Part shown: piece after piece, positions 1 to 64,000 of the stretch
Layout of the letters: the number at the start of each line of letters is the position of its first letter
Numbering within the stretch: position 1 is the stretch's first letter
From: Mesorhizobium sp. M1C.F.Ca.ET.210.01.1.1
Lineage (GTDB): Bacteria; Pseudomonadota; Alphaproteobacteria; Rhizobiales; Rhizobiaceae
Length of the DNA: 64,000 bases
NCBI RefSeq assembly: GCF_004791585.1
Contig: NZ_SRUU01000006.1
Span: 1-64,000 of the forward strand
Direction: 5' to 3'
The notes under the pieces: model-generated
What the model was told of the DNA's origin: nothing
Databases searched by the model: none
What the model saw: only the letters and a program-made list of their open reading frames with translations
Position numbers and translations under genes: made by a program

Positions 1-2
1 GC

Positions 3-104
3 AAGGAGAAAATGGTCATCCGTATCGCGCTCGCCCGCAAGCTGCTCGTCATTCTCAATGCAAAAGCACGCGACGCGCGCAGCGAGTTCGCAAATGCAAC
101 TTGA
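3..104 (+). CDS. C-terminal end of an IS110-family transposase (cut by window edge)
   Basis: The first bases read as the last 33 codons of a protein that begins outside the window and stops with TGA at 102-104. The segment IALARKLLVILNAKARD matches the conserved tail of IS110/IS1111 transposases, which end in an ALARKLLVILNA-type motif. Only this tail is visible, so it cannot be told whether the element is intact. It is the only trace of an insertion sequence in the window. The family call rests on the short motif alone. Confidence 0.6.
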   Translation, partial: KEKMVIRIALARKLLVILNAKARDARSEFANAT

Positions 105-118
105 CACCTCAGATAGTC

Positions 119-165
119 GCTCATCCGGCCGCTTCGCGGCCATCATCTCCCGCAAGGGGAGAAGG
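119..165. repeat. Palindromic intergenic repeat fragment
   Basis: A GGCCGCTTCGCGGCC hairpin is followed by a CTCCCGCAAGGGGAG hairpin, the typical two-hairpin layout of short rhizobial palindromic elements. It lies between the transposase tail and the convergent hydrolase gene and may act as a transcription stop for both. Confidence 0.5.
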
Positions 166-178
166 GGAAGTCTGCGTC

Positions 179-1024
179 CTACTCGTCCGCCTTGAACGTC
201 TGCTTCTGCTGGCCCATGCCTTCGATGCCGAGCTCGACGACGTCGCCGGCTTTCAGGAACACCGGCGGCTTCATGCCCAGCCCGACACCCGGCGGTGTGC
301 CGGTGGAGATGATGTCGCCGGGATGCAGCGACATGAACTGGCTGAGATAGGAGACCAGATATTTGACGCCGTAGACCATGGTCTTGGTCGAGCCGTTCTG
401 CATGGTCTTGCCGTTGACGGTCAGCCACATCTTGAGATTCTGCGGGTCGGCGATCTCGTCCTTGGTCACCAGCCAGGGGCCGATCGGGCCAAAGGTGTCG
501 CAGGACTTGCCCTTGGTCCACTGGCCCTGGCGCTCGGCCTGGAAGGCACGCTCGGAAACGTCGTGCGAGACGCAATAGCCGGCAACATAGTCCAGCGCGT
601 CGTCCTCGCTGACATACTTCGCCGTCTTGCCGATGACGACGCCGAGCTCGACCTCCCAGTCGGTCTTGACCGAACCGCGCGGGATCAGAACGTCGTCATC
701 CGGCCCGACGATGGCCGAGCTTGCCTTCATGAAGATGATCGGCTCCGGCGGCACCGTGGCGCCTGTCTCTGCGGCGTGGTCGGAATAGTTGAGCCCGATG
801 CAGATGAATTTTCCGGTGCCGGCGACGCAGGCGCCCATGCGCGGCTTGCCGGGGACAGCCGGCAGCGATTTCGGGTCAAGCTTCGACAGCATCTCCAGCG
901 AAGCCGGATCGAGCGCCGTGCCGGCGATGTCGACGACATGAGCCGAAAGGTCGCGGATCGTCCCATCCTGATCGAGCAGGGCGGGCCGTTCGCTTCCCGC
1001 CTCGCCATAGCGCAACAACTTCAT
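179..1024 (-). CDS. Fumarylacetoacetate hydrolase (FAH) family protein
   Basis: The 281-residue protein belongs to the FAH superfamily, cytoplasmic Mg/Mn-dependent enzymes that cleave or decarboxylate beta-diketo acids. The metal-site signature is visible as KTDWEVELGVVIG (mid protein), followed by a conserved DVSERAFQ segment and a C-terminal STGTPPGVGLG loop. Close relatives are annotated as ureidoglycolate lyase or as 2,4-diketo-3-deoxy-L-fuconate hydrolase. The ATG at 1024 was chosen because GGAGAG precedes it and because the longer reading frame upstream has no family similarity. The neighbour upstream is an SDR enzyme resembling 2-keto-3-deoxy-L-fuconate dehydrogenase, which makes the fuconate-pathway role (products pyruvate and lactate) the better guess. 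Substrate is inferred. Confidence 0.85.
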   Translation of the reverse strand: MKLLRYGEAGSERPALLDQDGTIRDLSAHVVDIAGTALDPASLEMLSKLDPKSLPAVPGKPRMGACVAGTGKFICIGLNYSDHAAETGATVPPEPIIFMKASSAIVGPDDDVLIPRGSVKTDWEVELGVVIGKTAKYVSEDDALDYVAGYCVSHDVSERAFQAERQGQWTKGKSCDTFGPIGPWLVTKDEIADPQNLKMWLTVNGKTMQNGSTKTMVYGVKYLVSYLSQFMSLHPGDIISTGTPPGVGLGMKPPVFLKAGDVVELGIEGMGQQKQTFKADE

Positions 1025-1233
1025 CTTTTCTCTCCACCTTGCGGCCAGCGGCCGTTTTCTCGAACTCTTTCGCGAAGTCGGGCGGACCGTAATCGCCGTC
1101 CCGATCGCCAGCAAGCGCGCATCTCACTCACGCTGGGCCCGAGGGCAGGATTTTCAGACCCTGCGATCCCTCTGCCGATAAATGCCGGATGAGGCCGCTG
1201 TCTTCTCTGTCCGTGCTTTCCCAAGGCAACAAG

Positions 1234-1965
1234 TCAGATCGACCAGCCGCCGTCGATATTGTAGGCCTGCCCCGACGTGTAGGTCGCGCCAGCCAGATAG
1301 ACGGCGAGATCGGCAATCTCCTCGGGCGTGCCAAGCCGCCCCATCGGCTGGCGGGCGATGAAGGCCGCGCGGGCTGCTTCGTAGTCCCCCTGCGCGTGCA
1401 TGCGGTCCTGCAGCGACGGGCTTTCAACCGTGCCGGGGCAAATGGCGTTGCAGCGAATGCCCTTGGCGACATAGTCGGCGGCGACCGCCTTGGTCAGGCC
1501 AACGACGGCCGCTTTGGTCAAGCCATAGACGAAGCGGTTCGGCACGCCTTTCTGTGAGCTCGCCAGCGACGCCATGTTGATGATCGAGCCGTCGCCATGC
1601 TCCAGCATGCCGGGCAGCACGGCGCGGATGGTGCGGATCATCGAGCGGACATTGAGGTTCAAGGCGAAGTCGAGATCGGCATCCGTCATTTCGAGGATCG
1701 AGCCCGCATGGACGAAGCCGGCGCAGTTGAACAGCACATCGACCCGTCCGATCTCGGCGAAGGCGGCAGTAACGGCCGCGTCGTTGAGCACGTCGAGCTT
1801 GCGGGTCTTGATCCCGGCAGTCTTGCCAAGTTCTGCCAACAGCGGCTCGTTGATGTCGGTGGCATGAACGGTGGCGCCAGCCTTGGCGAAGGCCAGCGCG
1901 CTCGCCCGCCCGATGCCCTGCGCCGCCGCGGTGACCACAACCACCTTGCCTGCCAAATCCGCCAT
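1234..1965 (-). CDS. SDR-family oxidoreductase, likely 2-keto-3-deoxy-L-fuconate dehydrogenase
   Basis: A classical short-chain dehydrogenase of 243 residues. It has the TAAAQGIGRA cofactor loop near residue 13, a CNAG-equivalent FNCAG, the catalytic Tyr and Lys in VYGLTKAAV, and the C-terminal YNIDGGWSI. The sequence resembles the DHRS6/2-keto-3-deoxy-L-fuconate dehydrogenase branch, which oxidises a keto-deoxy acid with NAD. The ATG has a clear GGCGAGGAG site upstream. The downstream FAH hydrolase on the same strand, 209 nt away, would act on its product, so the two probably form the lower half of an acid-sugar pathway whose upper half is not in the window. The family assignment is firm, the substrate is not. 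Confidence 0.85.
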   Translation of the reverse strand: MADLAGKVVVVTAAAQGIGRASALAFAKAGATVHATDINEPLLAELGKTAGIKTRKLDVLNDAAVTAAFAEIGRVDVLFNCAGFVHAGSILEMTDADLDFALNLNVRSMIRTIRAVLPGMLEHGDGSIINMASLASSQKGVPNRFVYGLTKAAVVGLTKAVAADYVAKGIRCNAICPGTVESPSLQDRMHAQGDYEAARAAFIARQPMGRLGTPEEIADLAVYLAGATYTSGQAYNIDGGWSI

Positions 1966-2078
1966 GCTTTTCTCCTCGCCTGCCTGGTGCGTCCGCTCTT
2001 TATCATGACCGGCTGCGGCGTCGTGGGCCAGACGGCCGACATCGTGCAGCCTATGCCGCTGCCTTCATAGATAAAGAT

Positions 2079-2098
2079 GTTTTTTCTCGTTAAAGAAC
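2079..2098. promoter_or_regulatory. AT-rich imperfect palindrome upstream of the SDR gene
   Basis: The minus strand reads GTTCTTTAACGAGAAAAAAC, with arms GTTYTTT and AAARAAC around a six-base centre. It stands out in otherwise GC-rich DNA and lies about 115-135 nt before the SDR start codon. It could be an operator or part of a promoter. No regulator gene is adjacent, so the role is a guess. Confidence 0.3.
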
Positions 2099-2176
2099 AC
2101 ACGCGTGAGCGTCAAGCCCGAAGGCGATCACCTTCGCGACAATGGCCGCAAGCCGGCGCGCTTCCAGCGATAAGCT

Positions 2177-4552
2177 TCAGTCGCCGTAAGGCACCCAGAC
2201 GTTCTTGACCTCGATGGCACGGCGCAGGAAGGCCTCGCCGGCGGCTTCGCTCGATGCCCAGTCGAGACTGCGGCCGTTACCGCTCCAGACGCGCTTCAAG
2301 TTGCCGATGGAATCTGCTTCGGCCTTGGCGCAGGTGTCGGCATCGACAAACACCCAGAGCCCGTCGACGTCGTCGTGCTTGGCCAGCACGTCGCAAAGCT
2401 CGGCGCTGCGGCCGGTGACGATGTTGATGGCGCCGGCAGGCAAGTCGGAATATTCGATCACCTGGTAGAGATCGGTGGCCAAAAGCGGGTGGCGCTCGGA
2501 CGGGACGGCCACCACCGTGTTGCCCATGGCGAGCGCAGGGGCCGCCAGCGAGATTAGCCCAAGCAGCGGCTGATTGTCCGGCGCGACGATGCCGACGACG
2601 CCCACAGGCTCATGCAGCGCCAGCGTGACGGCGCGGGCCGGCGGCTGGTGGACGCGGCCTTCGAACTTGTCGGCGAGACCGGCATAAAGGAACAGCCGCT
2701 CGATAGACTGCTCAACCTCTTCACGGGCCGCTTTGGCGGCAACGCCGGTGAGCTGGACAAGACGGGCAGCGAACTCGTCAGCGCGGCCGGACAGGTTTTC
2801 CGCGAAATAGTAGAGCACCTGGCTGCGGTTAAAGGCCGTCGCGTCCGACCAGGCCTTGCACGCGCGGGCAGCAGAAACCGCATCACGTATATCCTTGCGA
2901 TTGCCAAGGCCGACTTCGCCGGCAAGCTTGCCCTTGGCGGTGGCGACGGCGAGCGAGTAGTTGCCGTCGGGCCGCACCTGCTTGCCGCCGATGAACAGCT
3001 TGGCCGTGCGGTCGATGACCATGCCGTCGGCCTGCTCGACCGGCTGGGCCGAGCCGGCCGCGGCCGGCTTGATAGCGGGGCCGACAGGCAGTTTTCCCGC
3101 CAGATATTCGAACATGCCTTCCCGTCCGCCCTCGCGGCCGAAGCCGCTTTCGCGATAGCCGCCGAAGCCGCAAGCAGCGTCGAACATGTTGGTGCCGTTG
3201 ACCCAGACGACGCCTGCCTTCAATTGCGGCGCGACATGCAAGGCGAGGTTGACGTTCTCGCTCCAAACGGAGGCGGCAAGGCCATAGCGCGTGTTGTTGG
3301 CAAGTTCGATCGCTTCCTCGGTGTTGCGGAAGCTCATCGTCGCCAGCACGGGGCCAAAGACCTCTTCCTGCGCCAGGATATTTGCCGGCGAAACAGATGT
3401 CGCGAGCGTCGGCAGATGATAGTAGCCCGTCGTCGGCAAGGAAGCATCCGGCTGCCAGCAGATGGCGCCTTGCCTGGCACCTTCGGCGATCAGGCCCTTG
3501 ACGCGGTCGAGCTGGGTGCGGTCGACCAGCGGGCCGATATCGGTGTTCTTGTCGAGCGGGCTGCCGAGGCGCAGCCGGCCCATCCTGACCTTGACCTTGG
3601 CGATGAAGGCCTCGGCGATGCCTTCCTGCACCAGAAGCCGCGAGCCGGCGCAGCAGACCTGGCCCTGGTTAAACCAGATGCCATCGACAAGACCCTCGAC
3701 GGCGCTGTCGAGATCGGCGTCCTCGAAGACGATGAAGGCCGACTTGCCGCCAAGCTCCAGTGACAGCTTCTTGCCCGACCCCGCGGTCGCCTTGCGGATG
3801 ATCTTGCCGACCTCGGAAGAACCGGTGAAGGCGATCTTCTGCACGCCGGGATGATTGACGATCGCAGCACCCGCCTCAGGTCCGCCCTGGACGATGTTGA
3901 CGACGCCTTTCGGCACGCCGGCGCGCTCGCAGATCTCGGCGAACAGGATGGCGGTGAGCGGCGTGAACTCGGCCGGCTTCAGCACCACCGTGCAGCCGGT
4001 GGCCAAAGCCGGCGCGATCTTCCAGGCCAGCATCAGCAGCGGGAAGTTCCATGGGATGACCTGGCCGACGACGCCGACCGGCTTGTGGCCGGGAAAATCC
4101 TTCTCAAGCGTCTGCGCCCAGCCGGCGTGATGGATGAAGTGGCGGATGGCCAGCGGCACGTCGATGTCGCGGCTCTCGCGGATCGGTTTGCCGTTGTCGA
4201 TCGATTCCAGCACCGCGAACAGGCGCTGGTGGCGCTGCATGGCGCGGCCGATGGCATAGAGCACTTTTGCTCTGGCGTAGCCTGTGGAGGTCGACCATTT
4301 CGGCAGCGCCTTGGCGGCCGCGGCGACCGCGGCATCGATATCGGCGGCGCCTGCATCGGAAACCTTGGCAAGCAGCTTGCCTGAGGACGGCTCGCTGGTG
4401 TCGAACGTCTTGCCGCCCGCCGCTGCTTTCCAGGCGCCGTCGATGAACAGCGCCTTGGAAAAATCGCGCGAGGCCAACCAGGCATCGGCCTCGTTGCGGG
4501 CTTCCGGCGCCGGGCCGTATTCCATGGCGTGGTAGCGTTCGAGGATGTTCAT
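2177..4552 (-). CDS. Two-domain aldehyde dehydrogenase of the ALDH16 type
   Basis: At 791 residues it is far longer than ordinary aldehyde dehydrogenases (about 480-500). Residues 1 to about 500 form a complete ALDH domain with the oxyanion Asn in IPWNFP, the general-base Glu in LSLELGGK and the nucleophilic Cys in NQGQVCCAGSRL (near residue 300). From about residue 515 a second, shorter ALDH-like domain follows. It keeps the cofactor-fold region but has no catalytic Cys motif. This is the architecture of the ALDH16 family, where bacterial members are active through the first domain. The ATG is preceded by AAAGGAG. The gene follows deoC on the same strand, so the enzyme probably oxidises the acetaldehyde or a related aldehyde released by DeoC. 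Confidence 0.9.
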   Translation of the reverse strand: MNILERYHAMEYGPAPEARNEADAWLASRDFSKALFIDGAWKAAAGGKTFDTSEPSSGKLLAKVSDAGAADIDAAVAAAAKALPKWSTSTGYARAKVLYAIGRAMQRHQRLFAVLESIDNGKPIRESRDIDVPLAIRHFIHHAGWAQTLEKDFPGHKPVGVVGQVIPWNFPLLMLAWKIAPALATGCTVVLKPAEFTPLTAILFAEICERAGVPKGVVNIVQGGPEAGAAIVNHPGVQKIAFTGSSEVGKIIRKATAGSGKKLSLELGGKSAFIVFEDADLDSAVEGLVDGIWFNQGQVCCAGSRLLVQEGIAEAFIAKVKVRMGRLRLGSPLDKNTDIGPLVDRTQLDRVKGLIAEGARQGAICWQPDASLPTTGYYHLPTLATSVSPANILAQEEVFGPVLATMSFRNTEEAIELANNTRYGLAASVWSENVNLALHVAPQLKAGVVWVNGTNMFDAACGFGGYRESGFGREGGREGMFEYLAGKLPVGPAIKPAAAGSAQPVEQADGMVIDRTAKLFIGGKQVRPDGNYSLAVATAKGKLAGEVGLGNRKDIRDAVSAARACKAWSDATAFNRSQVLYYFAENLSGRADEFAARLVQLTGVAAKAAREEVEQSIERLFLYAGLADKFEGRVHQPPARAVTLALHEPVGVVGIVAPDNQPLLGLISLAAPALAMGNTVVAVPSERHPLLATDLYQVIEYSDLPAGAINIVTGRSAELCDVLAKHDDVDGLWVFVDADTCAKAEADSIGNLKRVWSGNGRSLDWASSEAAGEAFLRRAIEVKNVWVPYGD

Positions 4553-4565
4553 GGGGCGGCTCCTT

Positions 4566-4713
4566 TACCCTCCCCCTTGTAGGGAGGGTCGATCGGCAAC
4601 GCCGATCGGGGTGGGGGTAAATGGCTGATGGTTCGGTTCATTGGACAGGCAGTTTGTTCTTTCGACCCCCACCCCGTCGCTGCGCGGCGACCCTCCCTAC
4701 AAGGGGGAGGGTA
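4566..4713. repeat. Palindromic repeat element with 26-bp perfect inverted ends
   Basis: The 26-base ends (4566-4591 and 4688-4713) are exact reverse complements. Inside each arm sits a different small hairpin (GATCGGC/GCCGATC on one side, CGTCGCTGCGCGGCG on the other), and then a shared GGGGTGGGGGT/ACCCCCACCCC pair. It fills most of the gap between deoC and the ALDH gene and would form a strong RNA structure within their transcript. Related copies are at 23116-23219 and 50392-50528. Confidence 0.9.
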
Positions 4714-4720
4714 GACGGCG

Positions 4721-5770
4721 CTACGCCATCGCGTGGCGATGGTTGGCCGAATAGTGGCCAGTCAAATGATGCTCGAGCTGACGTTCGATGTCGGTGAGCA
4801 AGCTGGAAGCGCCGAAGCGGAACAGGTCCGGCTCGAGCCAGGGCCTGCCGAGCTCTTCCTTCATCAGCACCAGCCAGTCGAGCGAGACTTTTGCGGTGGA
4901 AATGCCGCCGGCCGGCTTGAAGCCGATGAGATATCCGGTCTCCTCGAAATAGGCGCGGATGGCGCGCACCATGGCGAGGCCGACGGGAAGCGTGGCGTTG
5001 ACGCTTTCCTTGCCGGTCGAGGTCTTGATGAAGTCGGCCCCCGCCATCATGGCCACCATGGAGGCGAGCATCACATTGCGCAGCGTGGCGAGGTCGCCGG
5101 TGCCGAGGATGACTTTCAGATGCGCCTCACCGCAGGCGGCGCGCATGGCGACGATCTCGTTGAACAGCTCGCGCCACTTGGCGCCGTAGACCAGGCCGCG
5201 CGGAATGACGACGTCGATCTCGTCGGCGCCGTCGCGCACCGAAGCCTCGATTTCCTGCAGGCGGGTCGACAGCGGCGCTAAGCCATGCGGGAAGGCGGTC
5301 GAGACGGCAGCGACATGGATGCCCGTGCCGCGCACAGCGTCCACCGCGGTGGCGACGAAGGGATGATAGACGCAGACCGCCGCCGGGCGGATGGTTTCGC
5401 CGGCGATGCCGAGACCGTCGACGATATCCTTGCGCAGCGGATTGATCGCCTTGGCGCAGAGCCGGCGCACGCGCTCGTCGGTATCGTTGGAGTTCAGCGT
5501 GGTGAGGTCCATGCAGGCGATCGCCCGCAGCAGCCAGGCGGCCTGGTTGTCGGCCTTGATCGATCGCCGCTTGGTGAGCGTGGCGACACGGCGCTCCAGC
5601 GCCGAGCGGTTGACGCTGCGCACCGATTCCAGGAAGCCGAGATCGAGCTTCATGCCGGGATTGCGGGCGATGCCGTGCTCCAGCGGCACCGGCGTGTTGG
5701 CAGCGGCGCGCGCCGGCAGCGGCATGATTTTGGACGCGCCTGCGCCGGCCTCGCGGATGGTGCTGCTCAT
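4721..5770 (-). CDS. deoC: Deoxyribose-phosphate aldolase
   Basis: DeoC cleaves 2-deoxyribose-5-phosphate to glyceraldehyde-3-phosphate and acetaldehyde in deoxynucleoside catabolism. The class I aldolase residues are all visible: DEIDVVIP, the Schiff-base Lys in ADFIKTSTGKESVNATL and the second Lys in GFKPAGGIS. The protein is about 349 residues, longer than the 250-residue E. coli type and like other rhizobial forms with an N-terminal extension. The start at 5770 was chosen because AAGGG lies six bases before it. Starts at 5797 or 5833 are possible. The ALDH gene downstream on the same strand likely uses the aldehyde product. Confidence 0.93.
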   Translation of the reverse strand: MSSTIREAGAGASKIMPLPARAAANTPVPLEHGIARNPGMKLDLGFLESVRSVNRSALERRVATLTKRRSIKADNQAAWLLRAIACMDLTTLNSNDTDERVRRLCAKAINPLRKDIVDGLGIAGETIRPAAVCVYHPFVATAVDAVRGTGIHVAAVSTAFPHGLAPLSTRLQEIEASVRDGADEIDVVIPRGLVYGAKWRELFNEIVAMRAACGEAHLKVILGTGDLATLRNVMLASMVAMMAGADFIKTSTGKESVNATLPVGLAMVRAIRAYFEETGYLIGFKPAGGISTAKVSLDWLVLMKEELGRPWLEPDLFRFGASSLLTDIERQLEHHLTGHYSANHRHAMA

Positions 5771-5841
5771 CTCCTGCCCTTTCGTTCCGGCGCGCATGCG
5801 CTTTATGCCTTCGTCGTTGGCCGACGCACACAAAGATAGCC

Positions 5842-5860
5842 CGTGAAGCGACGCTTCACG
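5842..5860. promoter_or_regulatory. Perfect 19-bp palindrome upstream of deoC
   Basis: CGTGAAGCG-A-CGCTTCACG is a perfect inverted repeat with a one-base centre, 72-90 nt upstream of the deoC start. No T-run follows on either strand, so it reads as an operator rather than a terminator of fpr, whose 3' end lies 93 nt away. A repressor responding to deoxyribose or deoxynucleosides would be the obvious candidate ligand, but none is encoded nearby. Confidence 0.45.
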
Positions 5861-5952
5861 AGTCTTTCAAAAGGGTCATAGCGGAAAAAGGACGCCGAAG
5901 CAGCAGATTTTTGACCGTATGGTCAAAACATCTGACCGGATGGCCGCACGCC

Positions 5953-6780
5953 TCAGCCGACGAAGGCGCGCTCGACGACGAAGCTTGCGGGATGGCTGAG
6001 CGAGCCCTCCTGGAAGCCGAGGCTTTCGGCGAGTTCCTTGACGTCCTTCAGCATGTGCATCGAGCCGCAGATCATGATGCGGTCGGTCTCGGGGTTGAGC
6101 TTGTCGATGCCGAGATCGGAATAGAACTTGCCCGAGCCGATCAGCGCGGTGATGCGGCCCATGCGCGCCGACTCCTCGCGGGTCGTCGAATTGTAGAGCG
6201 TGACCCGGCCGCCGGTCAGCTCGCCGATCAGTGGGTCGTTCTCGAGCGCCGCCACCAGTTCCTGGCCGTAGGTCAGCTCGGCATTGTCGCGGCAGGTGTG
6301 GGTGAGGATGACCTGGTCGAATTTTTCGTAGGTGTCGGGATCGCGCAGCAGGCTGGCAAAGGGCGCGATGCCGGTGCCGGTCGAGATCATGAAGACGCGC
6401 TTGGCGGGCGTCAGCGCGTCGAGCACCAGCGTGCCGGTCGACTTCTGGCGCATGATGACGGTATCGCCGACCTCGATCTTCTGCAGCTCGGAGGTCAGCG
6501 GACCGTCCGGAACCTTGATCGAGAAGAATTCGAGCTCGTCGTCCCAGGCGGGGCTCGCGACCGAATAGGCGCGGAAGATCGGCTTCTCGGCATTGGGCAG
6601 GCCGATCATGACGAACTCGCCGGAGCGGAAGCGCAGCGACTGCGGGCGCGTGATGCGGAACGAGAACAGCCGGTCGGTGTAGTGCTTCACCGAGACCACG
6701 GTCTCGGCATAAACATTGGCCGGAATCGGGAACTGCAGCGGCTTGGCGCCGGCAACGTTCAACGCGGATGTCGTGTTCAT
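5953..6780 (-). CDS. fpr: Ferredoxin/flavodoxin-NADP(H) reductase
   Basis: A 275-residue FAD flavoenzyme of the bacterial plant-type FNR family that passes electrons between NADPH and ferredoxin or flavodoxin. The FAD site is RAYSVASP, the NADP-binding loop is ISTGTGIAPF, and the C-terminal FVVERAFVG is typical of alphaproteobacterial Fpr, which lack the plant terminal Tyr. The start at 6780 (MNTTSALN) is preceded by GGAAGG. The 14 extra upstream codons have no similarity. The gene is divergent from hyuA and shares a 220-nt control region with it that contains the site at 6906-6922. It may be a housekeeping oxidative-stress gene or the electron supply of the nearby Fe-S reductase. Confidence 0.9.
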   Translation of the reverse strand: MNTTSALNVAGAKPLQFPIPANVYAETVVSVKHYTDRLFSFRITRPQSLRFRSGEFVMIGLPNAEKPIFRAYSVASPAWDDELEFFSIKVPDGPLTSELQKIEVGDTVIMRQKSTGTLVLDALTPAKRVFMISTGTGIAPFASLLRDPDTYEKFDQVILTHTCRDNAELTYGQELVAALENDPLIGELTGGRVTLYNSTTREESARMGRITALIGSGKFYSDLGIDKLNPETDRIMICGSMHMLKDVKELAESLGFQEGSLSHPASFVVERAFVG

Positions 6781-6905
6781 CAAACCCAACCTTCCGGCCC
6801 AGGCTCGCGGCGCTGGCGCCAAACCTTCTCCTGCGCGCCCGAACGGTCAGGTTCCGACGTGCCCTTCGCACACTGCCAAGCGGTAAGCTCTTGTGTCCGG
6901 AATTT

Positions 6906-6922
6906 ATTAGTATACAAATGAT
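6906..6922. promoter_or_regulatory. Putative operator ATTAGTATACAAATGAT upstream of hyuA
   Basis: The palindromic core is TTnGTATACnAA. It lies 79-95 nt before hyuA and 126-142 nt before fpr. Fifteen of 17 bases are identical to the site upstream of the molybdenum-hydroxylase operon (20739-20755), and the GTATACAAA core recurs upstream of the Liv importer (27979-27987). This points to one shared regulator of the GntR or MarR type. Confidence 0.6.
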
Positions 6923-7000
6923 CTCCAGGTCAAGATGGCAGCGTAAAACGCCTTTCCAAACCGAGGCATATCCGTAGTCGTCGTATTTCGGGTTTCGGCA

Positions 7001-9073
7001 ATGAATGAGAAATTTTCGGCATCGGCTGGAAGCGTCGTTGCTGGCATCGATGTCGGCGGAACCTTCACCGACCTGCTTTTGATCGACGGCAAGGCGGGCG
7101 GCAAAGTGCATATCGCCAAGACCCCGACGACGGTGGAAAATCAGGCCTTTGGCGTGGTCGCCGCGCTTGGCGCCACCGGCTTTCCGGTCGACGGCATCGA
7201 CCTCATCGTGCACGGTACGACGACCACCACCAATGCGGTGCTGGAGCGGCGGCTGGCACGAACCGGCATGATCACCACGCGCGGCTTCCGCGACGTGATC
7301 GAGCTTGGACGGCGCACCCGCCCGCAGGCCTATGGCATGACGGGTACCTTCGTCCCCGTCATTCCTCGGGATCTCAGGCTCGAAGTGTCGGAGCGGGTCG
7401 AGGCGTCCGGCACCGTCCGCGTTGCGCTCGACGAGGCAGAAATGCGCGACGCGGTGAAGCGGCAGCTCGCTGCCGGCTGCGAGTCGCTCGTCATCCATTT
7501 CCTGCATTCCTACGCCAACCCGGCGCATGAGCGGCGCGCGGCCGAGATCGCGGCCGAGCTCTGGCCGAACGGCCACATCACCACCGGCCATGCGCTGCTT
7601 TCGGAAGCGCGCGAGTTCGAGCGCGGCGTGACGGCGGCGGTCAACGCCTCGGTGCAGCCGATCCTCGAACGCTATGTCGAGCGGCTGCGCAAGGAACTCG
7701 GCGCAAAAGGCTATGCCCGCGACTTCCTGATCATGAACGGCAATGGCGGCATGATCTCGGCCCGCTTCGTCACCCAGGAATCGGCCAAGACCGTGATGTC
7801 CGGCCCGGCCTCGGGCGTGATCGCCGCCGCCTATACCGGCAAGCGGGCCGGCTTCGGCAACCTCGTCACCTACGACATGGGCGGCACCTCGACCGACGTG
7901 GCGCTGATCCGCAATGCGGAGCCAGCCGTCTCGAACGAGATCGAAATCGAATATGCGATGCCGATCCATGTGCCGATGGTGGCGGTGCACACGGTAGGCG
8001 CCGGCGGCGGCTCGATCGCGCGCGTCGACGCGGCCGGGCTGATCCAGATCGGCCCGGAAAGCGCCGGCGCCAATCCAGGCCCGATCTGTTATGGCCGCGG
8101 CGGCACCGAGCCGACCATCACTGACGCCAATCTGGTGCTCGGCCGGCTGGCGCCGAAGAAGCTGCTGGCGGTCGACAATCCGGTCACCGTCGAGCGCGTC
8201 ACTGGCATCTTCGAGGACAGGATCGGCAAGCGGACCAGCCTTTCCGGCGTCGAGGCAGCGGGCGCTGTCTTGCGGCTCGGCAACATGAAGATGGCGGGCG
8301 CCATCCGCATGGTGTCAGTGTCGCGCGGCCACGATCCGCGCGATTTCGCGCTGTTCGCCTTTGGCGGCGCCGGGCCGCTGCATGCGACGGCGCTGGCGCG
8401 CGAGCTCGGCCTGCCCCGCGTGCTGGTGCCGGCGCGCCCCGGCATCACCAACGCGCTAGGCTGCGTGGTCGCCGATCTGCGGCATGACTTCGTCAACACG
8501 GTCAACCAGCCGGTCGGTGGGCTCGACGAAGCTGCTATTCGCCAGGTATTGGAACGGCACCGTAACGAAGGCGAGGCGCTGATCGCCAAGGAAGCGGTGA
8601 AGCCGGACGCGATCCGCGTCACCCACTCCGCCGACATGCAGTTCGTCGGCCAGACCCACATCATCAACGTGCCGCTGCCTTCGCCGTCGGTGACGCGGGC
8701 GACGCTGCAGCAGCTGTTCGAAAAGGCCTATTTCGCGCGCTTCAAGGTCGAGCTGCCGGAGATCCGCGCCAATCTGGTCAACCTCAACACCTCGGTGACC
8801 GGCGTGCGGCCGCAGATCGACCTGTCGCGCCTGATCGACCCGGCGGGGCGCGCGGCGACGCTTGAGGAAGCGCGGCGCGAGATCCGGCCGGTCTGGTATC
8901 ACGGCACCTGGCACGACACGCCGGTCTATGCCCGCGAAAAGCTGCCGCTCGACGCGGTCCTCGAGGGGCCGGCGATCCTGGAGCAGATGGACGCCACCAC
9001 GGTGCTCGAACCTGGCGACCGGGCGCGCTCGGACGCCGACGGCAACATCATCATCGACATCGGCGAGGCCTAA
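7001..9073 (+). CDS. hyuA: Hydantoinase/oxoprolinase family protein, subunit A
   Basis: The 690-residue protein is the ATP-binding subunit of the HyuA/HyuB family, which includes N-methylhydantoinase, 5-oxoprolinase and acetone carboxylase. These enzymes phosphorylate a cyclic amide or ketone and then hydrolyse or carboxylate it. Actin-like ATPase motifs are clear: GIDVGGTFTD at residues 15-24, HGTTTTTNA near 68 and YDMGGTSTDVALI near 292. The C-terminal region matches the usual HyuA end. hyuB starts one base after its stop codon. No strong ribosome site precedes the ATG. The promoter region holds a site shared with the molybdenum-hydroxylase and Liv operons, suggesting that HyuAB opens a lactam made by that pathway. 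Substrate unknown. Confidence 0.92.
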   Translation: MNEKFSASAGSVVAGIDVGGTFTDLLLIDGKAGGKVHIAKTPTTVENQAFGVVAALGATGFPVDGIDLIVHGTTTTTNAVLERRLARTGMITTRGFRDVIELGRRTRPQAYGMTGTFVPVIPRDLRLEVSERVEASGTVRVALDEAEMRDAVKRQLAAGCESLVIHFLHSYANPAHERRAAEIAAELWPNGHITTGHALLSEAREFERGVTAAVNASVQPILERYVERLRKELGAKGYARDFLIMNGNGGMISARFVTQESAKTVMSGPASGVIAAAYTGKRAGFGNLVTYDMGGTSTDVALIRNAEPAVSNEIEIEYAMPIHVPMVAVHTVGAGGGSIARVDAAGLIQIGPESAGANPGPICYGRGGTEPTITDANLVLGRLAPKKLLAVDNPVTVERVTGIFEDRIGKRTSLSGVEAAGAVLRLGNMKMAGAIRMVSVSRGHDPRDFALFAFGGAGPLHATALARELGLPRVLVPARPGITNALGCVVADLRHDFVNTVNQPVGGLDEAAIRQVLERHRNEGEALIAKEAVKPDAIRVTHSADMQFVGQTHIINVPLPSPSVTRATLQQLFEKAYFARFKVELPEIRANLVNLNTSVTGVRPQIDLSRLIDPAGRAATLEEARREIRPVWYHGTWHDTPVYAREKLPLDAVLEGPAILEQMDATTVLEPGDRARSDADGNIIIDIGEA

Positions 9074-9074
9074 G

Positions 9075-10766
9075 ATGGCAAAGCTCGACACGATCACGCT
9101 TTCGGTGCTGCAGGCGGCCCTGCAGCAGGTCTGCGACGAGATGGATCTGACGTTTTCCCGCGCGGCCTTCTCGCCAGTCATCGCCGAGGCCAATGACCGC
9201 TCGGACGGGATCTATTCGGCGGTGGACGGCTCGCTGATCGCGCAGGGCAGCCAGGGCCTGCCGGTGTTCGTCGGCGTCATGCAGTATTCGACGAAGACAG
9301 TGATCGAGATGATCGCCGACGGCCGCTGCCTGGCGCCTGAGCCCGGCGACATCTACATCGTCAACGATCCCTATCTCGGCGGCACGCATCTGATGGACGT
9401 GCGCTTCGTCATGCCGGTCTACCGGACCGGCAAGATTTTCTGCTGGCTCTCCAATACCGGGCACTGGCCGGATATCGGCGGCTCGGTGCCGGGCGGCTTC
9501 TCGGCCTCGGCCACGGCCGTCGAGCAGGAAGGCTTGCGACTGCCGCCTGTGAAACTGTTCAAGAAGGGCGCGCTCGATCCGGAAATCTACGCCATCATCT
9601 GCTCGAACATCCGCGTTGCCGACCAGCGCATCGGCGATATCCGCGCGCAGGCGGCTGCCTTGCTGATCGGCCAGGACAGGCTCAATGAAATCCTCGATCG
9701 TTACGGCGACGAAACCGTCGTCGAGGCAATTGCCGAGTTGCGGCGGCGAGCCGCCGAGCAGATGCGCGCCTCGATCGCGGTCATACCGGACGGCGTGTAC
9801 CGCTCGCAGGCCTTCGTCGATTCCGACGGGGTAGTGAACGAGCCGCTGACCATCAATCTCGCGGTCGAAAAGAAAGGCGACACGCTGACCTTCGATTTCG
9901 GCGGCTCGTCAAAGCCTTGCGCCGGACCGATGAACAGCGTGCTGGCGACGACCTTGTCGTCGGTCTATCTCGCCATGCGCCACATCTTCCCCGAAGTGCC
10001 GATCAGCGCCGGCGCTTTCGAGCCGCTGATCGTGAGGCGACCGGAGGGTACCTTCCTCGACGCGAAATATCCTCGGCCCGTATCGGGCTGCGCGGCGGAG
10101 GTTTCGCAGCGTATCGCCGAATCGGTGTTCGCGGCCATGGTGCAGGCGTTGCCGGAGAAGGTGACGGCGGCGCCCGCCGGCTCCAGCGGCAATTTCGCGC
10201 TCGGCGGCAACGATCCCGTGCGCGGGCGCGACTATGTCATGTACCAGATCTCGGGCGGCGGCTATGGCGGCAATGCCGGCCATGACGGCTTGAGCAATGG
10301 CTGCTCGACCATCGGCATTTCGAAATCGCCGCCGGTCGAGATCATGGAGCAGGCCTTTCCGGTACTCTATCGGCATTATGCGCTGCGCGAAGGCTCCGGC
10401 GGCGCCGGCAGGCATCGCGGCGGCTTTGGGCTCGCCTATGAGGTCGAGATATTGCGCGGCGAGGCCCGCGCATCCTTTGTCATGGACCACGGCCGTTTCG
10501 GCCCGCAAGGCGCACTCGGCGGCAAGGACGGAGCGCCGAACAGCGTGACCGTGTTCCGCGGCGGCGAAGCGCATGTGCCGCCGCATCTTTCCAAGGAACA
10601 GGATATCGCGCTCAAAGCCGGCGACCGCGTGCGCGTCGGCACGCCCGGCGGTGGCGGTTACGGCGACCCGAGCGAGCGCGACCCGAAGCTGGTCGCCGAG
10701 GATGTCAGGCTCGGCTACTACACGGCCGAACAGGCGCGGGAGATGTTCGGTGGGCCTTCCGGCTGA
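9075..10766 (+). CDS. hyuB: Hydantoinase B/oxoprolinase family protein
   Basis: HyuB is the partner subunit of HyuA in ATP-dependent cyclic amide hydrolases. The 563-residue sequence carries the conserved family segments SVLQAALQQVCDEMDLT at the start, NDPYLGGTHLMDV near residue 96, a GGSSKPCAGPMNS-type block in the middle and a glycine-rich GTPGGGGYGDP near the C-terminus. The ATG at 9075 lies one base after the hyuA stop and has GGCGAGG upstream inside hyuA, so the two are translationally linked. The longer upstream frame is only the hyuA sequence read out of frame. The length is typical for a separate HyuB subunit. Confidence 0.92.
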   Translation: MAKLDTITLSVLQAALQQVCDEMDLTFSRAAFSPVIAEANDRSDGIYSAVDGSLIAQGSQGLPVFVGVMQYSTKTVIEMIADGRCLAPEPGDIYIVNDPYLGGTHLMDVRFVMPVYRTGKIFCWLSNTGHWPDIGGSVPGGFSASATAVEQEGLRLPPVKLFKKGALDPEIYAIICSNIRVADQRIGDIRAQAAALLIGQDRLNEILDRYGDETVVEAIAELRRRAAEQMRASIAVIPDGVYRSQAFVDSDGVVNEPLTINLAVEKKGDTLTFDFGGSSKPCAGPMNSVLATTLSSVYLAMRHIFPEVPISAGAFEPLIVRRPEGTFLDAKYPRPVSGCAAEVSQRIAESVFAAMVQALPEKVTAAPAGSSGNFALGGNDPVRGRDYVMYQISGGGYGGNAGHDGLSNGCSTIGISKSPPVEIMEQAFPVLYRHYALREGSGGAGRHRGGFGLAYEVEILRGEARASFVMDHGRFGPQGALGGKDGAPNSVTVFRGGEAHVPPHLSKEQDIALKAGDRVRVGTPGGGGYGDPSERDPKLVAEDVRLGYYTAEQAREMFGGPSG

Positions 10767-11040
10767 GGGCTTCGCGGAAGCGGCCGAGTCTGCGCAGAAC
10801 GAGGATCATGCGCGGGATCAAGGCGGGGGCATTCTCACCCAGCCGGTCGTGCCGTCAGGGTTTTCATGGGCCCGCGCCTGCTGCCGCCGAACGCGCAACT
10901 GAGCGGATCGTTCGTTGTCGCGGTCAGGGCTTCCAGCCAGGCGAGTCGCTCTCCCTGGCGCCCGATTATGCACCCGCCCAGGCGCCTCCGGCAGTGGCGC
11001 CACCCACACGCATCAATATCGCCCACGCCGCCGGAACCGC
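10767..11040. other. Non-coding stretch between convergent hyuB and flavin oxidase gene
   Basis: No convincing gene, repeat or terminator is seen in these 274 bases. One plus-strand frame reads a short protein-like run around 10895-11010 (GQGFQPGESLSL), which may be the relic of a lost gene. The stretch marks the border between the hyuAB unit and a two-gene module of different style. Confidence 0.4.
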
Positions 11041-12465
11041 CTACACCGTCACTCGAACCGGGCGGATGTTCTGGTTGTGGTGGAAGACGTTGTCGGGGTC
11101 GTACGTGGTCTTCACGTCCACCAGCCGGTCGTAGACAGAGTCGCCGTACGCCTCGCGGACCCGGTCCGGATCTTCGTCGCCGCCGAGGAAGTTGACGTAA
11201 ACGCCTTCGCGGAATTGTCCGAGGGCGGCGAAAAACCTCTTGGTCCAGACAGTATCCCGGTCTCCACAGTCCTCGCCGGGCCGCCACACCGCATCAAGGG
11301 TGATCGCGTGCGACGCCTGGCGGTTCCCGAATGCCGTCTCGCCCTCGGCCACCCGGCTCACCGCCCCCTTCAGATGGAACATCGCCACATAGGACCGTGG
11401 CGACGAAGAGGAAAACGCATGCCCTGCGATCACGTCGATGAGGTCGTCGTGAAGCTCGGATAGATGGGTGGACTTCCAGTAGTAGTTCCAGCCGTGGACG
11501 ACGGTCGAGTCGAGCGCGCTCTGGAATACCGCGTACGGCTTGGCCCCGACGAGGTCGAGAAGGGGAGTCCGGAATGCGCGGAGCGGCCGGAGCATCTTCT
11601 CGCCATCCTCTATCGACCCGGCGTAGCAGCTACCCACGATCATCACGGGGCGCCAGTGCAGATACTCAGGAATGACGGGCAGCGGCGGGGCGGTACCGAA
11701 CCTCACGACCGTGCCGAGCTCGTCGGGAGCATCTCTGACGAAGTCGCGGTAGAAGCGGAGGACGTCCCCGGCGTGGTTAGCGTCCCAGAGGATGGGCCCG
11801 GCCAGAACGGTCGGCCCGACGGCGTGGAGACGGAACTCGAACGAGGTGACCACGCCGAAATTGCCGCCGCCGCCTCTGAGCGCCCAGAACAGGTCGGGGT
11901 GCTCGTCCTCGGATGCCCGCAGCAGCTCGCCGTCGGCAGTCACGAGATCGGCGGCGACGAGGTTGTCGACTGTGAGGCCATGCTTGCGCATCAGCCAGCC
12001 GACGCCACCGCCGAGGGTGAGTCCGGCAACTCCAGTGTGGCTAACGATCCCGCCAGTGGTGGCGAGACCGTGCGCCTGCGTCTCGTGGTCGACATCGCCC
12101 CACAGCGCGCCACCCTGTACCCATGCCCTGCGGTTTACGGGATCGACCCGCACGCCCCGCATCGCCGAGAGGTCGACGACGATGCCGTCGTCGCAAACGG
12201 CGGTGCCCGCCACATTGTGGCCTCCACCTCGGATGGCGATCTCCAGATCGTGGCCGCGGGCGAAACGCACGGCCGTGATCACGTCGGAGGTCCCGATGCA
12301 TCGGGCGATCAGGCGCGGGCGCCGGTCGATGGCGCCGTTCCACACTGCGCGGGTGGTGTCGTAGTCGTCTTGGTCGGCACTGATCAGCCTGCCCCGGAAA
12401 TCGCCGATCTCCGCGACGCCTGTTTCCTTGCTCTGGAGGCCGACGCCTTCGATCATAGCTGTCAT
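11041..12465 (-). CDS. FAD-binding oxidoreductase with berberine-bridge (BBE) C-terminal domain
   Basis: A 474-residue flavoprotein oxidase of the VAO/PCMH type. The FAD domain has RGGGHNVAG with His83, the usual 8-alpha-histidyl FAD attachment site. The second attachment Cys of bicovalent BBE enzymes is replaced by Ser-His-Thr in GGIVSHTGVAGLTLGGG, so single covalent attachment is expected. The end YDPDNVFHHNQNIRP is the BBE-domain signature. No signal peptide is seen. The ATG at 12465 has GGAGG upstream; the longer frame is non-homologous. It is divergent from an HxlR-type regulator. Members oxidise alcohols, sugars or alkaloids with O2, and the substrate cannot be read from the sequence. 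Confidence 0.88.
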   Translation of the reverse strand: MTAMIEGVGLQSKETGVAEIGDFRGRLISADQDDYDTTRAVWNGAIDRRPRLIARCIGTSDVITAVRFARGHDLEIAIRGGGHNVAGTAVCDDGIVVDLSAMRGVRVDPVNRRAWVQGGALWGDVDHETQAHGLATTGGIVSHTGVAGLTLGGGVGWLMRKHGLTVDNLVAADLVTADGELLRASEDEHPDLFWALRGGGGNFGVVTSFEFRLHAVGPTVLAGPILWDANHAGDVLRFYRDFVRDAPDELGTVVRFGTAPPLPVIPEYLHWRPVMIVGSCYAGSIEDGEKMLRPLRAFRTPLLDLVGAKPYAVFQSALDSTVVHGWNYYWKSTHLSELHDDLIDVIAGHAFSSSSPRSYVAMFHLKGAVSRVAEGETAFGNRQASHAITLDAVWRPGEDCGDRDTVWTKRFFAALGQFREGVYVNFLGGDEDPDRVREAYGDSVYDRLVDVKTTYDPDNVFHHNQNIRPVRVTV

Positions 12466-12576
12466 TATCGTGTCCTCCTCTCTCGAAGGGAGGCAACATC
12501 GGACCACCGTGTAGCGCTGCCGTATAGTCAAGAATCTGGACTTCACAGCCGACGTCGGGCGTGGAACACTGGTGGT

Positions 12577-13275
12577 GTGAGAACGTACGGCCAGTACTGC
12601 CCCATCGCCCGCGGCGCCGAGATTTTCGCCGAGCGCTGGACACCGCTGATCGTCCGCAACCTGTACCTTGGCTGCGGAAGCTTCAGCGAGATTCTGGAGG
12701 GCGCGCCCGGACTCTCCCGTACGTTGCTCTCTGAGCGGCTCAAGCAGCTCGAATCGGTCGGTGTCGTCGAGTCGGCACCCAAGCCCGACGGGCGCGGGCG
12801 CCACTACGAGCTCACATTCGCCGGGCATGACCTCTTCGCGGTTTGCCAATCGCTCGGAGAATGGGGAGCTCGTTGGCTCGAGATAGCGCCCCAGCATCTC
12901 GACCCCTTTGTGGCCCTGTGGTCGATGTGCAATGCGCTACGCCGGGACCGGCTCCCGGATCGGCGCGTCGTCATCCGTTTCGACTTCACCGGCCGCCCAC
13001 GCCGTGAGCGCTATTGGCTGCTTATCGAGCTTGGAGACACCGAGATCTGCAAAACGAATCCCGGCCTCGACGAGGACCTCTACGTCACGGCGGAAGCCGA
13101 AGCATTCGTCAAATGGCACGCCGGACAGCTTACTTGGGCCCAGGCCACCCGCGAGGACCGCATTCAACTCGACGGCGACCTGTCGCTCGCAAGGGCTTTC
13201 CCGACCTGGAACGCCCGCAGCACGTTCGCCCACATCAGGCCGGTCTCGCGCATCGTCACGAATCCTGCGGGCTGA
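12577..13275 (+). CDS. HxlR-family winged-helix transcriptional regulator
   Basis: The first 100 residues form an HxlR domain: YCPIARGAEIFAERWTPLIVRNL with the conserved Cys8, then SRTLLSERLKQLESVGVVE as the recognition helix region and a wing ending in GRGRHYELT. About 130 further residues form a C-terminal part that may be a ligand domain. The start is a GTG at 12577, the only start codon close before the domain. It is transcribed away from the flavin oxidase gene over a 111-nt shared region, so it most likely controls that gene and itself. Both genes resemble actinobacterial pairs more than the neighbouring rhizobial genes, which suggests transfer. Confidence 0.85.
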   Translation: MRTYGQYCPIARGAEIFAERWTPLIVRNLYLGCGSFSEILEGAPGLSRTLLSERLKQLESVGVVESAPKPDGRGRHYELTFAGHDLFAVCQSLGEWGARWLEIAPQHLDPFVALWSMCNALRRDRLPDRRVVIRFDFTGRPRRERYWLLIELGDTEICKTNPGLDEDLYVTAEAEAFVKWHAGQLTWAQATREDRIQLDGDLSLARAFPTWNARSTFAHIRPVSRIVTNPAG

Positions 13276-13356
13276 CATCCTAGTCTGGATGCGGCGACCG
13301 TTGCGGCACCGCCGCCGCCAGGAGCAAGGCAATCACATATAGGATCCTTGTGAGAA

Positions 13357-13490
13357 GGACCCCACCCTAACCCTCCCCACAAGGGGAGGGAACGCGCCGC
13401 GCGCCTTTATGGATCTTGTTCAGCGTCGAACTTCGGCAGTTTGCCAAGTTTAGCGCCTACGAGTGTCCCGTCCCCCTTGTGGGGTATTCG
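13357..13490. repeat. Degenerate copies of the CTCCCC-CAAGGGGAG palindromic element
   Basis: The hairpin CCCTCCCCACAAGGGGAGGG (about 13371-13391) and a second partial arm CCCCCTTGTGGGG (about 13472-13484) lie between the convergent HxlR and MarR genes. They look like broken pieces of the family found intact at 4566 and 23116. They may end transcription from both sides. Confidence 0.55.
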
Positions 13491-13566
13491 TAAGGCGAAG
13501 GCCTCCGCTATCCATATGCGATTGCCCTGCCGCCAGGAGAGGGCGCGACGTATCGCCGGCACCCGT

Positions 13567-14028
13567 TCACGCCAGCTTCGCCAGCAGCCGCAAAAATGTC
13601 GCGGCTTCCTTGGCGGTGAGCGGGGCCAGCGTTTCCTCGGTTATGGAGCGGGCAAGCGGGATCAGCCGTTCGATCGCCTCGCGGCCTTCCGGCGTCAGGT
13701 TGACCAGCAGCCGCCGCTTGTCGACCTCGTGCTTGGAAAGCTCGACGAGGCCACGCGCCTTCAGCCGGTCGATAACGCCTTTCACCGTGGCGGCGTCCAT
13801 GGCGATCAGCGTGCCGAGCTGGTTCTGCGAAGTCTCGCCGATATCGTAGAGCTTGGCTAAAGCCGCGAATTGCGGCGGCGTCAGATCGCCGATGTGGGCG
13901 GCAAAGATCGAGACGTGGCGCTGATGCGCCTTGCGCAGGATGAAGCCGACCTGATCCTGCAGATGGTAGTTGTTTTCGTCCGGCTCCTCGGCCTCGACCA
14001 GCCGCAGCAGATTGTCCTCGCCGCTCAT
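13567..14028 (-). CDS. MarR-family transcriptional regulator, NicR-like
   Basis: The 153-residue protein has the MarR layout: an N-terminal dimer helix (DQVGFILRKAHQRHVSIFAAH), a winged helix around residues 60-110 (TSQNQLGTLIAMDAATVKGVIDRL, then the wing DKRRLLVNLTPEG) and a C-terminal dimer helix. The GFILRKAHQRH and LTPPQFAAL pattern resembles NicR-type regulators, which in pseudomonads sense 6-hydroxynicotinate. Its ATG overlaps the stop of the DUF1185 gene by 4 nt, so it is the last gene of the six-gene molybdenum-hydroxylase operon and probably its own regulator. A link to the shared site upstream of the operon is inferred. Confidence 0.88.
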   Translation of the reverse strand: MSGEDNLLRLVEAEEPDENNYHLQDQVGFILRKAHQRHVSIFAAHIGDLTPPQFAALAKLYDIGETSQNQLGTLIAMDAATVKGVIDRLKARGLVELSKHEVDKRRLLVNLTPEGREAIERLIPLARSITEETLAPLTAKEAATFLRLLAKLA

Positions 14029-14609
14029 CGCAACCCATCCCACGCCTTGATGTCCTCGGCCGCTAGGCCGCCCATCCGGTTGTGGACACGCGGACCGCAG
14101 GTCATGGCGAGGCAGAACAGGATCTCGTCCGGACGCGGCCCGTCGCTGATGCCGACCTCCATGGCGTCGAAATGGCTGCGCACATAGGCGGCGTTGATGT
14201 GGCCGAGCGGCACGTCGAGCCGCGACCCGAAAGCGCCGACCTTCTTTGCCGACGGCACGATCGCCTTGGCGTCGCCGAGCCGCTCGCGCATGGCGTAACC
14301 GCCCGGCACGTGCCACAGCGCGCCGTGCTCCAGCTCACCGTCCGAACCGACGATGGCGCCCTTGCCGTAGCCGTCGATCTTCCTCACGTCGCCGCCAAGT
14401 GCTGCAATCAGCTTGTCGGCCAGCAGAAGCCCGAGCGGCTTCAGGTCGTCCATCGCGCCTTGCAACTCCTCGACATAGCGGCCGGCGAACGGGTTCTTCA
14501 CCACGGCAAGAGCGGCGGCGCGGCGGCGCGGCTCTTTCGCCACGGGGCCACCGTCATGAAAAATCTCCTCGGTCAGAACCGCGACCTTGCGGATCGGAAA
14601 GTCAGGCAT
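14025..14609 (-). CDS. DUF1185 (amino acid synthesis family, PF06684) protein
   Basis: The 194-residue protein matches the DUF1185/AA_synth family, which is common in alphaproteobacterial catabolic operons and has no settled biochemical role. Recognisable blocks are EIFHDGG near residue 15, NPFAGRYVEEL near 38, a GYGKGAIVG segment near 100 and GPRPDEILFCLAMTCGPRVHNRMGGL near the end. It lies inside an operon whose other products hydroxylate and reduce an N-heterocycle, so it may act on a downstream ring-opened or amide intermediate. GAAGGAAA precedes the ATG. It overlaps both neighbours by 8 and 4 nt, so its expression must be tied to theirs. No signal peptide or membrane segment is present. 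Confidence 0.85.
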   Translation of the reverse strand: MPDFPIRKVAVLTEEIFHDGGPVAKEPRRRAAALAVVKNPFAGRYVEELQGAMDDLKPLGLLLADKLIAALGGDVRKIDGYGKGAIVGSDGELEHGALWHVPGGYAMRERLGDAKAIVPSAKKVGAFGSRLDVPLGHINAAYVRSHFDAMEVGISDGPRPDEILFCLAMTCGPRVHNRMGGLAAEDIKAWDGLR

Positions 14610-15486
14610 GGGCAGTTTCCTTCACCTTATGCTTGTTGGGCGCGGCGAGCGCCACGGGGCCACTGATGCGGGTTTGGCCCGCCAGAAACAGCGCCGATGC
14701 GGCGATCAAGCCGCGCCGGCGAAAATCTTCGGCGACGGCAAGGCCGTTGTCCAGCGCCCGCGCCACCTGGCCGGGCGCAAGCGCGCCGACGCCCTGCGTC
14801 ACCAGCCGATCGCCGAGGTCGCTGTCGGGCGCAAGATCACGCGCCGGCACGCGACGGATTGCCGGGTGTCCGGGCAGGTCGACGGCGTTGGCGATCAGCG
14901 TCGCCGCTGCGTCAGCCTCGGCACCGGACCGCGCTAGAACAGTCACCGCATCCGCTATGCCGAACGAAAAGGAGCGGCCGCGCCAGCCGCTGGTCGCGAC
15001 GCCGCGCACGCCGTCCTCGGCATGGATCGTGATGCGATCGGCCATGCCGTGCCCGGTGCCGGCGATCGCCAGTGTCATCGACTGACCCCTGGCAAGATGG
15101 ATGGCGCTGTCACCGCCATTGTTGACATAGGCGCGCTCCAGCCGGCGCCCGGCAAGCAATGCGGCAAGCATTTCGTCGGCTACCGAGCCGGCGACGGCGG
15201 CCATCGGCGTGATGAAGCTTTCGGACAATGGCACAACCGCCGCCTCCATGCGCCGCGCCGTCGGGCCAGCGAAACCGCGCGGCAGCAAGGACGCGGGACG
15301 GCGCAGTTCGGGAAGTTCTTCGACCAGCTCGTTCAAAATCGTCTGGAAACGCGCGACAGCCTGCGCATAGGCGGCGCGTCGTTCATCGGCCCCGCCAAAC
15401 ACCTCGACGACGAGGTCGATCGGCCCATGATTGAGATGAAGCCGCCTGCCATCGGCGAGCCAATGCGCCTGCGGGCCGTTCATCAT
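14602..15486 (-). CDS. UPF0280 family protein
   Basis: The 294-residue protein matches UPF0280, an uncharacterised family with an ApbE-like fold. Conserved features seen are RRMEAAVVPLSESFITPMAAVAGSVADEML in two pieces around residues 80-110, the NNGGDSAIHLARG loop, and the glycine-rich GVATSGWRGRSFSFGIADAVTVLA stretch. Two ATGs (15486 and 15483) are adjacent, and the first overlaps the stop of the reductase gene in an ATGA. It stands directly after the 6-hydroxynicotinate-reductase-like gene, so a role as an accessory or flavin-linked factor of that enzyme is possible but unproven. Confidence 0.85.
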   Translation of the reverse strand: MMNGPQAHWLADGRRLHLNHGPIDLVVEVFGGADERRAAYAQAVARFQTILNELVEELPELRRPASLLPRGFAGPTARRMEAAVVPLSESFITPMAAVAGSVADEMLAALLAGRRLERAYVNNGGDSAIHLARGQSMTLAIAGTGHGMADRITIHAEDGVRGVATSGWRGRSFSFGIADAVTVLARSGAEADAAATLIANAVDLPGHPAIRRVPARDLAPDSDLGDRLVTQGVGALAPGQVARALDNGLAVAEDFRRRGLIAASALFLAGQTRISGPVALAAPNKHKVKETAHA

Positions 15487-17024
15487 CCAGCTCCGTTGGC
15501 CCAGCCTCGGCGCAATTGCGCCAGCGGCGGCCAGGGATTGCCGGCTGGCGCGCCGGCACTGCTGCGCGGATTGAGGTATTCGCCGCCCCTGGCGAGAATA
15601 TCCTCGACGCTGCGGATCTCGCTTTCATAGCCGCCGAGCCGGACATAGTCGTCGCGGCGCAGCGTGAACTCGATCGGCGCTACCAGCGCCGGCGTCGGCA
15701 CATAGCCGAAGGCGCCTTCGGGCACGCGGGTGACGTCGACCATCAGCGTGATGCCGCCGCCGGGCCAGACATAGACCGGCGCGCCGCCGACCGTGACATA
15801 GGTTTTCAAACCCTGCACCGATCGAGTGAGGTTCACAGGGTTTTCGGTGACGCCGGCGCGCAGCGAACCACCGGCGCCGCCGATGAACAGGACCGTGCAC
15901 AGCGCCGGCTCGCAATTGTCCTCGATCAGGCCGACGGATTTCTGAAGCCGCTCGGGGAAAGGCTTTTCAACCGGCTTCAGCTGGTCGTCGAGCTCGTAAT
16001 AGGCAAACTGCTCGCCGGTGGTCGAAACCATCAGCAGCGACAGGCCTGGACGCGCGCCCTTCTTGGCGTTCCAGTCGCCAAGGATCGACAGCGGATCGGA
16101 GATCGTCGTGCCGCCCCAGCCAAGGCCGGGCTCCGAAACCTTGAAGTAGCGGCCCGGCGTCGAACGGCGGCCGATGATCTTTATCCCGGTATCCTGCCAG
16201 CCCAGCACCTTGCCGGCCTGATGCTCGGAGACGACGCCGGTGATGTGGTCGTCGACCACCACCACCTCGTCGACCAGGCCGCGCCATTGCGTGGCGAACA
16301 TACCGATAGTGGCCGAGCCGCAGCCGACACGCATGCGATGCTCGGCCTTGCCGTCGATGACCGGCGCCTTGCCGGCCTCGACGATGACCGTCGCGCCGCC
16401 ATCGATGGTGAGCTCGACGGGCTTCCTGTTGCAGAGGTTGAGCAGCGCATCGCAGGTGGCGCGACCTTCGGCCTTGGAGCCGCCGGTCAGGTGATGGACG
16501 CCGCCAAGCGACAGCATCTGCGAGCCGTACTCGCCGGTCGTCACATGGCCGATCGCCTCGCCCTCGGAGCGCACCGTCGCCGTCTCATCGCCAATATGGC
16601 GATCGGTGTCGATCTTCACCTTGACGCCGCAGTAGGAGAAGATGCCTTCGGTGACGACGGTGACGAGATCGACGCCCTCGACCTCCTGGCTGACGATGAA
16701 GGGCGCCGGCTTATAGTCCGGATAGGTGGTGCCGGCGCCGATCGCGGTGACGAAGCGGCGGCCGGTGTTGACCAACTCGCCGTTCCAGGCTTCGCCCTCG
16801 GCGACGAAGGGCACCACCGCGCCGCCGGTCTCGGCCGCATGGTCGAGGATGGTCAGCGGGTCCATGCGCACGATGCGTCCGCCGACATTGCCGTAGCGGT
16901 CGCAGGCGCCGGTGCGGCCGTCGGCGATGTAGCACATGACCGGGCAGGCATCGCAGCGGATCTTCTCCGCCACCTGCTTCTCGCCGGGATCGTGGGTTTC
17001 GAAACGTTCGGCAAGCTCGCTCAT
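15483..17024 (-). CDS. 6-Hydroxynicotinate reductase-like iron-sulfur protein
   Basis: A 513-residue cytoplasmic protein resembling proteins annotated as 6-hydroxynicotinate reductase, an enzyme that reduces 6-hydroxynicotinate to 1,4,5,6-tetrahydro-6-oxonicotinate with reduced ferredoxin. Near the N-terminus it has an Fe-S motif with Cys24, Cys27, Cys31 and Cys41 (CDACPVMC...GACDRYG). Glycine-rich segments further on (MRVGCGSATIGMF, ILGDWNAKKGARPG) may hold a flavin. Its ATG overlaps the stop of the upstream molybdenum hydroxylase gene by 4 nt and GGAGG lies just before it. That order, hydroxylase then ring reductase, is that of the reductive nicotinate pathway known from Eubacterium barkeri and Azorhizobium. 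The true substrate may be another hydroxylated N-heterocycle. Confidence 0.8.
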   Translation of the reverse strand: MSELAERFETHDPGEKQVAEKIRCDACPVMCYIADGRTGACDRYGNVGGRIVRMDPLTILDHAAETGGAVVPFVAEGEAWNGELVNTGRRFVTAIGAGTTYPDYKPAPFIVSQEVEGVDLVTVVTEGIFSYCGVKVKIDTDRHIGDETATVRSEGEAIGHVTTGEYGSQMLSLGGVHHLTGGSKAEGRATCDALLNLCNRKPVELTIDGGATVIVEAGKAPVIDGKAEHRMRVGCGSATIGMFATQWRGLVDEVVVVDDHITGVVSEHQAGKVLGWQDTGIKIIGRRSTPGRYFKVSEPGLGWGGTTISDPLSILGDWNAKKGARPGLSLLMVSTTGEQFAYYELDDQLKPVEKPFPERLQKSVGLIEDNCEPALCTVLFIGGAGGSLRAGVTENPVNLTRSVQGLKTYVTVGGAPVYVWPGGGITLMVDVTRVPEGAFGYVPTPALVAPIEFTLRRDDYVRLGGYESEIRSVEDILARGGEYLNPRSSAGAPAGNPWPPLAQLRRGWANGAG

Positions 17025-19816
17025 CGGCGCGCCTCCTTTTCACGGATGGCCGCCAGGATACGGCTCGGCGTCGCCGGCACCTTGGTGACCAGGACGCCTG
17101 TGGCGTGGCGGATGGCATTGAGGATCGCCGGCGCCGTCGGGATCAGCACATGCTCGCCAAGGCCCTTGGCGCCGAATGGTCCTTCCGGATCCGGAACCTC
17201 GACCAGGATGTGCTCGACCGGCGGCACGTCGCCGATGGTCGGGATGAGGTAGTCGTGCAGGTTCTCGGTGCGGCCGGGGATGTATTCCTCCATCAGCGCC
17301 ATGCCGATGCCCTGCGCGATGCCGCCCTCGATCTGGCCTTCGACCAGCACCGGATTGATCGCCTTGCCGACATCGTGCGCGGCGGTGATCTTGATCAGCT
17401 TCACGGTGCCGAGCTTGAGGTCGACCTCTAGCTCGGCGATCTGCGCGCCATAGCCATAGACGGCATAGGGCTTGCCCTGGCCCTTGGCGTCGAGCGGCAG
17501 CGTCGGCGGGTCGTAGGTTTCCTCGGCGACGAACACCAGGCCATCGGCATCAGCCTTCAGGGTCGCGAGATCGATCAGCCGCGTCGCGTCGCCTTCGCGG
17601 ATGGAGATGCTTGCGCCGTCGACCGCGATCGTCGCCTGGCCGGAGACATTGGCGAAGCGCAGGATTTTTTCGCGCAAGGCGCGGCCCGCTTTCTCCGCTG
17701 CCTTGCCGGTGACAAAAGTCTGGCGCGAGGCGGACGTCTTGCCGGCGTCTGGCGTGATGGCGGTGTCGGCGCTCTTCAGCCGGAACTTCTCCAGCGGCAG
17801 GCCGAGCGCGTCGGCACAGATCTGGGTGATGACGGTGTTCGAGCCCTGGCCGATGTCGACCGCGCCCTGGTGCAGCACCACATCGCCCGAGGCCGAGATA
17901 CCGACCTTGATGGTCGAGGGATTGGGCAGCGAAGTGTTGCCGCAGCCGTACCAGCAGGAGGCGATGCCGACGCCACGTTTGCTTGCGGTATGGGTCGCGT
18001 TGAACGCCTCCGCATCGCCAAGCGCGCGCGACCAGTGCGGCTGCAACTGCTCCAGGCATTCGCCGATGCCGACGCCCGATTCCAGGCGTTGTCCGGTGAC
18101 TGTTTCGGATCCGTTACGAAGGCAGTTTTTCAAGCGGAAGTCGAGCCGATCCAGGCCGAGCTTGCCGGCGAGCTCGTCATAGAGCGTTTCCTGCATGATG
18201 GTCGCCTGCGGCACACCGAAGCCGCGGAAGGCGCCGGCGATCGGGCCGTTGGTGTGGATGGCATAGCCCGTCGCCCGGTAGTTCGGCGTCAGATAGGGGC
18301 CGGAGGCATGCACCGGTACGCGGTTGGCGACGGTCGGGCCCCAACTGGCATAAGCGCCGGTGTTGAAATCGCCGGTAAACACCATGCCGGTGACGCGGCC
18401 CTCGGCATCGGTGCCGATGGTCGCTTTCATCTCCGCCGGATGGCGCTTGGTGGTCGACACCATCGATTCATTGCGCGTGTAGGCAAGTGCTGCCGGCCGT
18501 CCCGTCTTGATCGCCACCAGGCCGATGAGAGGCTGCAGCGAGACATCGAGCTTGGAGCCGAAGCCGCCGCCGGTGGCGGTCGGCACGATGCGCACCTTGT
18601 CGACCGGCAGGCCGAGCACCTTGGCCGTGTCGTCGCGATCCATATAAGGCGCCTGCGTGCAGGCGACGACGACCAGCGTGTCGCCGTCCATGTAAGCATA
18701 GCCGGCTTCCGGCTCGATATAGGCATGCTCGACGAAGGATGTCTCGATGGTGCCGGACGCGGTGATTGCGGCGCCAGCGATAGCGGCATCCGGATCGCCC
18801 CGTTCGACAAAGCCCGACGTGAGCAGGTTCGCGGGCCGGTTAAGGTGGATCAACGCAGCGCCGTCGGCTTTTGCTTCGCCGGGCTGCAGCACATGCGGCA
18901 GCTCCGTCCAGGTGACCGGAAAATCTTTCAGGTCGAGATCCAAGATCGCTTCGCGCTCGCCCGCCACCAGCGCCACCGCCTCGCCGCGAAAGCGCGCGAA
19001 GCCCTCGGCGAGCGCCGGCTGGTCGGCAAAGGGCCCGATCACGCCGAAGCGGTTGGTGCCAGGGATATCGGCGGCGGTGAAGACGCCGGCAATGCCGGGA
19101 CGGGATTTGGCCCAGGCTCCGAGATCGCCGAAGCTGAAGCGGGCATGATAGTGCGGCGAGCGTACCACGAGCACGGCGAGCGCATCGGCCGGGAAGGAAT
19201 CGCCACCGAACTTCTCGTCGCCGGTAACCTTCGGCACACCATCAAGGCGAATCGGCGAGGCGCCGACGGCGTGGCCGACGCCGGGCATGCGGCGATCGAC
19301 AACGTCAAGATGGCGCGAAGCATGCATCACCGCCGCGACGATTTTTCGATAGCCGGTGCAGCGGCAAAGCACGCCGCCCAGCGCATCCTGCGTCTCGGCC
19401 TCGCTCGGCGTCGGATTGCGCTCCAGAAGCGCGGTGGCCGCCACCAGCAGGCCCGGCGTGCAGATGCCACATTGCGCGGCGCCGTGCTCCAGGAACGAGG
19501 CCTGCAGGGCGGACAGCCTGCCATTGGCGAGGCCCTCGACCGTGGTGACGCAAGCGCCGGATACCGAGGCCGCAGGCATGAGGCAGGCACAGACCGGATC
19601 GCCGTCGACAAGCACGGTGCAGGCGCCGCAATCGCCGGCGTCGCAGCCGACCTTGGTGCCGGTGAGCCGCAGCTCGTCGCGCAAGACCTGCGACAGCCGC
19701 CGCACCGGCGGCACCGATACGCTGACGGCAGCACCGTTGACCTCGAAGGCGATGTCGGCACGTTGCATGCCCGTGGACGGCCGGGCCTTGCCGATGTCGG
19801 GCCGCGCTTCGTTCAT
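17021..19816 (-). CDS. Molybdopterin hydroxylase with fused [2Fe-2S] domain (xanthine dehydrogenase family)
   Basis: The 931-residue protein joins two parts that are usually separate subunits. Residues 20-170 form a CoxS-like domain with all eight Fe-S cysteines (C58, C63, C66, C78, C116, C119, C151, C153). From about residue 190 a CoxL-like Mo-cofactor domain follows, with GGGFGSK, GAFRGFGVPQ and the active-site Glu in GAKGLGEH near residue 885. Such enzymes hydroxylate N-heterocycles using water, and nicotinate or isonicotinate types are examples. The FAD subunit is the gene just upstream, overlapping by 4 nt, and the next gene downstream is the Fe-S reductase. The likely reaction is therefore ring hydroxylation before ring reduction. 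Substrate inferred. Confidence 0.9.
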   Translation of the reverse strand: MNEARPDIGKARPSTGMQRADIAFEVNGAAVSVSVPPVRRLSQVLRDELRLTGTKVGCDAGDCGACTVLVDGDPVCACLMPAASVSGACVTTVEGLANGRLSALQASFLEHGAAQCGICTPGLLVAATALLERNPTPSEAETQDALGGVLCRCTGYRKIVAAVMHASRHLDVVDRRMPGVGHAVGASPIRLDGVPKVTGDEKFGGDSFPADALAVLVVRSPHYHARFSFGDLGAWAKSRPGIAGVFTAADIPGTNRFGVIGPFADQPALAEGFARFRGEAVALVAGEREAILDLDLKDFPVTWTELPHVLQPGEAKADGAALIHLNRPANLLTSGFVERGDPDAAIAGAAITASGTIETSFVEHAYIEPEAGYAYMDGDTLVVVACTQAPYMDRDDTAKVLGLPVDKVRIVPTATGGGFGSKLDVSLQPLIGLVAIKTGRPAALAYTRNESMVSTTKRHPAEMKATIGTDAEGRVTGMVFTGDFNTGAYASWGPTVANRVPVHASGPYLTPNYRATGYAIHTNGPIAGAFRGFGVPQATIMQETLYDELAGKLGLDRLDFRLKNCLRNGSETVTGQRLESGVGIGECLEQLQPHWSRALGDAEAFNATHTASKRGVGIASCWYGCGNTSLPNPSTIKVGISASGDVVLHQGAVDIGQGSNTVITQICADALGLPLEKFRLKSADTAITPDAGKTSASRQTFVTGKAAEKAGRALREKILRFANVSGQATIAVDGASISIREGDATRLIDLATLKADADGLVFVAEETYDPPTLPLDAKGQGKPYAVYGYGAQIAELEVDLKLGTVKLIKITAAHDVGKAINPVLVEGQIEGGIAQGIGMALMEEYIPGRTENLHDYLIPTIGDVPPVEHILVEVPDPEGPFGAKGLGEHVLIPTAPAILNAIRHATGVLVTKVPATPSRILAAIREKEARR

Positions 19817-20673
19817 GCCGCCACCTTGTCGCTGTTGCCGTCGCCGATGGCTACCCGCAGGGCACGGGCAACGATCTCGCGCGCCGCGTCCTGCCGGTAT
19901 TCAGCGCTGCCGCGCACATCGCCGATCGGCGACAATTCATTGATCGGCGCCGAAAGCATCGCGCCGGCGAGCGCCTCGTCGATCGGACGCCCGCGCAGGG
20001 CCGCCTCGACGCCGGCAAGACGGCGGGCAACCGCGGAACAGGCGCCGACGGCGATTGCGGCATCGGCGACCGCGCCGTCCTCGACCACCAGGCGAACCGC
20101 AGCCATGGCAATCGAGATGACCAGATAGCGCCGGGCGCCGAGCTTGACGAAGGCCGATGCGCCGACGGCCGAGCGCTTCGGCACGCGAATGGCCGTGACC
20201 ATCTCGCCGGGCTGCAGCGCGGTGCTGCGATTGCCGAGGATGAACTCGCCAAGCGGCAGCTGGCGCGTGGCCTTCGTCGATCGCAATTCCACTTCGGCAT
20301 CGAGCACCAGCAGCGCCGGCACGCCATCGGCGGCAGGCGAGGCGTTGCAGAGATTACCGGCGACGGAAGCGACGTTCTGGATCTGGACCGAGCCGACTTC
20401 GCGCGCGGCAGCCTTCAGCGCGTCGAACGCCGCCGGCAGCGGGTGGCGCACAATGTCGGTCCAGGTGGTGCGGGCGCCGAGCCGCCAATGATCGTCCATC
20501 TCGGCAATGCCGCGCAGTTCGGCCAGGCCATTGATATCGAGAATGTTATCGCGGAAGGGATTTGCGCCCTGCACCGGATAGAAATCCGTACCGCCGGCAA
20601 GAATGCGCCAGCGGTCCCCGCCAAGCAGGGCGAGCGCCTCGTCAACCGTGGTGGGTTTCGCGTAACGGATCAC
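19813..20673 (-). CDS. FAD-binding subunit of molybdenum hydroxylase (CoxM-like)
   Basis: A 286-residue member of the FAD-binding domain family in molybdopterin dehydrogenases. It shows ILAGGTDFYP near residue 24 and SVAGNLCNASPAADGVPALL near 105, the two FAD-contact motifs, and a CO-dehydrogenase flavoprotein C-terminal domain. It would take electrons from the [2Fe-2S] centres of the fused partner encoded next and pass them to an acceptor. The GTG at 20673 was chosen because GGAAGG lies six bases before it; the extra upstream residues do not fit the family. It is the first gene of the operon, and a putative operator lies 66-82 nt upstream. Confidence 0.9.
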   Translation of the reverse strand: MIRYAKPTTVDEALALLGGDRWRILAGGTDFYPVQGANPFRDNILDINGLAELRGIAEMDDHWRLGARTTWTDIVRHPLPAAFDALKAAAREVGSVQIQNVASVAGNLCNASPAADGVPALLVLDAEVELRSTKATRQLPLGEFILGNRSTALQPGEMVTAIRVPKRSAVGASAFVKLGARRYLVISIAMAAVRLVVEDGAVADAAIAVGACSAVARRLAGVEAALRGRPIDEALAGAMLSAPINELSPIGDVRGSAEYRQDAAREIVARALRVAIGDGNSDKVAA

Positions 20674-20738
20674 GCTTTGCCTTCCCGAAAAGGGGCTTTT
20701 CCGAGGGAACCTGCCGGGCATCAGGCTCGAGCAAATTC

Positions 20739-20755
20739 ATTCGTATGCAAATGAT
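20739..20755. promoter_or_regulatory. Putative operator ATTCGTATGCAAATGAT upstream of the Mo-hydroxylase operon
   Basis: It differs from the hyuA site at 6906-6922 at only two of 17 positions, although the surrounding DNA is unrelated. It lies 66-82 nt before the GTG start of the FAD subunit gene, as expected for a promoter-proximal operator. The extra common ATGAT on the right shows that the likeness goes beyond a palindromic core. Confidence 0.6.
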
Positions 20756-20836
20756 ATCAACTTCGCCGAAATTGTCAAAGCAGACACGCGCGTGCACCTC
20801 CTCGAGCCATCGCCCCAGTTTTGTTGTGCCTGCCTG

Positions 20837-20939
20837 CGCATGACCCCGAAAATCAGGTCGATTTTCGGAAAAGGATCATGCCCAAATTTGAAATGCTACA
20901 GCGTCCTTTGGGCGTCCAAGGGGACGCGCGGCACTGTAG
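20837..20939. repeat. Rhizobial palindromic repeat with two hairpins
   Basis: The first hairpin pairs GCATGACCCCGAAAATC with GATTTTCGG...GATCATGC. The second pairs CTACAGCGTCC with GGGACGCGCGGCACTGTAG imperfectly. Elements of this kind are common between genes in Mesorhizobium. It sits upstream of pncA and could affect its transcript start or leader. Confidence 0.6.
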
Positions 20940-21026
20940 AGGTTGACGCCGCCGGCCATCTGGTCAAGGTTCTGCCTCCGGTCGCGTCAGCGGCATCAGA
21001 TTGGAGCCGCAACGAAAGGGAGCCCC

Positions 21027-21641
21027 ATGGCCGAGGAAGCGCTCATCGTCATCGACCTGCAGAACGATTTTTGCCCCGGCGGCGCGCTGCCGGTGGCCGG
21101 CGGCGACGAGATTGTGCCGCTGGTCAACGACCTGATCCGGCACACCGATCATGTGATCCTGACTCAGGACTGGCACCCGGCCGGCCATTCGAGCTTTGCC
21201 TCCAGTCATCCGGGCAGGCAGGCATTCGAGACGATCGAGATGCCCTATGGGCCGCAGACTCTGTGGCCAGACCATTGCATCCAGGGCAGCCTGGGCTCGG
21301 ATTTCCATTCCGGGCTTGCCTGGACCAAGGCGGAGCTGGTGATCCGCAAAGGCTTCCGCACGGCCATCGACAGCTATTCGGCCTTTTTCGAAAACGACCA
21401 CACGACGCCGACCGGGCTTGCCGGCTATCTGAAGGAACGCGGTATCGACAGCGTGACGCTGGTCGGTCTCGCCACCGATTTCTGCGTCGCCTTCTCCGCG
21501 CTCGACGCGGTCAAGCAAGGCTTCAAGACCACGGTGCGGCTCGACGCCTGCCGCGGCATCGATCTCAACGGCTCAGTCGACACGATGCTGAAACGCATGC
21601 GGGAAGCCGGCGTGACGCTCGAAGACCATTTGTCGGACTGA
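21027..21641 (+). CDS. pncA: Nicotinamidase
   Basis: PncA hydrolyses nicotinamide to nicotinate and ammonia in NAD salvage. The 204-residue protein has the catalytic triad Asp10 (VIDLQNDF), Lys108 (VIRKG) and Cys153 (GLATDFCV), and metal ligands Asp48, His50 and His83 (TQDWHPAGH, PDHC). The ATG at 21027 follows AAAGGGAG. Upstream codons in frame do not fit the family. The product nicotinate feeds PncB, encoded at 29670-30974, or, if the neighbouring operon is for nicotinate, breakdown by the Mo-hydroxylase. It is divergent from that operon across a long gap, and the NhaD-like gene follows 7 nt after its stop. Confidence 0.95.
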   Translation: MAEEALIVIDLQNDFCPGGALPVAGGDEIVPLVNDLIRHTDHVILTQDWHPAGHSSFASSHPGRQAFETIEMPYGPQTLWPDHCIQGSLGSDFHSGLAWTKAELVIRKGFRTAIDSYSAFFENDHTTPTGLAGYLKERGIDSVTLVGLATDFCVAFSALDAVKQGFKTTVRLDACRGIDLNGSVDTMLKRMREAGVTLEDHLSD

Positions 21642-21648
21642 CCCGCCT

Positions 21649-23100
21649 GTGAGGCATCGAGGGGGCTTCTCAGCATCGAAAAAAGGTGGGGCTGCGGGCC
21701 TGGCTGCCGCAGCCTTGGTCGCCTTTGCAGAACCGGCTTTTGCCGCCGAAACACATGAGCTGCCGGGCGCGGCGATGTCGCTGTGGTGGGCGTTGCCCTT
21801 TGCCGGCCTGCTGTTGTCGATCGCGACCGGACCGCTGCTCTTCCATCATGTCTGGGAGCATCACTACGGCAAGATCGCCGCCGCCTGGGCGGCGCTGGTT
21901 GTGCTGCCACTGGCAATCGCCTTCGGCATCCCGACCGCAGGCGAGGCGGTGCTGCACACACTGCTCACCGAATACATGTCCTTCATCATCCTGTTGTTCG
22001 CGCTCTACACGATCTCTGGCGGCATCCTGCTTGCCGGCAATATCCACGGCACGCCGCTGGTCAATGCCGGGCTGCTGCTTGTCGGCGCGCTGCTTGCCTC
22101 GATCATCGGCACGACCGGCGCCTCGATGATCCTGATCCGGCCGATGCTGCGCGCCAACGACAACCGGCCGTTCAACGCCCATGTGGTGATCTTCTTCATC
22201 TTCCTGGTATCCAACATCGGCGGCTCGCTGACGCCGCTCGGCGACCCGCCACTGTTCGTCGGCTTCCTGCGCGGCGTCGACTTCTTCTGGACGACGGTGC
22301 ACATACTGCCCGACACGCTGTTCGTCGGCGGCCTGGTGCTGGCGATCTTCCTCGCACTCGACATCGTCCTGCACCGCCGCGAAGCCGGAATGCCGAAGAT
22401 CAAGGACCCGACCCCGGACACCAAGGTGCGGCTGCGCGGGCTGGCTAACCTGCCGCTGCTTGCCGGCGTCATCGGCGCGATCCTGCTGTCGGCCAGCTGG
22501 AAGCCGGGCGTCAGCTTCTCCATCTTCGGCGCCAGCCTCGAGCTCCAGAACCTGGTGCGCGACGCCATCATCCTGGCGCTGGCCTGGCTGTCGCTTCGCG
22601 TCTCGTACAAGAGCCACAGGCAAGCGAATGGCTTCACCTGGGGGCCGATCGCCGAGGTCGCGAAGTTGTTTGCCGGCATCTTCATCTGCATCGTGCCGGT
22701 CATCGCCATCCTGAGGGCGGGTCACGACGGCGCGCTGGCGCCGCTGGTGTCGCTCGTCACCTCCGCCGACGGCCAGCCCAACGACCTCGCCTATTTCTGG
22801 CTGACTGGCGCGCTGTCGTCCTTCCTCGACAATGCGCCGACCTATCTGGTGTTCTTCGAGCTTGCCGGCGGCGACGCGAAGCACCTGATGACCGAGGCTG
22901 CCTCGACCCTCGCTGCGATCTCGGCGGGCGCGGTGTTCATGGGCGCCAACACCTATATCGGCAACGCGCCGAACTTCATGGTGTTTGCCATCGCCAGGCA
23001 TCGCGGCTTCAAGATGCCGGGCTTCTTCGGCTACATGGCGTGGTCAGGCCTCGTGCTGATCCCGACCTTTTTGATCGCGGGTTTTCTGTTCTTCGGGTGA
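21649..23100 (+). CDS. NhaD/ArsB-type sodium:proton antiporter family membrane protein
   Basis: A polytopic inner-membrane protein of up to 483 residues and about 11-13 hydrophobic segments, belonging to the ion-transporter superfamily that includes NhaD and CitM. Conserved signatures are FLVSNIGGSLTPLGDPPLFVGFL near residue 190 and the second half FLDNAPTYLVFFELAG followed by FMGANTYIGNAPNFMV. A cleavable signal-like N-terminus ends in AFAEPAFAAE. The start is uncertain: GTG at 21649 has no clear ribosome site, and it follows pncA by only 7 nt, so coupling to pncA is likely. It may exchange Na+ or an organic ion. The transported ion cannot be settled here. Confidence 0.8.
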   Translation: MRHRGGFSASKKGGAAGLAAAALVAFAEPAFAAETHELPGAAMSLWWALPFAGLLLSIATGPLLFHHVWEHHYGKIAAAWAALVVLPLAIAFGIPTAGEAVLHTLLTEYMSFIILLFALYTISGGILLAGNIHGTPLVNAGLLLVGALLASIIGTTGASMILIRPMLRANDNRPFNAHVVIFFIFLVSNIGGSLTPLGDPPLFVGFLRGVDFFWTTVHILPDTLFVGGLVLAIFLALDIVLHRREAGMPKIKDPTPDTKVRLRGLANLPLLAGVIGAILLSASWKPGVSFSIFGASLELQNLVRDAIILALAWLSLRVSYKSHRQANGFTWGPIAEVAKLFAGIFICIVPVIAILRAGHDGALAPLVSLVTSADGQPNDLAYFWLTGALSSFLDNAPTYLVFFELAGGDAKHLMTEAASTLAAISAGAVFMGANTYIGNAPNFMVFAIARHRGFKMPGFFGYMAWSGLVLIPTFLIAGFLFFG

Positions 23101-23115
23101 GTTGGCGCGGAGCTT

Positions 23116-23219
23116 TACCTCCCCCTTGTGGGGAGGTCGGACCGAAGGTCCGGGTGGGGGTCGGCGCCGTACCCCCGCCCCGCTGCTTCGCAGCGACCCT
23201 CCCCACAAGGGGGAGGGTG
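23116..23219. repeat. Palindromic repeat element between convergent genes
   Basis: The ends TACCTCCCCCTTGTGGGGAG (left) and the CTCCCCACAAGGGGGAGGG part of the right end are near-perfect inverted repeats. Inside are two different small hairpins (GGACCGAAGGTCC and GCTGCTTCGCAGC) next to GGTGGGGGT/ACCCCC. It fills the gap between the NhaD-like gene and livF, which end toward each other, and would serve as a two-way terminator. Same family as 4566-4713. Confidence 0.9.
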
Positions 23220-23223
23220 AGCC

Positions 23224-23944
23224 TCAACCGACGCCGACATAGCGTCGCACCGCCGATGGATCAGACCGCAAGGCCTCGACATCGACCGTCTCGCGGTTGC
23301 GGCCGTTCTCGATGAAGCAAACGCGGTCGGCGACCGACAGCACGGCGTCGACGCGTTGTTCGACCAGTATCGTCGAGACGTCGAGATCGCGCAGCTTCGC
23401 CACCGTCTCGAGGATTTTCGCGATCATCGACGGCATCAGTCCTTCGGTCGGCTCGTCGAGCAACAGCACCTGCGGCTCCAGGCAGAGCGCGCGGGCCATG
23501 GCCAGCATCTGCTGCTCGCCGCCGGAGAGCGTGCCGGAGCGCTGTTTCAGCCGCTCGCGCAGCAGCGGGAAAAGGTCGAGCACGCTCTCGCGGGTGGCCT
23601 TGCCCTTGCCGCGCGCCATCAGGCCGATCTCGATGTTTTCCGCCACCGTCATCTCGGCAAACAGCCGCCGGCCCTGCGGCACATAGGCGACGCCGGCCTT
23701 CGGCACGTCATGCGCGGCGAGCCCGGTCAGCTCAGCGCCGTCCAGCCTGATCGAGCCGGCCGCGGCCGGCACCAGCCCCATGATCGCCTTCAGCGTCGTC
23801 GTCTTGCCGGCGCCGTTGCGGCCGAACAGGCACAGCACCTCGCCCTTGTTCAGCACGAGGTCGAGACGGTAGAGCACCTGGACCTCGCCATAGAAGCAGT
23901 CCAGCCCGGAGATGGTGAGCAGCCCTCGATCGACCATATGGGGA

Positions 23945-23952
<8 letters not shown>
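23224..23952 (-). CDS. livF: Branched-chain-type ABC transporter ATP-binding protein LivF
   Basis: A 242-residue ABC ATPase of the LivF class. It shows Walker A GRNGAGKTT near residue 40, the Q-loop in VAYVPQGRRLF, signature LSGGEQQMLAMARAL, Walker B VLLLDEPTEGL and the H-loop replaced by the usual LivF VEQ segment. It is the last gene of a five-gene importer operon, overlapping livG by 8 nt. The ATG at 23952 (MADPHMV) fits the family start. With livG it energises uptake through LivH and LivM. Genes of this class carry amino acids, amides or aromatic acids, so the name is structural and not a claim about the substrate. Confidence 0.93.
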
Positions 23953-24669
<717 letters not shown>

Positions 24670-24670
<1 letters not shown>

Positions 24671-25632
24671 CACGGCAGCCACCCCAGCCAGCGTTGACGG
24701 ATCGAGCCCAGAATGCCCTTCGGGGCAAACAGCACAAGCAGGATCAGCGCTACGCCGACGATCAAAAGATAGGCGGAGGTGAAGCCGCTGGTAATGTCGG
24801 TGACATAGTACATGAACAGCGTGCCAACGAGCGGCCCGAGCGTCGTCGCGGCGCCGCCGAGCAGCACCCAGAGCAGCGGCAGGATCGAATATTGCACCGA
24901 AGCGAAGCTCGAGCCGATGTAACCGAAGAGCAGCGCATAGGCCGCGCCCGAGGCCGCGCAGATGGCGCCCGAGGTAACGACCGCTGCGAGCTTGTTGGCG
25001 ACCGTGTCGTAGCCCAGCATCTTGGTGCGCTCCTCATTCTCGCGAATGGCGACCAGCACGCGGCCGAAACGGGAGCGGACGACGGCAAGCGTGACAAGCA
25101 GCACGACCGAGAACAGCGCCAGCGCGCTCATGTAGCGCACAGCTGGGTTGGTCAGGTCGAGCGAGGCGCCGCCGATCGAGATCACCCGCGACGCCTGCTG
25201 GATGACCAGGCCCTGATCGCCGCCGGTCCAGGCGGCGAAATAGAGGATGAGCAGATAGAAGACCTGGGCGAACATCATGGTGACGATCATGAACGCCACA
25301 CCCGAGGTGCGCAGCGCAAGCAGGCCGATGACCAAGGCGAGCAGCGCGCCGCAGGCAACTCCTGCGACGAAGGCTTCCGGCACGCCCCAGCCGAGATGGT
25401 AGACCGTCAGCCCGGCGCCATAGAGGCCGGCGGAGAAGAACATGGCGTGGCCGAGGCTGAGCAGGCCGACATAGCCGAAGAGCAGATTGTAGCCCGTGGC
25501 GAAGACGGCCAACGCCATGATGCGGGCGAAGAGGCCCTGATGGTAGTCGGGCAGGATGAAGTTCAGCACGAACAGAAGCGCAATGACGCCGACGTGCAGC
25601 GCGTAGGTCTTTGCCGGCGAAGCATCCCTCAT
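24670..25632 (-). CDS. livM: Branched-chain-type ABC transporter permease LivM
   Basis: A 320-residue inner-membrane permease with about nine to ten hydrophobic segments. It has the LivM hallmark GYNLLFGYVGLLSLGHAMFF near residue 47 and the cytoplasmic coupling segment VVRSRFGRVLVAIRENEERTKMLGYD in the middle, which contacts the ATPases. The ATG at 25632 overlaps the livH stop in an ATGA. The longer frame upstream is livH read in another frame. It forms the channel with LivH. Confidence 0.93.
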
Positions 25633-26510
25633 CGCTGCGCGGACCCGAACAGGCCTTGCGGCCGGAACACCAGAACCATGGCGACGACCAGCGTGGCGAT
25701 GATCTTGGCCAAAGTCGGCGAGAAGAACACCGAAATGATGCCGTCGGAGAGGCCGATCAGGACGGCGGCGACCACGGTGCCGCGCAGCGAGCCGAGGCCG
25801 CCGATGATGACGACGATGAAGGACAACAGCAGCGGGTCCTGCCCCATCAGGTAGTGCGCCTGGCTGATCGGCACGATCAGCACGGCGGCGATCGCCGCCA
25901 GCATGGCGCCGATGGCGAAGACGCCGGCATAGACGCGCTCGACCGGAATGCCGAAGGCCTGCGCGGTCTCGCGGTCGTACTGGGTGGCGCGCATGATCAT
26001 TCCGATCTTGGTGCGTGTCAGCACCAGCCAAGTCAGCACCAGCAGCAGAGCCGAGGCGGCGACGACCGACAGCTTGTAGCCGGAATAGCCGAACCACGGC
26101 AAAAGGATGCGGTAGCTGAAGGGCGGCTCGACCGGGCGCGCCTCCGGGCCGTAGAAGGTCAGCGCCAGCTGCTGGATGATGTAGAGCATGCCGATGGTGG
26201 CGACGATGGTGCTTTCGGGATTGTAGCTCAGCCGGCGCAGCACCAGCCATTCAGCAAGAAACGCGACCAGCCCGACCAGCAAGGGCGCGATCACCAGCGC
26301 CGCGACGAAGCCGATCGCGGGATGGCCGGAGATCGCCGTCGAGACCGCCCAGGCAAGCACCGCGCCAAGCATGAAGAACTCGCCATGGGCGACATTGACG
26401 ATGCGCATGACGCCGAAGACCAGCGACAGGCCGAGCGCCGTCAGCGCCAGCACGGCGGAAGTGACGAGACCTTCGAGGGCGGCGAGGAGGAGGTGGGGTC
26501 CGAAATGCAT
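25629..26510 (-). CDS. livH: Branched-chain-type ABC transporter permease LivH
   Basis: A 293-residue permease with eight or so membrane segments. Family motifs are GLSLVFGVMRIVNVAHGEFFMLGA near residue 27, the coupling segment TRTKIGMIMRATQYDRETAQAFGI near 185 and LSFIVVIIGGLGSLRGTV near 240. It is the second gene of the operon, 83 nt after livJ; that gap contains a stable hairpin at 26538-26560 that should lower permease expression compared with the binding protein. Confidence 0.93.
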   Translation of the reverse strand: MHFGPHLLLAALEGLVTSAVLALTALGLSLVFGVMRIVNVAHGEFFMLGAVLAWAVSTAISGHPAIGFVAALVIAPLLVGLVAFLAEWLVLRRLSYNPESTIVATIGMLYIIQQLALTFYGPEARPVEPPFSYRILLPWFGYSGYKLSVVAASALLLVLTWLVLTRTKIGMIMRATQYDRETAQAFGIPVERVYAGVFAIGAMLAAIAAVLIVPISQAHYLMGQDPLLLSFIVVIIGGLGSLRGTVVAAVLIGLSDGIISVFFSPTLAKIIATLVVAMVLVFRPQGLFGSAQR

Positions 26511-26537
26511 TGACTACACGCAGGCCGGTGCCAAGCG

Positions 26538-26560
26538 CACCCCCCGGACAGAGGGGGGTG
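26538..26560 (-). promoter_or_regulatory. Hairpin between livJ and livH
   Basis: CACCCCCC pairs with GGGGGGTG around a seven-base loop. No T-run follows, so it is more likely a processing or mRNA-stability element than a full terminator. Its sequence is like the CCGGACAGAGGGGGG part of the repeat at 29449-29609, so a repeat fragment may have been reused here. Confidence 0.6.
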
Positions 26561-26593
26561 GCCGGGCGCTCACGCTCGCTGGAGCAACCACAC

Positions 26594-27898
26594 TCACAGC
26601 GCCTGCGTCGTATAATCCCCTTCCGGCTCGTAGAGGCCGTCCTCGATCTTGGTCTTGTGGACGACCTTGAGCTTGCCGCCCTCGACCTTGGAGATGTTCT
26701 GGATGCCGAAGCACTGATGGATCTTGCCGTTGAAGCTCTTTGGACCCTGCGGATGCTCCGGGCCTTCGGCGAATTCCTTCAGCGCCTCGGTCGCCTCGAC
26801 CAGCTTGGCCCGGTCTTCCGGCCCTTTGTAGCCGGCGTCCTCCATCGCCTTCTTGACGACGTAGAGCGTTTCCCAGCAGCCGAACATGTGCGAGGCGGTG
26901 GAAATGTCCTTGGGATCGCCGACGGCGGCGCCGTTGTCGTCGATGCCGACGGCGGCGCGATAGGCCTTCTGGGCGGCGGAGTCATCGGCCTGCGCGTAGC
27001 GCGGCGAGCCTTCCCAGAAATGGCTGCCGTCGAGGAATTCAAGGCCGGGGCTGTTGATGTCGACGGCCTCGAGCGAATCCATGAAGCCGAAGAGCTGCGG
27101 CCTCTGCGAGCCGTAGAACTCGCCGAGCTCCTTGACGAAGGTGAGCACGGCCGGGCCGACCATGACGTGGTAGATCACCTCCGTCTCTGCCGGGATCTGC
27201 GGGAAGTATTTGGTGAAGGAACTCTCCGTCGGCGGGATGGCGATCTGGGCGATCACATCGGCGCCTTGCGCCTTGAGCGCCGGCGGCAGGTAGTCGCGAT
27301 GGTCGTAGCCGAAGGCGAAGTCGGGGAAGATCTGCGTCACCTTCTTGCCGGCGTTCGCCGCGATCCACGGCGCCATCGACTGGATCTGGCTCTTCACATC
27401 GGTGATGCCGGGCTGGAAGACGTAGCGGTTGAGCTTGGTCGAGGCGACGTGATGGCCTTCACTGACGACGAAATAGGGGATCTTGTTCTCGCCGGCGGCA
27501 GGCGCTGACCCGATCACGACATGCGAGAACAGCGTGCCGAAGACGATGTCGGTCTTGTGCTGGGTTGCGAACTTGCCGACCACCTCGGCGCCGCGCGCGG
27601 GATCGGTGCCGTCATCCTCGATGACCAGCTCGACCTTGCGGCCGTTGATGCCGCCGGCGTCGTTGATCGCCTTGACGGCGGCGGCGCTTGTCTTGTCGTA
27701 CCATCGACCGTAAGCGGCGCCGATGCCGGTGCGGTGCAACTGGAAGCCGATCTTGATCGGTGCCGAGCTCTGCGCCTGGCTGTAGCGAACGAAGCCCGGC
27801 GCGAGCGCAAGGCCGGCGCCGGCCGCCAGGCCTTTCAGCGCCGTGCGGCGGGAAAGCGTGGTCTTGGAGAGGTCGAAAAATCCGTTCTTGTCAGCCAT
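26594..27898 (-). CDS. livJ: Periplasmic substrate-binding protein of a Liv-type ABC importer
   Basis: A 434-residue type I periplasmic-binding-fold protein. A twin-arginine signal (SRRTALKGLAAGAG near residue 17) is followed by a cleavage region near YSQAQS, so it is exported folded by the Tat route. The mature part starts PIKIGFQLHRTGIGAAYG and has the receptor-family segments DAGGINGRKVELVIEDDGTDP and IVFGTLFSHVV. The class includes binding proteins for amino acids, amides and aromatic acids. AGGGG lies before the ATG. A GTATACAAA site lies 77-93 nt upstream, similar to sites before hyuA and the Mo-hydroxylase operon, suggesting that it imports the substrate of that pathway. Substrate inferred. 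Confidence 0.9.
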   Translation of the reverse strand: MADKNGFFDLSKTTLSRRTALKGLAAGAGLALAPGFVRYSQAQSSAPIKIGFQLHRTGIGAAYGRWYDKTSAAAVKAINDAGGINGRKVELVIEDDGTDPARGAEVVGKFATQHKTDIVFGTLFSHVVIGSAPAAGENKIPYFVVSEGHHVASTKLNRYVFQPGITDVKSQIQSMAPWIAANAGKKVTQIFPDFAFGYDHRDYLPPALKAQGADVIAQIAIPPTESSFTKYFPQIPAETEVIYHVMVGPAVLTFVKELGEFYGSQRPQLFGFMDSLEAVDINSPGLEFLDGSHFWEGSPRYAQADDSAAQKAYRAAVGIDDNGAAVGDPKDISTASHMFGCWETLYVVKKAMEDAGYKGPEDRAKLVEATEALKEFAEGPEHPQGPKSFNGKIHQCFGIQNISKVEGGKLKVVHKTKIEDGLYEPEGDYTTQAL

Positions 27899-27974
27899 GT
27901 CGGTTCCCCTGTTTTTTCAGTTTTGACCAGCGATAAGGCGGCTCGATCCTCCTTGGCCAGAGGACGAGAAAATT

Positions 27975-27991
27975 GCATGTATACAAACTAA
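27975..27991. promoter_or_regulatory. Putative operator GCATGTATACAAACTAA upstream of the Liv operon
   Basis: It shares GTATACAAA with the 6906 site and occupies the same spacing, 77-93 nt before the livJ start. The flanks differ more than between the other two sites, so this is the weakest member of the set. It lies in the divergence between livJ and the membrane-protein gene end. Confidence 0.45.
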
Positions 27992-28034
27992 ATCACCAAA
28001 GCCTTGGCCTGGCAAGCGAGCTTCCAAAAGACAC

Positions 28035-29474
28035 TCATCCGGCGGTCGGCGTGGCGAGCAGCCACAGGCCGAAGATCGTATAGGCGATCATCAGAAGCGT
28101 CAGCGGGAGCTGGCTGAGTGCGGCGCGGGACGGTTGCGGGTGAAGACGCCAGGCGAGGCCATGGGCGACGAGGACCGCGAGCACATGGCCGGCGATGATG
28201 ACGCCGGCCTGCAGGTTCCACAGCCACCAGGCCGACTGGGCGCCGGCGACGACGCCCGCCTCGACCATCCTGTCGGCGGTCCCGAACAGGTTCCAGCCGA
28301 GCGCGAAGGGATCCGACAGGGCGGCCAGCGCGTATTGGCCGCCGACGAGCAGCGCGGTCAGGTAATGCGCAACGTGATAGGCGAGCGCGATCGGCACGAT
28401 CGACCACACCAGCAGGCCGGCGGCTTTTTCGAACGGCTGCGCATCGCCGGCAAGGCGCTGGCCGAGAAAGACGGCCAGCGCGAACACCGCCGCGAGCAGA
28501 CCGAAGGTGAGGACGAGGCCGAAACTGCCGATGCCGACCAGCGCGGTGCGGCCCGGAAATTCCAGCGGATTGACGCCAAACAGACCGAGCCAGAAGAAGG
28601 TTTTCGACAGACCGTCGAAGGATACCGAAGAAAGCGCCACAAGAAGGAAGGCCACGCCGCTTGGCGGCAGCGGCTCGGCCGCGAGCAGCTTGGCGCCCGG
28701 CCAGCACAGGCTGAGCCGGCGATCGCGATGCTCGAAGAGCGCGAAGCGGGCGACCATCGAGAAGAAGACGGTCAGGAATTCGCCGCGCCGGCTCCAGTCG
28801 CCATAGCCGAAGGCGAGCATGGCGACAAAGCTGAACAACCAGTAGAAGCCGGCGGCGAGGGCCAGTCGGGACGGATCGTCGGGTGCGGGATCGATCAGCT
28901 CGAACCAGGCAAAGGCGAAGAACAGGGCGAAGGCCGGCCAGAAGCCGAGCCATGCGGGTAGACTCGACGGCTGGGCTTCGCCTGCGCGTTTGCCGGCAAG
29001 CCGGCATACAACGCGCCACGGCCCATACCATGGATTGAGCCAGGACCAGAGATCACCGAAGACGCCCTGCAGCAGTGTGAAGCCGGCCCAGAGCAGCGTC
29101 CAGATCACCAGCGGCAGCGGGTTGGAGAGAGGGTCGCGGCTGCCGACGAGGCCGGCGAAGATCAAGAGCGCAAAGCCGGCAAAGGAAAGCAGGCTGACGA
29201 TGGTGCGTGGCGCGTCGCCGAAGGTGGCCAGGGAGAAGCGCCGACGCCAGAAATTGTCGAGCGCCGCCGGCGGCAGCAGCGCCAGGACGAGGAAGCTGAC
29301 CGCCACGGCGAAAGCGCCGCCGGCAATGTAGTAGCCGGTGGGCAGAAGCAGAACGTGGCCGCGGTCGGACGCATGGGCGAAGGCGGGAGTGGGGAGGAGG
29401 GCTAATGCAAAAGATGCGAAAGCCAGCTTGGAAAGGCAGCGCTCTACGGCGCCCCCCTCTGTCCTGCCGGACAT
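28035..29474 (-). CDS. Polytopic membrane protein of unknown function
   Basis: About 479 residues with an N-terminal signal-like segment (SKLAFASFALALLPTPAFAHA) and roughly ten to twelve hydrophobic helices. After the signal comes HASDRGHVLLLPTGYY, a conserved opening in related rhizobial proteins that I recognise only as hypothetical or loosely annotated hydrolases. No catalytic motif can be named. The only plausible ATG (29474) lies inside the repeat at 29449-29609, immediately after GGGGGAG, so the repeat seems to supply the start region. The frame stays open farther upstream through the repeat to 29630. It is between the Liv operon and pncB with no shared logic. Confidence 0.7.
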   Translation of the reverse strand: MSGRTEGGAVERCLSKLAFASFALALLPTPAFAHASDRGHVLLLPTGYYIAGGAFAVAVSFLVLALLPPAALDNFWRRRFSLATFGDAPRTIVSLLSFAGFALLIFAGLVGSRDPLSNPLPLVIWTLLWAGFTLLQGVFGDLWSWLNPWYGPWRVVCRLAGKRAGEAQPSSLPAWLGFWPAFALFFAFAWFELIDPAPDDPSRLALAAGFYWLFSFVAMLAFGYGDWSRRGEFLTVFFSMVARFALFEHRDRRLSLCWPGAKLLAAEPLPPSGVAFLLVALSSVSFDGLSKTFFWLGLFGVNPLEFPGRTALVGIGSFGLVLTFGLLAAVFALAVFLGQRLAGDAQPFEKAAGLLVWSIVPIALAYHVAHYLTALLVGGQYALAALSDPFALGWNLFGTADRMVEAGVVAGAQSAWWLWNLQAGVIIAGHVLAVLVAHGLAWRLHPQPSRAALSQLPLTLLMIAYTIFGLWLLATPTAG

Positions 29475-29609
29475 CTCCCCCACAAGGGGGGAGATTGAGC
29501 TCTCATCTCCGCTTTCGCCAATTTCCAACGTTGCAAGAAAAGCGCCGGCGACGAAACCGCCAATCTCCCCCCTTGTGGGGGAGATGTCCGGCAGGACAGA
29601 GGGGGGCGC
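29449..29609. repeat. Repeat element with perfect 48-bp inverted arms
   Basis: Positions 29449-29496 and 29562-29609 are exact reverse complements over 48 bases, separated by 65 bases. Each arm contains CTCCCCC/CAAGGGGGGAG and GTCCTGCCGGAC hairpins. The perfect match suggests recent insertion or ongoing gene conversion. The left arm overlaps the first codons of the membrane-protein gene; the right arm is 61 bases from the pncB stop. Confidence 0.92.
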
Positions 29610-29669
29610 GAAGGAACTCAAGCTATCCAAACTTCGACCCCCTTAAGGGCGATGCCGAAGTACCAGCAC

Positions 29670-30974
29670 TCACACCTTGACCAGCTGCCTCACCCGATCC
29701 TTCTCGCCAAAGATCCTCAGATACCGTTTGATCTCCTTCTCATCCCCCGTCGCCTTGGCGGGGTTGTCCGACAGCTTCACCGCCGGGCGGCCATTGGCTT
29801 CGCTGACCTTGCAGACAAGCGAGATGGCGTCGAGGCTCCTGGTCTCGGTCGGCGCGCAGCCTTCGAAATCATTGGTGAGGTTGGTGCCCCAGCCGAAGGA
29901 CATGCGCACCTTGCCGCGGAAATGCCTGTAGGTTTCCTCGATGGTCTCGACCTCGAGCCCGTCGGAGAAGATGAGCAGCTTCTGCTTCGGGTCCTTCCCT
30001 TTCTCGCGCCACCAGGACAGGATTTTCTCGCCGCCTTCGATCGGCGGCGCGCTGTCGGGGCGAAAGCCGGTCCAGTCGGCGATCCAGTCCGGCGCATCGC
30101 GCAGGAACGCAGCCGTGCCGAAGGTGTCGGGCAGCACGATCAAGAGATTGCCGCCATAATAGCGCTGCCAGTCCTGCAGCACCTTGTAGGGCGCTTCTCT
30201 CATTTCCTTTTCGGAATTGGCGAGTGCGGCAAACACCATCGGCAATTCATGCGCGTTGGTGCCGAGCGCCTCGAGGTCGTTGTCCATGGCCAAGAGCACA
30301 TTGGACGTGCCGGTGAAGGCGTCGCCGATACCTTCCTTCAGCGCCTCGACGCACCAGCGCTGCCAAAGGAAGGAATGGCGGCGGCGGGTGCCGAAATCGG
30401 AGATGCGGATGCCGGGCAGCGCCTTAAGCCGCTCGGTCTTGTCCCACATCTTGGCCTTGGCGCGGGCATAGAGCACATCGAGCGCGAACGGTCCGAAGGA
30501 GCGCAGGGCGGCGCGCGAGCGCAATTCGTTGATGATGGCTAACGCCGGGATCTCCCAGAGCGTCGTGTACATCCAGGGACCGCTGAAGGAGAGCTCGAAC
30601 TGGCCGTCGCGCCTGGAAAGCTCGTAGGCCGGCAGCTGGAAATCCTCCAACCAGGCAAGGAATTCCGGCTCGAAGATCTGCTTGCGGCCATAGAAGGTGT
30701 TGCCGCCTAGCCAGATCATCTCCTTCTTGGAAAAGCGCAAGGTGCGCGCATGGTCGAGCTGCTCGCGCAGTTCCCCTTCGTCGATCTCGTCGGCCAGGCG
30801 CACCGACGTCGTGCGGTTGATCAGCGAGAAGGTGGCGTCGACCTTGGGATACATGCCCCAGATCATCTGCAGCATCAAAAGCTTGTAGAAATCGGTGTCG
30901 AGCAGGCTGCGGACGATCGGGTCGAGCTTCCAGGTATGGTTGTAAACGCGCCGCGCAATATCGGTCTTTGCCAT
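29670..30974 (-). CDS. pncB: Nicotinate phosphoribosyltransferase
   Basis: PncB joins nicotinate and PRPP, with ATP, to nicotinate mononucleotide in NAD salvage. The 434-residue protein fits the bacterial PncB length. Visible motifs are [17 protein letters not shown] near the start, [16 protein letters not shown] with the His that is phosphorylated (near residue 200), and [10 protein letters not shown] plus [11 protein letters not shown] in the phosphoribosyl-binding barrel. GAAGG precedes the ATG. Together with PncA at 21027 it completes the route from nicotinamide to NAD, although the two genes are on opposite strands 8 kb apart. Confidence 0.96.
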
Positions 30975-31086
30975 GTCCTGCCTTCACTGCTCAGGCTTCG
31001 CCAGAGAGCCTCTTAGCATTGAATTTCCGAAAGTTCTGCCCGCTTTGGCGGCTGGCCCGACAAAAACAGGTATGCAAGTCCAGCCG

Positions 31087-32061
31087 TCAGGACGCCGTCC
31101 TGGCGCCGATCACCCTCAGCGCCGGGCGCTTCCTACGGCTGGGCACGCGGCCGGCCACCGGGGCGTCGGCGCGGCCCTCGTCCTGCTCCTTCTCGGCAAA
31201 CAGCCAGTCGATGAAGAGCTGGACGATCGGCGCCGAGCGCATCTCGTTGCGGCACACCACATAGAAATCATCGACCGCCGGCACCGACAAGGTGAAGGGC
31301 GCGACGAGCATGCCCCTGGCAAGCAGGGCGCGCGCGGTGACGGAATCGCCGAGCGCCACGCCGTGACCGTGGACGGCGGCTTCCGTCGCCATGCGCGCGT
31401 CGCCCAGATGATGGCGGCGGCCGCGCTCCAGATCGAGCGCGTCGGCGGCGGCCAGCCAGGTGTGCCACTCGCGGCCGTCGTCGCCATGGAGGAAGACGTG
31501 ATCGGCCAGATCGCGGACGCTGCGGATCGGACGGTTGTTGGTCAATGTCGGACTGACCACGGGAAAGAGCTCCAGCCCGGACCATTTGCGTATCCAGCAG
31601 TCGCTCCAGCTGCCGTCGCCATAATGCACGCAGACGTCGATATGCGGGGCGCGGATGTCCCTGGCGTCGTTTGACGGGATCAGCGTGAGCTGGATGTCGG
31701 GATATTGCGCGGTGAAGGAGCCGAGCCGCGGCGTCATCCACAGAAGCAGCAGCGCCGGCACGCAGGACACCGAAAGCGCGCCGGCGCTCGCCGGCCTGGT
31801 CATGCGCTGAGTGGCGGCCGCGATTCCATCGAAGGCGGCCGAAACGGCGGGCAGGAACTCGGCGCCATGCGGCGTCAGCTTCACGCGCTGACCGGTACGC
31901 TCGAAAAGCTTTACGCCGAGCGATTGCTCGAGCGCCTTGATCTGGTGGCTGACGGCGCCGTGAGTGACGTTGAGCTCACCGGCAGCCTTGGTCAGCGAAG
32001 CATGCCGCGCCGTCGCCTCGAAAGCGCGAAGCGGGTTCAATGGCGGCAGGCGCTTGGCCAC
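31087..32061 (-). CDS. LysR-family transcriptional regulator (GcvA-like)
   Basis: A 324-residue LysR regulator with an N-terminal winged helix (LNPLRAFEATARHASLTKAAGELNVTHGAVSHQIKALE) and a periplasmic-binding-like effector domain. The start is a GTG with AGGGAG upstream. It is divergent from the agmatinase-type gene and the amino-acid importer. The 217-nt shared region contains a perfect palindrome (32077-32095) with the T-N11-A pattern bound by LysR proteins, 16-34 nt before its own start, so it probably controls itself and the neighbouring genes. The C-terminal tail after about residue 295 is rich in Arg and Lys. Confidence 0.92.
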   Translation of the reverse strand: MAKRLPPLNPLRAFEATARHASLTKAAGELNVTHGAVSHQIKALEQSLGVKLFERTGQRVKLTPHGAEFLPAVSAAFDGIAAATQRMTRPASAGALSVSCVPALLLLWMTPRLGSFTAQYPDIQLTLIPSNDARDIRAPHIDVCVHYGDGSWSDCWIRKWSGLELFPVVSPTLTNNRPIRSVRDLADHVFLHGDDGREWHTWLAAADALDLERGRRHHLGDARMATEAAVHGHGVALGDSVTARALLARGMLVAPFTLSVPAVDDFYVVCRNEMRSAPIVQLFIDWLFAEKEQDEGRADAPVAGRVPSRRKRPALRVIGARTAS

Positions 32062-32076
32062 GGACAGCTCCCTGGT

Positions 32077-32095
32077 TTGTGAGATTTTCTCACAA
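32077..32095. promoter_or_regulatory. LysR-type binding palindrome TTGTGAGATTTTCTCACAA
   Basis: Eight-base arms are exact reverse complements around TTT. The inner part is T-GAGATTTTCTC-A, a T-N11-A LysR box. It lies just upstream of the LysR gene and 184-202 nt before the agmatinase start, so activation of the latter would need a promoter set back from the gene or a second site. Confidence 0.6.
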
Positions 32096-32278
32096 GAGAG
32101 ACCCTAACAATATCAATTGATTTTTCAAAGCGGCTGCCCGACACTTTTGTCCGGAACAGCTCCAAGAGACGCGAAAACCCGCAGGGCGCCAGCCTGGCAA
32201 CGATCCAGCCGGACGAACGGCCGGCTTGGCACAGTCCACGCGGGCAGCGCTGCAAGCAGTCACAGAGGAGGACCGGAC

Positions 32279-33334
32279 ATGGGGTACGATCGCGGCAAGC
32301 TCGAAGCGTTGCGCCGCAAATATGGCGAGAGCCATGGCGGCGAGATGTTCGACCCGAAATTCCGCAAGGTCGCCGACAAGATCTTCAGCAAGTCGGGCAC
32401 GCGGCTGGCGCCCTATTCCGGCATCCCGACCTTCCTTGCCGCTCCCTACCGGCAAGTCGCCGCCGAAAATCCGGATTTCGGCGACCTGCAGGTGGCGATG
32501 ATCGGCGTGCCGATGGACCTCGGCGTCACCAATCGTCCCGGCGCGCGCTTTGGGCCCAGGGCACTGCGGGCCATCGAGCGCATCGGCCCCTACAACCATG
32601 TGCTGGAATGCGCGCCGACGCATGAGCTGCGCGTCGCCGACATCGGCGACACGCCGTTCCGCAGCCGCTACCGGCTGGAGATCAGCCATGAGGACATCGA
32701 AAGGCGCACCAACCAGATCGTCGATGCCGGCGTGCTGCCGCTTTCCGTCGGCGGCGACCACTCGATAAGCCATCCGATCCTGAAGGCGGTCGGCAGACAA
32801 GCGCCGGTCGGCATGATCCATATCGATGCCCATTGCGACACCAGCGGCCTGTTCGACATGACCAAGTTCCACCACGGCGGACCGTTCCGCAACGCGGTGC
32901 TGGACGGCGTGCTCGATCCCACCCGCACCATCCAGATCGGCATTCGCGGGTCGGCCGAATATCTGTGGGAGTTCACCTACGAATCCGGCATGACCGTCGT
33001 CCATGCCGAGGAGGTGACCGGCCTCGGCATCCCCGCCATCATCGAGAAGGCGCGCAAGATCGTCGGTGATGGGCCGACCTACATTTCCTTCGACGTCGAC
33101 AGCATCGATCCCGCCTTCGCGCCGGGCACCGGCACGCCGGAAGTCGGGGGGCTGACGACGCGCGAGGTGCTCGAACTGCTGCGCGGCCTGAAGGGCCTCA
33201 ACATCGTCGGCGGCGACGTCGTCGAGGTGGCGCCGCAATATGACGCGACCACCAACACCGCCCATGTCGGAGCGCAGGTCCTGTTCGAGATCCTGAGCCT
33301 GATGGTGTTCAGCCCGGCGATCAAGAAGGGCTGA
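32279..33334 (+). CDS. speB: Agmatinase / arginase-family amidinohydrolase
   Basis: A 351-residue ureohydrolase. The binuclear Mn ligands are visible in GGDHS (near residue 160), DAHCD (near 182) and SFDVDSIDPAFAPGTGTPE (near 270). The DVDSIDPAFAPG motif is characteristic. Family members remove urea from agmatine, guanidinobutyrate, guanidinopropionate or arginine, and the choice cannot be made from these motifs. GAGGAGG precedes the ATG. Its N-terminal extension of about 60 residues is typical of alphaproteobacterial guanidine-compound forms. The following genes encode an amino-acid-type importer, which would bring in the guanidino compound; released urea could be used by the urease in this window. 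Confidence 0.88.
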   Translation: MGYDRGKLEALRRKYGESHGGEMFDPKFRKVADKIFSKSGTRLAPYSGIPTFLAAPYRQVAAENPDFGDLQVAMIGVPMDLGVTNRPGARFGPRALRAIERIGPYNHVLECAPTHELRVADIGDTPFRSRYRLEISHEDIERRTNQIVDAGVLPLSVGGDHSISHPILKAVGRQAPVGMIHIDAHCDTSGLFDMTKFHHGGPFRNAVLDGVLDPTRTIQIGIRGSAEYLWEFTYESGMTVVHAEEVTGLGIPAIIEKARKIVGDGPTYISFDVDSIDPAFAPGTGTPEVGGLTTREVLELLRGLKGLNIVGGDVVEVAPQYDATTNTAHVGAQVLFEILSLMVFSPAIKKG

Positions 33335-33348
33335 CGTCTCTATATTTC

Positions 33349-33420
33349 ACGCAATTCCGGACGGAAGCCATGACGAGGTCGCCAAGCCTAAACCGCGTCT
33401 CAGTTTTCCTGGAATTGCTC
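33349..33420. repeat. ACGCAATTCCGGACGG...TTTTCCTGGAATTGC repeat with 24-nt insertion
   Basis: It starts and ends like the copies at 39886-39933 and 59953-60000 (both 48 nt) but has 24 extra bases after the first 17. The terminal GCAATTCC/GGAATTGC can pair. It lies 3' of the agmatinase gene. Confidence 0.75.
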
Positions 33421-33490
33421 CGACCAATACGGCCGTCGCGCTGGAGCCGGCGGCCGGTTCGAACAACAAGCTTCCAGCAGGGGAATGACA

Positions 33491-34291
33491 ATGACACTTC
33501 GCAACGCACTGAAATCCGCCATCGCGGCAGCTATGATGCTCGGCGCCGCCGGCCTGGCCACGCAGGCCAAGGCTGACGCCGTCGACGACATCACCAAGGC
33601 CGGCGCCATCAATGTCGGCATCTTCTCGGACTTCCCGCCCTTCTCCTCGGCCAGCGCCGACATGAGCATCAAGGGCTATGACATCGACGTGGCGCAGGCG
33701 ATCGCCGATGCCTTGAAGGTGAAGCTCAACCTGGTCAGCGTCACCGGCCAGAACCGCATTCCTTATCTCACCGACAAGCGCGTCGATATCCTGATGAGCG
33801 TCGGCTACTCCAAGGAGCGCGAGCAGGTGATCGACTTCGCCGCAGCCTACGCGCCTTACTACATCGCCGTCATCGGCCCGAAAGCGACGGCGGTCAAAGG
33901 CAAGGAAGACCTCGCCGACAAGTCGATCGCCGTCAATCGCGGCACGCTGGAGGATACCTCGCTGACCGAAGCGGCGCCGTCTTCGGCCGACATCCGCCGC
34001 TTCGACAACTACAATTCCGTCATCCAGGCCTTCATCTCCGGCCAGACGCAGCTGATGGTCGTCGGCAACGACGTCGGCGCGCAGGTGCTGGCCAAGCAGG
34101 ACGCGCTGCAGCCCGAGCAGAAATTCCAGCTGCTCACCTCGCCCTCGCATATCGGCCTCAACAAGAACGAGGACCGGCTGAAGAAGGCGGTGAACGACGC
34201 GGTCGCCAAGATGCTGGCCGACGGCAAGCTGGACGAGAGCTCGAAGGCGTGGCTCAAGACGCCGCTCAACCCCGACAATCTCAAGGATTGA
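33491..34291 (+). CDS. Amino-acid ABC transporter periplasmic binding protein
   Basis: A 266-residue type II binding protein of the polar amino acid (SBP_bac_3) family. A Sec signal peptide of about 28 residues ends in ATQAKADA. The mature protein begins with GAINVGIFSDFPPFSS and includes YDIDVAQAIADALKVKLNLVSV and the ligand-pocket region DILMSVGYSKEREQVIDFA, all usual for the family. The second ATG (33491) is preferred to 33485 because AGGGG is seven bases before it. It follows the agmatinase gene, so a guanidino compound or basic amino acid is the expected ligand. A hairpin lies directly after the gene. Confidence 0.92.
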   Translation: MTLRNALKSAIAAAMMLGAAGLATQAKADAVDDITKAGAINVGIFSDFPPFSSASADMSIKGYDIDVAQAIADALKVKLNLVSVTGQNRIPYLTDKRVDILMSVGYSKEREQVIDFAAAYAPYYIAVIGPKATAVKGKEDLADKSIAVNRGTLEDTSLTEAAPSSADIRRFDNYNSVIQAFISGQTQLMVVGNDVGAQVLAKQDALQPEQKFQLLTSPSHIGLNKNEDRLKKAVNDAVAKMLADGKLDESSKAWLKTPLNPDNLKD

Positions 34292-34299
34292 TCTCCCGG

Positions 34300-34331
34300 G
34301 CGGTTCAGCTCACCATGAAGCGCTGAACCGC
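34300..34331 (+). promoter_or_regulatory. Hairpin between binding-protein and permease genes
   Basis: GCGGTTCAGC and GCTGAACCGC pair perfectly over ten bases with a 12-base loop. No U-run follows, so partial termination or 3' end protection of the upstream message is the likely effect. The stem sequence is close to one half of the repeat family at 59903-60000. Confidence 0.65.
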
Positions 34332-34378
34332 TCCATCATCGTTTTGCGGCAGGCACTTCTCCAACAAGGTCAATCGCC

Positions 34379-35047
34379 ATGGGCTACAGCCTCGACTTCG
34401 GCTGGCTTGCGGGTGCCGTGGGCGCGATCGCGCGCGGCGCGGCGACGACGGTCCTTCTGATCGCCGTCACCACGCTGGCGGGGACCTTCCTCAGCATCCT
34501 GGGTGCCGCCGGCAAAAGAAACGGTCCGAAGCCGCTCAGGCTGGCGATCGCGACCTATGTCGAGGTGATGCGCAACACGCCGTTCCTGGTGCAGCTGTTC
34601 TTCATCTTCTTCGGCCTGCCCAGCCTCGGCATCAGGCTCGACCCGATTCTCGCCGCCATGCTGGCGATGACGCTCAACATGGCAGCTTACACGATCGAGA
34701 TCGTCGGCGCAGGGCTCGACGCCGTGCCGCGTGGGCAGACGGAGGCGGCGCTTGCGCTTGGCCTCAGGTCCCGCCAGGTCTTCATCAAGATCGTGCTGCC
34801 GCAGGCGCTGAAAGTGATCTATCCGGCGCTCACCAGCCAGATCGTCATCATGATGCTGGAATCGGCCGTGGTATCGCAGATCGCGGTTCGCGAGCTGACC
34901 TACGAGGCCGACATGCTGCAGGCGCGCACTTTCCGCGCTTTCGAGACCTATCTGGTGGTGACCATGGTCTATCTCGGCCTGTCGATGGGACTGCGCCGGC
35001 TGCTGGTCGGCGGCGGGCGCCGCGTTCTCGGAGCCGGCGTGTCATGA
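34379..35047 (+). CDS. Amino-acid ABC transporter permease 1
   Basis: A 222-residue inner-membrane permease of the HisM/GlnP type with about five membrane helices. The N-terminal half has EVMRNTPFLVQLFFIFFGLP near residue 61, and the cytoplasmic ATPase-contact loop is GAGLDAVPRGQTEAALALGL near 117. The stop overlaps the next permease start in an ATGA. The ATG lies nine bases after AAGGT. It pairs with the second permease to form the channel for the binding protein encoded upstream. Confidence 0.92.
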   Translation: MGYSLDFGWLAGAVGAIARGAATTVLLIAVTTLAGTFLSILGAAGKRNGPKPLRLAIATYVEVMRNTPFLVQLFFIFFGLPSLGIRLDPILAAMLAMTLNMAAYTIEIVGAGLDAVPRGQTEAALALGLRSRQVFIKIVLPQALKVIYPALTSQIVIMMLESAVVSQIAVRELTYEADMLQARTFRAFETYLVVTMVYLGLSMGLRRLLVGGGRRVLGAGVS

Positions 35048-35688
35048 TCGAATTCACCTTCTGGGACATATTGCGCAACCTCCTGCTCGCCGCCCGCTGG
35101 ACGGTGCTCTTGTCGCTTGCAGCCTTCGTCGGCGGCGCGCTGGTCGGGCTGGTCGTGCTGTTCTTCCGCATCTCCAGGAACAAATGGATCAAGCGGATCG
35201 CTTCCGGCTACATCGCGCTGTTCCAGGGCACGCCGCTCCTGATGCAGCTCTTTTTGATGTTCTTCGGCCTGCCGATGCTGGGACTGCGCATCGAGCCCTG
35301 GACGGCGGCGGCGCTCGGCCTCACCTTCTTTGCCAGCGCCTATCTCGCCGAGATCTGGCGGAGCGGCGTCGACGCGCTGCCGCGCGGCCAGTGGGACGCC
35401 GGCGCCAGCCTCGGACTGCACTATCTGCAGGAGCTCAGACTGATCATCCTGCCGCAGGCCTTCGCGATCACCCGCGCGCCGACCGTCGGCTTCCTGGTGC
35501 AGCTCATCAAGTCGACGGCGCTGACCTCGATCATCGGCTTCGAGGAACTGGTCAGGACCTCCAACGCCATCAACAACGCGACCTTCGAGCCGTTCACCGT
35601 CTACGGCCTGGTGGCGCTGATCTTCTTCGTCATGTGCTTCCCCCTGACGCAATATGCCCGGCGGCTCGAGCGCGCGGCGGCGCATTGA
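35044..35688 (+). CDS. Amino-acid ABC transporter permease 2
   Basis: A 214-residue permease related to the preceding one, with FQGTPLLMQLFLMFFGLP near residue 60 and the EAA-like loop SGVDALPRGQWDAGASLGL near 110. It ends the cluster: a terminator follows within 11 nt and the next gene is convergent. No ATP-binding subunit gene is present beside it, so the importer must borrow an ATPase from elsewhere in the genome, or the ATPase gene has been lost from this locus. Confidence 0.92.
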   Translation: MIEFTFWDILRNLLLAARWTVLLSLAAFVGGALVGLVVLFFRISRNKWIKRIASGYIALFQGTPLLMQLFLMFFGLPMLGLRIEPWTAAALGLTFFASAYLAEIWRSGVDALPRGQWDAGASLGLHYLQELRLIILPQAFAITRAPTVGFLVQLIKSTALTSIIGFEELVRTSNAINNATFEPFTVYGLVALIFFVMCFPLTQYARRLERAAAH

Positions 35689-35698
35689 ATGGTGAATG

Positions 35699-35723
35699 GA
35701 CCGCCAGTCGACCGGCGGTCTTT
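35699..35723. terminator. Bidirectional terminator between permease and MATE gene
   Basis: GACCGCC pairs with GGCGGTC around an eight-base loop and is followed by TTT on the plus strand. On the minus strand the T-rich side is absent, so it works best for the plus-strand transporter transcript. It fills the 36-nt gap between two convergent genes. Confidence 0.7.
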
Positions 35724-35724
35724 G

Positions 35725-37128
35725 TCAGTGACTAAAGGACAGCGCCGGCGCGATGCAGTCGCGCCGCAGCCAGCGCACGAGCAGGAGCGCGGCCACCACG
35801 GCCAGCCCCGACGCCAGGCCGATCCAGATGCCGACGCCAGTGAAGCCGAAATGGAAGGCGAGCAGCACGCCGAGCGGCAAGCCGACGCCCCAATAGCCGA
35901 CCGCGGCGTAGATCATCGGCACCTTGGTGTCGTGCAGGCCGCGCAGCATGCCCGCCGCCACTGCCTGCGCACCGTCGAAAATCTGGAAAAGTGCTGCAAA
36001 CACCAGGAACGACACGGCAAGCCCGATCACCCTGGCGTTGGCCGGATCGGCGAGATCGATGAAAGCGCTGATCAGGAGATGCGGCCACAGGATCATCACC
36101 AGCCCCATCAGCGCCATGAAGGAGACGCCGATGACATAGGCGGTCCAGCCGGCGCGCGACACGCCTTCCGGATTGCCGGCGCCATGAGCGAGGCCGACGC
36201 GCACGGTGACCGCCTGGTTGAGGCCGAGCGGCACCATGAAGGAGATCGAGGCGATCTGGATGGCGATGGCATGCGCGGCCAGCGAATCCGCGTCGATGAG
36301 ACCCATCAGAAGTGCCGCCGCGTTGAAGATCGTCACCTCGAACGCGAGGATGCCGGCGATCGGCAGGCCGAGCCGAAGCAGGCCGCGGAAGCGCGCCCAG
36401 TCGGAGCGCCAGAAGCGGCCGAACAGGCGATAGCGGCGGAACTTCTTCTGCAGGACCACCACGGCCGCCAGGCCAATGAACATCAGCGTGCTGGAAAGCG
36501 AGGTGGCGAGGCCCGACCCGGCAATACCCATCGAGCGGACGCCGAGATTGCCGAACATGAACACCCAGTTGAAGAAGGCGTTGCAGGCAACAGCGACGAA
36601 GACGATGACCAGCGCCCAGCCCGGCCGCTCCAGCGCCGAGATGAAGGAGCGCAGCACGATATAGCCGTAGAAGGGCAGCACCGCCCATTGCAGCCAGTGC
36701 AGGTAGACGCCTGCCTGATGCGCGAGCTCCGGCTTCTGGCCCATGGCCAAAAGCACCTCTTCACCATGCCAGAGGAAGAGCCAGATCGGGATCGAGACGA
36801 GGACCGCCAGCCACAGGCCCTGGCGCACGGTGCGGCGCAGGTCGCGCACCGAATGGCGGCGGCGGCCAAGCTCTGTCGCCATCATCGGCGAGGTGGCCAG
36901 CATCAGGCCGAGACCGAAGATCAGCGGCATGAAATAGAGGTTGGAGCCGAGCGCGCCGGCGGCGAGCGTGTCCGGCCCGAGCCGGCCCATCATCATGACG
37001 TCGGTCGCAGTCATGGCGGTCTGGCCGAGATTGGTGAGCACCATCGGCCAGGCAAGCGACAACGTCGCCCTGATTTCCTGACGCCAAAGGTTTTCCGGCG
37101 CGCGAGCGCCGGCTTCGATCGCAGACAT
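35725..37128 (-). CDS. MATE family multidrug efflux transporter
   Basis: A 467-residue inner-membrane protein with about 12 hydrophobic helices in two related halves, as in NorM-type MATE pumps that expel organic cations in exchange for Na+ or H+. The first half has AWPMVLTNLGQTAMTATDVMMMGRLG near residue 26, with the family Gln and Asp positions; the second half has GLPIAGILAFEVTIFNAAALLMG near 250. No regulator is beside it. It is divergent from the AraC gene by 238 nt and convergent with the amino-acid permease. Substrate unknown. Confidence 0.93.
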   Translation of the reverse strand: MSAIEAGARAPENLWRQEIRATLSLAWPMVLTNLGQTAMTATDVMMMGRLGPDTLAAGALGSNLYFMPLIFGLGLMLATSPMMATELGRRRHSVRDLRRTVRQGLWLAVLVSIPIWLFLWHGEEVLLAMGQKPELAHQAGVYLHWLQWAVLPFYGYIVLRSFISALERPGWALVIVFVAVACNAFFNWVFMFGNLGVRSMGIAGSGLATSLSSTLMFIGLAAVVVLQKKFRRYRLFGRFWRSDWARFRGLLRLGLPIAGILAFEVTIFNAAALLMGLIDADSLAAHAIAIQIASISFMVPLGLNQAVTVRVGLAHGAGNPEGVSRAGWTAYVIGVSFMALMGLVMILWPHLLISAFIDLADPANARVIGLAVSFLVFAALFQIFDGAQAVAAGMLRGLHDTKVPMIYAAVGYWGVGLPLGVLLAFHFGFTGVGIWIGLASGLAVVAALLLVRWLRRDCIAPALSFSH

Positions 37129-37366
37129 TTCCGCTCTTCAGACCACGGCGCGTCGGGACGAAGCCCGGAAGCCGCACGCAAACGGCGCAAAATGGCGCCG
37201 TTTGCGGCGTCTATTGAACGAAATGCGACATGTTGGCAAGGAGGAGGAGCAGCCAATCATTGATCCAGCAGGAAGCCGGACTGGTGGCCGCGTTCACTTG
37301 CCGGCCGGGGGCTGCTACGAATTGTGCGAGGACACAAGAGCCGGCGAGAGATGCCGGGAGGACTAG

Positions 37367-38284
37367 ATGCCGTTCAGGCGCAGAAAGAACACGGCAGCGA
37401 TCCCGCGGACGGTGCCCGCCTTCGAGCACATCGTCACCGAGGCAAGCGACAGCTTTCTTTGGCGGCTGGACGACTATCCGTGGGAGCGCAATGTCTGGAA
37501 CTTCCATCCGGAATACGAGATCCATCTCTTGCGAAAATCCTCCGGCGTGGTGCTGGTCGGCGACCATATCGGCGAGTTCGGGCCTGGGTACCTCACCATC
37601 GTCGGCGGCGGCCTGCCACATGACTGGGTGACGGCGGTGCAGCCTGGCGAGCTGATCGAGGGACGCGACATCGTCCTGCAGTTCGATCCCGAGCGGCTGC
37701 GCGGGTCGGCCGGGCTGCTGCCGGAACTGCGCGAGCTGGAGCCGTTCCTGGAGCGCTCGCTGCGCGGCATGGTCTTCCATGGCCAGACGGCGCTCGACGG
37801 CGCCGAGTTGATGGAACGAATGGGGGAGGTGCATGGGCTGGCAAGGTTCCGCATGTTCCTCGAGCTGCTCGACCTTTTGGCCACCACCGACGAATACGAG
37901 CTGTTGTCGTCGCCGGACTTTTCCCCGCTTCTCGACGCCGAGTCGCTGGACATCATCCAGCGCTCGCTGACCTATCTGTTCCAGCATTTCGCCGAGGATT
38001 TGAAGCTGCCGGATGTGGCGGCATTGGCCGGCATGAGCGAGAGTACCTTCTCGCGCTTCTTCCAGAAAAACACCGGCAACTCCTTCAGCGACCATATCGC
38101 CAAGCTCAGGCTCTGGCAGGCCTGCAAGCTGCTCGCCGATACCGAGATCCCGATCACCGATATCTGCTTCCAGGTCGGCTACATGAACATCTCGAATTTC
38201 AACCGGGCCTTCCTGCGCAAGCACAAGATGACGCCGTCATCCTATCGCAAGCTGTCGCGGCAGCGGCTGGCGTTGCGGGCCTGA
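37367..38284 (+). CDS. AraC-family transcriptional regulator of the polyol cluster
   Basis: A 305-residue regulator with an N-terminal cupin-like sensor part (FHPEYEIHLLRKSSG, GDHIGEFGPGYLTIVGGGLPHDW) and a C-terminal AraC DNA-binding domain with two helix-turn-helix units: ADLKLPDVAALAGMSESTFSRFF near residue 218 and ITDICFQVGYMNISNFNRAFL near 262. GGGAGG precedes the ATG. A strong terminator follows, and the next genes on the same strand encode a polyol/sugar importer and dehydrogenase, which it probably activates when the polyol is present. Confidence 0.92.
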   Translation: MPFRRRKNTAAIPRTVPAFEHIVTEASDSFLWRLDDYPWERNVWNFHPEYEIHLLRKSSGVVLVGDHIGEFGPGYLTIVGGGLPHDWVTAVQPGELIEGRDIVLQFDPERLRGSAGLLPELRELEPFLERSLRGMVFHGQTALDGAELMERMGEVHGLARFRMFLELLDLLATTDEYELLSSPDFSPLLDAESLDIIQRSLTYLFQHFAEDLKLPDVAALAGMSESTFSRFFQKNTGNSFSDHIAKLRLWQACKLLADTEIPITDICFQVGYMNISNFNRAFLRKHKMTPSSYRKLSRQRLALRA

Positions 38285-38323
38285 TCGGATCGAGAATCGG
38301 CTCTCCTGATACTCGTGTGACAG

Positions 38324-38349
38324 GCAGGCTTTGCCTGCATTATTTTTTG
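38324..38349 (+). terminator. Intrinsic terminator after the AraC gene
   Basis: GCAGGC-TTT-GCCTGC forms a six-base stem with a three-base loop, followed by ATTATTTTTT. This is the clearest Rho-independent terminator in the window and separates the regulator from the importer operon. Confidence 0.85.
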
Positions 38350-38515
38350 CGCCGCACAATGCATAAAAGTACAGGTCTGATGCAACGGGGCTTCTAGTCT
38401 CGCTCCTTCCAACTCCTCATTTTGGCGACGGGTGGCAGGTCACCCGGGCGACGGTGAGGGTCGCTTAGCCCGCGGATCTCCGCTTCCTGCGAGTGTTCCT
38501 GGAGGAGAAAAATCA

Positions 38516-39790
38516 ATGAGACCACATCGGCTCGCTGCCGGCCTCGGCGCAGCGTTCGTGCTTACCGCTTCTGTTTCTACCGCAGCGCTTGCGCAGGCGC
38601 CGGTCTGCTCGGCGCCGGTCAAGGTACTGGCGCAGCCACGCGACGGGCTGACGCTTCTGGAAGACTCCAAGGATGAGTTCAAGAAGCTCTCCGGCGCCTC
38701 GTTCCAGATCGACTATCTCAACGAAAACGACCGCCGCGCCAAGTCGCGCGCCGACGCCTCCACCGTCGGCAATTACAACGTCTACTATGTCGACGAGGCC
38801 AATGTGGCGCTGTTCGCTTCCTCGGGCTGGATTGCGCCGCTGACCGATTATTACCCGGCTGAATACGATTTCGCCGATTTCGATCCGGGCCGCCAGAAGG
38901 TCGCCACCTATGACGGCAAGGTCTGGTTCGCGCCGCTGACCGGCGGCGGCGACCTGATGGTCTACCGCAAGGATGTGCTGCAGGCCGCCGGCATTCAGCC
39001 GCCGAAGACGCTCGACGAACTTATCGCCGACGTGCCGAAGCTGACGAATGCCGACAAGGGCATGTACGGCATTGCGCTGCGCGGCGCACGCGGCTCGGGC
39101 GCCAATGTCTGGCGCTGGATGCCGTTCTTCAAGGCCTATGGCGGCAAGTGGTTCGACGGCGACAAGCCGGCTTTCAATTCGGACGCCGCCGTGAAGGCGA
39201 CCGAAACCTATCTCAAGCTGTTCAAGGACTCCGCGCCCGGCACGCAGACCGGCAGCTGGGATGAATCGACCGGCGCCTTCCTCTCCGGCCAGGTCGCCAT
39301 CCTCGTCGAATCGACACCGCTGTCCGGCATGGCGGTGGATCCGAAGACCTCGCAGGTGGTCGGCGAGGTCGGCTTCCTGCCGCCGCCCTCGCCGCTGCCT
39401 GGCGGCGGCTACGGCCACGGGCTCGCGATCGGCACCAAGGCCAATGCGGACGACGCCGCGAAGAAGTGCGCCGGCCTGTTCATTGCCTGGGCGACCTCGA
39501 AGGAGAACGAGAAACGCCGGCTCGACGCGCACCAGTTCGGCGAGCTCAACCGCACCAGCATCCTGTCCAGCAAGGAATTCGCCGACATCTACGGCGCCGA
39601 TCTCGGCCAGGCGCTCGCCGAGACCGGCAAGGTCACGGCGGTCAACTTCTGGCAGGATCCGCGCTGGCCCGACCTCGGCGACCGCTGGGGCATCATCCTG
39701 GAAGAGCTGGTCACAGGCACGCGCACCGACATCAAGGGCGGCCTCAACGAGCTGGAGGCCTATGCCAACGAGCTGGCGAAGAAGAAGTAA
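38516..39790 (+). CDS. Sugar/polyol ABC transporter substrate-binding protein
   Basis: A 424-residue family 1 extracellular solute-binding protein with a Sec signal peptide (RLAAGLGAAFVLTASVSTAALAQA in two parts, cleavage near residue 35). The mature part carries DLMVYRKDVLQAAGIQPPKTLDEL near residue 160 and a C-terminal half with SGQVAILVEST and GLAIGTKANADDA, as in polyol binders of the SmoE/MtlE group. The ATG at 38516 has GGAGGAG upstream. It heads an importer operon that ends in a polyol dehydrogenase and an ATPase, so a pentitol or hexitol is the likely ligand. Confidence 0.9.
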   Translation: MRPHRLAAGLGAAFVLTASVSTAALAQAPVCSAPVKVLAQPRDGLTLLEDSKDEFKKLSGASFQIDYLNENDRRAKSRADASTVGNYNVYYVDEANVALFASSGWIAPLTDYYPAEYDFADFDPGRQKVATYDGKVWFAPLTGGGDLMVYRKDVLQAAGIQPPKTLDELIADVPKLTNADKGMYGIALRGARGSGANVWRWMPFFKAYGGKWFDGDKPAFNSDAAVKATETYLKLFKDSAPGTQTGSWDESTGAFLSGQVAILVESTPLSGMAVDPKTSQVVGEVGFLPPPSPLPGGGYGHGLAIGTKANADDAAKKCAGLFIAWATSKENEKRRLDAHQFGELNRTSILSSKEFADIYGADLGQALAETGKVTAVNFWQDPRWPDLGDRWGIILEELVTGTRTDIKGGLNELEAYANELAKKK

Positions 39791-39801
39791 TCCTCCCGCC
39801 T

Positions 39802-39851
39802 GCGGCGCGCGGTCCGCGGCATTCACCGGAATGCCGGGACCCGTGCGCCGC
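39802..39851 (+). promoter_or_regulatory. Long stem-loop between binding-protein and permease genes
   Basis: The inner stem CGGCATTC/GAATGCCG has the loop ACCG. The outer part GCGGCGCGCGGTCC pairs with GGACCCGTGCGCCGC with one bulge. There is no U-run. Expected effect: lower expression of the permeases than of the binding protein. Confidence 0.65.
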
Positions 39852-39885
39852 GGGTTCACGCCAGCGATACGATCTCTTTGTTTGA

Positions 39886-39933
39886 ACGCAATTCCGGACG
39901 GGAAACCGCGTCACACTTTTCCTGGAATTGCTT
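39886..39933. repeat. ACGCAATTCCGGACGG...TTTTCCTGGAATTGC repeat (48 nt)
   Basis: It is nearly identical to the copy at 59953-60000 and has pairing ends GCAATTCC/GGAATTGC. It lies in the leader of the first permease gene, 20 nt before its start. Confidence 0.8.
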
Positions 39934-39953
39934 CGATATCCCGAGGATAGGCA

Positions 39954-40820
39954 ATGCGCCGACGCTCCTTCCTGCCGGTCACGTTTCTCGTTCCGACGCT
40001 CGCCATTCTATTGGTGCTGTCGATGGTGCCGACGCTCTACGCCATCGTGATTGCCCTGCAGAACCGAGAGCTCAGCACGCCGGGCTATTCCTGGGTCTGG
40101 TTCTCGAACTTCGCCGATTTGTTTCTCGACCGCCGCTTCCTCAACGCCGTCTGGGTTTCGGTGAAATGGGAGATCGTCACCGTCGTGGCGACGATGGTGG
40201 TGGCGATCGGGCTCGGCGTGCTGATGTTCGAGGTCGCCGGCCCACGCCTGCGCAATTTCTATTGCCTCTTGTTCATTATCCCGGTGCTGTTGCCGCGCGT
40301 CTCGGCCGCGTTCGTGTGGAAGTTCGCCTATCACCCGCTCTACGGTATCGCCACCTACCCTTACCGGCTCGTCACCGGTGGGCTGATCTTCGATCCGCTC
40401 TCCAAGGCCTCGACGGCCTTGTTCGCCGTCGCGTCGGTGGATGTGTGGCAATGGGGGCTGTTCTTCGCGGTGATCGTGCTGAAGCTGCTCGAGACCTTGC
40501 CGCCGCAGCCGATCGAAGCGGCCAGGCTCGACCACGCCAGGCGCTGGCAGATACACGCCTATGTGACGCTGCCGATGCTGAAGGCGCCGCTGATCAGCCT
40601 CATGTTCGTCAAGATGATCGAATCGCTGCGCTCCTTCGACCTCATCTATGTGATGACGCGCGGGGGACCGGGCGTCGCGACCGAGACGCTCGACATGTAT
40701 GCCTTCTCGCAAGGCTTCATCGAATCCGGCAAGGTCTCGTACGCCTCTGCCATGGCGGTGCTGATGATGATCGCCACCGTCATCACCTTCACCATGCTTT
40801 GGAAGCGGGTGCAGGCATGA
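39954..40820 (+). CDS. Sugar/polyol ABC transporter permease 1
   Basis: A 288-residue permease of the MalF/UgpA type with six membrane segments. The conserved cytoplasmic EAA-like loop is EAARLDHARRWQIHAYVTLPMLK near residue 185, followed by TRGGPGVATETLDMYAF, a strong hallmark of this group. GAGGAT lies before the ATG. The stop overlaps the second permease start in an ATGA. Confidence 0.93.
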   Translation: MRRRSFLPVTFLVPTLAILLVLSMVPTLYAIVIALQNRELSTPGYSWVWFSNFADLFLDRRFLNAVWVSVKWEIVTVVATMVVAIGLGVLMFEVAGPRLRNFYCLLFIIPVLLPRVSAAFVWKFAYHPLYGIATYPYRLVTGGLIFDPLSKASTALFAVASVDVWQWGLFFAVIVLKLLETLPPQPIEAARLDHARRWQIHAYVTLPMLKAPLISLMFVKMIESLRSFDLIYVMTRGGPGVATETLDMYAFSQGFIESGKVSYASAMAVLMMIATVITFTMLWKRVQA

Positions 40821-41629
40821 AGCCCGGCCGCCTGATCGCCAAGGCCATGCTGGCGCTGGCCGGGTTCCTGGCCGTGTTCCCGCTCCTTTGGACCGCGCTC
40901 AATGCGCTGAAGAACAATGTCGACATCATCACACGCGTCCCGCGCCTGATGTTTTCGCCAACGCTTGCCAACATCGGCTACATACTCGGCCGCGACAGCG
41001 TGCTGACCGGCCTCTACAACTCGGTCATCGCCTGCGGCATCGCCGTGCTGATCGGCGTCGCGCTCGGGCTGCCGGCGGCTTACGCGGTGGCGCGCTATCC
41101 CAATCGCTTTGCCGGCGACATCCAGTTCTTCGTGCTGTCGCTGCGCTTCCTGCCGCCGGTGGCGGTTGCCATTCCGCTGATGGTGATCTGGCTGCAGGTC
41201 GGGCTCTACGACACTTTGCCGGCTTTGATCGTCACCTACTCGCTGCTCACCATCTCGGTGATCATGTGGCTAGCGATCCCAGCCTTCCAGGCCGTGCCGA
41301 AGGAGATCGAGGAAGCGGCCTTCGTCGACGGCTACGGCGCCTATTCGGTGTTCTGGCGCATCGCGCTCCCGGTCGCGGCGCGCTCGCTCGTCGGCGCCGT
41401 CGCCTTCAGCTTCGTGCTGGTCTGGAACGAGTTCCTGATCGCACTGATGCTGTCGAGCTCCAACGCCAAGACCCTGCCGATCGTGGCTTCCGAGCTCTCC
41501 CAGCAAGGCATGAACGTGCCGTGGGGGATCCTCAACGCCTCGGTCGTGCTTCTGTCGCTGCCGCCGCTGCTGTTCCTCGGCGTTCTTAGCGGCTTCCTGA
41601 ATTCCGTTTTCCGGCAAAAGAAAAGTTGA
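40817..41629 (+). CDS. Sugar/polyol ABC transporter permease 2
   Basis: A 270-residue permease of the MalG/UgpE type with six membrane helices and the loop [23 protein letters not shown] near residue 155, which contacts the ATPase. The ATG at 40817 overlaps the preceding stop by 4 nt, and the longer frame upstream is only the first permease read out of frame. The dehydrogenase gene starts 14 nt after the stop. Confidence 0.93.
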
Positions 41630-41643
41630 TGCGAGGATACCCG

Positions 41644-42690
41644 ATGCGGGCACTGGTGCTTGAGAAGAAGGGCGAACTGTCGCTGCGCGAGATCGCGTTG
41701 CCGCTCGACGTCAGTCCGGACGACGTCAGGATCGCCATCCATACCGTCGGCGTCTGCGGCAGCGACGTGCATTACTACACGCACGGCGCCATCGGCAGCT
41801 ATATCGTGCGCGCTCCGATGGTGCTCGGCCACGAAGCGTCGGGGACGATCATCGAGACCGGCGCCAATGTCACGAGCCTCAAGGTCGGTGACCGCGTCTG
41901 CATGGAGCCTGGCGTGCCGAACCTCTCGTCGCGGGCGACAAAGCTCGGCATCTACAATGTCGATCCCGACGTCACATTCTGGGCAACGCCGCCGGTGCAC
42001 GGCGTGCTTGCGCCTCAAGCGGTGCATCCGGCGGCCTTCACCTACAAGCTGCCGGACAATGTCTCCTTTGCCGAAGGCGCCATGGTCGAGCCCTTCGCCA
42101 TCGGCATGCAGGCGGCGACGCGTGCCCGGATCGTTCCCGGCGACATCGCCGCCGTCGTCGGCTGCGGGCCGATCGGCATCATGATCGCATTGGCCGCCTT
42201 GGCAGGGGGCTGCTCCAAAGTTCTGATCTCGGACTTCTCCGCCCCGAAGTTGAAGATCGCCGCCCAGTATCCAGGCATTGTGCCGGTCAACATCGGCGAG
42301 CAGTCGCTGGTCGACGCGGTCGCGGCCGCGACCGGCAATTGGGGCGCCGACATCGTGTTCGAGGCGAGCGGCAGCCCAAAGGCTTTCGCCGACCTGTTCG
42401 CCGTCGTGCGGCCGGGCGGCGCGGTGGTGCTGGTCGGGCTGCCCGTCGAGCCGGTCAGCCTCGACGTGCCTGCGGCGATCTCGAAGGAAGTGCGCATCGA
42501 GACCGTGTTCCGCTATGCCAATATCTTCGACCGCGCCCTGCAGCTGATCGCCTCCGGCAAGGTCGACCTCAAGCCCCTGATCACGGGGACCTACAATTTC
42601 TCCGAAAGCATCGAGGCGTTCGAGCGGGCGGCCCAGGGCAATCCGCAGGACGTCAAGCTGCAGATCCTGCTCACCGGCGAGAAGGGATAA
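41644..42690 (+). CDS. Polyol dehydrogenase (xylitol/L-iditol dehydrogenase-like, MDR family)
   Basis: A 348-residue medium-chain dehydrogenase with catalytic zinc ligands Cys38 ([10 protein letters not shown]), His and Glu in LGHEASG and the later EPFAIG Glu, and a Rossmann motif VGCGPIGIM. It lacks the four-cysteine structural zinc loop; that region reads [18 protein letters not shown], as in rhizobial xylitol dehydrogenases. It oxidises a polyol such as xylitol, sorbitol or arabitol to the ketose with NAD. The ATG at 41644 was chosen because GAGGA is seven bases before it; earlier starts at 41626 and 41629 overlap the permease stop. It lies within the importer operon. Confidence 0.9.
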
Positions 42691-42693
42691 GGG

Positions 42694-43782
<1,089 letters not shown>

Positions 43783-43800
43783 ACTTGGACTGCTCCTGAG

Positions 43801-45387
43801 TTACTCTATCGCGTCGAGCGCCTGGCGCTGGCGATGCATCTCCAGGAAAATCCGGTAGTCGCGGTCGAAGCGGGCGCCGGCGGCGGAATTCGAGGGCCGC
43901 GTCCTGCCGCCTTGCTGCATGCCGACGCAGGCCGCGTTCAGGTCCGGGTAAAGTCCGGCGGCGGTGGCCGCCACCATGCCGGTGCCGAGCAGCACCGCCT
44001 CGTCGGCCAGCGGCTCGATGACGGTGCAGCCGGTGGCGTCGGCATAGAGTTCCATCAAAAGCGGGTTCTTGGTGTGGCCGCCGGTGACATGCAGCGTGTC
44101 GATCAGGTAGCCGTTCTCGTTCAGCGCCTCCAGCACATGGCGCACGCCGAGCGCGATGCCGACGGCGGTGCGCCAGTAGAGCTTGCACAGACTGTCGAAG
44201 GAAGAGTCCAGCGTCAGCCCGCTGACCACGCCGACCGCATGCGGGTCGGCGAGCGGCGAGCGGTTGCCATGGAAATCCGGCAGGACATGCAGCCTCGCCG
44301 CCAGATCATCGCCCTCGACGGCGCGCAGTTCGGCGACGCGCCTGGCGATCCTGGCATGCATGGCCGCATCCGGCTCGCCGCCGGCGCCGTGCCAGCGGAT
44401 GATGTGGTCGAGCAGCGCGCCGGTTGCCGACTGGCCGCCTTCCGACAGCCACAGCTTCGGCAGGGCGGCGCCATAATAAGGGCCCCAGACGCCGGCGAAA
44501 GGCTGCGGATCCAGCGACATCGCCATGACGCAGGACGAGGTGCCGGCAATCAGCGCAAGATGCCGGCTGATATCCGTCTCGTCGCCGGCAAAGCCGCCGA
44601 GAACGCCGAGCGCGCCGGCATAGGCGTCGATGACGCCGGCACCGACGCGGCATTTCTCGGTGAGGCCGAGATCAGCGGCGGCTTGCGTCGTCAGCGGGCC
44701 GATGTCGGCGCCGACAGGACTGGCCTTTTCCGGCAAGTTGCCGTGCTCGAAGAGATCGCCAAGCCCGACGAGATCGAAGAAATCACGCCGCCAGCTCGTC
44801 TCCTCATGTGCGAGATAGGTCCATTTGGCTGTCAGGGTGCATTGCGAGCGGGCGAGCGAGCCGGTCGCCTTCCAGGTCAGGAAATCGGCAAGGTCGAATA
44901 GGTAGCCGGCTTCGTTCCAGGTTCCGGGCAGGTTGCGCTTCAGCCACATCAGCTTCGGCGTTTCCATTTCCGGCGACATCACGCCGCCGATGTAGTCGAG
45001 CACCGCATGGCCGCTTCGCGTGCACTCGTCGGCCTCGGCGATGGCGCGGTGATCGAGCCAGACGATGGTGTCCCAGCGCCTCTCGCCAGTGACGGAGACA
45101 CTGAGCTGGCCGCCCTGGCTGTTTCGCACCACAAGCGAGCAGGTGGCGTCGAAAGAGATGCCGACGATATCCGCGGCGGCGACGTTCGCTTTCTCGCGCG
45201 CGGCGCGCACTGCGGCACAGACGGCCGACCAGATATTTTCCGAATCGTGCTCGGCGTGGTCGGGCCTGGGCTGGTGCATGGCGATCGGCCGATCGGCGCG
45301 GCCGAGCAGATTGCCATGCGAGTCGAGAATGCCCGCGCGAGCGCTCCCGGTGCCGACATCGACCGCGCAAACGAAACTCGTCGTCAA
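43801..45387 (-). CDS. FGGY-family carbohydrate kinase (D-ribulokinase-like)
   Basis: A 528-residue two-domain sugar kinase with the phosphate-1 loop DVGTGSARAGI near the start, IAGTSSCVMAMS for the second phosphate region, and TGGHTKNPLLMELYAD in the C-terminal domain. It resembles the ribulokinase/FGGY group that phosphorylates ketopentoses or ketohexoses made by polyol oxidation. The first codon is TTG: no ATG or GTG lies before the conserved DVGTG, and the TTG overlaps the TGA of the HAD gene (TTGA). It is the last of eight genes of the smo operon and would phosphorylate the product of SmoS, MtlK or the dehydrogenase at 41644. Confidence 0.9.
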   Translation of the reverse strand: MTTSFVCAVDVGTGSARAGILDSHGNLLGRADRPIAMHQPRPDHAEHDSENIWSAVCAAVRAAREKANVAAADIVGISFDATCSLVVRNSQGGQLSVSVTGERRWDTIVWLDHRAIAEADECTRSGHAVLDYIGGVMSPEMETPKLMWLKRNLPGTWNEAGYLFDLADFLTWKATGSLARSQCTLTAKWTYLAHEETSWRRDFFDLVGLGDLFEHGNLPEKASPVGADIGPLTTQAAADLGLTEKCRVGAGVIDAYAGALGVLGGFAGDETDISRHLALIAGTSSCVMAMSLDPQPFAGVWGPYYGAALPKLWLSEGGQSATGALLDHIIRWHGAGGEPDAAMHARIARRVAELRAVEGDDLAARLHVLPDFHGNRSPLADPHAVGVVSGLTLDSSFDSLCKLYWRTAVGIALGVRHVLEALNENGYLIDTLHVTGGHTKNPLLMELYADATGCTVIEPLADEAVLLGTGMVAATAAGLYPDLNAACVGMQQGGRTRPSNSAAGARFDRDYRIFLEMHRQRQALDAIE

Positions 45388-46067
45388 GATGCTTTTACTC
45401 TCGCTCCCAGGCCTGCAATCAGATCGGGCAATTGCAGCATGTCAGCGAATATAGAGTCCGGTTCGGTCGACGCAAGCCGCGCCTTAAGAGCGGGGTTGTC
45501 GGCGTGCGAGCCGCCGGTGAAGGCAAAGACGCGCATGCCCGCCGCGCGCGCCGCCGCGACGCCGGCCGGGCTGTCCTCGATGACCAGGCATTTGCGCGGA
45601 TGCGCGCGCATCGTGGCGGCGGCATGGAGGAAGAGGTCCGGCGCCGGCTTGCCGCGCTTCACCATGGCGGCGCTGAAGAGATGCGGCTCCATCATGCCGA
45701 GCAGCCCGGTAACGTCGAGAGCGTAGCGGATGCGCTCCAGCGTCCCGGAAGAGGCGACGCAGAAGGGCAGGCCCAGCCTTGGCAGGATCTCCTTGACGCC
45801 GGGGATCGGCTTCAGCTCTTCGCGGAACTTGCGCATCAGGTCGACGCGCATGGCGGTGACATGCTGGTCGCTGATCTCGAGTCCGAAATCGCGGCCGAGG
45901 ATCTCGCGCACGCTCTTCATGCTCTTGCCGAGGAAGTGCTCGTAGGCGGCATCCTCGCTGAGCGCGCCGCCGGCGAGCTCGATCATGCCGAGCAGCGCCG
46001 AGACCGAGAGCGCCTCGCTGTCGACCAGCACGCCGTCACAGTCGAAGATGACCAGTTCGGGCGTCAT
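45384..46067 (-). CDS. HAD-superfamily hydrolase (beta-phosphoglucomutase/CbbY-like)
   Basis: A 227-residue HAD protein with motif I FDCDGVLVDSE, motif II VASSGT, motif III Lys in KRGKPAPD and motif IV VIEDSPAG, plus a helical cap between residues 15 and 85. Such enzymes remove or move sugar phosphates, for example hexitol or pentulose phosphates. It is between mtlK and the kinase in the operon, overlapping the kinase by 4 nt. A likely job is clearing unwanted phosphorylated polyols, but the substrate is not known. Confidence 0.9.
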   Translation of the reverse strand: MTPELVIFDCDGVLVDSEALSVSALLGMIELAGGALSEDAAYEHFLGKSMKSVREILGRDFGLEISDQHVTAMRVDLMRKFREELKPIPGVKEILPRLGLPFCVASSGTLERIRYALDVTGLLGMMEPHLFSAAMVKRGKPAPDLFLHAAATMRAHPRKCLVIEDSPAGVAAARAAGMRVFAFTGGSHADNPALKARLASTEPDSIFADMLQLPDLIAGLGARVKAS

Positions 46068-46087
46068 CCAACCGGCTTCCAGCGCCT

Positions 46088-47566
46088 TCAGAGCTTACCG
46101 GCGAGATAGCGCGTCAAGGTTTCGCGCGCGCCTTCGGCCCAGAGCACGTTCAGCGCTTGGGCGAAGGCATCGGTGAAGACGGGCGAGCGGCCGACATCGC
46201 CATAGATGTCGTCCATGGCAAGCCAGGCGCCGGGCATGTCCTTGGCGGCCTTCGCGGTTGCCTGCATGCGGTCCCAGCTCGGATCGTTCGGCTCGATGAC
46301 GGCGCCGCTGTCGGTGGTGCCGAAGCAGTAGCGGCACCAGAGCGCGGATTCCAGCGCGAGACCCGCGACGCCGCTGCCCGCCTTCAGCCGGTCGGCGATG
46401 GTCGGGATGATGAATTTCGGCTGCCGGTTGGAGCCGTCGAGGCAAAGCCTGCGGATGGTGTCGCCGATCTTCGGATTGGAGAAGCGGCGCTCGATGAGCT
46501 GGTAGTAATCCTCCAGCACCGTGTCGGGCACCGGCGGCACGGTCGGGATGATCTCGTCGCGCTCCAGCTTGGCGAGGAAGCCGCGCACCAGCGGCTCCTG
46601 CATCGCCTCATGGACGAAATGGATGTCCATCAGCCCGGCCGGATAGGCGATTGCCGCGTGGCCGCCGTTGAGGATGCGGATCTTCATCAGCTCATACGGC
46701 GAGACATCCTTGACGAACTGCACGCCGGCCTTTTCCAGCGGCGGCCGGCCGGCGGTGAAACGGTCTTCCAGCACCCATTGCTTGAACGGCTCGCAAAAGA
46801 CCGGCCAGTTGTCATCCAGCCCGAAATCGCTGGCCAGGATGCCGCGCTCGCGGTCGGTGGTGGCGGGCGTGATGCGGTCGACCATGCCGTTCGGGAAAGC
46901 GACATTGTCCCTCACCCAGTCGGCCAGATCCTCGTCGATCAGCCGCGCAAGGCCGATGACGCCGTCGGAAGTGACGTGGCCATTGTGGGGGATGTTGTCG
47001 CAGGACATGACGGTGAACGGCACGATGCCGTCGCCGCGCCGGCGCACCAGACCGGCAAGGATGATGCCGAAGACGGTCTTCGGCGCGGCGTCCGGCTCGG
47101 CATCCGCAACAATGTCGGGATGGGCCGGGTTGAACTTGCCGGAAGCCGGGTCGATGAAATAGCCGCCTTCGGTGATGGTCAGTGACACAATCTTGATCGC
47201 CGGGTCGGCCAGTTGCTCGATGATCGCCTGCGCATCGCCCGGCATCAGGAAATCGATCATCGCGCCGGTGACGCGGGCGCTCATATGGCCCTGATCCTGC
47301 TCGACCACGGTGGTCAGCCAGTCCTGTTCCTCTAGCTTCGAGCGCCCGACCTTTTCGCCCTCGAACACGCCGGCGCCGATCAGCGCCCAGTCATGGCCGA
47401 GCCCGGAATTGAACAGGTCGTCGAGATAGACGGCCTGGTGCGAGCGGTGGAAGTTGCCGACGCCGAAATGCACGATGCCAGCCTTCAGGGAGGAGCGGTC
47501 GTATTTCGGACCGGATACCTTCGAAGGAAGCTTTGCGAGGTTCGAGGAAGAGAGTTTCACGGTCAT
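46088..47566 (-). CDS. mtlK: Mannitol 2-dehydrogenase
   Basis: MtlK oxidises D-mannitol (and often D-arabitol or sorbitol) to D-fructose with NAD. The 492-residue protein is a polyol-specific long-chain dehydrogenase: HFGVGNFHRSHQAVYLDDL near residue 33, the central ITEGGYFID segment, and the catalytic Lys-x4-Asn-x2-His in KIRILNGGHAAIAYPAG. Length is typical. AAGGGTAAG precedes the ATG. It follows smoS in the operon; a hairpin at 47673-47705 lies between them. Confidence 0.95.
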   Translation of the reverse strand: MTVKLSSSNLAKLPSKVSGPKYDRSSLKAGIVHFGVGNFHRSHQAVYLDDLFNSGLGHDWALIGAGVFEGEKVGRSKLEEQDWLTTVVEQDQGHMSARVTGAMIDFLMPGDAQAIIEQLADPAIKIVSLTITEGGYFIDPASGKFNPAHPDIVADAEPDAAPKTVFGIILAGLVRRRGDGIVPFTVMSCDNIPHNGHVTSDGVIGLARLIDEDLADWVRDNVAFPNGMVDRITPATTDRERGILASDFGLDDNWPVFCEPFKQWVLEDRFTAGRPPLEKAGVQFVKDVSPYELMKIRILNGGHAAIAYPAGLMDIHFVHEAMQEPLVRGFLAKLERDEIIPTVPPVPDTVLEDYYQLIERRFSNPKIGDTIRRLCLDGSNRQPKFIIPTIADRLKAGSGVAGLALESALWCRYCFGTTDSGAVIEPNDPSWDRMQATAKAAKDMPGAWLAMDDIYGDVGRSPVFTDAFAQALNVLWAEGARETLTRYLAGKL

Positions 47567-47672
47567 CTTGCTTACCCTTCGGCCGATATGCAGCCCGACA
47601 ATTCCGCCTGCGTTGGGTGAGCGGTGAGGGACGGCATCCGCTTTGCAGTGTGCTGCCCCTCACCTGCCCCGC

Positions 47673-47705
47673 GGCGCGTTCTCCCCGGAGGAAGGGAGAC
47701 GCGCC
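47673..47705 (-). promoter_or_regulatory. Hairpin between smoS and mtlK
   Basis: GGCGCGTTCTCCC pairs with GGGAGACGCGCC with one bulged base. There is no T-run. It looks like the remains of a palindromic repeat used as an RNA spacer in the operon. Confidence 0.5.
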
Positions 47706-47712
47706 TTCCCCC

Positions 47713-48479
47713 TCAACTCATCCATTGGCCGCCGTCGACATTGTAGGTCTGGGCGACAATGTATTCGGCCTCGTCGCTGGCGAGGAAAACCGCCATGCCG
47801 GTCAGATCTTCGGGCCGACCCATGCGGCCGTAGGGCACGCTTTCGCCGACCAGCTTCTTCTTCTCGCCCTTCGGCCGGTTCTCGTATTTTGCGAACAGCG
47901 AATCGACGTGATCCCAATGCTCGCCGTCGACGACACCCGGCGCGATGGCGTTGACGTTGATGCGGTGCTTGATCAGGTCGAGCCCGGCCGACTGGGTCAG
48001 CGAAATCACGGCGGCCTTGGTGGCGCAATAGACCGCGACCAGCGCTTCGCCGCGGCGCCCGGCCTGGCTTGCCATGTTGATGATCCTGCCGCCCTTGCCA
48101 CGCGCGATCATCGAGCGCGCCGCCGCCTGCAGCATGAACAGCGTGCCGGCGACATTGACGCAGAACAGCCTGTCGTAGCTTGCCCGGCTGATTTCGACGA
48201 TGGGCGCGAGATCGAAGAGCGCGGCGTTGTTGATCAGGATGTCGAGGCCGCCACTCCTGGTTTCGACCGCCTTCACGGCGGCCTCGATCGAGGGCTGATC
48301 GGTTACGTCGAGCTTGACCGCATGGGCTGCCGGACCGATCGCCTTCGCGGTCGCTTCCGCCGCTTCGAGGTTGATGTCGGCAATCGCCACCGTGGCACCT
48401 TCATGCGCGTAGGCTTCGGCGAAGGCTCTGCCGATGCCGCGCGCCGATCCGGTGATCAGCGCCGATTTGCCCTTAAGCC

Positions 48480-48483
<4 letters not shown>
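47713..48483 (-). CDS. smoS: Sorbitol (L-iditol) dehydrogenase, SDR family
   Basis: SmoS oxidises D-sorbitol to D-fructose (and galactitol to tagatose) with NAD. The 256-residue protein has the [15 protein letters not shown] cofactor loop near residue 12, NNAA in place of NNAG, catalytic Ser, Tyr and Lys ([21 protein letters not shown]) and the C-terminal [10 protein letters not shown], which matches Rhodobacter and rhizobial SmoS closely. Its ATG overlaps the smoK stop in an ATGA. Operon position directly after the ABC importer is as in other Rhizobiales. Confidence 0.95.
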
Positions 48484-49484
<1,001 letters not shown>

Positions 49485-49525
49485 GGTTTCCTCCCGGGGG
49501 ATTTCGTCCGCCGCTTGCGGCGCTC

Positions 49526-50350
49526 TTATTTCACTGCGCCAAAGGTCAGGCCGCGCACCAGCTGCTTCTGGCTGAACCAGCCCATGATCAGGATCGGCGC
49601 GATCGCCAGCGTCGAGGCCGCCGACAGCTTGGCCCAGAACAGGCCCTGCGGGCTGGAGAAGGAGCTGATGAAGGCGGTGAGCGGCGCCGCATCGGTGGTG
49701 GTCAGCCGGATCGTCCAGAACGCCTCGTTCCAGGCCAGGATGATGTTCAACAGCATGGTCGAGGCAATGCCGGGGACCGCCATCGGCGTCAGCACATAGA
49801 TGATCTCGTTCCACAGCGAGGCGCCGTCCATGCGCGCCGCTTCGAGGATCTCGCCCGGGATCTCGCGGAAGTAGGTGTAGAGCATCCAGACCACGATCGG
49901 CAGGTTGATCAGCATCAACATCACGGTGAGGCCTATGCGGCTGTCGAGCAGGCCGGTATCGCGGAAGATCAGGTAGATCGGGAACAGCACCGCGACGGCC
50001 GGCATCATCTTGGTGGAGAGCATCCACATCAGGATGTCCTTGGTCCGCTTGGTCGGCGAGAAGGCCATCGACCATGCCGCCGGGACCGCGATCAGCAGCG
50101 CCAGGACGGTCGAGCCCACCGACAGGATCACCGAATTCAGGAAGAACTTGAAATAGCCGCTCTGCGCCTGGACTTCGGCATAGCTTTCCGTGGTGCCCGA
50201 CGGGATCAGGGCGAAGCCCTGGATCGCCTCCTGCTCCGACTTGAACGAGGTGATGATCGTGTAGAGGATCGGGAAGAAGATCAAAAGCGCAACGATCCAG
50301 GCCGCTGTCGTGGCGATGGTCTTGTGCTGGGTGGTGACTGCGCGTGCCAT
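49526..50350 (-). CDS. smoG: Sorbitol/mannitol ABC transporter permease 2
   Basis: A 274-residue MalG-type permease with six membrane helices and the coupling loop [22 protein letters not shown] near residue 170. The middle segment [26 protein letters not shown] is nearly unchanged among SmoG proteins. The ATG at 50350 follows AGGACC; the longer frame upstream is repeat sequence. A palindromic repeat separates it from smoF. Confidence 0.94.
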
Positions 50351-50391
50351 GGTCAGGTCCTCCCGTATCGGCGATGTTGGCGTGGGGGTCG

Positions 50392-50528
50392 ACCCCCACT
50401 CCGGTTTGCTGCGCAAACCACCTCTCCCCCGATCGACGGGGCAGAGGAAAGGTGCAGCGTCGATGCAGGCGTTTCCTCTCCCCCGGGCAGGGGGAGAGGT
50501 GTCCCGCGCAGCGGGACGGAGTGGGGGT
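50392..50528. repeat. Palindromic repeat between smoF and smoG
   Basis: ACCCCCACTCCG...CACCTCTCCCC on the left matches the inverted right end. The two small internal hairpins differ (GTTTGCTGCGCAAAC and GTCCCGCTGCGCGGGAC) but each still pairs. It lies in the 208-nt spacer of an operon, where it may tune permease levels. Confidence 0.9.
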
Positions 50529-50558
50529 GGTTCAGCGCACGTGGCATGGTCTTCCCCG

Positions 50559-51431
50559 TCATTTGTCCAGGTTCTTGCCGACGGCGCGCATGACGAAGAA
50601 GGCGACGATGTTGGCGAGAATGACCGCGATGATGCCTCCGGCGGATGCCTGGCCGATTTTGAACTCCAGCAGCGCCTTCTGGTAGACGAGGAAGGGCAGG
50701 TTGGTGGAGGCGTAGCCCGGGCCGCCATTGGTGGTGACCAGGATCTCGGCATAGACCGAAAGCAGGAAGATCGTCTGGATCAGGATGACGACGGTAATGG
50801 CGCGCGACATGTGCGGCAGCGTCAAATACCAGAAGCGGCTGAGGAAGCCGGCGCCGTCCATCTCGGCCGCCTCTTTCTGCTCGCCGTCAAGCGACTGCAG
50901 GGAGGTGAGCAGGATCAGTGTCGCGAAGGGCAGCCACTGCCAGGCGACGATGAGGATGACCGCCGTCAGCGGATGCTGGCCGAACCAGTCGATTGGGTCG
51001 GCGCCGAAGAAACGGGCAATATCGGCGAAGACGCCATATTGCGGGTGCATGATCATGTTCTTCCACACCAGCGCCGCGACCGGCGGCATGACGAAGAACG
51101 GCGAGATGACGAGAATGCGGACGATCCCCTGACCCCAGATCGGCTGGTCGAGGAGCATGGCCAAAAGGATACCGCCGACCACGGTGATGACCAGCACGCT
51201 GACGACGATGGCGAGCGTGTTGAGGATCGACTGCAGGAAGGCCGGGTTGGAATAGAACAGCGCGTAGTTGGAGAAGCCGACGAAGCCGTCGCGGATCGGG
51301 TTGAGCGGGTTGTACTGCTGGAACGAGAACCACAGCGTGAAGGCCAGCGGCACGATCATCCAGATGAACAACAGGATCACCGATGGCGCCATCATGAAAC
51401 GGGCAAGCGAACGGGTTTGCTGAGTAGCCAT
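50559..51431 (-). CDS. smoF: Sorbitol/mannitol ABC transporter permease 1
   Basis: A 290-residue MalF-type permease with six membrane helices. It has SFQQYNPLNP near residue 38, the coupling loop EAAEMDGAGFLSRFWYLTLPHMS near 187 and TTNGGPGYASTNLPFLVYQ, the group hallmark. The ATG at 51431 was preferred to the GTG at 51440 because GGAGGG is a proper distance before it. A strong hairpin lies between this gene and smoE. Confidence 0.94.
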   Translation of the reverse strand: MATQQTRSLARFMMAPSVILLFIWMIVPLAFTLWFSFQQYNPLNPIRDGFVGFSNYALFYSNPAFLQSILNTLAIVVSVLVITVVGGILLAMLLDQPIWGQGIVRILVISPFFVMPPVAALVWKNMIMHPQYGVFADIARFFGADPIDWFGQHPLTAVILIVAWQWLPFATLILLTSLQSLDGEQKEAAEMDGAGFLSRFWYLTLPHMSRAITVVILIQTIFLLSVYAEILVTTNGGPGYASTNLPFLVYQKALLEFKIGQASAGGIIAVILANIVAFFVMRAVGKNLDK

Positions 51432-51497
51432 GACGGTCACCCTCCAAAGGTCAGCCAGATTTTCAGAGCCGTGCCCAGAATTTCCTGATTGTGAAGA

Positions 51498-51527
51498 TGG
51501 CCGCCCGAACTGGGTTTCGGGCGGCCA
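51498..51527 (-). promoter_or_regulatory. Twelve-base-pair hairpin between smoE and smoF
   Basis: TGGCCGCCCGAA and TTCGGGCGGCCA pair perfectly around a six-base loop. No T-run follows in the minus direction. It likely causes partial termination or protects smoE mRNA, giving more binding protein than permease. Confidence 0.75.
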
Positions 51528-51572
51528 ATGCCGGTCATGATGCGCTACCGGCGTTCGGCACCGGGAGGAGCC

Positions 51573-52883
51573 TTACTTGATGTAGCCGCCCTCGGTCATC
51601 GCGGCCGTCGCCGCGTCCTGGGCCTGCTTCAGCGCGTCGTCGACGCTCGACTGGCCGGCAAGGGCGGCGGAGAAGAGCTGGCCGACGGTGGTGCCGAGGC
51701 CCTGGAATTCAGGGATGGCCACAAACTGCACGCCGACATAGGGCACCGGCTTGACGGTCGGATGCGTCGGGTCGGCGGCGTTGATGGAGTCCAGCGTCAT
51801 CTTGGCGAAGGGCGCCGCCTTCTGGTACTCCGGATTGTTGTAGAGCGAGGTGCGCGTTCCGGGCGGAACGTTGGCCCAGCCTTCCTTCGATGCCACCAGC
51901 TCGGCATAGTGCTTGCTGGTTGCCCACGACACGAACTTCTCGGCGGCGTCCGCCTTCTTGGTGCCGGCGGGAACCGCCAGCGACCAGGCCCACAGCCAGT
52001 TGCCGCGCTTGCCGAGGCCGGTGTCCGGCGCCAGCGCGTAGCCGACCTTGTCGGCCACCTGCGAGGCCTTCGGATCGGAGACGAAGGAAGCGGCGACGGT
52101 GGCGTCGATCCACATGCCGCACTTGCCCTGCTGGAAGAGCGCTAGGTTCTCGTTGAAGCCGTTGGACGAAGCACCCTCGGGACCGTCGGCCTTCATCAGG
52201 TCGACATAGAACTGCAGCGTGTTCTTCCATTCCGGCTGGTCGAACTGCGGCTTCCAGTTCTCGTCGAACCAGCGCGCGCCGAAGGAGTTCGACATGGCGG
52301 TGAGGAAGGCCATGTTCTCGCCCCAGCCGGCCTTGCCGCGCAGGCACACGCCGTTCACGCCATTGGCGCGGTCGGTCATCTTATCGGCGGCCTGCTTGAT
52401 GAAATCCCAGGTCGGTGCGTCGGGCATCTTCAGCCCGGCCTTCTCCATCAGGTCCTTGCGGTACATCACGAAGGAGCTTTCGCCGTAGAAGGGCGCGGCA
52501 TAGAGCTTGCCGTCGACCGAGAGGCCGCCGGCGATGGCCGGGATGATGTCCTTGACGTCGTAGTCGTCGCCGAGCTTGTCGAGCGGCAGGAGCCAGCTCT
52601 GCTTCGCCCAGATCGGAACCTCATAAGTGCCGATGGTCATCACGTCGTACTGGCCGCCCTTGGTGGCGATGTCGGTGGTGACGCGCTCGCGCAGCACGTT
52701 CTCTTCAAGCGTGACCCAGTTGAGCTGAATGTCGGGGTTAGCCTTGGTGAAGTCGTCGGTCAGCTTCTGCATGCGGACCATGTCGCCATTGTTGACGGTG
52801 GCAATGGTGATGGATTCGGCATGCGCGGCGAAAGCAAGGGCGCTGGCCGACAACAGGCCCAGGGTGAGCGTGCGAAGTTTCAT
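51573..52883 (-). CDS. smoE: Sorbitol/mannitol ABC transporter substrate-binding protein
   Basis: A 436-residue family 1 solute-binding protein with a Sec signal peptide (KLRTLTLGLLSASALAFAAHA, cut after about residue 22). The mature part begins ESITIATVNNGDMVRMQKL, and the middle YDVMTIGTYEVPIWAKQSWLLPL and GKLYAAPFYGESSFVMYRKDL are characteristic of SmoE/MtlE. GGGAGG precedes the ATG. It is the first gene of the eight-gene polyol operon, and its promoter region (52884-53055) contains TCAC-N5-GTGA near 52933-52945. Confidence 0.95.
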   Translation of the reverse strand: MKLRTLTLGLLSASALAFAAHAESITIATVNNGDMVRMQKLTDDFTKANPDIQLNWVTLEENVLRERVTTDIATKGGQYDVMTIGTYEVPIWAKQSWLLPLDKLGDDYDVKDIIPAIAGGLSVDGKLYAAPFYGESSFVMYRKDLMEKAGLKMPDAPTWDFIKQAADKMTDRANGVNGVCLRGKAGWGENMAFLTAMSNSFGARWFDENWKPQFDQPEWKNTLQFYVDLMKADGPEGASSNGFNENLALFQQGKCGMWIDATVAASFVSDPKASQVADKVGYALAPDTGLGKRGNWLWAWSLAVPAGTKKADAAEKFVSWATSKHYAELVASKEGWANVPPGTRTSLYNNPEYQKAAPFAKMTLDSINAADPTHPTVKPVPYVGVQFVAIPEFQGLGTTVGQLFSAALAGQSSVDDALKQAQDAATAAMTEGGYIK

Positions 52884-53055
52884 CAATTCCTCCCTAAAAC
52901 CAAGATGAGCATTTGCCTTGGCTGTGGGCAATTACTCACTTAGCGTGAATTATGTCAAGCGGAATCGATGCTGCAGCGCAGCACAAATCACCATCGCGCC
53001 GCTTCGGCAGCGCTGAAGAAAATTTCAATTCGGGTGGTTGGTTTTCGTGTCCGGC

Positions 53056-53964
53056 CTACTGGCAGGCGATCTCGGCGAGGATCCAGTCACGGAAGGCGCG
53101 GATCTTCGGCACGTTGCGGCGGGCCGTCGGATAGACCAGCCAATAGGCATGGCCGTCGTCGCCGACCAGGTCGAAGGGCTGGATCAGCCGGCCGTCGGCG
53201 ATCTCGTTCTTGAACAGCGCCGTGGTCAGGATCGCCACCCCGTGGCCGGCCATCGCGGCATTCGCCTCGTAGGCCTGCGCGCCCATGCTGGTGCCGGGCC
53301 GGCTGGCGAGCTCGTCTGCCGGCAGGCCGGCGAGCGCGAACCACTCCTGCCACCAGATGTCGCCCGGATCGAGGATCGGCAGCTTGAGCAGGTCGGCCGG
53401 CTCCTTGACGCCGCCGATGCTCGCCGCAAGCCTGGGACTGAGCACCGGCGTGAAATCGGCCTTGAACAGCATATGCGTTTCCACGCCCGGCCATTTGCCC
53501 CCGCCTGAACGGATGGCGATATCGATATCCTCGCGAGCGAAGTCGACGACGCGGTTCGACGTGTCGACGCGCACGGCGAGCGAGGGATGCGCGACCTGGA
53601 AGGAGCCCAGGTGCTGCGCAAGCCAATTGGAGGCGAAGGTGAGCAGAGTGGAAACGCAAAGCACGCCTTCCGCGCCGGCCCGGGCTGCCGAGTAAGCCCC
53701 GCTCAGCAGGGAGAAGGCCTCGCTGACGGCCGGCGCCAGGCGCTGGCCGGGTTCGGTCAGCTCGATCTGCTTCGGCCGGCGTAGGAACAGTGGGGCGCCG
53801 ATGCGCTCCTCGAGAAGCTTGATCTGATAGCTGGCCGCCGCCTGTGTCATGCCAAGCTCCTCGGCGGCCTTGGTGAAGGAGAGATGCCTGGCCACGGCCT
53901 CGAACACCCGGATCGCCTGCAGCGGCGGGAGTTGAGCAAACTGTCGGGCGTTTAGATCCGGCAT
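53056..53964 (-). CDS. LysR-family transcriptional regulator (GcvA-like)
   Basis: A 302-residue LysR protein: helix-turn-helix PLQAIRVFEAVARHLSFTKAAEELGMTQAAASYQI in the first 50 residues, then a two-lobe effector domain (AREDIDIAIRSGGGKWPGVETHMLF). AGAGG lies before the ATG. It is divergent from the DUF1127 micro-gene, a pairing seen often in rhizobia, and is likely to control it. It lies between smoE and the SorC regulator smoC, where smoC would normally be next to smoE, so it is probably a later insertion unrelated to polyol use. Confidence 0.92.
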   Translation of the reverse strand: MPDLNARQFAQLPPLQAIRVFEAVARHLSFTKAAEELGMTQAAASYQIKLLEERIGAPLFLRRPKQIELTEPGQRLAPAVSEAFSLLSGAYSAARAGAEGVLCVSTLLTFASNWLAQHLGSFQVAHPSLAVRVDTSNRVVDFAREDIDIAIRSGGGKWPGVETHMLFKADFTPVLSPRLAASIGGVKEPADLLKLPILDPGDIWWQEWFALAGLPADELASRPGTSMGAQAYEANAAMAGHGVAILTTALFKNEIADGRLIQPFDLVGDDGHAYWLVYPTARRNVPKIRAFRDWILAEIACQ

Positions 53965-54074
53965 AAGGCCTCTTTATGGGTCATGATCGACGTTTGATTG
54001 GCGGCGCTGGCCGATCAGCCCGATATGTGGGGTCGACGATCAATCCAGTTCAAGCATAGCGAAGGCTGACGATC

Positions 54075-54260
54075 ATGACCACGATACAGGAAAAACTGCT
54101 TCTCGCTCCAGGACAAGGCTGGTTTTCGAGGCTTGTGCGTGGATTTGCGCGCCGCCAGGCCAAGAGACGGGCCTATCTCGATATCAGAGAATTGTCGCCG
54201 CACCTGCAGCGCGACATGGGCTTCCTGGACGGCAACGACACCCTCAAGCCCTACAGGTAG
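54075..54260 (+). CDS. DUF1127 small protein
   Basis: A 61-residue basic protein of the DUF1127 family. The C-terminal core RRQAKRRAYLDIRELSPHLQRDMGF matches the family arginine-rich helix followed by the L..LD..LRDIG-type motif (here IRELSPHLQRDMGF). Alphaproteobacteria carry many such proteins, some of which affect RNA turnover or phosphate and stress responses. GAAGG is about ten bases before the ATG. It is divergent from the LysR gene over 110 nt. Confidence 0.88.
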   Translation: MTTIQEKLLLAPGQGWFSRLVRGFARRQAKRRAYLDIRELSPHLQRDMGFLDGNDTLKPYR

Positions 54261-54335
54261 GCTGGCCGATTTTATCGAAGATTATGGCGTATCCTTGCCC
54301 CGGTGCATGACGTTCCGGCACCAAGAGGTCTGGCG

Positions 54336-55295
54336 TCATGCGCCGGCCAGCAAGGCGGCGGCCGTCTTCTCATCGGTGATCAGCCCGTTGACCAGCCGCC
54401 GGTTCACGGCGGCGAGGATGCCCGGCAGCTTGCGCTCGCCCATGGCGAGCGCGATGACCAGCGATTTCTCGCGCGACGGCAAGGCGGCGGATGAAACCCG
54501 GTCGTTGGTGATGCCTTCGATCATGCGGCCTTCGCGGTCGAACACCCAGCCGACGATCTCGGCGACGCCGCCGGCCTTCTGCAGCGCCTTCAGTTCGCTC
54601 TCCGAAATAAAACCGTCCTCATAGAGCGGCGCCTTGGGGCCGAGATCGCCGATGCCGACGAAGGTGACGTCGGCTTCGGCGGCAAGCGCCAGCGTCGGCT
54701 GGATCATAGGCTGGCTGAGCAGCATGTCGCGCTCTTCCGGCGAGGAAGCGATGACCGGCAGCGGCATCGGGAAGGAGCGCGCCTTGACGCGGTCGGCCAT
54801 GGTGAAGATGACGTTGTAGAAGGCAGCCGAGCCGTCGGGCGAGATATTTCCGGTCAAGGACACCACCTTGTGCTGCGGACACTCCATCGGCGGCAACTGC
54901 TCGATCGCCGCTTTCAGCGTGCGGCCGGTGCCGATCGCCATGACGATTGGCGCGGCCGAGCGCAACCGCCGCTCGATCTCGGCCGCGGCCGCCTCGGCAA
55001 CGCCGATCGTCGTCGAGGACGAGGTCGGATCGCTCGGCACGACTTCGACCAGATCGAGCGCGAAGCGCGACTTCAGCCGCGCGGCAAGGTCGAGGCAATT
55101 GGCGATCGGATGGTCGACCCGCACCTTGATCAGGCCTTCCGACATCGCCAGCGACACCAGCCGCTGCGCCGTCTGCCTGGAAATGCCGAGCTTGGCGGCG
55201 ATCTGGTCCTGCGTGTTGCCGGCAACATAGTAGAGCCAGCCGGCGCGCGCGGCGTCGTCCAACCTCGTGTTGCCGGTCTCCTGTCGCGAGTTCAC
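54336..55295 (-). CDS. smoC: SorC/DeoR-type sugar-binding regulator of the polyol operon
   Basis: A 319-residue SorC-family regulator. The N-terminal helix-turn-helix is NTQDQIAAKLGISRQTAQRLVSLAMSEGLIKV; the rest is a sugar-phosphate-binding domain (VMAIGTGRTLKAAIEQLPP, GIGDLGPKAPLYEDGF). The start is GTG with GGAGG upstream. It is encoded upstream of smoE on the same strand, as SmoC is in other Rhizobiales, but here a LysR gene and a DUF1127 gene stand between. It probably represses or activates the smo operon in response to a polyol or its phosphate. Confidence 0.88.
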   Translation of the reverse strand: MNSRQETGNTRLDDAARAGWLYYVAGNTQDQIAAKLGISRQTAQRLVSLAMSEGLIKVRVDHPIANCLDLAARLKSRFALDLVEVVPSDPTSSSTTIGVAEAAAAEIERRLRSAAPIVMAIGTGRTLKAAIEQLPPMECPQHKVVSLTGNISPDGSAAFYNVIFTMADRVKARSFPMPLPVIASSPEERDMLLSQPMIQPTLALAAEADVTFVGIGDLGPKAPLYEDGFISESELKALQKAGGVAEIVGWVFDREGRMIEGITNDRVSSAALPSREKSLVIALAMGERKLPGILAAVNRRLVNGLITDEKTAAALLAGA

Positions 55296-55498
55296 AACCT
55301 GCCTCCCCAGCCCCGAGATAGCGGGGTGCTATAGATTACAGTGAAAGCGGCAATGCGCAATTGTCAATCGAAAGGGCAATTGCTTGCGGCGACCGGAAGC
55401 CGCGGACGAACCAATTCGGCCTTGCGCCAACCATTAGACGGTGGGGCGGTTTATCTCGGCCGGGAAACCCATTAAGGGATCGGCAAAAGGAGCCTCGC

Positions 55499-56131
55499 AT
55501 GACGCCGAAAGCGGTTTTCTGGGACATGGATGGAACGCTGGTCGACAGCGAGCCGCTGCATGAGGCAGCGCTTGTGGCTGCGCTGCGCAGCGTCGGCATC
55601 GCGCCACCGGTCGACCTGCATGAGCGGGTGCTCGGCGTCGCGGCATGGCCGGTCTACGAGATGCTGCGCAACACGTTCGGGCTCGACCTACCCTTCGATG
55701 ACTGGATCGTGCGCAAATACGACCACTACCTGCCGATGGCCGAGACGCTGAAGCCGCGTCCCGGCGCGATCGAGGTCTTCAACGAATTGCGGGCGCTCGG
55801 CGTCGAGCAGGCGGTGGTGTCCAATTCCGACCGGCTGATCGTCGATGCCAATCTGAGCGCCGTCGGCCTCATCTATCCCGGCATGCACACCGTCAGCCGC
55901 AACGACGTGCGTCAAGGCAAACCGCATGCGGAACCCTTCCTGCGCGCCGCCTATCTCGCCGGCGTCGATCCGGCCGACGCGGTCGCGGTCGACGACAGCC
56001 GCACCGGCGCCATGGCCGGGCTGGCTGCCGGCATGAAGACCATCTTCTGGCCGGAAGCGCCGATGGAAGGACCGCCCGGTGCGATCGTTATCGGCAGCGC
56101 GGATGAGCTCCGGCAAACGCTCGGGCTGTAG
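55499..56131 (+). CDS. HAD-superfamily hydrolase
   Basis: A 210-residue HAD phosphatase with motif I WDMDGTLVDSEPLHEAAL, motif II VVSNSD, motif III RQGKPHAEP and motif IV AVDDSRTG, plus a cap domain, similar to CbbY/phosphoglycolate phosphatase-like proteins. The ATG at 55499 follows AAAAGGAG. It is only distantly like the HAD protein at 45384. It is divergent from smoC and ends 4 nt before the convergent class II aldolase gene. A sugar-phosphate substrate is likely but not defined. Confidence 0.9.
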   Translation: MTPKAVFWDMDGTLVDSEPLHEAALVAALRSVGIAPPVDLHERVLGVAAWPVYEMLRNTFGLDLPFDDWIVRKYDHYLPMAETLKPRPGAIEVFNELRALGVEQAVVSNSDRLIVDANLSAVGLIYPGMHTVSRNDVRQGKPHAEPFLRAAYLAGVDPADAVAVDDSRTGAMAGLAAGMKTIFWPEAPMEGPPGAIVIGSADELRQTLGL

Positions 56132-56134
56132 GTC

Positions 56135-56899
56135 TCAGCTGCGGTACACCGGCTCTTCCTCGTCGAGGATCGCCTTCAGCTCCGCAAGATGGCGCTCGGC
56201 CTGGCCGGGATAGTCGTCCATCTCGCTGGCCGTCTTCTCGGCGATGGCGTCCGAGAGCGTGCGCAGCGGCCGGCCGGTCCACAGCGCCTTGATGTAGGTC
56301 TCTGCGGCGCGCTCGAAATAGAACATGCGGTTGAAGGTGTCGGCGACGGTGTCGCCAATGACCATCACGCCGTGATTGCCCATCACCATGACCTTCACCT
56401 TGGGGTCGGTCAGAAGCTGCGAGCAGCGCTCGCCCTCTTCCTCGAAGGCGAGCCCGCCATAATTGGCATCGACGACATGGCGATTGAAGAACATGGCCGA
56501 GTTCTGGTCGATCGGCGGCAGCGTCGAGTCGGCCAGCGAGGCGAGCACGGTGGCGTGGATGGAATGGACATGCATGGCGCAGCGCGCATGCGGGACGTTG
56601 CGGTGGATGGCGCCGTGCAGGCCCCAGGCCGTCGGGTCCGGCGCGTTGGGACCGGAGAGCGTGTCTGGATCATTGGCGTCGATCAGAAGCAGGTCACTCG
56701 CCTTGATGCGCGAGAAATGCACCTGGTTGGGATTCATCAGGAATTTGGTGCCGTCCGCGTTGACCGACAGCGAGAAGTGATTGGCCACCGCCTCGTGCAT
56801 GTTGAGCCGCGCCGTCCAGCGGAAGGCGGCGGCGAGATCGACGCGCTCCTCGTAGTAAGGAAGGTTGGTCAGCGGTTCCTTCAGACGGGCAATGCTCAT
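56135..56899 (-). CDS. Class II aldolase/adducin family protein
   Basis: A 254-residue protein of the class II aldolase/adducin N-terminal domain family. The zinc site is visible in CAMHVHSIHATVLASL, with the third His in the VMGNHGVMVIGDTVADTF segment. Fuculose- and ribulose-phosphate aldolases belong here, but many rhizobial members of this length have no assigned substrate. GGAGG precedes the ATG. It lies just before ureG on the same strand, 77 nt from it, but with no functional link to urease. It could act with the nearby sugar-phosphate HAD enzyme. Confidence 0.85.
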   Translation of the reverse strand: MSIARLKEPLTNLPYYEERVDLAAAFRWTARLNMHEAVANHFSLSVNADGTKFLMNPNQVHFSRIKASDLLLIDANDPDTLSGPNAPDPTAWGLHGAIHRNVPHARCAMHVHSIHATVLASLADSTLPPIDQNSAMFFNRHVVDANYGGLAFEEEGERCSQLLTDPKVKVMVMGNHGVMVIGDTVADTFNRMFYFERAAETYIKALWTGRPLRTLSDAIAEKTASEMDDYPGQAERHLAELKAILDEEEPVYRS

Positions 56900-56975
56900 T
56901 GAATATCCTCCGGTTTCCCTGAGAATGCCGTGCCCAACTGCGACCAGCAACCGCAAACTGGTGGGTCAGATAGTG

Positions 56976-57608
56976 TCAGGCCGCAGGCCGTGCCGATTGC
57001 AGCCCGCCCTGCTCGACGATGAAGTCGATCACCTGCTGCAGGCCCTTGCCGCGCGACAAGTCCGTAAAGCCGAAAGCCCGCTTGCCGCGCATGCGGGCGG
57101 CATCCGCTTCCATCACGTCGAGATTGACGTTCACATAGGGCGCAAGGTCGCTCTTGTTGATGATGAGAAAATCGGAACGGGTGATGGCCGGCCCGCCCTT
57201 GCGCGGGATCTCCTCGCCCTGGCAGACCGAGATGACATAAAGCGTGAGATCGGCAAGATCGGGCGAGAAGGTGGCCGCAAGATTGTCGCCGCCGGATTCG
57301 ATGAAGACGATGTCGAGATCCGGAAACTTGCGGTTCAGCTCGGCGATGGCGCGCAAATTGATCGAAGCGTCCTCGCGAATGGCGGTGTGCGGGCAGCCGC
57401 CGGTCTCGACACCGACGATGCGCTCCTCCGGCAGCGCCTGCAGGCGGGCCAGCATCATGGCGTCTTCCTTGGTGTAGATGTCGTTGGTGACGACGGCGAT
57501 GGAGAAGTCGTCGCGCAGCGCCTTGCAGAGCTTTTCGGTGAGCGTCGTCTTGCCGGAACCGACGGGGCCGCCGATGCCAATGCGCAGGGGACCGTTTTTC
57601 GATGTCAT
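56976..57608 (-). CDS. ureG: Urease accessory GTPase
   Basis: UreG is the SIMIBI GTPase that powers nickel delivery to urease. The 210-residue protein has the P-loop [15 protein letters not shown] near residue 13, the metal-binding Cys-Pro-His in [17 protein letters not shown] near 70 and NKSDLAPYV as the guanine-specificity motif. Its ATG overlaps the DUF3995 gene stop in an ATGA. It is the last urease gene of the cluster. Confidence 0.97.
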
Positions 57609-58045
57609 GCCGGAAACTCCATGATGGCGAGGACGGCGAAGCTCAGCCCGATCAGCAGGCAGAGCGGCGAATAGAGGCTTTGGTCGAGCCGCGCGAAGGG
57701 CTGCTCCGGCGTCAACCGGCGCCACCACGGCGTGAAGCCGGCGACGCCGCGGCCGAGAAAGACGATGCCAATGAGCAACGCGGTGGCTGCCAACCCTTCC
57801 TTTGGAAAGGGCGTCGCGAAGACGCCTGCGAGCGCCAGCGGCCACAGAGTGGCGAGCGCCAAGCAGGCGGCGACGGCGAAGCTCGCGACAGGCGACGGCA
57901 TCTCGTCGACGCCGCGAAAACCGACGACGGCATGGGCGCAGGATCTTGCATCCGTGCCCGGCCAGATGCCGCCGATGCCCCAATAGACGTGCAGCGTGGT
58001 GATCAGCAGCAGAACGAAGGAGAGCAGGACGGCAAGAACGATCAT
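57605..58045 (-). CDS. DUF3995 family membrane protein in the urease operon
   Basis: A 146-residue inner-membrane protein with four hydrophobic segments, matching DUF3995: [18 protein letters not shown] near residue 15, [19 protein letters not shown] near 90 and [13 protein letters not shown] near 128. It is joined to both ureF and ureG by 4-nt overlaps, so it is made together with nickel-insertion factors. A role in nickel, urea or ammonia movement across the membrane is possible but cannot be shown. No His-rich metal loop is present. Confidence 0.8.
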
Positions 58046-58713
58046 GAGCGGAACAGACGCGAATACTGGGTTTCGTGCTTCATCGCCTCTATGTCGGAGA
58101 CGAAGGCTGAGCCGCCGAGATCGTCGAGCGAAGAATTCGCCGCACCGGCGGCCGTCGCAAGAGCCAATGGTTCGAAGCCGGCTAACAATGCCGTTGCATC
58201 GACCTGACCTACCACACCGAGCCGGATCGCGGCCTGCACGAGGTTGGAGAAGAAGGCCTGCAGGAAGGCGGACAGCCCATCCGCGAGGCTGATACCGTTG
58301 CTCCCGGCAATCGCGCCGACGGCGACGCAATAGGGACAATCGGCAGGCAGTCGCTCCAGCGCCGGGCACGGCCAGGCGGACGCCGCCTTGAGAAAGGCGG
58401 CGCCCTGCAGCATGGTTTCCAAGTGCCGCTCCTGCGAGCCGGCAACCGCCTCGGCAAGTGCTGCGACTTCCGCGAGATCGCCGCCATCACGCGCGCGCCG
58501 CCAGCTTTCGGCGAACAGCACGGCATCGTTCCAGCCGGAACCCATCTCGACCAGCGTCTCCAGCCACTCTGCGAGAGTCTCGCGATCGGCGATCAGCCCG
58601 TCATGCACGGCGCGTTCGAGACCATGGCTGTAGGAGAAGCCGCCGACCGGAAAGGACGGCGACAGCCAGGCCATCAACCGCAACAGCGCTATGGACGACG
58701 GCTGGTCAGTCAT
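58042..58713 (-). CDS. ureF: Urease accessory protein
   Basis: UreF is the GTPase-regulating partner in the UreDFG complex. The 223-residue protein has the family opening [22 protein letters not shown] and is mostly helical after that. The ATG at 58713 lies inside the 3' end of ureE (overlap 8 nt). In-frame codons upstream of it only reflect the His-rich ureE tail read in another frame. Confidence 0.95.
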
Positions 58714-59269
58714 GATGGTGGTGGTGATCATGGTGGTGATGGTCATGATCATGATGGTCGTGGCCATGGTGATCATGCGCATGGTTATCATGGCCGTGCC
58801 CGTGTCCGGAATAGGCGCCGCGCACCGGATTGAACGGTTCCGACACCTCGCTCACTCTGGCGCCGAGCCCCTCCAGCATCGCCTTGACGACATGGTCGCG
58901 CAGGATGAGGATGCGGTCCGCCTCGATCGCCGCTGCGAGATGGCGGTTGCCGATGTGCCAGGCAAGCTCGGCCAGATGCACGGCGTCGCGGGCGCGGATG
59001 TCATAGACCTCTTCCGGCGCAGCAACGATCTCGAGCTGGCGACCGTCCTCCAGCACCAGCCGGTCGCCATTGCGGAGCGCCACCGGCTCGGGCAGGTCGA
59101 CCAGCACCTTGTCGCCGGCCGCCGTCTCAATGGCGCGACGGCGCAGATGCCTCTCGTCATGCGGCAACACGGCCCTGTCGAAAGGTGTCGCCGCTCCCGC
59201 CTCGCCGGCTGGCAGCACCGAGACGGCGCGGGGGAATTTGGTGAAGTCGGTATTGATGTTCAGCTTCAT
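58706..59269 (-). CDS. ureE: Urease accessory metallochaperone with His-rich tail
   Basis: UreE carries nickel to the urease complex. The 187-residue protein has a peptide-binding N-terminal domain and the metal-binding C-terminal domain around [22 protein letters not shown]. The last 30 or so residues are almost only His, Asp and Gly, a tail that binds many Ni ions. The corresponding DNA is a run of CAT/GAT-like triplets. The ATG overlaps the GST gene stop... on the same strand the GST gene lies upstream and overlaps by 4 nt. Confidence 0.96.
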
Positions 59270-59871
59270 CTCATGGCTCCGCCATTGGCTTGCGCCCGCG
59301 CGCGGGCAGGACGCTGCAATACACGATCGAAATAGGCGTTGACCCGTTCGGATTCGATCGGGAACCGGCCGGCGCGTGCCCAGCCGCCCATGTCGCCGAG
59401 CAGCACATCGACAGCGGAAAAGCGATCGCCAAGCGCAAACGGCTTGTCGCCAAGCCGGCGATCCAGCGCTTTCACCTCCGAAGCGAAATCATGGGCCGCG
59501 GCCGGACCGACATCGACGCGCATGTCCTTGGGCAAGAGGAAGCGGTGGCGCAGCTTGTTCCACAGCGGCGCTTCCAGTTCGCTCTGGGCGAAATGCATCC
59601 AGGAATCCATCTCGGCGCGACCGGCGAGACCAGGATTGGCGCCCATGCCCTTGTCGGCATGCTTGTCCGCCAGGTAGACGCAGATCGCCGCCGAATCCGT
59701 GATTTTCAGATCGCCGTCGATCAGGATCGGCACCTTGCCCGACGGATTGAGCGCATAGGCTTCCGGCGAGCGCAGCTTGACCTCGACGAACTCATAGGGC
59801 TGCCCGAGCTCCTCGAGCATCCAGAGCACGCGGCTGACCCTGGAGCCTCTCGATCCGACCGCCTTGTACAT
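59266..59871 (-). CDS. Glutathione S-transferase family protein in the urease operon
   Basis: A 201-residue GST with the thioredoxin-like domain [30 protein letters not shown], the cis-Pro in [27 protein letters not shown] with the Asp-Ser pair that binds glutathione, and an all-helical C-terminal domain. A Ser in the N-terminal loop is the likely catalytic residue. It overlaps ureE by 4 nt and so is transcribed with urease genes. GSTs are not needed for urease, so its role here is unexplained. Confidence 0.88.
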
Positions 59872-59902
59872 GGTTGAACCCTGTCTTTTACCGGACTCTA
59901 GA

Positions 59903-60000
59903 GCGGTTCAGCCTCTCACGGAATCGCCGAAGCGCTCTAAGTATTTGTTTTTACGCAATTCCGGACGGAAAACCGTCACACACTTTTCCTGGAATTGCTT
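59903..60000. repeat. Composite rhizobial repeat (hairpin plus 48-nt palindrome)
   Basis: The first part, GAGCGGTTCAGCCTCTCACGG..., can pair with GAAGCGCTCTAA imperfectly. The second part (59953-60000) is the 48-nt ACGCAATTCCGGACGG...GGAATTGCTT unit. It lies between the GST gene and the 197-residue membrane protein gene and may interrupt the transcript. Confidence 0.75.
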
Positions 60001-60017
60001 TAGACTATCCGCGGCGG

Positions 60018-60611
60018 TCATACGATGGTGTCGAAGAGCCGCAGGATGAACGATATCTGATAGACCAGCGTGGCGACGACGAAGGCGATGTGGAAGCGGC
60101 GGTCGCGCACCAGGATTGCCGCGATGCACAATGCCACGAAGACCGGCGTGCGGATCAGATATTCGTGGCCATAGCGGGCGAAGTGCTCCGGCCCCTTCAG
60201 CAGCGTGTCGATGACGTCGAGCAGGTAGGTCATGCCGAGCAGGCCGAAGAACCAGGCGCGGCGCGAATAGAAATAGTCCTCGTAGCTGGTGTAATCGAGC
60301 ATCGAATCCGGAAACAGCAGCGCGCAGAGCAGGAATAGCGTGACCGCGTAGAAGATGATGAAGAGGTACTTGCCGAAGGTCCAGGTCTCCAGCGCGTAGA
60401 GGCCGAACTCCCACCACCAGAAATGCACCAGCAGCAGCAGCATGGAGCCGACCCAGGCGAGATGCACGGGATAGAGCTTGTATTGGCCGGGATGCTGGAC
60501 GATGCGGGCAACCCCGGACAGAAGCCGGGTGACGCCAAGGCCGACCACCATGCCCATGACGATGCGGATATGCGGGAAGACGTCGTGGGGAGAGGCGATT
60601 TCGGTGGCCAT
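60018..60611 (-). CDS. Membrane protein of unknown function between ureC and the GST gene
   Basis: A 197-residue protein with five or six hydrophobic helices and aromatic-rich segments (VHFWWWEFGLYALETWTFGKY near residue 62). I do not recognise the family. It has no signal peptide or catalytic motif. It is on the same strand as the urease genes, 94 nt after ureC, and followed by a repeat. It could be a co-transcribed passenger or a urea- or ammonia-linked membrane factor. Confidence 0.7.
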   Translation of the reverse strand: MATEIASPHDVFPHIRIVMGMVVGLGVTRLLSGVARIVQHPGQYKLYPVHLAWVGSMLLLLVHFWWWEFGLYALETWTFGKYLFIIFYAVTLFLLCALLFPDSMLDYTSYEDYFYSRRAWFFGLLGMTYLLDVIDTLLKGPEHFARYGHEYLIRTPVFVALCIAAILVRDRRFHIAFVVATLVYQISFILRLFDTIV

Positions 60612-60705
60612 GGTTGTCCGCTATGCAGTTGCGCAACCGCATAGTGCAAGGTCCACACTCCAGCCGCAACGGAATTTGCCCGCTCACCGGAAGGCGCAAT
60701 CGGCT

Positions 60706-62418
<1,713 letters not shown>

Positions 62419-62597
62419 TAGCGATTGCTCCTGACAGTGAGGTTGCCGAAAGTGAGGATTGAGCGTGAGGTGCACATTGTCGCCATCCAATGGTCACGCA
62501 ATGACCCGCTCGGCGACACCTTCCGATCCCATTTGGCGGTTGAGGTGTGCGAGTCAGCCCAAAACGACCGTTTGCAAAACCGATGGAAGGAACATCC

Positions 62598-62981
62598 ATG
62601 CGCAAGACGATATTCTTCGCGGCCGCTGCCAGCTTGGCGCTGGCGGGTGCAGCCAGCGCCCAGCAGCAGCCCGCGCCCCAACCAAGCCCGGCGCCGACCG
62701 CACCTGCTCCCGCCGCTCCGAAGGCGCAGCCGGCCGTGCCGTCCATCCAGAGCGTGAGCATCGTCGACATTACCGAACTGCCCAAGGACACACAGACGCA
62801 GGTCAACCAGATCGTGGCGCAGCGCGGCGACGCCGGCCTGCAGACCCTGCGCAAATCGATCGACGCGACGCCCAAGGTGAAGTCGGCGCTCGAAGCCAAG
62901 GGGATGAGCTCCGCGCAGGTGATCGCGGCCAGCCTGCAGCCCAATGGCGCGCTGACCCTGATCACCAAGAAGGCGAGCTGA
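62598..62981 (+). CDS. Small secreted Pro/Ala-rich protein
   Basis: A 127-residue protein with a Sec signal (RKTIFFAAAASLALAGAASA), a linker of Pro, Ala and Gln (QQQPAPQPSPAPTAPAPAAP) and a compact C-terminal part of about 75 residues (IDATPKVKSALEAKGMSSAQVIAAS). The family is unknown. GGAAGG is before the ATG at 62598. It runs opposite to the urease genes on both sides and is followed by a second secreted-protein gene. Confidence 0.75.
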   Translation: MRKTIFFAAAASLALAGAASAQQQPAPQPSPAPTAPAPAAPKAQPAVPSIQSVSIVDITELPKDTQTQVNQIVAQRGDAGLQTLRKSIDATPKVKSALEAKGMSSAQVIAASLQPNGALTLITKKAS

Positions 62982-63098
62982 AGACCCATGCTGGCGGGCC
63001 GGCTGCGGGTCCGTCAGCAGCATCGCCAAGGGAACCTCCTGCCGACACGACTCGTTTCGCCTTTTTCGCCCCGCCACAAGTTCAATCAGGAGCGAGCG

Positions 63099-63584
63099 AT
63101 GGCGAGCGTCCCGCGTCTCGGAACAGGATCTCCAACCCTTGTCGCGGCCATGCTTCTGGTGGCCGGCGCCCCGGCCTTCCCGGCGCAGCCGCTGGACAGC
63201 ACCAAGCCAAGCGCCGCGATCGTTGATTCCGACATCCGGCAGGAAGAAGCGCTGTCGAAGACGGAAGCCGGCAAAGTCATCACCGCGATAGACCGCACGC
63301 GCGAGAATATCGGCACAGTGCGCAAGACGACCAGGCTCGACACGGTCGATATCGTGTTCCTGACGGATGCCGCGCGCAGCGAGGGCGGACCGCCGCCCGC
63401 GATCGAGAACAAGGTGAAGCAGCATCAGGACGACGTCGCGGAACTGCGGCAGGAGATCGAAGCGAACGCGCTGCTGTTCAACGCCATCGATTCGCGGCGT
63501 GTGCTCGCCGAGGACGTGCTTGCCGTGGAATTCGACAATCCGGGCAAGATCGTCATCTACGCGGCGGCCAAGCCTCCGAAGTGA
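63099..63584 (+). CDS. Secreted protein of unknown function
   Basis: A 161-residue protein with a signal peptide (SPTLVAAMLLVAGAPAFPAQP) and a mainly helical, charged mature part containing DDVAELRQEIEANALLFNAIDSRRV. CAGGAG precedes the ATG at 63099. It resembles short periplasmic proteins found in rhizobial genomes, but no family can be named. It follows the preceding secreted gene by 117 nt on the same strand, and the two likely form a unit. Confidence 0.72.
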   Translation: MASVPRLGTGSPTLVAAMLLVAGAPAFPAQPLDSTKPSAAIVDSDIRQEEALSKTEAGKVITAIDRTRENIGTVRKTTRLDTVDIVFLTDAARSEGGPPPAIENKVKQHQDDVAELRQEIEANALLFNAIDSRRVLAEDVLAVEFDNPGKIVIYAAAKPPK

Positions 63585-63604
63585 TTTGACCCCGCCGCCA
63601 GACC

Positions 63605-63910
63605 TCACAGCTTGCCCATCACCTTCTGCTGGAACCCATAGACCTCGCGCTTGCCCCCGAGCGGCACCAGCGTGACGTCGCGTTCCTGGCCCGGCTCGAA
63701 GCGCATGGCGGTGCCGGCGGCGATGTCGAGCCGCATACCGCGCGCGCGCTCACGGTCGAATTTCAGTCCCTCGTTGGTCTCGAAGAAATGATAGTGGCTG
63801 CCGACCTGGATCGGCCGGTCGCCGCTGTTGGCGACCTTGAGCGTCACCGTGGGCAGGCCCTTGTTCAGCTCGATCTCGCCTTTGGCGGTGACGATTTCGC
63901 CGGGGATCAT
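63605..63910 (-). CDS. ureB: Urease beta subunit
   Basis: The 101-residue protein is a full Ure[19 protein letters not shown] at the start, the central [35 protein letters not shown] and the end [20 protein letters not shown]. It forms the urease trimer with UreA and UreC. The ATG at 63910 matches family starts. UreA and UreD would be expected beyond the right edge. Its 3' end meets the plus-strand secreted-protein gene 20 nt away. Confidence 0.97.
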
Positions 63911-63917
63911 CGCGGCC

Positions 63918-63977
63918 TCACAGCATGCCGAAAGCAATCGCCATGAGCGCGGTTCGTATCATCGGAGCTGTTGTCAT
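63918..63977 (-). CDS. Possible 19-residue peptide upstream of ureB
   Basis: ATG at 63977 with AAAGG about seven bases upstream, TGA at 63918-63920, seven bases before the ureB start. The peptide [19 protein letters not shown] is hydrophobic, like a signal peptide with no mature part. It may be a translated leader, a decayed secreted-protein gene, or chance. Confidence 0.3.
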
Positions 63978-64000
63978 CTGCATGCCTTTCTTCAGGGGTC

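What the first reader, a model, noticed from the sequence alone, without database searches (positions are those of the whole stretch)
6906..27991. Three operons share a near-identical operator, defining a candidate N-heterocycle regulon
ATTAGTATACAAATGAT (6906-6922, before hyuA) and ATTCGTATGCAAATGAT (20739-20755, before the Mo-hydroxylase operon) agree at 15 of 17 positions; GTATACAAA recurs at 27979-27987 before the Liv importer. All three lie 66-95 nt upstream of the first start codon. The likeness of AT-rich sites within GC-rich DNA is seen directly. One regulator tying uptake, Mo-hydroxylation, Fe-S reduction and HyuAB lactam chemistry together is inferred.
Basis: partly seen in the sequence, partly recalled or inferred. 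Interest (0 to 1): 0.82.

Follow-up and report, generated by a model that had tools for sequence, protein, structure and literature searches.

The report
Shared vitamin-B3 breakdown control site
Three operons in this soil bacterium carry one DNA control site that also stands before the same genes in more than twenty other bacterial families; a MarR-type protein encoded among them likely reads it, and the genes are predicted to import and break down nicotinate (vitamin B3), probably with an ATP-driven ring-opening enzyme in place of the known one.

Summary
The likely regulator is the MarR protein at 13567-14028: its orthologue and the operator occur together (41 both, 1 MarR only, 1 site only, 5 neither), while GntR genes are linked in 2 of 143 loci. 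It resembles BpsR, a repressor released by 6-hydroxynicotinate, and operon 2 encodes a 6-hydroxynicotinate-reductase-like protein, so the regulon is most likely the reductive (THON) nicotinate pathway. Additions: site 1 also lies before a divergent ferredoxin reductase gene, and HyuAB and the pathway's enamidase exclude each other (44 HyuA only, 33 Ena only, 2 both, 1 neither of 80 genomes). In Bradyrhizobium-type loci ena occupies hyuA's place across the same operator. HyuAB therefore probably opens the THON ring. Site 3 (Liv importer) is weakest and missing in deep branches. Binding, ligand and enzyme activity are inferred.

The parts
6903..6922 (.). Operator 1, palindrome TTTATTAGTATACAAATGAT between the ferredoxin reductase gene and hyuA
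   Evidence: 28.2 bits with a matrix trained on other families; present in 57 of 57 genus promoters read, 55 of them at 78 nt from hyuA (L139 72, L141 77)
20736..20755 (.). Operator 2, palindrome TTCATTCGTATGCAAATGAT before the Mo-hydroxylase/reductase/MarR operon
   Evidence: 27.5 bits; present in 30 of 30 genus promoters read, with variable surroundings
27972..27991 (.). Operator 3, weaker site ATTGCATGTATACAAACTAA before livK
   Evidence: 18.7 bits, third best in the window; at least 15 bits in 22 of 24 genus livK promoters; sites of 22-25 bits before livK (68-73% identical) in L160, L166, L336, L341, L347
5953..6780 (-). Ferredoxin-NADP reductase-like protein, transcribed away from operator 1; predicted electron supply for the reductase
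   Evidence: Pfam; NCBIfam PRK10926 at 137 of 390 bits; divergent from hyuA with the operator between in 58 of 58 genus loci, and from ena in 29 of 36 loci holding both
7001..9073 (+). hyuA, ATP-dependent hydantoinase/oxoprolinase subunit; predicted THON lactamase subunit
   Evidence: Pfam; closest NCBIfam caprolactamase alpha, below cut-off; complementary to Ena
8862..10766 (+). hyuB, hydantoinase B subunit (mechanical ORF; Pfam domain starts near 9087, true start not settled)
   Evidence: Pfam PF02538
13567..14028 (-). MarR-family regulator, proposed reader of the operators
   Evidence: Pfam MarR on the longer ORF 13567-14316; BpsR structures at about 2e-28; co-occurrence with the operator
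14025..14609 (-). AA_synth family protein (PF06684), conserved in the cluster, role unknown
14602..15486 (-). PRK04334-type protein (name UPF0280 recalled), conserved in the cluster, role unknown
   Evidence: NCBIfam NF003322 over cut-off
15483..17024 (-). 6-hydroxynicotinate-reductase-like protein with conserved Cys motifs
   Evidence: No Pfam or NCBIfam hit; 70% identical to the homologue of G863, whose contig length and place equal Bradyrhizobium sp. 149; name by way of PMC3511419
17021..19816 (-). Mo-hydroxylase large subunit with fused 2Fe-2S domains
   Evidence: Pfam
19813..20673 (-). Mo-hydroxylase FAD subunit (CoxM type), first gene of the operon
   Evidence: Pfam on the longer ORF
23224..27898 (-). 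Liv-type ABC importer operon (livK 26594-27898, livH 25629-26510, further permease and ATPase genes)
   Evidence: Pfam; related importers beside the cluster elsewhere
29670..30974 (-). Nicotinate phosphoribosyltransferase, neighbour that fits nicotinate as substrate; no operator of its own seen
   Evidence: Pfam; also beside the cluster in L247, L248, L253

Best explanation
The three sites are copies of one 20-bp palindromic operator, and the MarR-family protein encoded at 13567-14028 likely binds them as a dimer and would repress the genes behind them until 6-hydroxynicotinate or a close derivative, as predicted from BpsR, releases it. The controlled genes would form the reductive nicotinate (vitamin B3) pathway: the Liv-type importer takes the substrate up, the Mo-hydroxylase makes 6-hydroxynicotinate, the Fe-S reductase (fed by the ferredoxin reductase divergent from hyuA) makes 1,4,5,6-tetrahydro-6-oxonicotinate (THON), and HyuAB opens that lactam ring with ATP, standing in for the enamidase used by other members. 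Shown by sequence: the operator, its conservation, its co-occurrence with the MarR gene, the gene cluster, the HyuAB/Ena complementarity and the shared place of hyuA and ena opposite the ferredoxin reductase gene. Inferred: DNA binding, repression, ligand, substrate, and each enzyme step.
For: (1) Palindromic EM on 49 non-genus promoters: log-likelihood 452 against 44-56 in 6 shuffled sets (400 seeds each against 1500 for the real set); the matrix finds only the three sites in the window. (2) 275 hits of at least 15 bits against 3 for the reversed matrix in 143 cluster loci, 2.68 Mb (49 of these loci supplied the matrix). (3) 68 of 77 named loci with at least 300 nt upstream carry it before the operon; the 9 misses also have no MarR orthologue in the stretch. 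(4) MarR-operator co-occurrence 41/1/1/5, Fisher 2e-5; the 15 paralogue loci L269-L284 other than L272 have no site of 12 bits or more. (5) The operator precedes marR where marR stands apart from the cluster's main operon in L183, L186, L187 and L249. (6) BpsR structures match at about 2e-28 (codes 6PCP and 6PCO confirmed in PMC6837509); of its four 6HNA contacts Tyr and Arg are invariant in 29 of 29 and the window keeps 3 of 4. (7) The reductase homologue lies in a published THON nicotinate cluster (PMC3511419). (8) HyuA/Ena: 44 HyuA only, 33 Ena only, 2 both, 1 neither of 80 genomes, Fisher 6e-19; in 143 loci 28 Hyu only, 58 Ena only, 0 both, 57 neither. (9) ena and the ferredoxin reductase gene are divergent with the operator between in 29 of 36 loci that hold both, as hyuA is in 58 of 58 genus loci.
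Against: The window MarR has Phe where BpsR has His23, and 11 of 29 orthologues have Ala at the His32 position, so the ligand may differ. Only 4 of 15 orthologous marR loci fetched from genomes without close linkage have a site within the 1.5 kb flanks (L260, L264, L265, L267), so self-control is not general. Site 3 is degenerate, absent in L076 and L078, and the same-family L244 has no livK site of 12 bits. G126 has MarR but no site (contig ends about 360 nt upstream); G515 has a site but no orthologue. Betaproteobacterial or other same-phylum loci L241-L243 have the cluster without the site. The 80 genomes counted by any match at the search cut-offs give 7 with both enzymes (G054, G086, G093, G109, G126, G252, G437); the 2 quoted follow from identity limits (Ena 64%, HyuA 55%) set after seeing the gap. 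In 7 of 36 loci ena and the ferredoxin reductase gene are not divergent neighbours. The reductase gene is the only match of its kind in the genome at 1e-8, so it may be housekeeping. Genomes are related, and some loci occur twice under unnamed and named handles (for example L249/L306, L254/L298, L166/L342), so Fisher values overstate independence. No expression, binding or enzyme data.
Confidence: 0.8

Rival explanations
1. A GntR/FadR-family regulator encoded elsewhere reads the sites, since the GT-AC palindrome also resembles the FadR-type consensus.
For: FadR-subfamily sites are A/T-rich palindromes with TKGT/ACMA boxes (passages of PMC4494728); the genome has 51 GntR matches, 45 over the cut-off.
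Against: No GntR match in the window, nearest on this contig at 78886; GntR linked in 2 of 143 outgroup and 0 of 30 genus loci against 97 and 30 for the MarR orthologue (the GntR profile was built from 14 of 30 fetched domains). MarR presence tracks the operator.
Confidence: 0.05
2. Only operators 1 and 2 belong to the regulon; the livK site is a relic or the site of another regulator.
For: 18.7 bits; right half-site degenerate; GTACAC core in relatives; absent in L076, L078 and L244; 13.9 bits in L245.
Against: Third of 63,981 positions in the window with a matrix that did not see it; sites of 22-25 bits before livK of 68-73% identity in L160, L166, L336, L341, L347.
Confidence: 0.25
3. The regulon is real but serves another six-membered N-heterocycle (for example a nicotinate derivative such as trigonelline or a nicotine fragment), with HyuAB acting on a different lactam.
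For: The window's Mo-hydroxylase is a two-gene FAD type, unlike the cytochrome-c-linked one in the Bradyrhizobium locus L295; two conserved proteins have no known role.
Against: Reductase about 70% identical to Bradyrhizobium homologues, the genus in which the THON cluster was published; nicotinate phosphoribosyltransferase next door, also in L247, L248, L253; BpsR-like regulator; HyuAB/Ena complementarity and shared place.
Confidence: 0.2

Closest known systems
BpsR (Bordetella) and NicR (Pseudomonas), MarR-family repressors of nicotinate degradation
   Same: MarR sequence family (6pcp/6pco, about 2e-28); control of a nicotinate pathway (inferred here); two 6HNA-contact residues invariant in 29 of 29, three of four in the window
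   Different: They control nic genes of another nicotinate route (route type recalled); here the reductive THON route, an importer and HyuAB. The position of BpsR His23 is Phe. No BpsR or NicR operator sequence was found in the open library to compare
THON nicotinate cluster of Azorhizobium, Bradyrhizobium and strain SG-6C (and Eubacterium barkeri)
   Different: HyuAB in place of the enamidase; different Mo-hydroxylase type; the word MarR does not occur in that paper's main text
ATP-dependent lactamases OplAB and caprolactamase CapAB
   Same: HyuA/HyuB family; OplAB hydrolyses delta-valerolactam, a six-membered lactam (PMC11033972 abstract); the CapA model is the best NCBIfam match
   Different: 495 bits against a CapA cut-off of 1000; THON is an unsaturated carboxylated lactam; activity untested

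Membership tests
BpsR/NicR-type nicotinate MarR repressors | MarR winged-helix protein close in sequence to BpsR | tested here: met
   6pcp/6pco E about 2e-28; best match overall is 2nnn at 1e-35, a protein of unknown role
BpsR/NicR-type nicotinate MarR repressors | Four 6HNA-contact residues (Tyr15, His23, Arg26, His32) | tested here: inconclusive
   Window has Tyr, Phe, Arg, His; among 29 proteins Tyr 29, Arg 29, His at 38 in 18, His at 29 in 8
BpsR/NicR-type nicotinate MarR repressors | Encoded with and controlling nicotinate degradation genes | tested here: inconclusive
   Linked to the reductase cluster in 97 of 143 outgroup and 30 of 30 genus loci; that these degrade nicotinate is inferred
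BpsR/NicR-type nicotinate MarR repressors | DNA binding relieved by 6-hydroxynicotinate | not testable with these tools
   needs protein
THON (reductive) nicotinate pathway | 6-hydroxynicotinate reductase | tested here: met
   By homology only: about 70% identity to Bradyrhizobium homologues; the E. barkeri enzyme was not compared directly
THON (reductive) nicotinate pathway | Enamidase for THON ring opening | tested here: not met
   No match at 1e-60 in the window's genome nor at 1e-5 in the window; HyuAB present instead
THON (reductive) nicotinate pathway | Nicotinate 6-hydroxylase (Mo enzyme) | tested here: inconclusive
   A xanthine-dehydrogenase-type Mo-hydroxylase is in the operon; substrate unknown
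GntR/FadR operators | Linked GntR regulator | tested here: not met
   No match in the window; 2 of 143 outgroup loci

The most novel reading that the evidence does not exclude
HyuAB is an ATP-dependent THON lactamase that replaced enamidase in about half of the sampled genomes with the reductive nicotinate cluster, taking even its place opposite the ferredoxin reductase gene, and a single 6-hydroxynicotinate-sensing MarR with one palindromic operator has kept import, hydroxylation, ring reduction, its electron supply and ring opening under one switch across Alphaproteobacteria, whichever ring-opening enzyme is used.
Probability: 0.65. Interest if true: 0.7.

Novelty: new variant of a known kind. 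Interest (0 to 1): 0.62.

Why it matters
It gives a concrete regulator-operator pair for reductive nicotinate breakdown in aerobic soil and plant-associated Alphaproteobacteria, predicts a new ATP-dependent enzyme for vitamin B3 ring opening with a strong presence/absence and gene-place signal behind it, and supplies a 20-bp matrix that can point to missing pathway genes (including the two conserved proteins of unknown role).

Tried and rejected
Reading the motif as TTGTATACAA alone was too loose: 14 places in the genome at up to 1 mismatch, with 28 for the backwards control. Other matrix hits in the own genome (C179:7430 at 22.4, C54:151029 at 20.5, C181:15955 at 19.6 bits, above operator 3; further ones at 17.6 and below) were not claimed as members: C54 lies between a solute-binding-protein-like gene and what looks like an IclR-type regulator, and I saw no related gene beside C179, C181 or C197 (ORFs judged by eye only, no family search). 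The own-genome scan was a pattern with up to 2 mismatches, not a full matrix scan. The GntR option was tested and dropped (profile from 14 of 30 domains). The paper search gave nothing of use.

Rows left out before counts: the training set is 49 loci (10 order-level, 39 class-level; L195 dropped as a duplicate of L085), the class part being 39 of the 66 further genomes with a reductase hit; genus loci are 30 of the 88 genus genomes with a hit; hyuA promoters are 57 of the 86 genus genomes with a hit. L081 (G120) was not among the 20 genomes searched for MarR, so the 41/1/1/5 table covers 48 of 49. In that table G099, G123 and G135 have MarR on the same contig within 9 kb of the reductase, just beyond the stretch first read. 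For some searches, 80 of the 98 genomes first listed were used. In the 80-genome Ena/HyuA table, Ena matches of 36-43% identity and HyuA matches of 50-52% (among them the only HyuA match of G126) were not counted; the limits were set after seeing the results. The locus table used an E-value limit of 1e-20 for Ena; three of its Ena loci are 52-54% identical only (L334, L356, L364).
Full report
What was checked. Each is part of a 20-bp palindrome, best read as ATCATTTGTATACAAATGAT. The genome is 6.8 Mb in 252 contigs and the window is the first 64 kb of a 258,829-base contig.

Conservation in the genus. The 6-hydroxynicotinate-reductase-like gene is in 88 of the 89 other same-genus genomes searched. 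In 30 of 30 loci read, the promoter of the FAD subunit holds ATCATTTGCATACGAATGAA (27 identical; L064, L075 and L074 with one, three and four changes), at 56-102 nt from the start and in otherwise variable DNA. In 57 of 57 hyuA promoters read, operator 1 is present, also in genomes where hyuAB lies far from the reductase (for example about 128 kb in G053; places). The hyuA intergenic stretch is conserved as a whole, so this is weaker evidence than operator 2. The livK site is TTAGTTTGTACACATGCAAT or one change from it in 22 of 24, at least 15 bits, and is lost in 2.

A test that did not use the window. From 49 loci outside the genus (10 order-level, 39 class-level) I took 350 nt before the operon and ran a palindromic motif search: log-likelihood 452 against 44-56 for six shuffled sets (fewer seeds there), consensus ATCGTTTGTATACAAACGAT. 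Simulated windows gave 4 scores of 15 bits or more and none of 18.7 in 3.84 Mb. Of the 49 loci, 38 have a site in that promoter stretch and 42 have one somewhere in the locus; in L088-L090 the operon begins with hyuA and the site is there. In 80 named loci, 68 of 77 with enough upstream DNA have it, including Bradyrhizobium, Bosea, Afipia, Xanthobacter, Kaistia, Chelatococcus, Microvirga, Rhizobium setariae, Neorhizobium alkalisoli and Ferrovibrio. The list of 80 is capped (593 relatives were found) and some loci repeat unnamed ones. Site-positive loci of the 49 come from 26 family labels, counted by hand. The 9 misses of the 77 include six Acidobacteria loci; none of the 9 has a MarR orthologue in the stretch.

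Which regulator. A MarR orthologue is linked to 28 of 49 loci by the first search, and to 97 of 143 outgroup and 30 of 30 genus loci by profile, with no locus scoring between 100 and 150 bits. In the 20 genomes searched because the first look showed no linkage, 14 have the orthologue at over 170 bits (three of them within 9 kb, beyond the stretch read) and 6 have none over 96 bits. Together: 41 with both, 1 MarR only, 1 site only, 5 neither. The operator also sits before marR in L183, L186, L187 and L249, but only 4 of the 15 orthologue loci have a site within 1.5 kb, so self-control is not general. The 15 paralogue loci of that call have none. GntR genes are linked in 2 of 143.

What it senses. 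BpsR, a repressor of nicotinate degradation released by 6-hydroxynicotinate (abstract, introduction and passages of PMC6837509), is the nearest solved structure with a known role (2nnn, of unknown role, is nearer). Its Tyr15, Arg26 and His32 correspond to Tyr21, Arg32 and His38 of the window protein; His23 corresponds to Phe29. Tyr and Arg are invariant in 29 of 29 orthologues, His38 in 18 of 29. The same paper notes that NicR of Pseudomonas lacks these residues, so ligand prediction by position is only suggestive.

What it controls. Strain SG-6C degrades nicotinate and carries a reductase homologue of the Eubacterium barkeri enzyme (42%) in a cluster shared with Azorhizobium and Bradyrhizobium, assigned to the THON route (PMC3511419, passages and section 13). 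The window reductase is about 70% identical to Bradyrhizobium homologues. Nicotinate phosphoribosyltransferase stands beside the cluster in the window and in L247, L248, L253. The Mo-hydroxylase type differs from that of L295.

HyuAB and enamidase. The Bradyrhizobium locus L295 contains an amidohydrolase, the likely enamidase (assigned by its place and family; the E. barkeri enzyme was not compared). In 143 cluster loci HyuAB (50% identity or more) is in 28, Ena in 58, both in 0, neither in 57. In 80 whole genomes with the reductase, HyuA at 55% or more is in 46 and Ena at 64% or more in 35; both in 2 genus members, neither in 1 fragmented genome. This is the pattern of one enzyme replacing another at the same step. 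OplAB, of the HyuAB family, hydrolyses a six-membered lactam with ATP (PMC11033972 abstract). That HyuAB acts on THON is inferred.

The ferredoxin reductase. Besides those divergent pairs, L265 has an operator upstream of a ferredoxin reductase-marR pair, and the gene stands near the reductase in the same-phylum loci L241 and L243, without a site. It likely feeds electrons to the Fe-S reductase. It is the only such gene found in the genome at 1e-8, so it may have other duties.

In print. Searches of the open library (listings; passages of the papers named above) showed no description of a regulator or operator for the THON cluster, nor of HyuAB in it; subscription papers are mostly not in that library, so this is not proof of absence.

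Shown: operator, conservation, co-occurrence, complementarity and shared gene place. Inferred: binding, repression, ligand, substrate, enzyme steps, joint regulation.

Noticed in passing
window 29670-30974: Nicotinate phosphoribosyltransferase lies next to the Liv operon and also beside the cluster in L247, L248 and L253; no operator of its own was seen in the window.
   Followed up: partly
window 14025-15486: Two conserved proteins (AA_synth PF06684 and a PRK04334 type) accompany the reductase in many loci, AA_synth often as two copies; roles unknown.
   Followed up: no
L333, L335, L338, L344, L350, L353: Acidobacteria carry the reductase cluster without the operator or a linked MarR orthologue, suggesting transfer with a change of control.
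   Followed up: partly
G214, G448, G483; G316: Ena matches with one stop codon inside in three genomes and a HyuA match with one in another; not examined further.
   Followed up: no
L289-L330 (mostly Bradyrhizobium-type loci): Most have a second, usually weaker operator (about 17-26 bits) roughly 130-240 nt before the reductase gene, farther out than the first.
   Followed up: no
window 21649-23100: A CitMHS_2 transporter gene on the opposite strand lies between the Mo-hydroxylase and Liv operons; a homologue is beside the cluster in all 30 genus loci read. Link to the pathway unknown.
   Followed up: no
window 2177-5833: A long aldehyde dehydrogenase (791 aa, two matched stretches) and a DeoC-type aldolase lie downstream of the ferredoxin reductase; they could use later products of the pathway or be unrelated.
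   Followed up: no
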